From Tubiluchus corallicola (taxonomy: Eukaryota; Priapulida; Priapulimorpha; Priapulimorphida; Tubiluchidae), in NCBI GenBank assembly GCA_030141605.1, contig JAQGDQ010000655.1, forward strand, positions 54,110-118,109: a stretch of 64,000 nt of DNA, read 5' to 3'. The position numbers were made by a program, and so were the translations under genes. The notes under the pieces are model-generated. The model was given only the letters and a program-made list of their open reading frames with translations. It had not been told where the DNA came from and made no database searches. Of this stretch, positions 1 through 64,000 are shown in pieces; position 1 is the first letter of the stretch, and every line of letters begins with the position of its first letter.

Positions 1-644
1 GGTAAAGGAAGCACAGGTTTTGGGTGCACAACATTTTGCGGAGGAGAGAACAATACGGCTTGCATCAACACTTAATGAAAGAACTTCAATTAGATGCATA
101 AGATAATTACATGCTTCTTCCACTCCTCAAAAACCCAATTAGAACAAATATTATTGTGCGTGTACGCCTCGAAATAACCAAGACTCGCCTAACTAGAATT
201 TCCAGGAAGCCAATTTGGGAAAATGGTCGTTGAAAACTCGAAAACTCGCTAAATTACTTAGGCAATGGCAGTTTTCCATCTACGTATTACTGCGGGATGC
301 GTATGCAGATAATGGGAAACATGTTCGAATGAATACGGATCACGCATTATGCACACACAAACACACTTCCACGTGTTTAAATACAAACTGTTGTATATCC
401 ATTATGTATTCCCGGAACCACACCTCTACATTTAAGGCAAACAAGGAAAAAGTGTAGAGAAATAGATGCAGACTGATTGACAGAAAAACAGTTCTAGACC
501 CGTAGCAAAACACAATGACTAATCAGTGACTAGATGCAGCTGGAAGAGCATTTTCTCCAAATCGCTCTGATATTAGTTTACAAAAGCAATGAAAAATAAG
601 GCAAAGCTGACAGGAATGCTCTTCTTAACATTTTATAAACATAC
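1..644. other. PRRC2 intron, no recognisable content
   Basis: This lies downstream of the last visible PRRC2 donor. The 80-codon open frame at 215-457 starts on TTG, has low-complexity composition and no recognisable domain. I see no exon here. Confidence 0.5.
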
Positions 645-13273
<12,629 letters not shown>

Positions 13274-13887
13274 TCTGTCCTGGCAGAGCACTCATTGACG
13301 TTGTGATCTTCTTGTACCCTATGAACGGACCGCTTTCGCTGAAAAAGGTGTAAAAGAATTAGCAAGCTTTATCAAAGCTTATTAAATCATTAATCGCTAT
13401 GTGTTCACAATTTTGACTTCAAACCAGGCGAGAGCATTTCTTTCAATAGCTCACAAAGTTTCTTTCTCCCTTTAAAAGGCATTTGGTCATAGCATTCGAC
13501 AATGTTTGCCTTTAGTTCCTGTGTATAAAAGTCAAACGTTAATGCACAGAGTTGTCTTAATGAGAATATCATCCTTTCGTAAAGCCTTTGGGAGATGTCA
13601 CGAACATAGATTTATTTTCTTGGAGGCCCAGGGTTTGTTTTTTAGCCGTGTGAATAAATCTCTAAATCTCTGTAATATGTATCTGTATTGCTACTGTTAC
13701 TTTTAAGCAACTACAGTTAAGAGCAGTTTACCTGCCGCATTAACGATTGAAAGCTCTTGAAATGTATTGTGTATAAGGATGACAACAGCACACTTTGCCC
13801 CCTTTATTAAAGTAATCAATAAACTGATAATATTAATCACATTATTAATAGATACGTTAAAAATGTACGCATTGAAGAACAACAGTG

Positions 13888-14760
13888 TACTTAGTCTCCC
13901 AGGAAGCTGAGCTCATTTTAATATTTGAGAATAATTGTCGCAAGTGTCTGGAATAAAACTGTGAAAAGCGCATCATGAAATTAGCTAACATCAATTTAAT
14001 GTTTTAATCACTTCAAGCCTAACTGTGCTCGTTTTGAACGAAAAATAGGGTCATCTGGTTATAAACACTTATCCCGCTAGGTGCTTGAATGAACTTCTTT
14101 AGCAGCTATAGTTACTATTATCAACTACAAACAATTCAAAATGTTAAACGAGAGATTATTAATATTATTTTTTGCTTTTTGATGAATCTTGCGGTCCACT
14201 ATGTGAAGGAAAACAATTACCCGACTATAATATAATAATCTGCAACTTGCTTAGTTACCACCAACGAATTAATAGAATAATTATTTTAACAAGCTAAAAC
14301 TGAACTATGTCGGCTAAGTAAAGCTGTCTGGTACCCTCTATATGTTTGTAGACTCGCAAAATGCCATGATTATATGTAAATATATTCTGTAGCACTTACA
14401 CCTTTTGAGATTTAAAGACTTAAAATTTAAAGTTAATAGAACTGATCCCAATATTAATTTTTACATATTAGTTAAACACAATGATTTAGTCAGCTAGAAT
14501 AATGGAATTTCTGAGTGACAGCAGAAGCTTTATTGGGTGTGTATTCATGATGCCCATCTGCTTGTGTCATTTTTTCAAATATGTTTTCAGTGAGGTTCAA
14601 TTGGCAGAAGATCCCAATGACAAATTTCTTTTGCATTTTTAAGCAATGCATGTTATGCACATATATTACGAGTTAATTTCGATATTCATAAGTGTGTTGA
14701 ATACTGTTCGAAGGTTGGTTTTACCTTTAGAAGCATGTGTGTGAATATGAGTGAAACTCG
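13888..14760. repeat. Dispersed repeat, copy 1 (partner at 62876-63760)
   Basis: Colinear landmarks with 62876-63760 include TCATCTGGTTA..., AAACA.TTAT.C..C.AGGTGCTT, CTGGTACC or CCGGTACC, ATGGAATTTCTGAGTGA or ACTGAATTTCTGAGTGA, TTTTTAAGCAATGCATGTTATGCACATATA versus its near-match, and GTTCGA.GGT...TTTTAC or TTTTTC. The copies are strongly diverged. Type unknown. Confidence 0.65.
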
Positions 14761-15622
14761 TTCTACTACATTGTCAAAGGCTTATGTATATTATGAACAG
14801 AAGTACGATTTGTAGCTAGAAAAGTTGAAGGCTAGTTGAAATCGTGGAAATCGGTCAATTTTGCAAGGAATCAGAGTTTGGTAAATATGACGGACTCTGA
14901 CACTCACTTAAAACAGTGCATTTTTCTGGTGAAGTAGCACTATTACAAGCAAAACTGAATCACAGTCAAGGAAGTAGTGTTGTATGTGTGACTCTAATGT
15001 TTATTTTTTAGTTATGAGATGCCACCTGCCTTAAATATAAATACGAAATAGTACTCTTATTAGGGTCTTTAATAAAAAAACCCACTGGAACTGGTTGAAT
15101 CTGCTTAATATAAAGCTGGAGCTGAAATTCTAAGAACTTCTGGACTCATCAGTTGGAGTGAACAAACCTATTGAAACCAACTCAATAAGTTCAAAATTGT
15201 ACATTAAACTGTGGTGTCTACCAATTAATTATTCATAGTACATTATAAGCTCCAGTCAAGTCAAGAACACAAGAAAAATCTGGTAACCCGCCCATGATAA
15301 CAAAATTAATTTTTGATTCGAGCTTACTTTGACGATGTTAGGAACTTTTTGTGTAAGAAAAACCAAGCAGGATCGATTCAAATAGGATTAAACATTCAAT
15401 TTAACGACACCTACATTTTCAGTTGCATCAGTTTTCTTTATTAATACTTCAGCTGCGCTACCTTACCGAAATACCTAACTTTCACTTTTCAGTATACTAG
15501 TTACGACGCTGAATTTCACTTCCACGACATTGGTACGCAGTTTCGAACAATGAAAATGATCCTCAAAATTAGCAAATGTAAAGTCCAAAATATATCGACC
15601 TACAAGTAAAATATGCACTTAC

Positions 15623-15700
15623 CTGGAGCCGTTCTGTTGGGTGAATATATCAGGCAACAGGTAACTCCAAAAAGGGAGCACGCAGGCGAAGGATGTTTAA
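15623..15700 (-). other. PRRC2: Candidate non-coding first exon (5' UTR) of PRRC2
   Basis: Reading the minus strand, a strong donor CCAG|GTAAGTG ends at 15623. The only upstream-oriented exon needed is a leader, because the coding exon at 13338-13159 has an acceptor (CTTTTTCAG) 65 nt before its ATG and an in-frame TGA 18 nt before it. The transcription start is not visible. The upper end given is a placeholder. Confidence 0.55.
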
Positions 15701-15777
15701 TGATTTTAGCGGATTAGTAATTCAACCAAATTTCTAACCTTCGCAAAATGGCGTACTAATCTGCGTTGAGTGTGCTC

Positions 15778-15785
15778 TGACGTCA
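15778..15785. promoter_or_regulatory. Palindromic CRE-like site upstream of PRRC2 leader exon
   Basis: A perfect TGACGTCA lies about 155 bp upstream of the PRRC2 first donor and about 1.2 kb upstream of the divergent BLD-1 ATG. It is the consensus for CREB/ATF bZIP factors. Function is inferred. The same 8-mer also occurs inside repeats in this window, so the site alone is weak evidence. Confidence 0.4.
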
Positions 15786-15859
15786 CACCACCAGGTGGCT
15801 TACTTCGTTCATGCGTGAGCTTCCAGGTGGCGCGAAAAAGGAAAGCTTCTCGCGTGTAC

Positions 15860-16845
15860 ATGGAAATAGTAATGCTAGTAATATTATAACAAAATTATTC
15901 TGTTTCTTTTTGATAAGGAGTATTGGCTGATAACGAGTGCTTTCATAATTTTAGTTTTATTTTGATTTCAGCTGTGTTGTTAGTTCAATAAAGAATTCCC
16001 AATTCATCCTTCAATCGTAGGAATATATGATGTACGTCGTGTAGTCCCGCAATTGAATGGTTGTTGCCTTATGGCTTGTCATCTAGATGTGATTAACAGT
16101 GATTGTGCATAAAAAATAAGTTAATGCATTATACCAGTAGATAAAAATGTCTTATGTTTTCTGTATATAAGCAAAAAGACTTTTTTAGCTTTTGGTGTAA
16201 ATTAAAATCACTTATCAACCATTTACCAAAAGTGATGCATGTATACTAACATTTTCCCCAGTGTAATTATGGGCCCTAGTGCTGTGTGCCAGCTACCAGG
16301 CACTCTGTGGGCCCTGCTTATGCTTGCATATATGTGCTTTATGTACGTTGGTCAAAGCTCTGAGCTCGCCTAATATACCAATGATTGTTTGAACTCCAAA
16401 AAGTGGTGCAATGTGTGAATAGAGAGCCAGTAACTGGTCAAACACAATATACATTGCAAGATGCCACAGACAATCAGTGATTATTATTGATGAACATCGA
16501 ATTTTAAATTCAAATGAGTTTTTTAAATGCAAATTTATGCGATCTTCATAAATTTATGCTAACTTAAAAATTATAGATTTGAATAATTCAACACTTCAAT
16601 TACATACGTTCTTTATTATTAAAATGTTTGAAACTAATTATTATTGTTTTTACTACGGAACAAAATCTAGCAATATGCTTAATATAATCTTTGCAAAACT
16701 GCTTTTTACTAATGATTCGAAAATGCTTAAAATTGTATTCAGGTTCGATTCACATTCGAAATCTTGACATTCATTTTCATTTGAGTTAGAAAGTCAAAAA
16801 TTCAATTCGAATTCACTTTCTGATAGAGAATGCTCACTCCTAGTA
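15860..16845. other. Head-to-head intergenic region between PRRC2 and BLD-1
   Basis: About 1 kb separates the PRRC2 leader from BLD-1 exon 1. I see no further exon. An acceptor-like TTTGTAG at about 16907-16913 just upstream of the BLD-1 ATG leaves open an unseen BLD-1 5' UTR exon in this stretch. Confidence 0.4.
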
Positions 16846-16953
16846 ATGACATGTGTTTTGAAACGCGTATGCTTTACTAAACGTTTTTCCCTCTTCGTTT
16901 GTAGACTACCTCTGGCATGCTTTTATTCATTTCTTGACTCTTGGCATCACAAC

Positions 16954-17096
16954 ATGCTGTCCTTCCTAGTGGCCATCCTTGTAGTGGGTATCACTCTGCA
17001 ATACATTCATTCCAAGCGTAAAGGAAAGATATGGGATAAATACATTATCTCTGGCTTCGTGAGCCGTGGCTTTGAGGAAGTAGAGCATGCGTTCAG
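16954..17096 (+). CDS. BLD-1 exon 1: membrane anchor
   Basis: An in-frame ATG at 16846 also exists, but the ATG at 16954 starts directly before the hydrophobic segment and lies after an acceptor-like TTTGTAG, so I prefer it. It ends FEEVEHAF plus two bases of Arg, donor CAG|GTAACC. Confidence 0.8.
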
Positions 17097-20000
17097 GTAA
17101 CCACGCTAGAGCTTTTCAAATGTCTCGTAGATTAGATTGGATATTTATTAACATTTGTCAACTCTAAGTACATTGATAAAAGTTGTAATGAGTCCGGGGT
17201 GAAACAAATAGTCCGTAAACAATTTATTCCAAATAACATCTGCTCTCAAACAAACATACAATACACATTACAGTAATAACACATACGAATAATAAGAAAA
17301 TTAGTTGAGCCAAACCATTAGGTAGTTCTACTTGTAATCAAAATTGCATGTCATATTCCTTGGTATTCTTTTAATGCACAGCAAGCAAATGCACACAACT
17401 TTTTGTGATCTTCCTCATTCATTAATTTGTGTATACATACCAGCAACATTGTTAAGACTAAACTCAGTTCTGAAATGACTCGTTCTATGACATTTTAGCA
17501 AAATATGCTCCTTGTCTTGCACTTGGCCACATGAACAAAGCCTATTTTCCACCAGGGTTGTCAGTTTCAATGTTTAGTCCACGAGAGCTGCATCTAATTC
17601 TGGAAAATGCAGTTCTTTGAATTTCGCGTACACTGCTCTCATGTACAATAATAATTTTAATGTTTTTTCCATAATAACTGATGGAAATCTTGCCTATTTA
17701 TAAACTACTGCCAGCAAGGAAAAACAGCTGTTCGGAAAAACGAATTGGTAAAGTTTATAATGATGTACGTTTAGTATCCTCGGAAAATAGGGAAAGACCT
17801 GGTTAGTTTGCATTCTTTTATGCAACTGGCGTAACCCATGGTCACATATGACGCTGCATCAAAACAAATAGAAACCACAGCTGGTAAACAAAGTATTGTG
17901 CACAAAATGTTACTCTTTTAAAAGAGAACTGGACGATTGACTAGACTCAATCTCATTTTAATTTACTGTCCATGTCGTGAATTTCTTTTTCCACGGAATT
18001 TCAGTATACTGGTTTAAAACTAAATCACAAAACACCTTAACTCAAAACTAAATTTCTAAAATTTTAATTCCATATGTTTTGATAGAATCAGTAACACAAC
18101 CGTTTTTTCTAGAGTTAAAGCCACACCTGCCTCAAAACCGGTCCAAAACAAGTTTCACTCAAACAAGTATTCTTCCACCAGTCAAAACTTGGGAAAAAGT
18201 AGGGCCAATTATTATGTATAAAGGCATTAATATGACTAGAGACTTGTGGACTTATTCAAGTTCACAACAGTCCAAAATATACATTCTCTTTCTTATAAAC
18301 GCTAGCAGCAGTTTCTAATATTTGAATAATTACATTGGAAAGTTAATTAACGGCAACCGAATACAGCCATCACTTATGTCACAAAGTAATCACAGTTTGT
18401 GCAATGGTAGCATCTTCCCTGCACGTCAAGCATATTCTAATTCAGGTTCATGGAAAAATATAAGAATTGTCAGCTGGCCTATCAAAGTCATGTCTAATTC
18501 AGGTTCATGGGAAAATATGAGAATTGTCAGCAGGCCTATCAAAGTCATGTCTAATTCAGGTTCATGGGAAAATATGAGAATTGTCAGCTGGCCTATCAAA
18601 GTCATGTCTAATTCAGGTTCATGGGAAAATATGAGAATTGTCAGCAGGCCTATCAAAATCATGTATAATTTAGGGTCTTGGAAAAATATAAGAATTGTCA
18701 GCAGGCCTATCAAAGTCATGTCTAATTCAAGGTTGTGGAACAATATAAAAGTTGTCAGCAGGTCTATCAAAGGCATGTGTAATTTAGGGAACAGTATAAG
18801 AGTTGTCAGCAGGCCTATCAAAGTCATGTCTAATTCAGGGTTGTAGAACAATATGAGAATTATCAGCTTGTCTAATGATTTTGATAGGCCTGTTGACAAT
18901 TTCTATATTTTTACACGGCCCTGAATCTAATAGCTATTTATTATCATATGGATTATTATTGATTGTTATGAATACAGATTGACTACTTTATTGCTGTTGT
19001 GTAAGTTCATTCATTATTGGAGACTCTGGGCATCATTCCTATTTATTTTGTCCATTTTAGGCAACAGTTTATGGACGGAGAAGAGGAGCATGGGGCTGCG
19101 TTTGCAGCTTATTACAAGGGCAACTTAGTAGTTGACCTCTGGGGCGGATACGCAGATAGGAACAGCTTGTACGAGTGGAAAGAGGACACGATGACGAACC
19201 TCTTCTCCGTAACGAAGGGAATCGGGGCTCTCTGCATGGCAGTGTTAGTGGACCATGGACAGATTAACTATGATGATCTAGTCATACGGTATTGGCCGGA
19301 GTTCGGAAAATATGGCAAGAGTCATGTGACAGTGCAGATGCTAATGGCGCATCAGGTCAGCATAAGTAGGGATGTAAGATAAACATGCAGTCAACCTTAG
19401 GTATAAGGTACTCGCTTATAGGGAACATTCGCTTATAAGGGACCACCAACACTAGCCCCAACTTTTCGTAACGTTTTTCCTTGTAAAAATCTTCGTATGC
19501 AAGATGTAAGGGACTTTCGGTTATAAGGGACGATATCTTCAGGTCCCGTGTAATAGAAGCCCAGGTAAGTTACCTCGCATATAAGGGAGCCTATTTGACT
19601 TCCATATAAGAAGGATTTTTAACCCCAATTTTTCGCAAACGCGGCCTTCGAACAGCTCGGTTTCTGCGGTCACATACATCTTGCATCACTTAGTAATGCT
19701 AAATGTATTGTACTTTTATACTGTAGCACCAAATTATCAGGAAAATGTCAAAAAAGACCTAAAATGTAATTTTATTATTCCTTACCCACTTTTTGGTCTA
19801 GAAACTAGTACTGCAATTGTAAAAAAATTTGTATTTTCTAATTCCAATTGTAGCTTGTGGAAGCGCATTTTGCTTCTGTTTTTTTCTGTTGACAAGACCA
19901 GATCTTCGTCAGGAAGAGCCATCTACTGGATTTGAATGTAACTTCAATTTGCTCTTGTAAAATCCATAGCAACCACACTTTCGTACAGTGGCTAAGTGTT

Positions 20001-23000
20001 TTGAGGAGACGCGACAAAAAGCAATGGCTGACTTTAACAGTGGTTTTCTCAAGATTATGTTTTTCAGTGTGCAACCTGCACCTCAGCTTCAACGTGGATT
20101 ATCTCAGCTTAGAGATATCGTTGAGCGATGAGCTTGGTATCAAAATGATCCGCATGAAATGGAGATTCAGGATATGTGAATAACTGTAAAAGCCTAATTG
20201 CGGACTTATGGACGATTTTGCTATGCGAGCACACATATATGTATAAACAGCTATAAACTAGTATAATTTTCAGGCAATTTCCCTGAAACCTACTTCAGGA
20301 ACCCCTTTTCTTGTCCAGCTTGATTTCAGCTTGATTGTTATTATAGGCTGCCATTCCACTCTTGGATGCCGAACTTGACATGAAAACTCTTGCCGACAGG
20401 AGAAAAATGGGAGAAATCCTCTCCGAACAGAAACCGTTCTGGCTTCCGTCCTCCACGGCGCATGGCTACCACATTTTTACACACGGAGCTCTTGTGGACC
20501 AACTGATATGGAAAGTAGATCCGCAGAGTCGGACGTTAGGGCGGTTCTTTCGAGAAGAAATTGCGGAAAAATTTGGTAAGTTAAATAATATTATTGCAAT
20601 CATGTAATCCTGGACAGTAAATTAATCTTTACGTTTCAGTCAAGTGAAATGTGAGTCAGATAAGTCAAATCTCATTATAATTCCTACTTTCCCTTTATAA
20701 TGCCAACCTCGCTTAAAGGAAGACCGGACAATTGTTTAGACTCAATCTCATTTTAATTCGTTGTCCAAAATAATACATTTTCTTGCATATAAAGGTTAAC
20801 ATATGTTCCTTATATTTGAATAATTAGCTTAGAAAGTTAACTAACGGCAACCGAACACAGGTATTGTTTACGTCAGAAACTAACCACAGTTTGTGCAATG
20901 GCAGACATCTTCCCTTGCGCAATCAAGTACATCGCATAAGTGTTACAGTACTGTTTAAACTCGTGATGTCAGGAAAAATGGGCTCTACGTTATATGACGT
21001 CAGAAACTAACACTGCAGTTCGTGATCATGCTTATCATGGTACCGCCTTCTAATTGTCAGCCACATGCACGTGACAAAAAGGTGCCGCTGCCAATCTTAC
21101 TAGATTCACTGAGCCGCGCATAGCTTTGGCAGTGTTTTGATCCAATTAACTGACTGAATCTGTTAGCCGGCGGATGTAGCCTTACTAGTATGGAGATATG
21201 AGTTATCGTTCTTCAGTTTCATAGATGCTGCAAAAGCTGTGAGAGCCTTAATTGTCATGTTTTCTGCTTTAATGATTAATTGTTCTATGAAAAACAGCAA
21301 AAGCTTCAAAAAGAAACCAAAACTAGGCATGTGATTAAAAGTTTAACTTCCATTTATTCTTTGGCAATGAAGTTAACTGCAGTGGATGCGCTGGTGATAG
21401 ATTCAAAGCAAAACTGCCATGCTTGCATAAAAGACCTCAAAAAACATCCTGCTTTCGAACAAAATAGTACTTAGCTTAGACTGTCGTTAGCCACGATGAT
21501 GTACTAAAAATTGAAAGCCCATATTTTAATATTTTTTACAAGTTTTGATGTTTACTGACATACTGTTTGTGCAAGGGCTTTCTAAAAATACACTTTTCTG
21601 GCTTTTTTATCTTAAAGATCTTTCAAAATCAAAGGTGTTTGTAATGTCATTTATTTAGTCTCTCATGTAACATTGTTAATAGATGGTCTGCTTTAATCAG
21701 TTTTGCATCGCAGATGCTGCCGAACAGTGTAAGCATTTTGGACATATTTAACAAACAACGCAACTTTGTATTCCAAACTTTATGTTATGTAATCTTTTTA
21801 ATACTCTCTCTCTGTGTCGAGTGTTTGACTATCGTCCACAAATTAGTAAAATTAAAGTCCGACGACGATCTAGCTATTGCATGTATTTTTTCAAAAAGGT
21901 AAATGGCGACAATAAACTGAAATTACAAAACAGATAAACAAACGATCAGCAAAAAACATTGAAACATAGAGACATATGATGACAGACTGAATAATTACAC
22001 TGCTTTTGCAGTATCAAGAAACTTCCTGCACACTGGACACCCATTAATTCATCGTAGCATTATCTGCTCAAGCGTGTGTGTGAGTCCTCTTCTTGCTGCG
22101 GAGCAATTTGAACAAATCTGTGTATTTGGTTTAAAACCGGCTTATTCACATCGCGCATCTCTTGCATCTCTTGCATCTCTCGCATCTCTTGCATCACCGC
22201 GCATCTCTTGCATCACCTCGCATCATCACATCACACATTACGCTCACTTGGAGTCTTAAGCCAATGATACAAAATACTGAAACCGGTCGATGTCGGCCGT
22301 GGTAGAAAGATCACTCAAATTAGACTACATTAATTTCAAATCAAAGACGACACACGGAATTTATCATTGTGGCCGTGAAGACAACAGCCGCCCTAAAATA
22401 GAAATGAGTTCTATTTCGTACTGCATGCGCCAGCCGCCCAAGTGTTTTATCCAATCCGGGATCAGTATTCCAGCAGTGGCTTTTGCTTTTCCCACGACTT
22501 GTATTGGTATAAATACTGCTATATAAATGAATATTGATATGTATTGATCAGTTTAGTCAGAGTACGGAGTGGTGAATGCGTATGACACCCTTAGAAGAGC
22601 AAGAATCAACTTTCGAGTTTATAAATCTAAATTGAACAAGCAGCATGTTTATGGGATCATACAGATCCTGCATGTAATGATCGCAATGCCTAAAGTCATG
22701 CTTGGGAGCACATTGCTAAAACAATGTCCATATCCAATTTTTAATTTAACTGCAGTATCTATATAAGCCTTACTTCACGCTGTACTGACACAACAATTAA
22801 GCTAAAAAAAATGGACGATCTCCTAGATTATTAATTATAGATCTAATTTTCAACATTAAATCACTATCCACAAGTACTAGGTTTAGTCTAGTGGTAATGC
22901 ATCTGCTTTTCATCTGGGAGGTCGTGAGTTCGAACCAGCGGCCGGGTCATACCAAAGACTTTACAAATGGTACCTGCTGTTGCCCTGCCTGATGTGTGGT

Positions 23001-26000
23001 ATTTAGGGTAACAGTGGGGTAATAATAGTCTCTGTTATGTAGTTGTAGGTTGTTATTTACAGTCAGCAGTAATAGCTCTTTGAGCTAATGTTAATTGTTG
23101 ACCCAAAAGCGACTTTAAATAAAGATTATTATTATTATTATATTATTATTATTATTATTATTATACTAAAACTAAATGGCGGCGAAATGTTTTGTAACAC
23201 GCACAGCACATCTTTTAGTTTAACAGTCCAAATATTTTTTACCGACCAGCATAAACGTCTCTGCTGTTTTCTAGGTATTGAAGCTTATGTTGGTTTGCCA
23301 AAAGAACTCAACTACCGCGTGGCAAGGCTCGGATTCTGTAGCCACACGGTGTCCGACTGGATCGCGTGGATTATTAAATGTCTAACAGAGTTTTTGATGC
23401 CAAACTGGACTTCTTTATTCCGTCAGTTTCTGGATAAGCCTAATCCGCGTCTGTTTGGATTAATCGTAAGCATATTCTCTGGTTCATAATTCGGTCAGGC
23501 CTGCAGACTTTTGTGCCATTCTACTATTTTAGGCTTTTCGGGGAGATGAATAAGTGGCGGCATTGACCGGAGTTAAAAATGGCGATGAGGCTGGTGAATG
23601 AAAAGAACTGGTGAGAAACTTCTGGGCACCTTTATTTGCCATGCTGATTCAGGCTGTTCACCTTACTGGAAGATGTATTCGCATCTACCTTTGACTCAGT
23701 CTCTTCTGCCAATTCAGTGTCTCATCTCAGTGGCGCAACCTTGGCAGCGAGTCATATTCTGGTTACATTTATAACCGGGGACATAGCCAACGTCAAAGCA
23801 AGCACATAAAATAATGTGCCGTAACACATACCAAAAGGGTGTCATGACACATAAAGCAATTGTTTGTCTATGCCACAGCAGACAGTATCAGTGTGTGTCA
23901 GGAATATATTATAATAATACGTTTTGTGGCAATTTGATACTTGGTTCAGTCTGTCATTGTGTATATCAGGGGTGTGCAAATTGCGGCCCGCCAGCCACTT
24001 GCGGCCCGCCGAGAGAACATGTGCGGCCGGCGAAGAGATTTGTCAACCTAATGAAAGTGCGGCCCGGGCGATTAATTGAGTGTATCCAGCTGAAGTCCGT
24101 GCCACGATCCCAAAGATAGTGCGGGTAGTTTTTTCTACTAGATCGGATACCATTAACCCTTACAAGACGGTTGTAGCTTAATGTCACTGTACTACACAGA
24201 CTGTGTGATACACATTACTAATATGCATTGTAATGAAATTACCACTATCTATCCTGAAAGTAGAAATATATGGTTTGTAATATAAATTTTAATAACTTCT
24301 AAAATAGTTTCTTGAGTGTAGTAGTAATGATGTACGCAGGTCGGATGCGAAGAAATCGTTATTAGGCCTTTCTGTACTTGGCTCGTTGATCAAACTGCTC
24401 GTGGCCCGCAGAAATTGCGGGAAAGTTTAATGTGGCCCGGCTAGTCAGATAATTTGCACACCCCTGGTGTATATTGACAACGACATTGTGTATATTACGA
24501 GTATCATTTTCAACAGACACTCTAAACGTAACATTCATTAAGAATTTATGTTTTTATGCAGGGGAACAGTATGTTCAACAATATAGACTTCCGATCCTTA
24601 GAATTTCCGTCTGCTAACGGAATTGGTTCAGCCAGAGGGTTAGCAAAATTGTATGGAATTTTGGCCAGCGGAGGCACCCACGGCGGACGAGTTCTCTTAT
24701 CCCCGGACGTCTTGCAAAAGGTAAGGCGATCGTATTTCAAAAGGTAAGGAAGTGCTGAGAATTTGTAACGTTAAACTAATTGACCAGCATCATCTTCGCT
24801 CTCCCGGCGACTCCAACCATGTGACATCAGAGATACTATCAGGTGGTGCAAAAAAAATGTGCGGAAGTTTTGAGCACCATATTATAAGAAGAAAATAATG
24901 GAATCGCTTGAAAATTGTCCCACTGATGTTACAGACGATTGTATGTAAACACCAAAAATTTTACAGCATTCCTGTAGAACTTTTTAAAGATATAGAAGTT
25001 TTAAATCGACACCGTGAAAAATAAACAATGCAAAAAGTTTGCGTGTCATTGTTGTTAAAATTTACACCATGTTCTACGTATCTACCGTTTTCGAAGCAAA
25101 CAAGACGAACACGATTCTTTCTCTACCTGATACACCTTCCCACTTCTTTAAAGGACAAGAAAAGGCCTAGTTAAAGCAAGTCTCAGAAAATTTTCGCTAA
25201 AGAATTATAACGGTTAGAGGCAATCTTGAGCGTTTATCGTACTCGCTTTAAAAGAATTTCCGTTTATAGATCTAATGTATCACGTTGAGCAAAAAATATG
25301 CCAACGTTTTGGTCAGGATTTTATAAGGAGAAAATAACAAAATCGCTTGAAAATTGCCTCACTAAGGCCAGAAACGGTTTTGTATAAGCGTCGAAAATCT
25401 CTGCCATATGCTCAGATTTTGCAAACGATACGGAAGTTTTACAACAAAATCAATGCCGGGAAAATTCTCACTGTGAAAAATTCTTAAACATGCAGTAAAT
25501 TCCTAGGTCTATACGTCCAGCAGATTCTATTGCAAACTAGACGAAGGCTTTTATTCCAGATGCTGACACAGTTTCTGACTTCTCTGCATCAAACGGTCCT
25601 GTGCATTCGTCGTACACGTTGTTCTTAAGGGAATTCCAGGTTCAGTGAATTAATTTAAAGGACAAGAAAAGGCCTAGTTAAAGAAAGTCTCAGAAAATTT
25701 TCGCTAAGGAAACGGTTAGAGGCAATCTTAAGCGTTTATCGTACTCACGTTAAAAGAATTTCCTGTCTTTTTTCACTTTGAATACTCCCGCGAGACTGTC
25801 ACGGCGGCGCCATATTAGATGGCATCACAGAACCACAACACAAATCTTTATAGTACACGTGCTCAGAACTCGCTGCGACTGTGTTCTAGTGATGTCATCC
25901 ACGTGATCAGCCACATGCTGGCTTTTCAAATGGCGGACTAAATGAAACATGTCGCGCCAACGTTTACTGCAGCGATTGAAATATTTTACAAAAATTCTAT

Positions 26001-26253
26001 TTTCTAATAACAGATTCAAAGGAAAGTGACGAGTGGAAAAGACAAAGTTGTCGGTTACCTTCCTGGTCGGTTTAAACCTCAGTTTACAGCGGGTGGTTTC
26101 TACACTGGCGCACCTTTTACAGGCCCACAGGTATGTAAAAATTTCATTTCCACTGTCCAAGTGACTTTAATAGACGTTCCACCTAGTTGTGGCATTGGGA
26201 AGCTTTGCAATAAAAAGTGTACATCTGTCTGCATCGCAGCTTTTCTCAAGTCG

Positions 26254-26296
<43 letters not shown>

Positions 26297-28548
26297 TTGA
26301 TGCAGTACATTGACAAGTGAGAAAGAAGTTAGTACTCAATGTATGTGTGCTTGCATAACAAAATTATTAAGCAATAACATAACATAACATAACAAAAGCA
26401 ATTAAGCTTTTCTAATTATTCACATATCCCGAATCTCCATTTCATGAAGATCATTTTGATACCAAGCTCATCGCTCTATGTTATTTCTAAACTGAAATAA
26501 TTCATGTGGAAGTTCAGGTGCAGGCTGCACACAAGATATCATTGATTTTGATTTGATTTAACTCCTTCTTTCGAAATAGGTTCATAGAATACATAACATA
26601 CAATAATTATTACCCCTCCTCCCAACATATACAAATTAATACATAAGTAAATAAAATAACAGTACAATATATGTATGTATATATATATATGTTTATTGAC
26701 TGATTAAGAGATAGTCGAACATGATACTTTAGTTCAGTCCATAGATCACTACAAAAAAAGGACTTTTGATCATATAACATGACCATTACTGTCAAAAAAT
26801 AACTGAAGAATTATTTACAAATTCCACTTCACACTTATTATCGCCTAACATGATCATTACTGTCCAAAAATCGCTAAACAGTTATTTACAAATTCACAAT
26901 ATGACTTTGGGTTTCCATTGAAAAATTCATGCAGATCGTTGAAGCTCAGTTCAGTGTTATCTTCACGAAGGTGATTAGTAAGTAGACAAAAACAGATAAC
27001 ATGCTCTTCTGTTTGAATATTTAAGCCAGGACAGGAGCATAGCCTGTCCTCTCTTTTTATCCTTGCCCATCTTCCAGTCTCAATATCGTACTTCCAGCCT
27101 GAATCGTCACCCATAATTTCTACCTAATACTTTCCTCCATCCGCTTCTTATGTCTGAAGTGTAAAATGCGTCACTTTATTCAATGCCTTTATAAGAAGAT
27201 TTGAGCTTTGCATTACTCTACTGTATAAACTGTCAACCATCAGACATATGTTGACATGTTCCCTTGCACTAACACACTTTAAAAGGAAAGAAAAGGGACT
27301 TTTAAAGAATCTCCTAAAGAATGCTGCCTGTTTAAAAGACTTATATAATTGAAAAACAAAAACAAAATTCTTATTAATATAAAATGTTCGCCTCACTTGG
27401 TAAAGTGTCACTGCGTCGCCATCCCAGTATGCACCATTGGATCACCAAAAAAAACACCTTACGAATCTTATTGACAATATAAAGCAATTTTAATTTTTGC
27501 TTAGTTTGTGAGGATATGCTAGAATCAGTTTTTCAATCTTTACACAATATTCTCTATACTTCTTTCGACTGACTTACTGTCAAAATGGCTGCCCCTAACG
27601 GTCATTCCGGGAGTTTAAATTTACAAGTTTTATACAGCGTTACTGCTAATACAAGCTCTTTACGCAATAAGACAGCATGTAAATGATATAAAATTTCAAG
27701 ACAATTTTTTAAACGTTATTTATGAAGAGCGTTTTCTTGTCCTTTAAATAATATGATACTTAAGGGAAAACCGGATGATTGCGTAAACATTAGTTCAGAA
27801 TAAAGAATGCTCTAAAATGTTGAAAACTGCAATAGCTTTTTTTTAAATCGAAACTTAGATTAAATAATAATTACCTCGGATAGTTAAATTTCTCTTAAAC
27901 GGTTCAGTGAATCTACTAAGATTGGCAGCGGCGCCTTTTTGTCACGTTCGCGTGGCCGATAAATAGAAGGCGATACCGTGATTAGCATGATCATGAACTG
28001 CAGTGTTACTTTCTGACGTTATATGGCGTAGAGCCAATTTTTCGCGACATCATGCATTTAAGCAGTACTGTAACACCTATGCAAATGTGCTTGATGCGCA
28101 ATGGAAAACAACTCCTGCCCTTGCAGAAACTGTGGTTAGTTTCTGACGTAAGCAATAGCTGTGGCTACCGTTAATTAACTTTCTAAGCTAATTATTCAAA
28201 TATAAGGGACAATAGTCAACTTTTATAGGCAAGAAAATGTATATTTTGGACAGTAACTTAAAATGAGATTGAGTCTAAACAATCATCCGGTCTTCCTTTA
28301 ACAAGTTTTGGTCACTTATTCTAAAACTTACGTATCTATTTTCTGCACGAATGTTAAATTCCTAAAATTTTCAGGGCAAACACACATTTGGCTGTCCTGG
28401 TTACGGTGGGCAGGCAGCGTTTGCCGATCCTACCAATCAGCTTGGCTGGGCATATCTTACTAATGGCATCAGACATCGTGACGTGGACAATAGATCCTTG
28501 AAACTGATGAAGTCCTTGTACCACTGCGTGAACAAGCTACAGAAGTAG
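16954..28548 (+). CDS. BLD-1: membrane-anchored beta-lactamase-like serine hydrolase, 7 exons, 435 aa
   Basis: Joined exons: 16954-17096, 19061-19355, 20347-20575, 23275-23465, 24562-24720, 26014-26130, 28375-28548 (1308 nt, phases 2,0,1,0,0,0, all GT-AG). The N-terminus is a hydrophobic anchor (residues 2-18, LSFLVAILVVGITLQYI) followed by a Lys/Arg stretch (SKRKGK), giving either a type II or a signal-anchor topology. The catalytic domain belongs to the class C beta-lactamase/penicillin-binding-like family (Pfam Beta-lactamase), as in animal LACTB-type proteins. It shows HGAAFAAYYKG and VVDLWGGYAD, the SxxK box Ser97-Val-Thr-Lys100 in FSVTKG, MLMAHQ, the second-box Tyr187 in HGYHIFTHG, then FPSANGIGSARGLAKLYGIL and a C-terminal FGCPGYGGQAAFADP. 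The natural substrate is unknown. The first box and Tyr are intact, so it is probably an active hydrolase. Tandem with BLD-2 and BLD-3. Confidence 0.93.
17217..17580 (-). mobile_element. LINE 3'-end fragment with reverse-transcriptase C-terminal zinc motif
   Basis: The minus strand reads ENRLCSCGQVQDKEHILLKC then HRTSHFRTEF at about 17545-17455. This is the C-x-C-G...EH..L.C cysteine-histidine motif typical of the C-terminus of many animal non-LTR retrotransposon polymerases. Stops interrupt it downstream. It lies in BLD-1 intron 1. Confidence 0.75.
17922..18435. mobile_element. TTAA-flanked transposon family, copy A (partial)
   Basis: TTTTAAAAGAGAACTGGACG then ATTGACTAGACTCAATCTCA matches the left end at 20713 (TTAAAGGAAGACCGGACAATTG...). 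Further inside, CACAGTTTGTGCAATGG.AG and CATCTTCCCT are shared with 20880-20920. The right part is replaced by the 57-bp array. Confidence 0.65.
18436..18850. repeat. 57-bp minisatellite, about 7-8 copies, open on both strands
   Basis: The unit begins TCTAATTCAGGTTCATGGGA and ends CAGGCCTATCAAAGTCATG. Exact phase points at 18493 and 18550 give a 57-bp period. As 57 is 19 codons, one stop-free unit keeps frames of 174 and 157 codons open on opposite strands. It lies in BLD-1 intron 1, not in the spliced message. I do not read it as a gene. Confidence 0.92.
19061..19355 (+). CDS. BLD-1 exon 2: N-terminal half of catalytic domain with SxxK
   Basis: Acceptor CATTTTAG, donor CAG|GTCAGC. It holds LWGGYAD and FSVTKG in a single exon; the BLD-2 counterpart is split inside the same motif. 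Confidence 0.95.
19396..19680. repeat. Internally repeated element end with CGCTTATAAGGGA motifs
   Basis: CTCGCTTATAGGGAACATTC, CGCTTATAAGGGACC, CGGTTATAAGGGACG and CGCATATAAGGGAGCC recur at 19410-19590. The pattern resembles decayed Tc1/mariner-pogo termini. Element ends were not resolved. Confidence 0.4.
19722..20234 (-). mobile_element. 38-bp-TIR element family, truncated copy
   Basis: The right terminus GGACGATTTTGCTATGCGAG then CACACA, preceded by GAAATGGAGATTCAGGATAT and CCTCAGCTTCAACGTGGATT, is the reverse of the family's left terminus. It corresponds to 45780-46293 and lacks the other end. It lies in BLD-1 intron 2. Confidence 0.75.
20347..20575 (+). CDS. BLD-1 exon 3: second catalytic box
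   Basis: Starts AAIPLLDAELD and carries PFWLPSSTAHGYHIFTHG with the conserved Tyr-His, then RTLGRFFREEIAEKF. Phase 0 in, phase 1 out; donor G|GTAAGT. Confidence 0.95.
20713..21115. mobile_element. TTAA-flanked transposon family, copy B (partial)
   Basis: Begins TTAAAGGAAGACCGGACAAT. The body is the reverse complement of 27900-28301, with shared GACGTCAGAAACTAAC, AACTGCAG or CTGCAGTT, CATGAT.A..TTAGC and GATTCACTGA blocks. Only one terminus is visible. Confidence 0.75.
21130..22140. other. BLD-1 intron 3, unannotated part
   Basis: AT-rich. ORFs of about 60 codons lack recognisable domains and splice context. Nothing further supported. Confidence 0.4.
22148..22222. repeat. Imperfect CATCTCTTG repeat
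   Basis: Runs of GCATCTCTTGCATCTCTTG with CATCACCGC variants, about 8 units, in BLD-1 intron 3. Confidence 0.75.
22880..23164 (+). mobile_element. tRNA-derived SINE, copy 1
   Basis: The head holds a perfect pol III A box TAGTCTAGTGG (22884-22894) and B box GTTCGAACC (22928-22936). An unrelated body follows (GGTACCTGCTGTTGCCCTGC, then TGTTGACCCAAAAGC), and a TTTAAATAAAG(ATT)n tail to 23164. About 90% similar by eye to 34533-34889. It lies in BLD-1 intron 3, same strand. The body makes it a SINE and not a functional tRNA gene. Confidence 0.88.
23275..23465 (+). CDS. BLD-1 exon 4: GLPKEL motif and paralog-specific helix
   Basis: GIEAYVGLPKELNYRVARL matches BLD-2 exon 5. The rest (Trp/Ile/Leu-rich) is divergent between the paralogs, as expected for the variable lid region. 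Acceptor TTTTCTAG, donor ATC|GTAAGC. Confidence 0.92.
23967..24466 (+). mobile_element. hAT-like MITE 'CAGGGGTGTGC', copy 1, 500 bp, with 8-bp TSD
   Basis: Termini CAGGGGTGTGCAAATTGCGG and CAGATAATTTGCACACCCCT then G are inverted. The flanks GTGTATAT at 23959-23966 and 24467-24474 are identical 8-bp target duplications, the hAT hallmark. No transposase is encoded; ORFs inside it recur in the other copies. In BLD-1 intron 4. Confidence 0.92.
24562..24720 (+). CDS. BLD-1 exon 5: SANGIGSARGLAKLY motif
   Basis: Encodes FPSANGIGSARGLAKLYGIL, a family hallmark, then LLSPDVLQK. Acceptor TTTTATGCAG, donor AAG|GTAAGG. Phase 0 on both sides. Confidence 0.95.
25150..25770. repeat. Direct repeat pair of about 110 bp (25150-25262 and 25655-25765)
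   Basis: Both copies begin TTTAAAGGACAAGAAAAGGC, then CTAGTTAAAG.AAGTCTCAG, AAAATTTTCGCTAA, GGTTAGAGGCAATCTT and GCGTTTATCGTACTC. The outer copies bracket about 400 bp, which suggests terminal repeats of one element. In BLD-1 intron 5. A related inverted piece (TTTTCTTGTCCTTTAAATA) is at 27732. Confidence 0.7.
26014..26130 (+). CDS. BLD-1 exon 6
   Basis: Encodes IQRKVTSGKDKVVGYLPG, then FTAGGFYTGAPFTGPQ. BLD-2 exon 7 has the parallel [10 protein letters not shown] and [12 protein letters not shown]. Acceptor AATAACAG, donor CAG|GTATGT. Phase 0 both sides. Confidence 0.93.
26254..26296. repeat. (AT)n microsatellite
   Basis: About 20 TA units with one CA interruption, in BLD-1 intron 6. Confidence 0.9.
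26344..26541 (+). mobile_element. 38-bp-TIR element family, left-end fragment
   Basis: TGTGTGCTTGCATAACAAAA, then after a short ACATA repeat AATTAAGCTTTTCTAATTAT, TCACATATCC.GAATCTCC and CAGGTGCAGGCTGCACAC. The right half is missing. Confidence 0.7.
26545..27170 (-). mobile_element. LINE 3'-end fragment
   Basis: The minus frame at 27114-26857 reads ETGRWARIKREDRLCSCPG, then LNIQTEEHVICFC and LLTNHLRED. GRW.RI.R.DRLC.C...Q.EEHV...C is the terminal motif of reverse-transcriptase ORFs in several LINE clades. The frame is intact for 85 codons, then closed. It lies in BLD-1 intron 6. Most likely a dead 5'-truncated insertion. Confidence 0.8.
27760..28301. mobile_element. TTAA-flanked transposon family, full-length copy
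   Basis: Left TTAAGGGAAAACCGGATGAT, right end reverse complement TTAAAGGAAGACCGGATGAT then TG. Both ends carry TTAA and a TIR of about 22 bp. TTAA target duplication is characteristic of piggyBac, which is a tentative assignment. The body matches 20713-21115 in inverted orientation. No transposase. In BLD-1 intron 6. Confidence 0.75.
28375..28548 (+). CDS. BLD-1 exon 7: C-terminus
   Basis: Encodes GKHTFGCPGYGGQAAFADP, then LGWAYLTNGIRH and stops after KLQK (TAG). The glycine-rich loop is where a Lys/His-Thr/Ser-Gly third box would sit; here it is Cys-Pro-Gly. No canonical AATAAA lies within the first 200 bp after the stop. Confidence 0.93.
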   Translation, partial: GKHTFGCPGYGGQAAFADPTNQLGWAYLTNGIRHRDVDNRSLKLMKSLYHCVNKLQK

Positions 28549-29087
28549 GGGAAATTCTGCAGATTTTATTCAGCAATGATGATTGAAAGTGATATGTGTG
28601 CAATAATTTAGATATTGACCTGCATTGTAAATTTTAGGAGTAGATGTTATGGTGGGTAGAGTGCCTAAAAACTTCAAAACTTCTATCAGTGCCTTAAAAC
28701 TTCTATAAGTGCCTTAAAACATCAAACCTATTAGTATCCATCCTCACAGTGGTGGCAAAACAGTGGTGTTATCTTAATCAAGTTATCTTAATTTTACATA
28801 CTATTAACAAATAACAGTCTTTCTATCTTTTATTTCATCTCATATATGAGCTTCATTCATTATATCATTCCATTTTAAGCACTTAATGTTTTTTTATCAT
28901 AAGATTCACTTTAAATTTTCAAATTATTTCCATTACTTTTTTTTCTTTCACAGTGTGGGACAATCTAACAAGCAATGCTTTCTGGTTGCCTGCAACACAT
29001 TTACATTTGTATATAGGTGAACAGTGTGTGAGGCTTTTCCTGTGCAGAAAAAATAAAAAGCTTTTTTGTATTATGTTCATTGTAGGC

Positions 29088-29655
29088 CAGGGGTGTGCAA
29101 ATTGCGGCCCTCCGAGAGATTTTGTGCGGCCCGCGAAGAGATTTGTCAACCTAATGAAAGTGTGGCCCGGGCGATGAATTGAGTGTATCCAGCTGAAGTC
29201 ATCGCCACGATCCCAAAGACAGTGCGGGCAATTTTTTCAACTAGATCGGATAGCATTAACCCTTACAAGACGGTTGTCACTTAATGTTACTGTCGGACAT
29301 GACAAAATTACACATTACTCACTTGGAACACAAAAAAGTGATGTAATAACATGGAGTCAAGGCAGGTTAATATGCACTGTACTACACAGACTGTTTGATA
29401 CACATTACTAATATGCATTGTAATGAAATTACCACTATCTGTCTTGAAAGTAGAAATATATGGTTTGTTATATAAATTTTAATAACTTCTAAAATAGTTT
29501 CTTGAGTGTAGTAGTAATTATGTGCACAGATCGGATGCAAAAAATCGTTATTAGGCCCTTCTGTACTTGGCTCCTTGATCAAACTGTCTGTGGCCCGCAG
29601 GAATTGCGGGAAAGTTTAATGTGGCCCGGCTAGTCAGATAATTTGCACACCCTTG
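29088..29655 (+). mobile_element. hAT-like MITE 'CAGGGGTGTGC', copy 2, 568 bp, with 8-bp TSD
   Basis: Same termini as 23967-24466, with one C-to-T change in the right end. Flanks TTGTAGGC at 29080-29087 and 29656-29663 are identical. It is 68 bp longer than copy 1, mainly from extra sequence around 29280-29370. Intergenic, just downstream of BLD-1. Confidence 0.92.
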
Positions 29656-29809
29656 TTGTAGGCCCTTTCGCTATATATTGTACATGAAACTATTGTAAAT
29701 GTGTAATGGGAAATCAATGACTTGTGACTTAGGACTATAATGCAGAGAAATTTCCTACATTTAGACCTGTGACTGTAAGGACTCATGGTCTCATATTTTT
29801 ATATTACAC

Positions 29810-30246
29810 TATATACTTATGTACAAGTCGAATTTTTGGGAAGCGATTTTAAACTGAAATTTTTGGGGTCAACTTATACTTATGTTTTTGGGAGATGTCG
29901 CTAAAGAGTCGTCTACAATACGAATATGTAAAGAAATAATCCTTCATTTTGTGCTGGACTGAATGAACACTCATACTGTGGTACTTCACATCAGAGAATG
30001 TTCGCATCTTGACATTACTTCACAAAATTAACAAATATTGTTGTAATTTATTTTAATGCATGTGAAATTAAGTTAAAATTTACATTTTACCGGGAAATAA
30101 ACTGGCGACGGAGCACTCGATCAGAACATGGAAATCGCCATTGTTGTGCAGGTGCTGCCGATTTGGTTTATTACTCGGCCATTGTTGACATCATTTACTC
30201 TGGAAGATCGTAATATTTTATGGTCGAGTTGTCACGCATATATACG
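29810..30246. mobile_element. Candidate DNA transposon with CAAGTCGA/AACTCGA inverted ends
   Basis: Left end TATATACTTATGTACAAGTC then GAATTTTTGGG; right end GGTCGAGTTGTCACGCATAT then ATACG. The right end reverse-complemented gives CGTATATATGCGTGACAACT then CGA, a gapped match to the left. The internal GGGGTCAACTTATACTTATG echoes the left end. Confidence 0.45.
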
Positions 30247-30260
30247 GTAAGCTAAAATTC

Positions 30261-30895
30261 GCGTGTTTGCATAGCAAAATCGTCCGTAAATTGGCAATTA
30301 AGCTTTTCTATCCTGAATCTCCATTTCATGAGGATCATTTTGATACCAAGTTCATGGCTCTACGTTATTTCTAAGCTGAGATAATCCACGTTGAAGTTGA
30401 AGTGCAGGCTGCACACTGAAAAACATAATCTTGAGAAAAACGCTGTTAACCTTGGTCAGCCTTTGTTTTTTGTTGCGCCTCTACAAAACACTTAGCAACT
30501 CTACGAAAGTGCTGTTGCAACAGACTTTGCAAAAGCACACTGAAGCCATGTTTAAATCCAGTAGATGGCTCTTCCTGGCGAGGATCTGGGCTTGACAACA
30601 GAAAAAACCCAAAGTAAAATGGCTGCTTCCATTAGGTATTATCGGAGTTTCAACATGCAAGCTTTTTACAATTGCAGCACTAGTTTCTAATCAAAAAAGA
30701 GAGTGTGGGGTTATTTTTGAACATTTTCCTGATAACTTCATGCTAGAATATAAAAGTCCAATATATTTAGCGTTGGTTTTTACAAAATACGAAAAATTGA
30801 CATTTGACCAAATTTTTGGTGCATTCTACTTTGAGGCATCATAGCGTTGTTTTAACTATGCCGACTTGTGAACGGTTTTGGTTTAGAAACACACA
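30261..30895 (+). mobile_element. 38-bp-TIR element family, near-complete copy
   Basis: Left GCGTGTTTGCATAGCAAAAT then CGTCCGTAAATTGGCAATTA; right GACTTGTGAACGGTTTTGGT then TTAGAAACACACA. It contains the family markers GAATCTCCATTTCATGAGGA and GTAGATGGCTCTTCCTGGCG. Intergenic. Confidence 0.8.
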
Positions 30896-31984
30896 TATTA
30901 TTTTATATTTTGAATGCTAAAATGTGGCAAATGCGTCGCTAAACTATTTTGTTAAGTACATTTCATGTGTATGTAGTATTCTTATATCTTTATGTTGTTC
31001 TTACTAGTTTTTTAGATATTGTTACAGTTATTGCTATTGTTTATACGTGCGAGTTTATAGATATAGTAGTAATTTTAAATATATTACTATTGTTACATAA
31101 GTTTGTGTTAGTATATAATACTCTTTCTGCTTGATGTGACAGTCACGTGATAAAATTTCGCTGCTGCAGGGCTGTTTCAACAGCATTGTGGCCCCCGGCC
31201 AAAGCAGTGTGCTCGGGTTCCTACCTACACAACCACTCACCGGAAAAAAAATTTAAGTGGTCGATAAAATTAAACATATTTGTCGTATTGCTAGTCCCAA
31301 CAGAATCGGTGTTTACTATTTCACCTTGATGAGGTATGTAACTCTTCCTACTAGCATATAAAACAGTTAGTGCTGCAGAAGGACATCAATTTTCGTTTAC
31401 AAATCAGTCTGCTGCAAGTTTACTTTACCTTGATAAGTGTGGTTTTTCATCATTTACTGTATCTAAAAATTTTTTACCGCATGGAAAAGCTTTTGTGGTA
31501 TCTTTATGTGGTTATAGTTGAGTACAAGTTATAAATATGCCCAGCTGTTGTGCGTGTATTAAGCTCTTTAAGCCAAATGCTGCATGGTGCTGTCACCTGG
31601 CAACGAAAATAATACGAAAACAGTTTACACTTGCTTTAAAGAACATGCTGTACAGCAAAGATTCAGCAACACAAACGTTTGAATAATATCACATGAACAT
31701 TAAAAAACAGAAATTTCAATATTGGCAGCAAGTCACGTACTGATATGTACCTAGATTAACATGGGTCACTATGCTTGTGGAGCCCTCGGACAACTGCCTA
31801 GCATGCCCGTGCGTCAAGGCATCCCTGCGCTGCTGCTGGAACAGACTTAATTAATTGCGGTGCAAGAGGGTGTAATCGTGGTGCATACATTTAGAAAGAA
31901 TGAAGTATATTAAAGTATATTTGACTGCGCTTGAATTAAACAGACACCGTGGAAATTTTTTTTGAGGTTTATAAAATACAGACT

Positions 31985-33002
31985 AAGAAAGAAAAACATT
32001 TTCCCTGAAAATTTCTTTAATTTAGTTGTTGATACCCTCAAAAACTAGAGGATATAGTTTAAAACTATTCAAAGAGCGGTCACGTCTGGATATTTGTAAA
32101 TATTCGTTCACTGTGAGAGAACTGAACGAATGGAATAATTTCCTTGCCTTGGTGATTGCCAGGGCCTATTTCAAGGGGGGGGGGACTGGGGATACTTCCC
32201 CGGGGCCTCACCCTAACATTTTTTTTGCTTTATGCGAACATACTGCCTCCTCTCTCCCTCTCTCTCTCTTGCCGCACGCGCGCCGTTTGCCAGTATTGAC
32301 GAATATTAAGAACTGGTCTTGAGAATAAAACCTTTCAATTGTTCTTTCCTTTAACAACTGTATAACTCCATATTTTCTCTTCGAAAATGCTTCTCCGGCG
32401 TTCTAGCAGTTCAAAAATTTTCTGGGCGCCAACCATGGTGACGCCCGCCCACCGGCGCATCGCCCCACCCCCGATGGGGCCTCACACGCCCCATCTTCCC
32501 CGTGCCTCGCCTAGGCTGAAATAGGCCCTGGTGATTGCTGCGCCAACCCTAGAAAGTTTAAATCTTTCATTGACGATTACTTTGTGGAAGAATATCGTGT
32601 TTCTGTCAGTATGTTCACTTAACTCCTAATCACAGTAGTATAACATTATAAAGTTCCCTAATTAGTACATTTTTGAAACTTAATTTTTGTTTTGGTTATT
32701 CGTTTTATTTTTGCAACATTTTTTTAATTGGGTCATTTTAAATTACCTTGGGACTTGGAGTATCTTGACTCCAACATCTTTGCTGTAATCTTTGCACTAT
32801 CTTTACCGTGAAGCACCATTGAAAGTACTCTGATCAGTATAATATATCAGTATATCAGTACTACAATCAGTTTAATATCGTATCTCAGATAAATTAATCA
32901 CTATAATAATTTTGTTGCATTGTGTCATTTTATCATATTATCGTTTCATGCACTGTGTTTTTCTTGTGAAAAGATGATAAATAAAGATACTTACTTACTT
33001 AC
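31985..33002 (+). mobile_element. LINE 3' end interrupted by a hAT-like MITE
   Basis: Upstream of 32152 the frame reads TRGYSLKLFKERSRLDICK, then YSFTVRELNEWNNFLALVIA. Downstream of 32530 it resumes as APTLE and, after a 1-bp shift, FKSFIDDYFVEEYR. This is the C-terminal TRG..KL.K...RLD.RK..F..R....WN.L...V..A.....FK..LD signature of CR1/L2-type LINE ORF2. The 3' end carries a (TACT)n-like tail after ATAAATAAAGA at 32980-33002. Intergenic between BLD-1 and BLD-2. Confidence 0.82.
32160..32530. mobile_element. hAT-like MITE 'CAGGGCCTATTTCA', 371 bp, perfect 8-bp TSD
   Basis: Termini CAGGGCCTATTTCAAG and GCTGAAATAGGCCCTG are inverted repeats of at least 14 bp. GTGATTGC flanks it exactly at 32152-32159 and 32531-32538. 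The body has a G-rich run (10 G), a CTCTCTCT run and CpG-rich segments unlike the AT-rich surroundings. No ORF of note. Confidence 0.93.
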
Positions 33003-33512
33003 CTTGCTTGAAATGTGCTTTATAAAATAAATTATTATTATTACCAAATATAAATATTACCAAGTGGTAACGTTTTCCTTTTTTTCACAGGAAAATGTCC
33101 CATGATCATAAAGTATACTGTTGAACTTTCGTAAAATTAATGTATAATAATGCAGTCAGGAATAGAATACATCAACATTGCAATGGTTTCAGTACAATTA
33201 ATTGCCTATCAACTAATCTTGCTGCGACCATTAGCGAGCAGACATGTTCGTGATTTCCTGAAATTAGCTTAGCACACAATGCCTTGGGGCATTTGCGTCA
33301 ATATTCGCGTGTGTCACTGAGCAACGTACCGCGTTCAAATACTGCCGCTTGCAACCTCAGATCAGTGATCACCTAGCTCGCTGAACGTGGACAAAGTCTG
33401 CTGCAATTTCGTGCTTGCTCACACGTTAGTATTTGCATAAGTAGTAAAAAGGGTATACCTTGTACCCTGCCGTTGTATGGAAGTTTGGAGTGCACTCCAT
33501 TCAGTAGCAGGC

Positions 33513-33574
33513 ATGGCTGGTGTCAACGGTGGTCGTGTGAGAGTAGGTTTTGAACATGTGCAAGACGTCTTCAG
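33513..33574 (+). CDS. BLD-2 exon 1
   Basis: The ATG at 33513 begins a 20-codon exon ending F plus two bases of Arg, donor [19 protein letters not shown] aligns with GFEEVEHAFR of BLD-1 and GFELVRDEFR of BLD-3, which fixes the exon even though it is short. Confidence 0.85.
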
Positions 33575-34778
33575 GTAGGACGATCGATTAATACCTTTTG
33601 CACGAGTATTTCACACAAGCGTGAGGTGTTTTAATTACGTGAAACGACTGCAAATGTACTAAGTAACTTGATTAAGATACTAATGGTGTTTTGCTAGCAT
33701 GCTGTATGTAAAGGGTGTGCTAAAAGAAATCGCGCAGTAGAAATAGATTAATCAAATCGAAAGAAATGTGTTAATACACATGTTTATTATTGTAGAGATT
33801 AGGTGTTACAACTTTATTTCTCTACAGTCTAGGTATGAATTGGACTTACTTTACTTTGTTAATTGTAATATTCAGCGGCGGATACAGGCTTTAGAAAAAG
33901 GCTGGCCCAACGAAATAGCAGCTAGGGGGTCTGGGGAAGCCCGGCTACCAATGCATTTTACTGCATTTTAGACCATTTTTCTGACTGTTTCCTTCAGCAA
34001 ATGCGATAGTTTAAAACTCATTGTGTCACCTCAAAATTTTGATTCTTAATTACACACCAATATACTAGTATACACACTAGTATAGCATATAATTGCACAC
34101 AGTGATATCTTTGCCAAAAACTTCAGTTATCGCTTAAAGGGCGCAACGCTTTTACACTGAAATCATTAATGCAGAACTTTTTACTCGATATAAGTCATTA
34201 AAAGCTACCACTAGACGCTCTAAAGCTTATAATCCAGAGAAAATATTCACTTAGTATGCTGTAACTGCTACTATGAAAGGGGGGGTCCACGCCCCTTTGG
34301 CCCACACCGTAAATTTGCCAATGATATTAGTATGCTGATAGCTTGGGAAGGATTATACTATAGCCTATTATAGGCTGAACCTAGGTCCCCTCAAGCTTGG
34401 AGGAACCTCAAGTCAAAAACATTTGGACAAAATATGTGAGCTAGAATCACATATTATGCTCGTATTTATCAGCACTTTGCAAACTGAGCAAACCATTGCG
34501 ATCCTGAGATTTCATTGGCTTTTTGACCAGACGGTTTAGTCTAGTGGTAATGCATCTGCTTTCCGCCTGGGAGGTCGTGAGTTCGAACCAGCGGCCGGGT
34601 CATACCAAAGACTTTAAAAATGGTACCTGCTGTTGCCCTGCCTGACGCTTGGCATTTAGAGTAAAAGTGGGGTAATAATAGTCCCTGTTATGTAGTTATA
34701 GGTTGTTATTTACAGTCGGCGATAATAGCTCTTTGAGCTAATGTTAATTGTTGACCCAAAAGCCGACTTTAAATAAAG

Positions 34779-34870
<92 letters not shown>

Positions 34871-37800
34871 CATTATTATTATTATTATTGGCAACATTTA
34901 TTTTCTTAAAGAATATTTTTAATGGCAAACAAAAATAGCTGTTTTAGTTTATTCAAAGTTTATTTCAAGATATGTATGTAAATGTGGATAAAATATATGA
35001 AGAGTAAAAAATGTTCAAAACAGGTGCAGGCAAGTTAGTGGGTGGCTTCATCAGAGGGTGCTCCATAATTTCATTATCCTAGGGGTCAAAAAGGTCGTAA
35101 TCCGGCCCTGCTAAGCCATTTTTTGGAACACGCTGTAGCACAGTTCAGTCTTATTTTGGTCTGTATTGTAAACATGGTACTTCAGAATGACACAATAAGC
35201 CTTTATAGCAGTTTCGTTGTGCGCATGTGCAGTTGCTGTAGGTCAAAGGTTAAGTATACAACCGTCTGAGTAACTTTAGTTGTTTTCGTGGACTTTAGCC
35301 CGTGCGGGATCTTGCTTGGAAACAAGAAAAACGAACTAGGTAGGGTTCTATAGCTGGTGTTCGTCCGTTTTCTTAATTACTATTACAATAGCATATAGGC
35401 TGCGAGGCGTTGTCAAGTGTACACAAATGCGTTGTCTGGTTCACTTAACCTTTGACCTTTTCAGGATCATCATCAATCGGCGGAACTGTGAAAAGACTTA
35501 TTATGTCTTTATTGGCTGGCAAAAGATCGGTCATTGTTTTCAACAAACTCATTTTTTTCGGTAATTTTGCACACCTGATGTAACCTATTATTGATTTTTT
35601 TTCTAGACGGAATTTTGAAAAAGGGTGGGAGCACCATGGCGCAGCATTCACTGCTTACCATAAGGGCGAACCCATAGTGGATCTCTGGGGCGGATGGGCG
35701 GACAAAAGAGCGGGGATGCCGTGGAATGAGGACACAATGGCGGTAGTTTTCTCGACCACTAAAGGTGATCTTTCTAATCTATTTTTATACTCTTCGTGAG
35801 AACTACAAGCCAGCATTCAAAGGTATGGCGGCCTACTCCAGGAGATGCTTGTGGCAAGACAGGAACTTTGCTCATTATCATCGAAGAATAACCTTCTAAG
35901 ATTAGGCAGTGGTATCGCTGTCATGTTCAGGTGTACGTGCCACCACGCAACTCATATAAAGTGTGCGTAAAAAACACGCAACCACATATATCCACTTTTA
36001 TTGATTTTATATTGTACTCAGGTCTGCAGTGGGCTTGTATCAAAATTAAAATTAAATTATTGAAATTAAAGAAATGAAACTTAATGCAATACAGTGGATA
36101 CAGTGAATGCACTGTGATCGCGCAGTGCATGCAAGTGAATACAGTGGACCTCTCAAATATGCATGTGAGCGTGGCTTTTTCTAGAACAGACTCATATTCT
36201 GACCCTGTATTAGAGATAGCCATTAGTCACGTGCACACCTGAGCTTATAAAAAGGGAAGGTCTACTGTAGAGCCTTGTCAGTGGTGAGTATCATTTACTG
36301 CAACATGCCTTTTCCAGCTCTTTTCACTGGTTTTGCTGCAAAGTGCTTCCCCCTAGTGTCGACATTTAGGTAAACTGATTGTGTAGTTGTATAAGTTTTA
36401 TAATAGATGCTTATTTCAACCGCATGGTTTGAATTTTGTTTTAGCTGAAACGTTTGGTTAGCCTAAGCAAAAACATTCAACATAATTTTGGTTGCAGTGA
36501 TGTCCTGCCTCCGTTATGAATGGACGGCAGTCCAACATTAACATCGCAATTTTGATGGAGAGTCCGTGTCAGAGAGACACAGTGTCTACTCGAAGTTGAG
36601 TCACATAAGTTCAGAACTGAGTCAGAATCACTCAGTTGGCGTTGCACACAAATTTTAATTATAAAAATTAATCATAAGCTAACCTGAGAAAATTTATACA
36701 TCTGTAATTCAATGAGGAAGACGACCCAATTTTAAATCACAGCTGAAAATAATCTAACACATAAAATATTTAAAAAAATGACTTGTGTGAAAACTAATCC
36801 AAAGGTCTCGCAATTTTGCATTTGCATGGTTGATTTTTCATTGTTGTGTGTGTTCTGCCATTTTGGTTTGATGGGCACTAGCGCTGGCATTTCAGAAACA
36901 CACTGCACAAAAAATAGACTGCATTTGAGCGTAACAACACTGTTCAGTTGTGATGTAGTACACATGTTCGGGAACTCACGCTTAGCGTGGCGGTAAAGTT
37001 AAAATTTAAATTAAAAACATATTTTCACCAAGTTCTTGTGCATCACAGTCAATTTTACACAGTAGCACTGTATTTCAAATTTTGCTTTCGCAGACATGTG
37101 TAACACAGTCAAGTAATGTTTGTGAAAATTATGTTCAGTTGTGATATCTTCACTAGCTGCGCCCATGCCGTTAACTAAAGTTTAAGGTTTTATTGAATTG
37201 TCAGAAACGTTTTGGCTGTATTGTAATGCACATTTTTTCTATGTCCTGTTTTCCTATAAAATATAATTCACCTTATAAAGTTATATGGATGAAGTGCTCA
37301 AAACCGGCTGCAGCCATTTTATAGACTGCTTTTAAACATACTATATGACACGTATATGCATATAAAGTTTGCTAACACCATCATGATCATCATCACAGTC
37401 ATTGTCTTCACAACCATCTATCCATCTGACATAAAAAGGTGTTGACTAACTTGGGATCAAATTATCCTTTCATGTTTCAATAAGTCCTAGCTTAATGATG
37501 CTAATGCATACCACCAGCGTTAAGTGAAACATCGTTAAACGAAACCAACACTTCCATAGAAAGCTATGTAAAAGAATTGGGGTACATTCCAGAGGCAAAA
37601 ATCAATGCTGCTTAAATCATATAAATTAAACGTTTTATATATTTCATACTAATTAATTTCTTTCTGCTAGCTTGAAACCACCTCTCATTCTTACCAATAC
37701 GTACCTAGCTAGCGGTTTTACTTTAATTAAATTTTAAGCCTAGGCAGCTACTTAACAATGAACACTGCAATGTAAAGCCAAGCCCTGCATGAATAAAAAT

Positions 37801-40800
37801 TGGAAATTTTTCATACCAAAGCACGGTAACACATTTACTACGCAGTCTGGTTGCTATAGCAACAGGCTGTAGGTAGAATTCCTTTGCACAAAGTTTGTTC
37901 ACTGGCCTCGCTTGATAGAAACGTCAGCTACTTTAGTAGTCAGTCGGAAGCAAAAATGTGTATATTAATTGCACTGTTTATGTTACTAAATCACTTTTAA
38001 AACAGAGTAATGCAATTCTTGCCATTTTAATGCTTCAAATTAAGTAAAAAAGTTATTGAGAAAATGAAAATTGAGCTTTAGCAAAGTAAAAAATCGTCGT
38101 TGAAATGAAACTCGCGTCGTTAAGTGAAAAAAGGTGTCAAATGTTCAGAGTCGCTAAAACAAAACGTCGCTAAAAGGGGGAGTCGTTAAGCGAGGACTAA
38201 TTGTCCTTTTTTTAAATTGTTGACTAAAGATAACAAATTGTTTAGGTTGCGCAGCACTATGTGTGGCCATACTAGCTGACAAGGGACTTCTTTCTTACGA
38301 CGACTTAGTCACCAAATACTGGCCTGAGTTTGGTAAGCACGGTAAAGAAGATGTGACCATCAAAATGCTAGTTTCGCATCAGGTATGTAATCAAGAAGCG
38401 AATTTTATTTACTTTAATTAAGTATGCAAAGTATGTAAATGCAAACATATTTAAATAGCTTCAGGAGTACATGTAGTGGGTGTAGTTGTGCACATTTTGT
38501 AAAGTTTTAGTTTCAAGTCAGGTATGAGTCACGATTTTTCACATATACCTTTTTTGCACTAAATTGCATTAACAAATATTGTTTTGGGATAAAATATCAC
38601 CTAGAGAATCTTTATTTTTCTTCTGAAAGTTATCACAAAATAACAGTTCCCTAGACTTACAAGTTGATATGTATGTTTTCTTATTTTATGTATGTTGTTT
38701 TTTTCATTGAATTTGTATCCTCTATCATATTATTTCTGATCACTGTACAACTACAGTATATGTGTGTTTCCATAGCAAAATCGTCCATAAGTCACAGTTA
38801 AGTTTTTCTAGTTATTTACATATCCTGAATCTCCGCTTCATAAGGATCATTTTGATACCAAGCTCATCACTCTATGTTATTTCTAAGCTGAGATAATCCA
38901 CGTTGAAGTTGAGGTGCAGGCTGTGCATTGAAAAACATAATCTTGAAAAATTCGCTGTTAAAGTCAGCCATTGTTTTTTGTTGTGTTTCTACAAAACACT
39001 TAGCAATCGTACGAAAGTGTGGTTGCTATGAACTTTGCAAGAACACATTGAAATTGTGTTTAAATCCAGTAGATGACTCTTCCTGACAAAGATCTGGTTC
39101 CTGACAACAGAAACAAAATAACCGATTTCACGAGCTACTATCGGAGTTTGAAAACACAATTTTTTTTTACAATTGCAGTACTAGTTTCTATTCAGAAAAA
39201 TGGGCACGGGGCTATTACATTAAATTTTTAGTATTTTTTGGACATTTCTCGATAATTTGATGCTAGAATATAAAATTCCAATATATTTACCGTTTGTTTT
39301 TATAAAAAACCAAAAAAATTAACATTTGACCAATTTTTGGTGCATTGTTCTCTGAAGCATCATAACTTAGTTTTGACTATGCCGACTTATGGGCAGTTTT
39401 GGTTTGCAAGCACGCATATTATAAAGCTTAATACTAAAATAACGGCTCAATGTACTGAACCGTACAGTCGCCCATGCATTTGGAATTCTTTTGCTGCATC
39501 TTTACGTAGTGCTGTTATTGTCCATCTATGTGGCATAAAACGATTCTTATCCTTGTATTAGTGATGGGCGATTAATAGATTAATAATTGCATCAGCTAGT
39601 GAAGAGTAATTTAATTAATCGAGAGCAAAATGTACGAGTTACACACTGACTAAAAGGCAGTGTTTTAGCACAAATAAACTGAATAATAAAATGAGCAGGT
39701 AGCCGTGTCCGTATTGGTGATGGGCGATTAATAGATTAATCAAATTAATCGAGATTACTACCATGTATAAATTGCATCAGCTACTGAAGAGTAATTTAAT
39801 TATTTGAAACAAAATGTATGGGTTACACACTGATTAAAAGGCAGTGTTTTAGCACAAATAAACTGAATTCTTGCATTTTGTCTACCTGCTTTCTTACCTT
39901 ACACAGTGCAATGCACACAACTGTAAACCAACGAAAGCCATGAAGAACTTTATGGACTATATTTCAGTGCAGCAATGTTTGAAAAATGTGGCTGATACAC
40001 TAAAAAATTATCGCAAAAGATTAATCTTGATATAAGATCGTAATCGAATTAGAAATTTTCAAAATCGCCTATCACCATTTTGTATTATTGTACTATACCT
40101 TGTTATTTTTGTCTTAATTTTTTTAATATTATTATAATCTATTTTTCTAATTATTATTAAAATTTTATGCCCAATAAAGAAAAAGATCAACAATGTACTT
40201 GAGGAATACAGTCGTGATGCTAGTCTCATTGGCAAACCCCTGCGATTGGTACTCCTCCACTCTCTTCCCCCTGCCGACCCCACCCCACTCAGTAACCATG
40301 AAAGCTGTGAATGATAACAGTATCAAGAAAATAAGTTTTCTTTGCTCGAAATTAAATTTTCTTTTTCGTGGATTTGACGGTTTCTCTCTATTCGTTTCGG
40401 GTTCTTTCGGACAGGGGGCTTGATAATTTCTGCTATAATTTCATTTTAATTATAAAAATTTTCAGGCTGGACTGGCCCAGTTCGACGAGGATATCACAAT
40501 GGACTTGATCAGAGATCGGGAGAGAATGGGTTCCGTTATAGAGGATCAGGTTCCTCTCTGGATCCCGGGCATTTCACACGGATATCACGCGATGACGTAC
40601 GGGATGTTGATAGATCAGTTGCTGCTACGTGTTGATCCGAAGAAACGGACTGTTGGGGAGTTTTTTAAGGACGAAGTTGCTGAACCCTTTGGTAGGACTG
40701 TATGTTTACTTTTAGGACTTTGTTGTTTGTTTGTTGGTTTTTACTTGTTTATTTACTTGTATGTTTTGTTTGTCTCATATTGTTTGTTTGTTTGTTTTGC

Positions 40801-43800
40801 TGCGTTAAGCAATTTTTTAAAGACAAAGTTGCCGAACCCCTTGGTGAATGAAACTGCATGTTTATTGTTTAGGGCTTTGTTGTTTGTTTGTTGTTTTTTT
40901 CTTGTTTATTTACTTGTGTGTTTTTGTTTGTCTCATATTGTTTTTTTTTGTTTTGCTGTGTTAAACAGTTTTTTAAAGACAAAGTTGCTGAACCCTTTGG
41001 TAGGACTGCATGTTTATTATTTAGGGCTTTGTTGTTTGTTTGTTGGTTTTTTCTTGTTTATTTAATTGTGTGTCGTTTGTTTGTCTCATATTGCTTGTTT
41101 GTTTTGGTATGTTAAGCAGTTTTTTAAAGACAAAGTTGCTTCACGACCCCTCCTTACTGGTTCCCAAATGCTATTTGTTTATAGTATTCGACTTTGTTCC
41201 TTTCCGTTAACCTACCGTTATTCACCACCCAATTGTAACAATTGCTACAAAAAAACAGTTTGATCACAATTTTGTTTCTCTTACGTCCTATAGGTATCGA
41301 GTTTTACATTGGACTACCGAGAGAGCTGAATCATCGAGTTGCACGCGTCTGCGGCGGAGGAACGTCGTTCGGGGGCTATGCACATCTTGCAAAAAGCGGT
41401 TTTAAACTGCTGTGGTCTTCAAGGAAAAATTCCACGCCGTACAAGTGCATGTGGCGCACGAATCCTCCATTTATGAAAAACGTAAGTGTTCAAAATGCTA
41501 CTGAGCAGTATTTATGCGAACTCACATATGTATCCTTGCACAGCAAAATCGTCCATCAGTCGGCAATTAAGCTTTTCTAATTATTCACATATCCTGAATC
41601 TCCATTTCATGAGGATCATTTTGATACCAAGTTCATTGCTCTACGTTATTTCTAAGCTGATATAATCCATATTGAAGTTGAGGTGCAGGCTGTGCACTGA
41701 AAGACATAATCTTGAGAAAAATGTGGTTAAAGTCAGCCATCGTTTTTGTCGCATCTCTACAAAACACTTAACTACTGTGCGAAAGTGTGGTTGCTAAAAG
41801 TCCAATATATTTAGCATAAAAATTTTGTTTTCATAAAAAATGTGAAATCGACATTTGACCAAATTTTTGGTGCTTTCTACTTTGAAGCATCATAAAGTAG
41901 TTTTAACTTTGCCGAGTTATGGACGGTTTTGGTTTGCAAGTACACATAATCTTAGAGATACTTATTTTGCCACCATTCTTCAGGAATAATTTTGATTGTC
42001 CAATATTAAGAAAAATTCCAAACCACTGATAGGCTAAAATGCAAGTCTTATATTTTGCACAATCTTTTTAAACAGCCTTAGCACAGCAACTCAAGCCATT
42101 TTTGACTGGTTAATCGCTGCTTAATTCGGTTAAATACGCCTGGTACTGCTGGTTGGGTTCAACAGTAATTCAGGCACGCCATTGGTCAAAATGTACCATT
42201 ATTTACTGTAGCGAAGCAGCTTAACTTCTGTACAAGTGCAGGTCAAGTTGCTGCAGTTAAATTGTAAGTTGAAACATTTTTTGCTCTGTGTACCCAGTGT
42301 TCAATTGAAATATGAATCTACTGTATTGGACATAATCTGATAGGCTGCCTCTTCGTGGTACAGACAGGTCATAGTTACTCAGACACAGACTATAAATAAT
42401 ATTAAATAAACATATATTCGCAAACGTAGAAAGAAATGAGAACACTAATTACTTGCATAAAATAGAAGAAAATGCTATCAATAGAGCTTAAAAAAGGTCT
42501 TGTATCACTTACATGCTGTCTTATTGTATGCAGAGCTTGTATTATCAGTAACAATGTATAAAACTTAAAAATTTAAAGTCCCGCGGTGACATTAGGCCAC
42601 TGCCATTTTGACGGTAAGTCATATGATACAAACTTAGATAACAATGCATAAAGTTTGAAAAAATATTCAGAGCATTTGTAGCCCACTCTTCGCTAACTAG
42701 GCAAAAGTTTGAATTGCTTTATATTGTCAATAAAATCAATAATGTGTTTTTGGTGATTCAGCAGTGTACACTGGGATGCAATTGCAGTGCCATTTTACCA
42801 AGTGGCACGAACATTTTAGCTTATTAAAAATTTTCTTTTTCGTTCACGTAAGTCTTTCATGCAGGTAAGTGTAATGCTAAGTAATATAACCTTGTATGGG
42901 AAGTTTTTTGGGACATGCTTTAAATTTACTTTTCCTCCTCTTTAGCACTGATAGCACTGTAACCTTCCTTTTGTTTCAGAGAAGGTAACAGTCTGCTTAA
43001 GCATCATTTGCAAACCAGATTTGCATAATTTCAAAGAGAATTTGCATTTGATAACGTGCCAAGCCTTGAAGGAAAACTGGACCCAATCTTAAACTGTAGG
43101 TCAAAACAACCTGCTCTTAAAAATATTGAAAGGAAACATACAATTTTTTTCAAAAATGACTTACGTGAAAGAATTATTACACACAAACACAATTTCATGA
43201 TCGTGCCAGTAGTTCTTCACTGTTACATGCATTTCGCCATTCGCTAATTAGACGGGCACCAGCGCCCGCATTTCAGAAATGTGTTGCACGAAAAACAGAT
43301 AATGTATCTCAGAGTTCTGATACGTTAGTTTGTGATGAATTACACACATTCGACAGCTCGTGGGTGAGTACAGAGGTGAATTTGTTATTTGAATTTTTAT
43401 CTTAAAACTTGCCAAGTTTTAGTAAAACACGCTGAATATCTTACAGTAGCACTGTACTTCAATTTTCGCTTTCGTAAACATGTGGAGCACGCTTATGGAA
43501 TATTTTTGCTTGTGAAAATTATGTTTGTCTGTAATGTCATCAATTGTTGGGCTCGCCTGACGTTAATTAAGATATTAATTCATTATTTAATTATCAGAAA
43601 TACTTTTACAGCATTATTGGTGTTAAAATGTATATTTTTAATGTATTGGGCTTGAGAATGAGGTTGTAGAAGAAAAATCATCCTGTCTTCTTTCAAATAA
43701 CAATGAGTGAAAGGAACATGAGATGTGAGATGACTTCCGCAAGTAAAGTTTTACAACTTTGATTGTTAAACAGCAGGGAAATGTTAACAAAACTTATTTT

Positions 43801-46800
43801 ATATCCTAGTTTACTCTCTCTGTTTAGCGCTGACAGTGTCATTTTTAGATTGACTCTGCGTGTGTGTGTGTGTGTAAAGGTTTCATAGCCATGCAGGTGG
43901 TGCTGGGTTCAATCTCAGGTTCGTGATCCGCAAACTGAGCATGAAGAGACAACTTATGAAATTTTTGTCAAATATTAAACTCATGTTGAATATCATGTCG
44001 TAAACATGCAAAACAATAATAATCCAAACATCTAAACATTACTGTACCAAAATATTTTGACCAATGGCATGTCTGGCTTACTGTTACGATGCTTAACCAA
44101 CAGAAATTCATTACAGCTGTTATGTTTCAGCGTGTGACAATTAACCAATCAAAACTGATTCAAGTTGTTATAAATGTTGTTCAATAAATGTCTGTCTTAT
44201 GTCTTTTATTATTTTATTTGCACAGTTTATAGTACATAGAACAAAAAATTTAAAATAATTAATATAAAAACTGAAGAACATCCTAAATAATATTACATAA
44301 AGACGTGGTTATAAAACTTGATTACAGTTAAAAGAAAATAAAATACATTGTTACTAACGACTATTTATAAGTAATTCTTTTTAAATATTTCAAATTTTGT
44401 AATTTTACTTAATTTGGTTTTGATTACACATTGATTGTTTGCTTGCCCTGACTATAAATCATCTTGTGCCAGTATTAGATTTTGCAGTAGGAATAATTTG
44501 TAAATATGAACTGTCTAGTGGTCCGAGAGGTCGTATTACAATTGAACTTTAGCTGATTATGGATGTAAGTTGGTTGTTTAGCGGTCAGTATTTTGTGGAG
44601 CAAGCAAACATCAGCTAATTCTTTAACAAATAAAAGTTTCTAATTTATAATTGTGTCAGATATGTGGTCATATTTTTGCTAGTTTGTCATGACCCTGCGA
44701 AGTTTATAATCAGTGCTATCTGCAAAATTATATCTTGTATTTTAACCCATTAGAAGTGTGGAATTTTTCATAATAGTGGACGCTTTGTAGCTGATTAGCT
44801 GCTCCAACTAGTTCTAATACGTGTGCTTGCAAACCAAAACCGTTCACAAGTTGGCACATGATGCTTCAAAGTAGAATAAACCAAAAAGTGGGCCAAATGT
44901 TTTATAGAAACAAACGCTAAATACATTGGACTTTATTGTAACATTAATTTTCATATACAATTTGCTTTATAGTTTTAATTTCGTTTTTTGTACTAAAGTT
45001 TAGTTTACGTTTAGATCATTGTATTTTTTGTAGTCAGGCTGCTGGAATAATCCGGAAATACGGGAAGTAGAACTCGCATCTGCAAACGGTATTGGCACGG
45101 CGCGCGATCTGGCTAAGCTCTACAGCATTTTGGCTACCGGTGGAAAACAGGGGGAGAGAACGCTTTTGTCAGAAGAGACTTTAAACATCGTAAGCATGAA
45201 GAAATATAATTTAAACATCAAGCATTTTTCTATTTAATTCAATTCAATTCAATCCTTTTTTTGGCTGATTTGCAACACAAAAGATTAAACTATATACATA
45301 CTGATAATAACAATGCAATAATAAACACAGGTACAGTTTGGAAATTGTACAAATTAGCCTCGAGCAGAGTAGGAGTGTGAGCTTTCAAGACTCACCACTA
45401 GACGGCGCAGACAGGGAAATACATACAAAATAGCTCAAAGTTAAAACATATGGAGCTATAAAAACAATGTTTATAAATGAGTTTCTCTAGTTGTTTTTAG
45501 TTTTAATTTTATGCACAGTAGTTTATAGTTTGCACCGAACTCACTTGCCTTTAGCAGTGTTTTAATAATTATTAATTAGTTTTAACACTGACGATTGTGA
45601 TTTTATTGTAATTCATTTTATGGCAAGTAAAGTATTATTACATGTGAGCTTGCAAACCAAGATCGTCCACAAGTCGGCATAGTTAAAACTACATTGTGAT
45701 CCTTCAAAGTAGAAAGCACCAAAATATGGTCAGATATCATTTTTTGTTTTTCGTAAAACAAATGCTGTATATATTGGACTTTTATATTCTATCATCAAAT
45801 TATCAAGAAATTGTTAAAAAATACTAAAAATTTAATTTTATAATCCTGTACCCTCTTCGTTGGCTAGAAACTAATATTGCAATTGTAAAGAACTCGTATT
45901 TTCAAACTCCAGTAATTGCTCATGGAAGCAATCATTTTGCTTGGGTTTTTTGTGTTGCCAAGCCCAGATCTTCATCAAGAAAAGCCATCTACAGGATTTA
46001 AACAGAACCTCAATGTGCTCTTGCAAAGTCCATAGTAACCAACGTTAGGTTTTGTAGAAATGCAGCAAAAACCAATGGCTGACTCTTAACAGCGAACAGC
46101 GATTTTCTCAAAGTTGTGTTCTTCAGTGCGTAGCCTGCACCTCAACTTCAACGTGGATTATCTCAGCTTAAAAATAACATAGAGTGATGAACTTGGTGTT
46201 AAACGATCCTCATGGAATGGAGATTCAGGATATGTGAATAACTAGAAAAGCTTAATTGCCAACTTACGGACGATTTTGCTATGCAGGCACACATATATTT
46301 ATGATTGGTAACTGGCTGATTATTTCTTCTAATCAGTTGCTGGTTAATCGATCATATCAGTAAATTGCACAATTGGTACACCTCTAATTGAAAGTTTATT
46401 TTAATGAGAGCTACTTAATTTTTCTGAGTGAAAATTATTGCTTTTGTAGCAAGCAACACGTAGAGGAACTAACTGTTATTTGTGTTAGTTTATGCATCAT
46501 GATTCGTTTGCAGAATAATTCCAAATATTTGTAAATTCCAAATCACTTATTCTCATTAAGCGTAAAAAGTTGAAATTATTTATGAATGTTAATGAATATG
46601 TTCACTTGTTTGCAGATACAAGAGCAAGCCACATCGGGCAAAGATGTCGCGTACGGTGATCTTTTTGAATCGCAGTTCACGACCGGTGGATTTTTTACGG
46701 GTTCTGGATTTAACGCACTCGATGTAAGTATATGCATATTTCGTTTTGGCGGACCTAACTTTTACGTATATCGGAACAATCGGACAAAATCTGGACCGTT

Positions 46801-48231
46801 AAAAAGTCCTGCATACTACAAACACGTTGTTTCGCGAGCTGACCGCTGACTGGACGTCACTTGGCTTGCATCATTACACCAATGTAAGCACATGTATATC
46901 TCTATATATAAAAATAAAGAGTCAATTATGCTGAGTTATATGAGTCAATTGCCGACAGTTTTCATATACTTTCGCATAGGAGCAGCCCGTACTAGACGTT
47001 TTTGAGACAATTAGGCTCTATGTTTCAGTGAGTCTAATACATGGCACTACTGTATTAACTTAGTATCGGTAAATATGGACAATTGGTAAATTTCTACTGA
47101 TGTCTCCCTACTTTTGTCTGGCAAATCGACATATGAGTGTAATCCCGATTTTCAGTAAGTAAAAATTCACAAGTTATTCTGCAGTTAGCCTGTTTTTTAC
47201 AAACTTTGCATGGGTTACAATTGCTCAAACGCGAAGCATTCAAACGCATACATGTTTGAGTGGTGCCGGTCCAAAATATTTGCGTCTTTTATAAAGCATT
47301 TTCGTGGCGTGTTAAGCTGTGCTTGGCAGAATTCTTGTTGGTAGCTGAGCTGAGACTCATCAGTGCTTGCTACTTGTTGGTAGCTGTGCTGAGACTCATC
47401 AGTTCTTGCTACTTGTTGGTAGCTGTGCTGAGACTCATCAGTTGTTGCTACTTGTTGGTAGCTGTGCTGAGACTCATCAGTTCTTGCTACTTGTTGGTAG
47501 CAGGCTTTTATACCAAGATCCTTTCTGGACTTTTTCGTTTTGAATAAATTTGTGAAGTGCTTCATGGTGTTTTGTACAGTAAATAAAGCATTCTTCGCGG
47601 GGTATCAATAGATTTTTCTCAAGTAGATAAATTATCGTAATATTTGAACAAAAACAGCCGACATGTTGAAATAGCTAAAAACGTACAACTGCAATAATGT
47701 TATTTGTGCAAATGATGAATATGGATTTTTTTGTGCGCTAATTATATTTGCAAAAAATTGTATAAGATTTCACACAGCTGCAAGCCATAGATTAGCTCAA
47801 GCTGGTACAATAGGTTGCCATGGTGTTCATAGCACACTGTATCCATTGTCCTGCTGTATCTTCTAATAACAAGACTGGGCTAAAGCAAAGTTGATGTTGC
47901 TATGGTGACTAAGCGAGTTTTTTCTGCCATCTAGGGGCGAGTCAAAAAAGCATTAGAAGCGAGTAACTTCACTACTAGCAGTTTTACGTTTACGAACATT
48001 TTACGTATTTTTTAGGGAAGTCCCATGTTCGGATCTCCAGGATTCGGTTTGCAAGGAGCGTTTGCCAATCCGAAGAACCAACTGTCCGTTGCTTATGCCA
48101 CAAACGGCATTTCGCTAGACATGACGGACAAGCGATTCTTGTCGCTTATTCAGGCCACGTGTCGGTGCATAGAAAGGCTTGAATCAGAAATGGTGTCTTC
48201 AGAGATAGTGGCAACAAAACAAGTGCAATAG
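33513..48231 (+). CDS. BLD-2: beta-lactamase-like serine hydrolase without membrane anchor, 8 exons, 416 aa
   Basis: Joined exons: 33513-33574, 35607-35764, 38246-38382, 40466-40691, 41294-41481, 45034-45189, 46616-46723, 48016-48231 (1251 nt, all GT-AG, phases 2,1,0,1,0,0,0). The first exon gives only [20 protein letters not shown], with no hydrophobic segment, so the protein is probably soluble. The catalytic domain has [20 protein letters not shown], the SxxK box Ser70-Thr-Thr-Lys73 in FSTTKG, Tyr159 in [51 protein letters not shown] and a C-terminal [17 protein letters not shown]. It is a tandem paralog of BLD-1: exon order and phases match, except for one extra intron after the SxxK Lys codon. 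Substrate unknown. The third box is Ser-Pro-Gly instead of Lys/His-Thr/Ser-Gly. Confidence 0.92.
33874..33995. repeat. Transposon-end-like fragment (partner at 56870-56995)
   Basis: CAGCGGCGGATACAGGCTTT, then GGGGGTCTGGGGAAGCCCGG and CAATGCATTTTACTGCATTT. The last block recurs as CGATGCATTTTTCTGCATTT at 56940, also after a G-rich GG.CC run. Probably the same decayed family. Confidence 0.5.
34533..34889 (+). mobile_element. tRNA-derived SINE, copy 2, with long (ATT)n tail
   Basis: Same head as 22880 (A box TAGTCTAGTGG, B box GTTCGAACC), same body and TTTAAATAAAG end. The tail is about 110 bp of ATT units with two interruptions. The antisense poly-Asn frame here is the tail, not a gene. In BLD-2 intron 1. 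Confidence 0.88.
35270..35440. repeat. Dispersed repeat, copy 2 (partner at 7304-7490)
   Basis: Shares TTTAGTTGTTTT..TGGACTTTA, GATCTTGCTTGGAAACAAGA, TACTATTACAATAGCA and GTTGTCAAGTGTACACAAAT with 7304-7490. BLD-2 intron 1. Confidence 0.75.
35607..35764 (+). CDS. BLD-2 exon 2: LWGGWAD and SxxK box
   Basis: Acceptor TTTTTTTCTAG. It ends TCGACCACTAAAG|GTGATC, so the donor lies directly after the catalytic Lys codon (phase 1 in the following Gly). Confidence 0.92.
36760..37225. repeat. Dispersed repeat, copy 1 (partner at 43130-43640)
   Basis: Colinear with 43130-43640: GGGCACTAGCGCTGGCATTT then CAGAAA versus GGGCACCAGCGCCCGCATTT then CAGAAA, CAGTAGCACTGTATTTCAAA and TTTGTGAAAATTATGTTCAG. Both copies are in BLD-2 introns (2 and 5), same strand. 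Confidence 0.75.
37481..38200. mobile_element. pogo/Tigger-like non-autonomous element
   Basis: Left TAAGTCCTAGCTTAATGATG, right AGTCGTTAAGCGAGGACTAA; the right end reverse-complemented is TTAGTCCTCGCTTAACGACT. The next bases AACATCGTTAAACGAAAC and AAACGTCGCTAAAAGG continue a subterminal repeat. TA at both ends fits Tc1/mariner-pogo target use. About 720 bp, no transposase seen. It ends about 45 bp before the acceptor of BLD-2 exon 3. Confidence 0.7.
38246..38382 (+). CDS. BLD-2 exon 3
   Basis: [20 protein letters not shown], then [20 protein letters not shown] and HQ. It corresponds to the second half of BLD-1 exon 2. Acceptor TTGTTTAG, donor CAG|GTATGT. Confidence 0.94.
38761..39416 (+). 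mobile_element. 38-bp-TIR element family, full-length copy
   Basis: Left TGTGTGTTTCCATAGCAAAA then TCGTCCATAAGTCACAGTTA; right GCCGACTTATGGGCAGTTTT then GGTTTGCAAGCACGCA. Flanked by TA on both sides, suggesting a TA target. In BLD-2 intron 3. Confidence 0.82.
39559..40077. mobile_element. hAT-like element with internally duplicated left end
   Basis: Left TAGTGATGGGCGATTAATAG, right AAAATCGCCTATCACCA. The flanks CCTTGTAT (39551-39558) and TTTTGTAT (40078-40085) match at 6 of 8. The left about 155 bp is repeated in tandem at about 39714 (TGGTGATGGGCGATTAATAG ... CACAAATAAACTGAAT). BLD-2 intron 3. Confidence 0.65.
40466..40691 (+). CDS. BLD-2 exon 4: second catalytic box
   Basis: [20 protein letters not shown], then [20 protein letters not shown] and [10 protein letters not shown]. 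Donor TTTG|GTAGGA. The last 30 bases plus the donor and about 120 bp of intron are repeated three more times downstream (40813, 40969, 41120). Confidence 0.94.
40661..41150 (+). repeat. Tandem duplication of a BLD-2 exon end and splice donor, 4 copies, about 152 bp
   Basis: TTTTTTAAGGACGAAGTTGC at 40661 is the real exon 4 end. TTTTTTAAAGACAAAGTTGC recurs at 40813, 40969 and 41120. Copy 3 retains GAACCCTTTGGTAGGACTG, a perfect donor in the coding frame. Copy 2 has CCTTGGTGAATG and copy 4 is broken after GTTGC. An AG precedes each copy only weakly (AAGCAA, AACAG, AAGCAG). The intron parts are GTTTGTTT-rich. Confidence 0.92.
41294..41481 (+). CDS. BLD-2 exon 5
   Basis: [20 protein letters not shown], then a Gly/Ser-rich and basic variable segment ending NPPFMKN. 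Acceptor CCTATAG, donor AAC|GTAAGT. Confidence 0.93.
41529..41946 (+). mobile_element. 38-bp-TIR element family, internally deleted copy
   Basis: Both ends present (TGTATCCTTGCACAGCAAAA ... TTTTGGTTTGCAAGTACACA), but about 230 bp of the interior is missing. TA flanks both ends. Starts 47 bp after the donor of BLD-2 exon 5. Confidence 0.8.
43130..43640. repeat. Dispersed repeat, copy 2 (partner at 36760-37225)
   Basis: Carries the same landmark order as 36760-37225: GGGCACCAGCGCCCGCATTT, CAGTAGCACTGTACTTCAA, GCTTGTGAAAATTATGTTTG. No terminal structure was resolved. The 88-codon open frame here is not supported as a gene. Confidence 0.75.
44205..44660 (-). mobile_element. LINE 3'-end fragment
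   Basis: The minus frame reads [20 protein letters not shown], then [12 protein letters not shown] and [19 protein letters not shown].....P.Y....L.......R..R is a familiar C-terminal segment of non-LTR polymerases. A stop follows. In BLD-2 intron 5. Confidence 0.65.
44821..44943 (-). mobile_element. 38-bp-TIR element family, end fragment
   Basis: GTGTGCTTGCAAACCAAAAC, then CGTTCACAAGTTGGCA and GATGCTTCAAAGTAGAA, ending at GGACTTTATT. Single-ended. It lies about 90 bp upstream of BLD-2 exon 6. Confidence 0.7.
45034..45189 (+). CDS. BLD-2 exon 6: [15 protein letters not shown] motif
   Basis: Starts [20 protein letters not shown], then [20 protein letters not shown] and ends LNI. Acceptor TTTTTTGTAG, donor ATC|GTAAGC. 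Confidence 0.94.
45236..45420. repeat. Possible antisense LINE 3'-tail with (AATTC)n
   Basis: TTCAATTCAATTCAATCCTT, then TTTTTGGCTGATTTGCAAC. Similar tail-like starts occur at 55383 and 26528. No coding motif survives. Confidence 0.35.
45643..46293 (-). mobile_element. 38-bp-TIR element family, full-length inverted copy
   Basis: Left TGTGAGCTTGCAAACCAAGA then TCGTCCACAAGTCGGCA; right TTGCCAACTTACGGACGATT then TTGCTATGCAGGCACACA. The ends are inverted repeats of about 38 bp. In BLD-2 intron 6. Confidence 0.85.
46616..46723 (+). CDS. BLD-2 exon 7
   Basis: [20 protein letters not shown], then [16 protein letters not shown]. Acceptor TTGTTTGCAG, donor GAT|GTAAGT. Phase 0 both sides. Confidence 0.92.
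47335..47503. repeat. 39-bp minisatellite, about 4 copies, open on both strands
   Basis: The unit TTGTTGGTAGCTGTGCTGAG then ACTCATCAGTTCTTGCTAC starts at 47335 and 47374. As 39 is 13 codons, it yields repeating peptides on both strands (plus [13 protein letters not shown], minus [13 protein letters not shown]). It lies in BLD-2 intron 7 with no splice context. Confidence 0.9.
48016..48231 (+). CDS. BLD-2 exon 8: C-terminus
   Basis: [19 protein letters not shown], then [14 protein letters not shown] and a tail longer than that of BLD-1 by about 14 residues ([18 protein letters not shown]), stop TAG. Acceptor TATTTTTTAG. Confidence 0.93.
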   Translation, partial: GSPMFGSPGFGLQGAFANPKNQLSVAYATNGISLDMTDKRFLSLIQATCRCIERLESEMVSSEIVATKQVQ

Positions 48232-48287
48232 CTCCAATAGTAATTACTGTTAGGCAGTCAGTAATTTAGGGGAATATTTGATAATTA

Positions 48288-48942
48288 TGTGCTTGCGTAG
48301 CAAAATCGTCCAAAAGTCTCAAATAAGCTTTTCTGGTTATTCAGATATCCTGAATCTCCATTTCATGAGGATCATTTTGATACCAAGTTCATCACTGTGT
48401 GTTATTTCTAAGCTGAGATAATCCATGTTGAAGTTGAGGTGCAGGCTATGCACTGAAAAACATATTGAGAAAATCACTGTTAAAGTTAGCCATTGTTTTT
48501 GTCGAGTCTCTACAAAACACTTAGCAACCGCACAAATGTTGGTTGCTATGGATTGTACAAGAGCAAATTGGAGTTATGTTTAAATCCAGTAGATGGCTCT
48601 TCCTGACGAAGATCTGGTCTTGTCAACCGAAAAAACCCTAAGCAAAATGGCTGCTTTCTCGACCTGCAATCGGAGGTTGGAAAATGTATTTTTTTACAAT
48701 TGCAGTACTAGTTTCTAGACGGAAAAGTGGGTAAGCAGTTATAAAATTAGATTTTTAGTATTTTTTGGACATTTTCCTAATAATTTGATGCTAGAATATA
48801 AAAGTCCAATATATTTAGCATTAGTTATTATAAAAAACAAAAAATTGGTATTTGACCAAATTTTTGGTGCTTTCTACTTTGAAGCATCATAACTTAGTTT
48901 TATCTATGCTGACATATGGACAGTTTTGGTTTACAAGCACAC
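48288..48942 (+). mobile_element. 38-bp-TIR element family, full-length copy downstream of BLD-2
   Basis: Left TGTGCTTGCGTAGCAAAATC; right GACATATGGACAGTTTTGGT then TTACAAGCACACA. Starts 57 bp after the BLD-2 stop, so it may lie in the 3' UTR. Confidence 0.85.
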
Positions 48943-48949
48943 AATTAGC

Positions 48950-50095
48950 ATAAGGCGACATTTTTAGAAAGAAAATTGATTGGTTAAGTTCAGTTATGCA
49001 GTATCAGCTTTTGTCTTGTTATGGAAGGCGATGAATTAACTTAAAATATCATTTAGCCGTCCATTCGTTGACTAAACACATTTTAGTTTTCGGTCCTTGA
49101 ACATCCTTAAATGTCAGGTTACCAGCTCTAGTGTGTTGCATACAAAAAAGCAGACCCATAAAATTTTGCGTACAATCTCGAATTATAAAAGAATTTCTGG
49201 AGTTACAAAACTTACTAATAGATGACGCAACTAACAAATGATGGCTTCCTCATTTGTGCGAGCTAGTTTTCTATCGTTTTGTTGTAAATATAGATATTCA
49301 AAAAGGTTTACAAGGCATTTTCGTGAAAAAGTTTTAAGTATGGAAAAAATTAGCAATAATAAATAAAATGTTTGTAGCTCAGGAGAATAACTGTAAATAA
49401 AGAGAAAATTGAGGAAGAATCAATGATATTTTTTTAGGCTATTTGTGTTTATGCTAATTGTGCTTATGGTGTTATTGCTATAAAAGTATTATAATTTACG
49501 ATGCTTGGTTATTTTTCGAAGTCAATTTTTGACTTGACGTAGCCCAAAGAGTGTTATTTCTTAGAAAGGAGTTAAGTAGCGATTTTTATTAATTTAGAAG
49601 AAAGGTTGTAATTATTTTTGTCGATACGTGAATGTCAAATATGTTTAAAGCAAATTGATGGTAGATTAGATTTATAGAAAAAATTTTATTTTTTATAATC
49701 GGATTAGTATGTATGGACACTAGTGCAAATGTAGTGAAAAAATATTTCCAACCTTAAGTGTTTGTAATATAATAGTTTAATTATTGTTAATTGATAATTT
49801 ATTTTAATTTATAACGAGTTTAAATGAATTCATTATTATTTAAGGTGAATTTGCCATTTTTGTTATTTAGGCGTTCACCTTGCAGTACCTGTAATTTGTA
49901 TAAAATTATCGTGCTAATTATTAAGATTTGTTTTATTGTATTTAGTTTTATAATGTGCAGAACAAATTAAAATTATTTAGAATTTAAATGCAGTATTGGA
50001 TTTTTGTAACTTAAGCAGGCCGTGTTGCAATGTTATTTTCAATTCAGTAGGTGTCGTTTTTGCCAAACGTAGTTCTGGTATTGTTCACACGTGTC
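48950..50095. other. Intergenic AT-rich stretch
   Basis: AATAAATAAAATG at about 49358 is the first strong poly(A)-signal-like sequence downstream of BLD-2 outside the transposon copy. No gene or repeat end was recognised. Confidence 0.4.
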
Positions 50096-50103
50096 ACACA
50101 TTT

Positions 50104-50880
50104 TACAAGGCTTCACACTGACATACAAACGTTCTATATGTTTTTGAAGGCTACAGATTGAAATACAAACGTTCTACACCATGTTTCAAGGCTTCACACT
50201 GACATACAAACGTTCTATATGTTTTTGAAGGCTACAGATTGAAATACAAACGTTCTACACCATGTTTCAAGGCTTCACACTGATATACAAACGATCCACA
50301 TGCTTTACAAGGCTTCACGCTGACATGCAAACGTTCCATATGCTTTTCCAAGGCTACAGATTGAAATACAAACGTTTTACACCATGTTTCAAGCTTCGCA
50401 CTGGCATACAAACAATCCAAGTGCCTTTCAAGGCTTCACACTAATATACAAACGTTCTACAAGCTTTTCAAGGCTACAGATTGAAATACAAACGTTCCAC
50501 TCGTTTTTCAAGGCTTCGCACTGACATGCAAACGATCCACGCGCCTTTCAAGGCTTCACACTGATATACAAACGTTCTGCACGCTTTTCCAGATTTCACA
50601 CTGATGTACAAATGATCCACATGCTTTACAAGGCTCCACACTGAAATACAAACGTTCTGCACGCTTTCCCGGACTTCACACTGACGTACAAATGATCCAC
50701 ATGTTTTACAAGGCTTCAAACTGACATACAAACGTTCTGCACGCTTTCCCAGACTTCACACTGACGTACAAATGATCCACATGCTTTACAAGGCTTCACA
50801 CTGACATACAAACGTAAAACATGTTTTTCAGGGCTTCACATTGAAATACAAACGTTTCACACAATTTCTCAAGGCCTTGT
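50104..50880. repeat. 40-bp tandem repeat array, about 19 units
   Basis: The unit AAGGCTTCACACTGACATAC then AAACGTTCTACATGCTTTTC repeats with a 40-41 bp spacing (for example 50228, 50269, 50309). Variants alternate ACGTTCTGCACGC and ATGATCCACATGC, hinting at an 80-bp higher-order unit. Period 40 is not a codon multiple; the Cys/Val-rich frames on it are by-products. Confidence 0.92.
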
Positions 50881-51704
50881 ATTTTTTTCGTACATTTATC
50901 GAACCTTTTCCGTACAATTTTTACTCATCTTCTTATAACGTTTCCATTGCCAGGTTAAGGACTTACTGTTCTTCTCTCATTAACACAGATCACACGCAAA
51001 TAATAATAATAATATATTATACAATATACATTATAATTGGTATGTGCATTGTGTGATTTGTAATTGTGATTACCCAATAAGATATAGAATGTAAATATAT
51101 AAACTTCGTTTATTTTGAGCTGATTTAGATTCCTGTTATAATTGCCATTAATCTTTAATAAATTTGTAACGAATAATGGGGGCTTCTGGAACAGACATGA
51201 ATTTTAGGGGTTTGAAACGCTCACTAAAGTTATACACAAGGTTAAAGTACAAGTTATCTATACGTCACATACATCATTGAAGAATATTATTAATGCGCAC
51301 AAAATTTACTGTAGAAAATAGGTATACACAAATTTTATTACATACAATCAATCAGAAGACTGATGAATGGATCAGTCCCACATGAAGTGTTGCGCCCTGT
51401 ACAACTGATTTTTATTGATAGCTAAATTTAACTAATTATTACTAGATATGTTTTTCTTATTTTAACAAGCGTAAGCGCCTCCCTTGCAAAATAGTTTATC
51501 CCAGAACAACGAATAAACCGAAAAAGCTTAAACAAAGTACATAGCACCCATTTAAAAGAGCCCACAATTGGCTACACATGCAATCATGCAGTTTAGTTAG
51601 GAAGGGAGGCTTGCACGTAATTGCTCAGACAAATTTACTTTATTCCTTATTTTCTGGTTTCATGTGCTGTAATCGATTATTTACTGGACTGCTCGGAGAC
51701 AAAA

Positions 51705-51895
51705 CTAATAGACAATTGTGTTCTGAGCAGGTGGTACATCAGATTGTTGTGCATTGTTTGCATTATAATGTTCATACTGTATGAACGACGTTTGTGGAAT
51801 TCCACAGCACATGTTTTTACCGCACAAAATAGCCAAGAAAACTGCGGTTACAATTTGCATAAGTGCAATTAGAAGTTGCAACGACTGCAGTGTCG
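51705..51895 (-). CDS. MS4A-like terminal exon with TM4 and C-terminal tail
   Basis: ATLQSLQLLIALMQIVTAVF then LAILCGKNMCCG, tail SFIQYEHYNANNAQQSDV, stop TAG. The acceptor chosen is the one giving phase agreement; two other AGs upstream give a stop or the wrong phase. Confidence 0.6.
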
Positions 51896-52450
51896 CTGTA
51901 CAATTCAAGATAATTTTCTACAATTCTAAGACAACTGTTACTTTAATCAGTAAATGCAATCTTCCACAGTTAAGTACGAATTACTTGACAACAGTATATA
52001 ATGTATCAGGCTACTTAACTCGGGGACTGGCCAATCTTACAAGTTCCTTCAATTGGCCAAGTCCTGTTCCTATCATGAGCCGTCCTAAGCGTCAGTGGTT
52101 GGTGTTCCAACGACGCAGATGTTCACTCTACGCTGAGCAATAGAAACGGTCTCCTACCTTCAGAGTTTCCTGTCTGAGAGTCCACCCCGTCACCTTCTTG
52201 ACATCTACCAGAATCCCGAAAAACAAATATCATAAAAGATGTTGTTATGATGAGTACAGCAGCGTAAAATGCAGAGAAGGTGCTCATTACCAAGTTTGTA
52301 GCCATTAAACACTTGCTTGATGGAAGGAGAGATGATAGCCAACCAAAGCTTCCGGCAACAACAATGAAAATGCTACTTGTACAGAATGTGCTGCCGTGCT
52401 GGACACCTATTATAGTATTACATATTGTTAACACCGCAATTTCTATAACT
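51705..52450 (-). CDS. MS4A/CD20-like tetraspanning membrane protein, two 3' exons
   Basis: Joined exons 52450-52158 and 51895-51705 (phase 1 junction; donor GAAG|GTAGGA, acceptor TTGTACAG). The product fragment has a hydrophobic first segment (VIEIAVLTICNTIIGVQHG), a second with SIFIVVAGSFGWLSSLL, then SSKCLMATNLVMSTFSAFYA and a hydrophobic TM3. A hydrophilic Gly/Asp loop follows, then TM4 LQSLQLLIALMQIVTAVFLA ending in CGKNMCCG and a Tyr/Asn/Gln-rich cytosolic tail (NTIVY, stop). The G.FFI.SG.LG.......KCL...LVMN..SA pattern is the CD20-like (MS4A, TMEM176) family core. The N-terminal exon was not found. The acceptor at 52451 has a weak pyrimidine tract, so the 5' border is uncertain. AATAAA on the minus strand at 51644-51639 lies about 60 nt past the stop. 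Family members are surface or endosomal membrane proteins; the role here is unknown. Confidence 0.65.
52158..52450 (-). CDS. MS4A-like exon with TM1-TM3
   Basis: Open from 52450 to the donor at 52157. GSFGWLSSLL and SKCLMATNLVMSTFSAFYA give the family match. A transposon-like end (CAGAGGCGTA) begins at about 52479, right next to the uncertain 5' border. Confidence 0.6.
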
Positions 52451-53057
52451 CTGCATTATTTCTGCACTTTACCTGAGCAGAGGCGTATTGACCAATAGGC
52501 TAACTATTTTATAGCCTGGTGCCAAAGTTTGAGGGCTTCACATTTTAGAAAAAATTCTTCTTGGAAAATGTGTATTCTTTCATATTCATGTAAAGGGCAC
52601 ATTTTATAACATATCACAGGCAATTACTAAGCGCAGTTTTATATAAGTGCCACATAACGAACAGGTGCAAGGTATTACACAACAAGCAGTTGTGCAGCCT
52701 ACTTGGATATATGTGCTATGCAAATACATGTAGTTAGTAATGACCACGTAGAAACTAGGTTAATACTGTTTCTAATACACTACAAATAATTGTTTCACCT
52801 GCTCATTACATAAACAATAATAAAGATAGGCTGGATAAAACTATCAAACTAGGGCGTGGTAAAGTTTTGCTACGCCCCTGACCAGGAGTGACCACATATA
52901 CGTGATAGGACAACATTTTACTTTGTAACTAAACATGTTTCAGTACAGATGTTGATACTATTGACAGCACTACATTGATAAGAAGAAAAACTAAACAGGT
53001 GATAAGATAAAAAATGAATTTTTGAAAAAACGTTTTCGAAGAAAATAGACTTTGTCA

Positions 53058-53369
53058 CGGTACATTCATACCAGCGAATTTTCTGACGCGAGTTTTCTCC
53101 GTGGCAGCAAACTCGCAAGTGTGAACTGCTTTGCGAATTACTGTCGACAAGTTATTCCAAACTCTCCGACAGTTGCTGCGAGTTGAGTTACTGTCTAGTG
53201 TGAACGCCTCGGTGAGTTACTCTCGACACTTCTCGTAGAGAAGTGAATGTCAGCTCGTGGTCACTGTCGTAGAGTAACTCACAGCAAGTTTTGTTCTCTG
53301 GTCTGTCTACGCTTGCGAGTTACTTGACGAGTTAACTTAGCGAGAAAACTCGTTAGTTTGAACGCACCA
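53058..53369. mobile_element. MITE with GGT(G/A)C.TTCA..C...CGA inverted ends
   Basis: Left CGGTACATTCATACCAGCGA then ATTTTCT; right AGAAAACTCGTTAGTTTGAA then CGCACC. Subterminal GCGAGTT and AACTCGC motifs recur throughout, plus AGTGTGAACG. A second decayed copy may be at 53815-53945. No coding capacity. Confidence 0.6.
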
Positions 53370-53687
53370 CCAGGGACGCGTTTTATTCAGTTGCATAGCA
53401 ATGAGAAACTTATATTTACAGAAAAACATGTACTGAGTTAATCGTTATATAAATTATAGTGTAAAATATGTATATATTTTAAATTTATTCTTAATGGGTT
53501 TTGTGAAAGTTAAAATTGTGTTTTTGATGTATATATGTAAAAGTTAGAAAACTGAAACACTACTAGTAGAGTATGTATGCACAAAATTGACATTATGTAT
53601 AATATTGTTAACGTAGATAGCTAGATTTTGTAAACGAACCCCCGCAAATAGAGGGGAAAAAATGTATTTATTGTTTAATAAAAAGAC

Positions 53688-53806
<119 letters not shown>

Positions 53807-54196
53807 AAACTTGTTGCAACAGTCACAGCAAACTCTCTGTATCAACAAAAATCGCCACTAGATGGCGCTAATAAAAATTCACACACCATCGGCGAATTAC
53901 TTTCATCTCTTCTCGTAGCGCTCACGCTGGTTCAATAGCTAGAATCTCGTACATTTGTACCGTCATATTGCAAACAAACACAGAAACAGCCGCACATAAT
54001 TCCGGTATGTTTTACTTTAGGGTAATTTTTCGATTTGAACCTTTATTCCCCTGAGGTCCTGAAGCACGTGCTTATTTTGCTTAATGGTTAATCCAGGGCT
54101 GGTCTCCTCTTTCCAAAGAACTGTAAATTTTCTCCCCAGACCCCCCGCCCCAAGTGCCGCTAGGAGGCTTTTTTGCACGATGTTCATATAGGGACG

Positions 54197-54490
54197 ATGG
54201 CTAAAATGGGCGTTTTTTTGTTCACTGCTGAAAGATCACGTACAAAAAACATCCTAACCGCGCTAGACGGTGCCCTTGGAGCGAAATTTGTAGCTCTTTG
54301 GAAAGAGAAGAAAACGGGCTACACGATTATGTGGCCCTCGTTTACAAAAACTCTTACCTCAAAGAATGCCGACGAGTTTGAAGGAACGTTTTTTTGGACG
54401 ACACTGTATCTTTGTCGGTTAAAAAATAGGTCAGGCGGCGGGAAGGAAATTGAACGACCATACACACCTGCTAGGAAAAAAATAAAGTGA
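54197..54490 (+). other. 97-codon open frame of unknown status
   Basis: The ATG at 54197 opens MAKMGVFLFTAERSRTKNIL, then LTALDGALGAKFVALWKEKK, and it ends ARKKIK with AAATAAAG overlapping the stop. Composition is not low-complexity, and the region is less AT-rich than its surroundings. An acceptor-like CTCCCCAG lies at about 54132. I recognise no domain. It could be a small gene, an exon, or part of a decayed element. Confidence 0.2.
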
Positions 54491-54599
54491 TTCAGCACCT
54501 GGCTATACCAATTAATAAGCAATTAATTATTTTTTATGACACGTCCGTCTTAAAAACATAAAAAAGGTGTGGTTGTTTTTGTATTCTAAGAACTCAATT

Positions 54600-55477
54600 T
54601 TTCTAAAGGAAAAGCCGAGTCGTTTAGCATGTCGGATTCATTTTACTGTCATCATTTAAACTTGGAAAAGTATAACAAAGAAATTTGCAGAAAAACTTTC
54701 TATAACGCATAAAGTTAATTTATATTGTCGTTGCATAGGAACTTTCAGGCGTGGTGGTAGCTGCCATTCTCTTGAAAATTATGACGTAACTGGTTGACTG
54801 ACTTCGTGACTTTTCGTAAGCGCATCGTGTCTTTCCGTAAGCACGCGCTGCTTACACTAATTCAAACTTCTGCAGCTTATCCAATGTTCACGAAAAAAAT
54901 GTCGCAATATCAGCTATCTAACTTGTTGGAAAAACTTAAAATGTTTTTGACGGAAATTGAAAGTGTCCTGCATTTCTTCAGTCGATGAACGAGGTCATTA
55001 GTAGAAAAATGGAAGCACGCCAGCGTGAAATGATCGCAACTTTAAAGTGATTTTTACTAATAACACGAGACGCTTATCGCACTTGTATTACTAAATCCTT
55101 CTAACATTTTTCGCGAACATTGAAATAATCCTTACTACCGAGAAGGCCCGGATTTCCCTTTAATAAAGTTGAATTTACGTTTTTGCTGACCAGTTAAAAA
55201 ATTATAATACAATGACTAATTATTCACTTTCGCTATACGACTACATTGAAATTTGAAATGCTGCGAATTTTGAAGAGAGTTTATAGTAAACAAACATGTC
55301 TAATCGAAAGAATACTCTATTCAAATCAACAGCAAGCATAAAATCTTCACCGAGTTAATTTCAAACACACTTTAATGATTAGCTCAATTCAATTTCAAAT
55401 TTTTATTTCGGTAACTAAGACCATATAAAATACTAAGGTATTAAGATGAAATAAAATACAACGAAATAACAATTGCA

Positions 55478-55543
<66 letters not shown>

Positions 55544-55860
55544 TTTGTAATGTTTATTTCGTCGCATTTTATTTCATTTTAATATCTTAGTATTTTTTAT
55601 ATATACAGGGTTAGTAAATTAAAAGCTAAATAAATTTTAGAGGCTAATTATATAATAATTCGAAATTAGTTGAAAAAAGTTTCATTCGCTTCAATAGGCG
55701 GCGCCACCTCTTTCGCAGAATGCACTAATATTGTTTACTAAAGAGGTGTCATTATCTGTTAAAATCTAAGAGGACACTTTCGCTAAGAGAACATAGTGAA
55801 CATTTAAATGCAAATAAGACCTGCTGATCCAGTCACAGAACGCGCTGCTGACGATTGTCA
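54600..55860. other. Intergenic stretch upstream of BLD-3, with (AT)n and an element fragment
   Basis: CTAAAGGAAAAGCCGAGTCG at 54606 resembles the start of the repeats at 9388 and 62879. A (TA)n run of about 60 bp lies at 55481-55542, flanked by ATTTTATTTCATTTTAATAT and its near-reverse complement (ATATTAAGATGAAATAAAAT), which makes a large palindrome. No gene seen. Confidence 0.5.
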
Positions 55861-55864
55861 TGAG

Positions 55865-55932
55865 TGACGTCATTATACGAGAAACGCGCCGTGTTACGTG
55901 AGGTCATGCGTGTTGTTATGTAAATGACGTCA
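55865..55932. promoter_or_regulatory. Pair of perfect CRE sites upstream of BLD-3
   Basis: TGACGTCA occurs at 55865-55872 and 55925-55932, 60 bp apart. A half site TACGTGAGGTCA lies between them. They lie 119-186 bp upstream of the BLD-3 ATG, so CREB/ATF control of this paralog is plausible but inferred. Confidence 0.5.
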
Positions 55933-56050
55933 TCACGCTGTTGCTTGTTAGTGAATGGATAACAGCTGGTATGGAAGGAATTTAAACTTTCAAAAACCTG
56001 ATTAAGGCTGGCAGCTCGGGTTCAACATGGGGTGATACTGATGCAACAAC

Positions 56051-56319
56051 ATGCCGGACGATTCAAACGCTGCTCCCGAGCGTGCCGCTTCCGCATCTGC
56101 CGCTAACGGCGGCTGCTGGTGTACCTGTCACGCGGTGGAAGCGACTGCTGCCAAAGCCGCTTCCGAACGTAGATCAACGTGCGTGCCATGGTGGAAATTA
56201 GCACTTGCGGTTTTAGCGTTCGCGTACGTGTATATGGTGTATGTGAACAGCGTCGCGTTGCCGGTGCTTGTCGACGGTAACGTAGAAACGGGTTTTGAAC
56301 TTGTTCGAGATGAATTCAG
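56051..56319 (+). CDS. BLD-3: first exon of a third beta-lactamase-like serine hydrolase
   Basis: The ATG at 56051 opens an 89-codon exon ending GFELVRDEF plus two bases of Arg, donor CAG|GTAAGC, phase 2. The end matches exon 1 of BLD-1 (GFEEVEHAFR) and BLD-2 ([10 protein letters not shown]) in sequence and phase, which is the basis for the assignment. The N-terminus is cytosolic-like, Ala/Ser- and Cys-rich (GGCWCTCHAVEA). It is followed by basic residues and the hydrophobic anchor WWKLALAVLAFAYVYMVYV (about 47-65), then a short stem. The exon is GC-rich compared with its surroundings. No second exon (LWGG..AD, SxxK) appears up to 64000. A short out-of-frame upstream ATG at 56040 overlaps the start. 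Confidence 0.82.
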
Positions 56320-56869
56320 GTAAGCTGTCTCTTGCTAGTTTAAATGTTTTTAAAAAAGATGTGATTTATAAAATGCCAACGATTACTAATCTGTTTTTTA
56401 CCTGTATATTTATTTTAATTCTTTCATTTTATTTCAACCATTATTTTACTCCATGTATTCACAATGTTTGCTATTAACAAAACTTGTAAATCCCAAGTAA
56501 TAAATTTTGTGCTGTAGGGTTGCAATATCGGGCCTGCTCTGTCAGATTGAACTGGTACCTCGGTCTCGGGTTCAATTCCCGACTGGTTCACAATTTTAAG
56601 AGTCTCCATTCTTTCAACACATTACCCACAATGGGTAATAGTTGTGAAATAAACCGCGATGGTTTGTTTTTGACGAGTGTAACCTCAAGCCTTACGGTTA
56701 TATTTCCGTCTTTGTACAAGTCTTTGAAGGTGGTTTTTTATGTATTTTGCCCTGTATTTTATGAGTAAGGTTATGTGAATAAAAAATTAATGAATAATGC
56801 TGTGAAAAATCGTTTTTGTAAGAACAAAAACCAGTACGAAATGTCCTATTTGAATATCTTTCGGATTTT

Positions 56870-56995
56870 TGTTGTTGTTTTTCCCCATGTAAGCTTTCCC
56901 AGGGAGGTCGGGGGATGGGGCGACGGGGAGGCCCTGTCGCCGATGCATTTTTCTGCATTTGAACACATTTTGGAGACATCTTAGAGCACTTTAAG
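56870..56995. repeat. Transposon-end-like G-rich fragment (partner at 33874-33995)
   Basis: CCCAGGGAGGTCGGGGGATG then GGGCGACGGGGAGGCCCTGT and CGATGCATTTTTCTGCATTT. See 33874. In BLD-3 intron 1. Confidence 0.45.
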
Positions 56996-57239
56996 GCAAT
57001 ATTTGTGTTCTTCATTAACTTATTTAGTTCTTCGACAAGTATTTCCAGTGTTTTTATAGACGTTGAAATTAGAAATAGCTATCTATCAGAGAACGAGTAA
57101 TTGGTGATTGTTAAACAAGTAATGCTTCATTTCTTTATTAAACTTGTGTATAAAGTGTGGCTTGCTTATATTACCAAATACATCTGGTATCAAATTAGTA
57201 AATCCATCAAGAGTAGTATATATGTATTGTTAGTTTAAA

Positions 57240-57348
57240 CACAGTTTTATTGAATGACAGAGATTACAATACGGTTTGAACAGAAAGTTTTCCAACTGAT
57301 ACATGTTCTTGCCAATGGAACGTAACACTTAGTAGAGAGCAATTAATG

Positions 57349-57409
<61 letters not shown>

Positions 57410-57483
57410 TATCGTCATCATCATCGATCATAATTAGCTTCACCACCACCACCAACAACAACTACAACAGCAACACCGCCATT

Positions 57484-57558
<75 letters not shown>

Positions 57559-57990
57559 TAGGAGAGTGCAGATAATAAAAAACAGTAGAAGCATTACAGT
57601 ATGACTATTCGCAGTATAGATACATACATAGCATAAGAATGACATTAATATTACTATGTAATCAATATAGACTAACACAATGGTTAGCAGCACTTAGTAA
57701 GAGATATAAATTTCTCTACAAGCTTAAACACTTGATTATCAACAGTTGTATTTAAGTGTTGATTGTCATGAAGAAGCTGATAAACGAGTTCATTTATTGA
57801 CAGATTATAAATTCTAATGTTATGAGGAATTAACAAAGTACAGAGTTTGCTTGGTAATATATCTCGAGCCTGATTACGTAACGGCCAGCTAATTAGAAAA
57901 TGCCTAATTATTTCTGAAGGGGCACCGCATCTACAGGTAGGTAAAATAGTGATACAACACTGATAGAACGTGGCAGGCATAATTTATTCT
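57240..57990 (-). mobile_element. LINE 3'-end fragment with (ATC)n in its 3' region
   Basis: The minus frame at 57980-57684 contains CRCGAPSEIIRHFLISWPLR, then NQARDIL. C.CG..SE...HFL..WP....AR is the C-terminal cysteine-histidine motif of non-LTR polymerases (the last Cys is Trp here). Two ATC arrays sit between this and the AAUAAA-like end at about 57240. BLD-3 intron 1. Confidence 0.72.
57346..57558. repeat. Two (ATC)n arrays around a CCACCA/ACAACA segment
   Basis: 57346-57425 and 57481-57558 are pure ATC runs. The spacer is ATAATTAGCTTCACCACCAC and CAACAACAACTAC, itself trinucleotide-rich. Ser, Ile and Asp homopolymer frames on it are by-products. Confidence 0.92.
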
Positions 57991-57999
57991 TATTCAGCG

Positions 58000-59190
58000 A
58001 CCAGGAGAGCCTGCAGGGGGCGCTGGGTGGTATGCCCCACCCAGTTAATACGTTAAAAGAGGCACTGTTACGTTGTTTAGATTAGCAAAGATTAATTTAA
58101 CATTGAAATTCTGTTCAAATATTAGGATTATACGCGTATCACGCACAATTATTATTGGCAAGCATTTGGCCCTGATCCAGACTATTGCGTGCGCCATAAT
58201 TTCAAGAAATTTCTTTTGAAAGTGCTAATCGTTTGAAGGTGCTACCTATTACGCTTAATGTGTGGATTAAATTGCAACTTCTGTTTGGGAAATTCCCAGT
58301 TCAAAAATGCCAAAGGTAATGTTGATGATAAGCTTTAGAATGCACGTAAGTATGAAGATTAGGTACTTAAGACCAAAAGATATCCCTTACGTAGGTACAG
58401 GGGGTACTTAAAGCACTTAATGCCACGAGGAGAATAATCCTATAAACGTATAATTACTGCTCTTAGGTTAACCTCTTATGCGTTTGCAGCGCCATCCAGT
58501 GGCCAAATAGGGTATTTGTGCTCGTTTTTTGGTTTCTGTGCGAGCTAGAATCTAGCGCTAAAAGGCCCTGCTTATTTAGATGTTGATGTGGCGGGCCCGA
58601 TACCTAGTTTGGTTAAAAAGGATAGTCTTCTGAGCGGTGTTTCAGTTATAGATAAATATACCTAGAAGTGGCTCTCTCGGAGCTCGTCCATTCATTTACT
58701 ATCCAAGCTTGCTGTTGCTTGAGTTCAGTCACTAACTTATGGTAATTAAGCTTTTCACTGCGCTTTACCTACAAATAGGTGTAAAAGCAATTTCTGAAAA
58801 ACATGTGAAGAGAAAAGTAGTAAAGCAATTAGTAATGGCTCAAATTATTTATATAAAAACAGCCAAACAGAAGAAGACTATTTAATTTTGAGTATAAAAT
58901 TGCCTGGCATCATTTTTTGAATAATTTAGCTGCCCTCTTAACCTTGAAAGATATGTCAATTTACACTTTTTACAAAGATATACTCATTGTTTGCATTCAT
59001 GACAACCATCTTGGATATTTTTGAGCATTAGAGACATCAGTAACGTATTAAATGCCTTCCTTGCCAACAAAAGCATGCGTGCGCAGCCATTTGGTTGGGC
59101 TCATTTGCCTGCTTGGTTACAGAGATTGTGTGTCTTTGTCCGAATGCATGACGTCATACTGAAATTCAAAATGTCCGCCATAGATTAGAA
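58000..59190. other. BLD-3 intron 1, no gene seen
   Basis: AT-rich single-copy-looking sequence. The GGGGGCGCTGGG segment at 58018 and GTTTGCAGCGCCATCCAGTG at 58487 are the only GC-rich islands. No exon with BLD homology. Confidence 0.4.
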
Positions 59191-59490
59191 GATTAAATTG
59201 GATTCAATAGATTTATTTCGCAATAAACATATACATATACATTACATGTGCATCGATAATCAGTTTTTGTTAATACAAAAATATGATACAATTCATGAAT
59301 TCTGCGCTAGAGACCTAAGAAGCTAGCTTCTGGTAGGCCACTAGAATTAGTTACGAAAAAAAATACAATATATATACAGATACAATATTACAATATATAC
59401 AAATATAAATACGGGAGGGAAGTAATAAAAATATTATTATACTAGAGGGAAAGTTTTTGAAAATGAAAAACAACAAATCATGATTGAGTG

Positions 59491-59615
<125 letters not shown>

Positions 59616-59730
59616 TAGCAAAGGCCCCGCAAAAAATTTTGCGTATAAATACACGTATAATCAATAATACGCGAACATCCCACACAGTCCTCATTTATAA
59701 CTTCCCAGTCCACCTACACAGTCCACCCTC

Positions 59731-60285
59731 GGCCCGTTCCCGTTCTTCAGATCTCAGGCGTATAACTTTTGCAAAAAACGGCCGAAAAATGGCCTGAATT
59801 GGCCTTTTACTGAATTAAAGCTATAAGGTTATAGACAGAGTATAATGGGTGACGTCAGAACAATGGCTTTGCGTCAGCAGTTTTCTAAGCGAAAATTGCC
59901 AAAAATAGAACATCTAATTAACTCGTCGATACTCCTCTCAGTGGACGTGTCCTAAAATGCAGCCCACATCATCGTGTAGACCTGTTCTTCCTCTTTCTAA
60001 AGAGCCATATATCTCCTTCCGAGAATCCCACCAGGCGCCGCTAGAACGTTTTCGCCGCATGCTGTTTGGTCAAAATTTCGAAAAAATCGCGAGTTGGGTC
60101 CGGGAAAACGCCCGTTGCGGGATATCGTGGCCCTCTCGTGAATTCTAAATATGCCTCCTACACCCACTGCTAAACGGGCTATCTATCCATAGCCAGCACC
60201 ACCCATGGCCCGTTCCCGTTCTTCTTATCGCAGGCGTATTATCGCAGGCGTATAACTTTTGCAAAAAACGGCCGAAAATGGTCAT
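59731..60285. repeat. Direct repeat pair bracketing about 480 bp
   Basis: GGCCCGTTCCCGTTCTTC at 59731 and 60208 is followed in both by CAGGCGTATAACTTTTGCAA then AAAACGGCCGAAAA. The second copy has an extra GTATTATCGCAG insertion. The 63-codon frame between them (59957-60148) has no recognised domain. Confidence 0.75.
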
Positions 60286-61042
60286 TTTTGGAGTTTTTTT
60301 GCCCCTCATTCGTCCCGGTGGGCCCGATTCGAAAAATAAACCCCCAATGGCACGACACTAGATCGAGGCCTTTCGTTTGATAGCCATAATTATGTATATC
60401 CATCTTGGCACTACGTCTGAAATTGAAGCATGTATAGCATGTATTGTATGCTTTAACACATTTGTGCCAAACTGCCAAATTCGATGCTTTTATGAAAAAG
60501 TGCAATGAAATGCAATGATTGCAATGCAGTCCAGCCAAGCTGCCCCAGCAGCCCCACTAAAGGGGTTTAAAATGTAAAAAAATTAATTCAAATTTTTCCA
60601 GTTGTCGACTTTGCAGGATGCCAAATAAAATGGCCGCTCGTATCGAGGGCCAGATTATAACCTTTTGAGGCCAATGAAACTATGGGGCACCACTCAGACG
60701 GAGCCACCCTCCATCTCATCCCCGCATCCGTTTTGAATATTTTTATTGGTTATATATTTTAACGGCATTTACATAATATTCTTTGAATCCGAGGTAATTA
60801 GTATTTAATATAAGCTTTGATTTAAAATAAGCTATTGTAATTTTCAATATTTTTCAGCATTATTTGTTCTGAACTCGTGTCTACACAATCATCCGGTTTT
60901 GTGTAGACTATTTTATTATTTATTGGAAAACATATTAGCACATCATTTCAACACAACAGATCTGTTGAAAAATCAGATTTCTTTTTTACTAAAAACTACC
61001 AAGCTTGATACCCCCAAGCTTGAGGGACCCTAGACTGTAGCC

Positions 61043-61521
61043 CAGGGGTGTGCAAATTATCTGACTAGCCGGGCCATATTAAACTTTCCCGTAATTCCTG
61101 CGGGCCACAGGCAGTTTGATGAAGAAGCCAAGTACAGTAGGACCTAATAACGATTTTTTTTGCATGCGACCTGCGTACATCATTACTACTACACTCAAGT
61201 AACTATTTCAGAAGTTATTAAAATTTATATTACAAACCATATATTTCTACTTTCAGTACAGATAGTGGTAATTCCATTACAATGCATATTAGTAATGTGT
61301 ATCACACAGTCTGTGTAGTACATTGTTATTAAGCTACAACCGTCTTGTAAGGGTTAATGGCATCCGATCTAGTAGAAAAAACTACCCGCACTATCTTTGG
61401 GATCGTGGCACGGACTTCAGCTGGATACACTCAATTAATCGCCCGGGCAGCACTTTCATTAGGTTGACAAATTCGCGGGCTGCACAAATTCTCTCGGCGG
61501 GCCGCAATTTGCACACCCCTG
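61043..61521 (-). mobile_element. hAT-like MITE 'CAGGGGTGTGC', copy 3, inverted, 479 bp
   Basis: Same termini in reverse order (CAGGGGTGTGCAAATTATCT ... GCAATTTGCACACCCCTG). Flanks CTGTAGCC (61035-61042) and CTGCAGCC (61522-61529) match at 7 of 8. The body is the reverse complement of 23967-24466 (shared GGGATCGTGGCACGGACTTC). BLD-3 intron 1. Confidence 0.9.
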
Positions 61522-61904
61522 CTGCAGCCTATGCCTAGCCTATAGGATAATTCAATCCTGCTCGTAACCTTTACATTTCGCAGCCTTACCTGTGCGAAAA
61601 ACTGCCATATGTCTAGTTAAGAGATTAGAACGTCGCCAAATAACAAATAACGTTGTTAAAATATTTTCATTCAGAGATTGGTGTCTATCTAAACGTATTC
61701 GAATGATACTATAAGCGTATGGAACTGTGGTTAATGCGACCTTTAAGTGGGGAGGACACTGAATATTTTGCTGACTAGTAAATGTTTCTGCCGCCAGCTT
61801 TGTCATTATATAAATAAACTCGTACATTGTTGGCGGCAAAACTGATAACTTATCCGACTTGCGCGGTGTACAGGTTAAAGGTCGGTAAAAGTTCATCAAA
61901 TTTT

Positions 61905-62850
61905 CCGAGTTGTTTTAACTTCTTAAAGTTCATCTCCGTTACAGTTTTTTTTATTTTTCTGATTTGTTTTTGTGCTTTTTCTATTTTTCTTGATTTATCG
62001 CTACTCACCTCGGATCTAATCTGTGTTCTGCCTTCTTTTCACGTCAGCCTCGTTTCCCCATCTCCTTTCTTTTCGTTTGTTTTCGTTTCGTTTCGTTTTG
62101 TTTCTTTTTCTTTTCTTTTCTTTTCCTTTCTTTTCTTTTCTTTCCTTTCCTTTTCTTTTCTTTTCTTCTCTTTTCTTTTCTTTCCTTTGCTTTTCTTTTC
62201 CTTCCTTGCCCTTTTTTCCTTTCTAACTTCTTTTTTATTTCTCTTCTCTTTTTTTCCTCATTTCTTTTCTCCTATCTTCCCTTTTCCCCCTTCCTTACTT
62301 TCTCCCAACCTTCCTTTTTTCTTTAATCTGGTTATTTACATTTTCTTTTTTCCTTTTACTTCCTTTTCTTTTATTATCATTTCATTTCATTTCTTTTCAT
62401 TTCTTTTTCTTGTCTTTTCTTTTCCTTTCCTTTCCTTTCCTTTTTCCATATTCAACTTCTTTTTTATTTCTCTTCTTTTACTCCCTCATTTTTTCGCCTC
62501 CCCTCTTCCTTTTTTCCTCCCGTCTGTTTGTTCCGTCCTTGATTTTTTCCTAAATTTGTTTAATTACCTTTCCTTTTTCTTTTCTTTTCCTTTTTTTCCT
62601 TTTTTTCTTTTCTTTTTTCTCTTCTTTTCTATTGTATTCCCTTTCCTTCCGTTCTCTTTTCTTCTCTTTGTTTTGTTTTACTTTTCTTTATTTTACTTGA
62701 CCTTTCTTTTCCTTTCCTTTCTATTACATTTTGTTTTGTACTCTCTTTTGTTCTTTATTTCCCTTTTTGCCCTCTCCTCTCCTCTTCTCTCCTTTTCACC
62801 GTCCTTTTCTCTTCTATCCTCTTTTTTCTTCCCTTTTGATGTGCTAAGAT
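61905..62850. repeat. Polypyrimidine tract of about 0.9 kb
   Basis: The plus strand is almost entirely T and C (TTTTC, TTTCC, TTCCC units) with rare purine breaks. The 360-codon Phe/Ser/Leu frame over it is explained by TTT/TCT/CTT codons without stops. Long polypyrimidine-polypurine DNA can form triplex (H-DNA); that is general knowledge, not seen here. BLD-3 intron 1. Confidence 0.95.
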
Positions 62851-62875
62851 TCTTTTCTGATACGAAATCAAAGTG

Positions 62876-63760
62876 TCTAAAGGAAAAGCCAAGTCTCTCG
62901 GGAACTTGAGCTTATTCTAATATCTGAGAAAAATGTTAGAAAGTTTCAGCAATGAAATTGTGATAAGCTCCTCGTGTAATTAATAATTTCAATTTAAAAT
63001 TGTGATCGCTTCACGCTAGGGCGCGCTCATTTTTGCTGAAAAATGACGTCATCTGGTTACCGTACAATATAAACATTTATTCTACCAAGTGCTTCAGCAA
63101 TCTTTTTTGACTTATGAACGAACTCTATAAAGTAAGTAGTCCACCCGGTACCTACTGTATGCTCGCAGGTTTACACGTGTATCTAAAAGTCAACAAAATT
63201 TGTAAATTAATTATATTTACGCAATTAATGTATACTACTTACACATTTTACGGTCTAATCCTGTGGGTTAAAGCTACGTGATCACTTTAAGCTTGGTCAT
63301 AATTGACCAAATGACTAATTTTTAAATAAGCACAGTTAAATACCAGGCTAAAATAACTGAATTTCTGAGTGAACTGAGTGAAGAGAAATTTAATATCTTA
63401 TGACTTTATTTTTGGACATAATTGATCCAATGACCAATTTTTACATAAACACAGTTAAATGCAACGCTAGAATAACTGAACTTCTGAGTGAAATGTAGAA
63501 AATTGTCAACGCGTACCTTAATCATAGATTGCCTTCACAGCATTCACGCTGTACACCAGCCACCAGCTTACGTCATTTTTTTTCAACTATGCCGCCAGCG
63601 ACGTTCGTTTGGCGGGAGACAAAAAATATTTAAATTTCTTCTGCATTTTTAAGCAAAGCATTCTATGCGCATATACTGTGTGGTGATATCAGTATTTTTA
63701 ATTGCATATTAAAATGCAATAAATGTTGTTCGAGGGTCTGTTTTTCTTTTAAGAACATGA
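62876..63760. repeat. Dispersed repeat, copy 2 (partner at 13888-14760; fragment at 9388)
   Basis: Begins CTAAAGGAAAAGCCAAGTCT. Same landmark order as the PRRC2 intron copy. An internal near-duplicate at 63300-63380 and 63418-63490 repeats AATTGACCAAATGACTAATT and AATTGATCCAATGACCAATT, each with AATAACTGAA.TTCTGAGTGA. Confidence 0.65.
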
Positions 63761-64000
63761 TTCTTTTCACATCCTTGAATTTTAATTTAACTTTTTGTGT
63801 TCCTGGATGAGCATCACGAACTGGAAAAAAGTTGTCAGTAATCTTTTTTAAATAGAGTTCAAAATGATCCAAAGGAGAACGGCTGATGTAACTTAATTAG
63901 CATATTTTACTTGAATTTAAATAAGAAAAATTGCAATAGGGATAGCTCCCCTGTAGTGAATTATGAATTCTTTTAACGCCCAGTCCCATTTTCGTTGAGA

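Follow-up and report, generated by a model that had tools for sequence, protein, structure and literature searches.

The window (the whole stretch of 64,000 nucleotides of Tubiluchus corallicola that we analysed) holds three first exons of one kind on its plus strand. Two of them open complete genes, BLD-1 and BLD-2; the third, BLD-3, consists of a first exon only, 7.68 kb before the contig's end, so that the tandem trio described by the first-pass annotation holds for two genes and for the beginning of a third.

Splicing the exons proposed in the first-pass annotation gives a BLD-1 coding sequence of seven exons (16954-28548, plus strand) and 435 amino acids. Exon 1 (16954..17096) encodes a hydrophobic N-terminal stretch of about 17 residues with a basic flank and ends in GFEEVEHAFR with a phase-2 donor. 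Exon 2 (19061..19355) contains the nucleophile motif S-V-T-K, exon 3 (20347..20575) the tyrosine motif HGYHIFTHG and, after exon 4 (23275..23465), exon 5 (24562..24720) the block SANGIGSAR. Exon 6 (26014..26130) is followed by exon 7 (28375..28548), with the stop codon and a third motif C-P-G where H-x-G is expected. BLD-2, obtained in the same way, has eight exons on the plus strand (33477-48231) and 428 amino acids. Its exon 1 (33477..33574) has no hydrophobic anchor and closes with the same type of end and a phase-2 donor; exon 2 (35607..35764) carries S-T-T-K and is followed by an extra intron and by exon 3 (38246..38382). The tyrosine motif HGYHAMTYG lies in exon 4 (40466..40691), and exon 6 (45034..45189), which comes after exon 5 (41294..41481), contains the block SANGIGTAR. 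Exon 7 (46616..46723) and exon 8 (48016..48231), with the stop codon and the third motif S-P-G, complete the gene. All introns of the two genes have GT-AG borders, and each reading frame runs uninterrupted to one stop codon. The only other matches of note to the family profile in the window are weak ones, to tandemly repeated copies of the last part of BLD-2 exon 4. A neighbouring gene on the minus strand is PRRC2-like and of animal type (BAT2_N match, E = 1.3e-40); two further pieces of it gave no Pfam match.

The first exon of BLD-3 (56051..56319, plus strand) encodes an Ala/Cys-rich head and a hydrophobic stretch at about residues 50-68, and it ends in GFELVRDEFR with a phase-2 donor, the exon terminating in GNVETGFELVRDEFR. 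It is an intact open frame of 89 codons. In both directions its direct similarity to another first exon of the family, that of copy C1844b elsewhere in the genome, is weak when taken alone (58% over 24 residues, E = 0.066, with C1844b as the query; 43% over 35 residues, E = 1.7, with BLD-3 as the query).

The claim that the three share an exon 1 end was borne out. All of them close with G-F-E-x-V-x-x-x-F-R and a phase-2 GT donor, at 17096, 33574 and 56319. We ranked the 52,911 six-frame 15-mers of the window with a 15-position profile of 69 bacterial relatives, and the three first exons took ranks 1-3 (BLD-3 26.8, BLD-1 24.8, BLD-2 18.8; the next 15-mer scores 11.0). Note that the ranks of BLD-1 and BLD-2 are partly circular, since one of the two peptide patterns with which the bacterial sample was fetched was the BLD-1/BLD-2 motif; BLD-3 was not used in the fetch. 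A single scan across bacteria and archaea supplied the sample: of its 71 relatives, two loci shorter than 330 amino acids were dropped. Viral relatives were not found among 103 candidate stretches. Furthermore, we searched the species' own assembly (343.5 Mb, 2,344 contigs) with a strict DNA pattern of the exon 1 end. All six exact matches are first exons of the family, and the reversed control gave one match; the search is not exhaustive, as the pattern misses the divergent first exons of C1743 and C1844c. A genome search with the first exon of C1844b gave four matches and missed BLD-1, BLD-2, C1915 and C1844c. In the window itself, the family profile found no fourth copy in any of the six frames.

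Both complete proteins match the Pfam family Beta-lactamase, PF00144 (BLD-1: E = 2.6e-48, 165.4 bits; BLD-2: E = 1.3e-58, 199.2 bits; gathering score 27). The first exon of BLD-3 alone gave no match to PF00144. The proposed common fold is thus confirmed for BLD-1 and BLD-2 and not for BLD-3, which has no catalytic exon in the window. The nearest PDB entries are bacterial carboxylesterases and esterases (5GMX, 5GKV, 8J5V, 7Y3Z and 3ZYT, E down to 4e-61), and class C beta-lactamases appear only at E = 2.7e-4 and weaker. Judged by sequence, BLD-1 and BLD-2 are nearest to bacterial carboxylesterases and not to true class C beta-lactamases. Animal proteins of this sort go by the database name "beta-lactamase domain-containing protein 2"; we were not able to find a match to "beta-lactamase domain-containing protein 2-like", or a paper on the function of animal esterase-like members, in the open-licence literature.

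Over 401 aligned positions the two proteins share 47% of their residues. Each of the six BLD-1 introns is matched in phase by one of BLD-2; the alignment column is identical for five of them and differs by one for the sixth. The extra intron of BLD-2 lies directly after S-T-T-K and is absent from the exon-2 stretch of BLD-1 and of six other copies. The 13 introns of the two genes are 602-3,552 bases long. Since synonymous sites are saturated (pS = 0.82, dN = 0.49), BLD-1 and BLD-2 are an old pair. A query with exon 2 against the same genome gave ten matches: one is BLD-1 and two are pieces of BLD-2, C1844 has three, C1915, C1743 and C1739 have one apiece, and the tenth, a weak match, is on C1299. 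The genome thus holds at least eight catalytic copies, and C1844 carries another tandem trio (C1844a, C1844b and C1844c). The stretch on C1299 is a single open run with 102.8 bits against the family profile and appears to be of a different type.

As the first-pass annotation had proposed, the three N-termini differ. The hydrophobic stretch with its basic flank in BLD-1 has no counterpart in the first exon of BLD-2, and in BLD-3 the stretch is preceded by 49 Ala-rich residues with four cysteines. We also found a hydrophobic N-terminal stretch in all five other copies for which exon 1 was found, which makes seven of eight first exons in total. On a membrane-insertion scale, where low values are membrane-like, the best 19-mers of the seven anchored first exons lie between 0.23 and 3.14 and that of BLD-2 at 10.07; the mean hydropathy of the same 19-mers is 1.74-2.35 in the seven and 0.66 in BLD-2. 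The proposed check of the N-termini for membrane segments therefore finds one in BLD-1 and BLD-3 and none in BLD-2, on a scale that is not sharp, since part of the BLD-2 catalytic core (2.46) looks more membrane-like than the C1844b anchor (3.14). In the frames and at the AG sites upstream of BLD-2, inspected by eye, there is no convincing anchor exon. With an anchor in seven of eight first exons, the simplest reading is that the anchor is ancestral and that BLD-2 has probably lost it. The suggested retargeting of the three proteins to different compartments was overstated: the loss of the anchor in BLD-2 and the added head of BLD-3 remain of it, and the anchor itself is shared by seven of the eight first exons. 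The charge difference across the flanks is +3 in BLD-1, -5 in BLD-3 and C1844c, and even in four of the seven anchored copies. A general charge rule and a hydrophobicity scale give rule-of-thumb predictions here: the catalytic domain would be cytosolic in BLD-1 and luminal or outside in BLD-3 and, by the same rule, luminal in C1844c.

The catalytic residues are conserved. Among the 69 bacterial relatives the serine of S-x-x-K is found in 67, its lysine in 68 and the tyrosine in 68, and BLD-1 and BLD-2 keep all three; in the Y-x-x motif the second residue is His in 50 and the third Ala in 41 of the bacterial rows. The third motif is where the animal copies depart. It aligns with H-D-G of EstA (3ZYT), and the residue in question is His in 52 bacterial rows, Phe in eight, Thr in four, Tyr in two, Trp in one, Ala in one and a gap in one, and never Ser or Cys. 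In this genome BLD-1 has Cys at the position and five copies have Ser, namely BLD-2, C1844a, C1844b, C1844c and C1915. The count covers the six of eight copies whose exon was found, all but C1743 and C1739. For C1743 the last exons were not found in the stretch examined, and for C1739 no 3' exons were found before the contig's end.

How do these proteins compare with known systems? Class C beta-lactamases (AmpC) share with them the Pfam family and S-x-x-K; K-T-G, however, is absent from our copies, which have C-P-G or S-P-G at the third motif. The carboxylesterases 5GMX, 5GKV and 8J5V read FGH[SP]G where the animal copies read FG[SC]PG. The fenoxaprop-ethyl hydrolase 7Y3Z, also bacterial, is among the nearest solved structures by sequence. 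EstA and subfamily VIII.3 of the family VIII esterases have S-x-x-K and Y-x-x in common with our proteins (SVTK/STTK and YHI/YHA here), and EstA aligns to the animal copies in two stretches that span all three motifs. On the other hand, the subfamily has H-x-x as its third motif instead of S/C-P-G, and introns and an N-terminal anchor are found only here. Because H-x-x is lacking, we do not file the proteins under subfamily VIII.3 and say only that they would work like its members. Within animals, the study of the metazoan LACTB family by Peitsaro et al. 2008 (PMC2266909) describes an "esterase-like" lineage with five nematode copies, two echinoderm copies and none in vertebrates. It resembles our locus in being made up of multi-copy animal proteins with the PBP/beta-lactamase fold, an active-site serine and SxxK. 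The membership criteria given there include the motifs [SY]x[NT] and [KH][ST]G, in place of which our proteins have Y-H-I or Y-H-A and C-P-G or S-P-G. The BLD locus most likely belongs to this lineage, but with these two motifs different its membership stays a proposal.

Where do the genes come from? All relatives searched outside this genome are bacterial (the 69 used), the top matches reach 34-41% identity across most of the protein's length, with 52% in one stretch of 117 residues (L065), which might speak for a recent transfer from bacteria. We nevertheless reject it as hardly credible, in agreement with the first-pass annotation, which had argued from the intron-rich structure: BLD-1 and BLD-2 share their intron positions (six of six matched), their synonymous sites are saturated, a neighbouring gene is of animal type, and the eight copies form a single clade (support 100/97 in one tree and 99/96 in another). 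These two trees hold 26 and 11 hand-chosen bacterial rows out of the 69, respectively, and their paralog rows are profile-matched exon pieces, in which short exons and parts of others are absent, and not exact gene models. In a tree without the other paralogs the bacterial neighbours are Paenibacillus and one Neomarinimicrobiota, from which we infer no donor, as the branches are long and the sample was drawn by patterns. In that tree BLD-1 and BLD-2 are sisters with a support of 99, and they adjoin each other on the same strand with matching introns, so that they could be true sisters that arose by local tandem duplication. The value of 99 is uninformative on this point, since no other copy of this genome was present. 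With the six others added, the C1844 trio (100/100) and C1915 with C1743 (99/99) are well supported, but the positions of BLD-1, BLD-2 and C1739 could not be resolved. The tree path is 1.33 from BLD-2 to C1915, 1.42 from BLD-2 to BLD-1 and 1.50 from BLD-1 to C1915, and a tree constrained to pair BLD-1 with BLD-2 is worse by 1.0 log unit (p-AU = 0.29), which neither favours nor rejects their sisterhood. We hold it tentatively, at slightly below an even chance. Of the local duplication that had been suggested, the old animal paralogs stand, and the sister relationship of BLD-1 and BLD-2 does not follow.

Two further alternatives concern what BLD-3 is and what the enzymes do. The first-pass annotation had pointed to the sequence right of BLD-3 exon 1 for its remaining exons. 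We were not able to find a catalytic exon there with the family profile (56320-64000, 7.68 kb), and the contig that carries BLD-1 to BLD-3 (C686) terminates at the last base of the window. Each of the 13 introns in BLD-1 and BLD-2 is shorter than this distance, so that BLD-3 exon 1 could be an orphan, either a non-functional remnant or a piece of a gene that has lost its catalytic part. We consider this rather unlikely: the open frame, the motif and the donor are intact, the exon has the top profile score in the window and the contig simply ends, which means that a catalytic domain cannot be seen and that the evidence is confined to the first exon. In addition, the catalytic copy C1739, for which no exon 1 was found in C1739:32001-58207 (26 kb upstream of its catalytic part), could be the other half of BLD-3. 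As the rest of BLD-3, C1739 would demand an intron of more than 65 kb. From its sequence, BLD-3 is a first exon of the family and not yet a gene. As for the enzymes, the third motifs that PMC9795927 lists for class C enzymes and for family VIII are K-T-G, W-x-G and H-x-x, and a change of HDG in 3ZYT to HGG or WGG has reportedly turned the hydrolase into an acyltransferase (PMC10048530, PMC9795927). The animal copies, with Ser in five and Cys in one of six, therefore differ where the reaction type is reportedly set, and the fold may have been kept while the chemistry shifted to favour acyl transfer to a lipid, a glycoside or another alcohol over hydrolysis. We think this improbable, because the known switch, as far as these sources go, is to Gly or Trp and not to Ser/Cys-Pro-Gly, and because 16 of the 69 bacterial relatives likewise lack His, so that the position tolerates change. 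S/C-P-G does depart from the third motifs given in PMC9795927, and the activity may be altered or lost. A wider proposal, on which we would place just as little weight, is that the proteins form a catalytic class outside K-T-G, W-x-G and H-x-x, in which hydrolysis and acyl transfer are balanced differently, and that the first exon alone places the enzymes on both membrane faces and in the cytosol.

In summary, we consider it likely that BLD-1 and BLD-2 are intact, intron-containing animal serine hydrolase genes with a beta-lactamase fold, that a third copy is represented by its first exon, BLD-3, and that the family spread by old duplications from one ancestor. BLD-1 and BLD-2 would most likely be serine carboxylesterases of a type already known from animals, with BLD-1 tethered to a membrane and BLD-2 soluble. 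The serine of S-x-x-K, activated by the lysine of the motif and the tyrosine of Y-H-x, would attack the ester carbonyl, and water or another alcohol would then free the acyl group; the residues are present and the chemistry is that expected from the family. The ancestral protein would have been held to a membrane, most likely that of the ER, by its N-terminal anchor. BLD-2 would have lost the anchor and is predicted to be cytosolic, and BLD-3, the remainder of which would lie off the contig, would have gained the Ala/Cys-rich head.

This is an old family of a known type, to which the locus adds two complete gene models and a set of at least eight copies. The copies suggest that family members as a rule carry an N-terminal anchor, which would then be no novelty of a single copy. 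They also pose a pointed question, namely what Ser or Cys in place of His may mean at the motif that reportedly sets hydrolysis against acyl transfer.

A second tandem trio of the esterase family to which BLD-1 and BLD-2 belong was found elsewhere in the T. corallicola genome, on the minus strand of contig C1844 (214255-237715). Within this trio (C1844a, b and c), the best identities over the rows of the tree are 69% for a with b and 65% for c with b. Another catalytic copy of the family lies on contig C1739 (58208-63089); its first exon was not found in the 26 kb upstream, nor were its 3' exons found up to the contig end. The copies on contigs C1743 and C1915 have in common an intron that directly follows the Tyr motif (YHAFT), and this intron is absent from the profile hits of the other family copies.

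We also see a relative of a different type on contig C1299, where one long open stretch (155309-156175) matches the family profile with 102.8 bits and carries the motifs S-V-S-K and Y-S-N. Perhaps this is a LACTB-type gene, although this assignment is a guess.

A tandem repeat with a period of 152 bases (3.2 copies, window positions 40659-41140) runs across the end of BLD-2 exon 4, and its copies duplicate this exon end into the adjacent intron. The exon-end copy that reaches to 40999, inside the intron, retains the identical donor CCTTTG/GTAGG; since 152 is not divisible by three, splicing from a later donor would shift the frame. Within BLD-2 intron 7 there is a 39-base unit repeated 4.3 times with 96% matches (47334-47501), and in the gap between BLD-2 and the first exon of BLD-3 a 40-base unit recurs about 19 times as a minisatellite (50102-50856).

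Among the dispersed elements of the window, one of about 480-570 bases is present in three copies (23967-24466, 29088-29655 and 61043-61521). Each copy is bounded by an inverted repeat of 16 bases, CAGGGGTGTGCAAATT, with a single mismatch in one of the six ends. On either side of the copy at 23967-24466 stands a repeat of 8 bases, GTGTATAT, as in hAT-type elements. A short repeat with two copies (22880-23164 and 34533-34889, 94% identity over 231 bases) is SINE-like: it contains A and B boxes similar to those of tRNA genes and ends in an (ATT)n tail. Furthermore, a repeat family with units of several hundred bases recurs in both orientations over 19866-48943, mostly in introns; it is present in the introns of both BLD-1 and BLD-2 and in the gaps between these genes.

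The left neighbour of the BLD genes is a PRRC2/BAT2-like gene on the minus strand (578-13368). Two joined exon pieces of it match the Pfam domain BAT2_N (E 1.3e-40), and two further pieces gave no match to Pfam; beyond the BAT2_N pieces we see open stretches that are Pro-rich and RS-rich. A neighbour of this kind points to an animal as the host genome.
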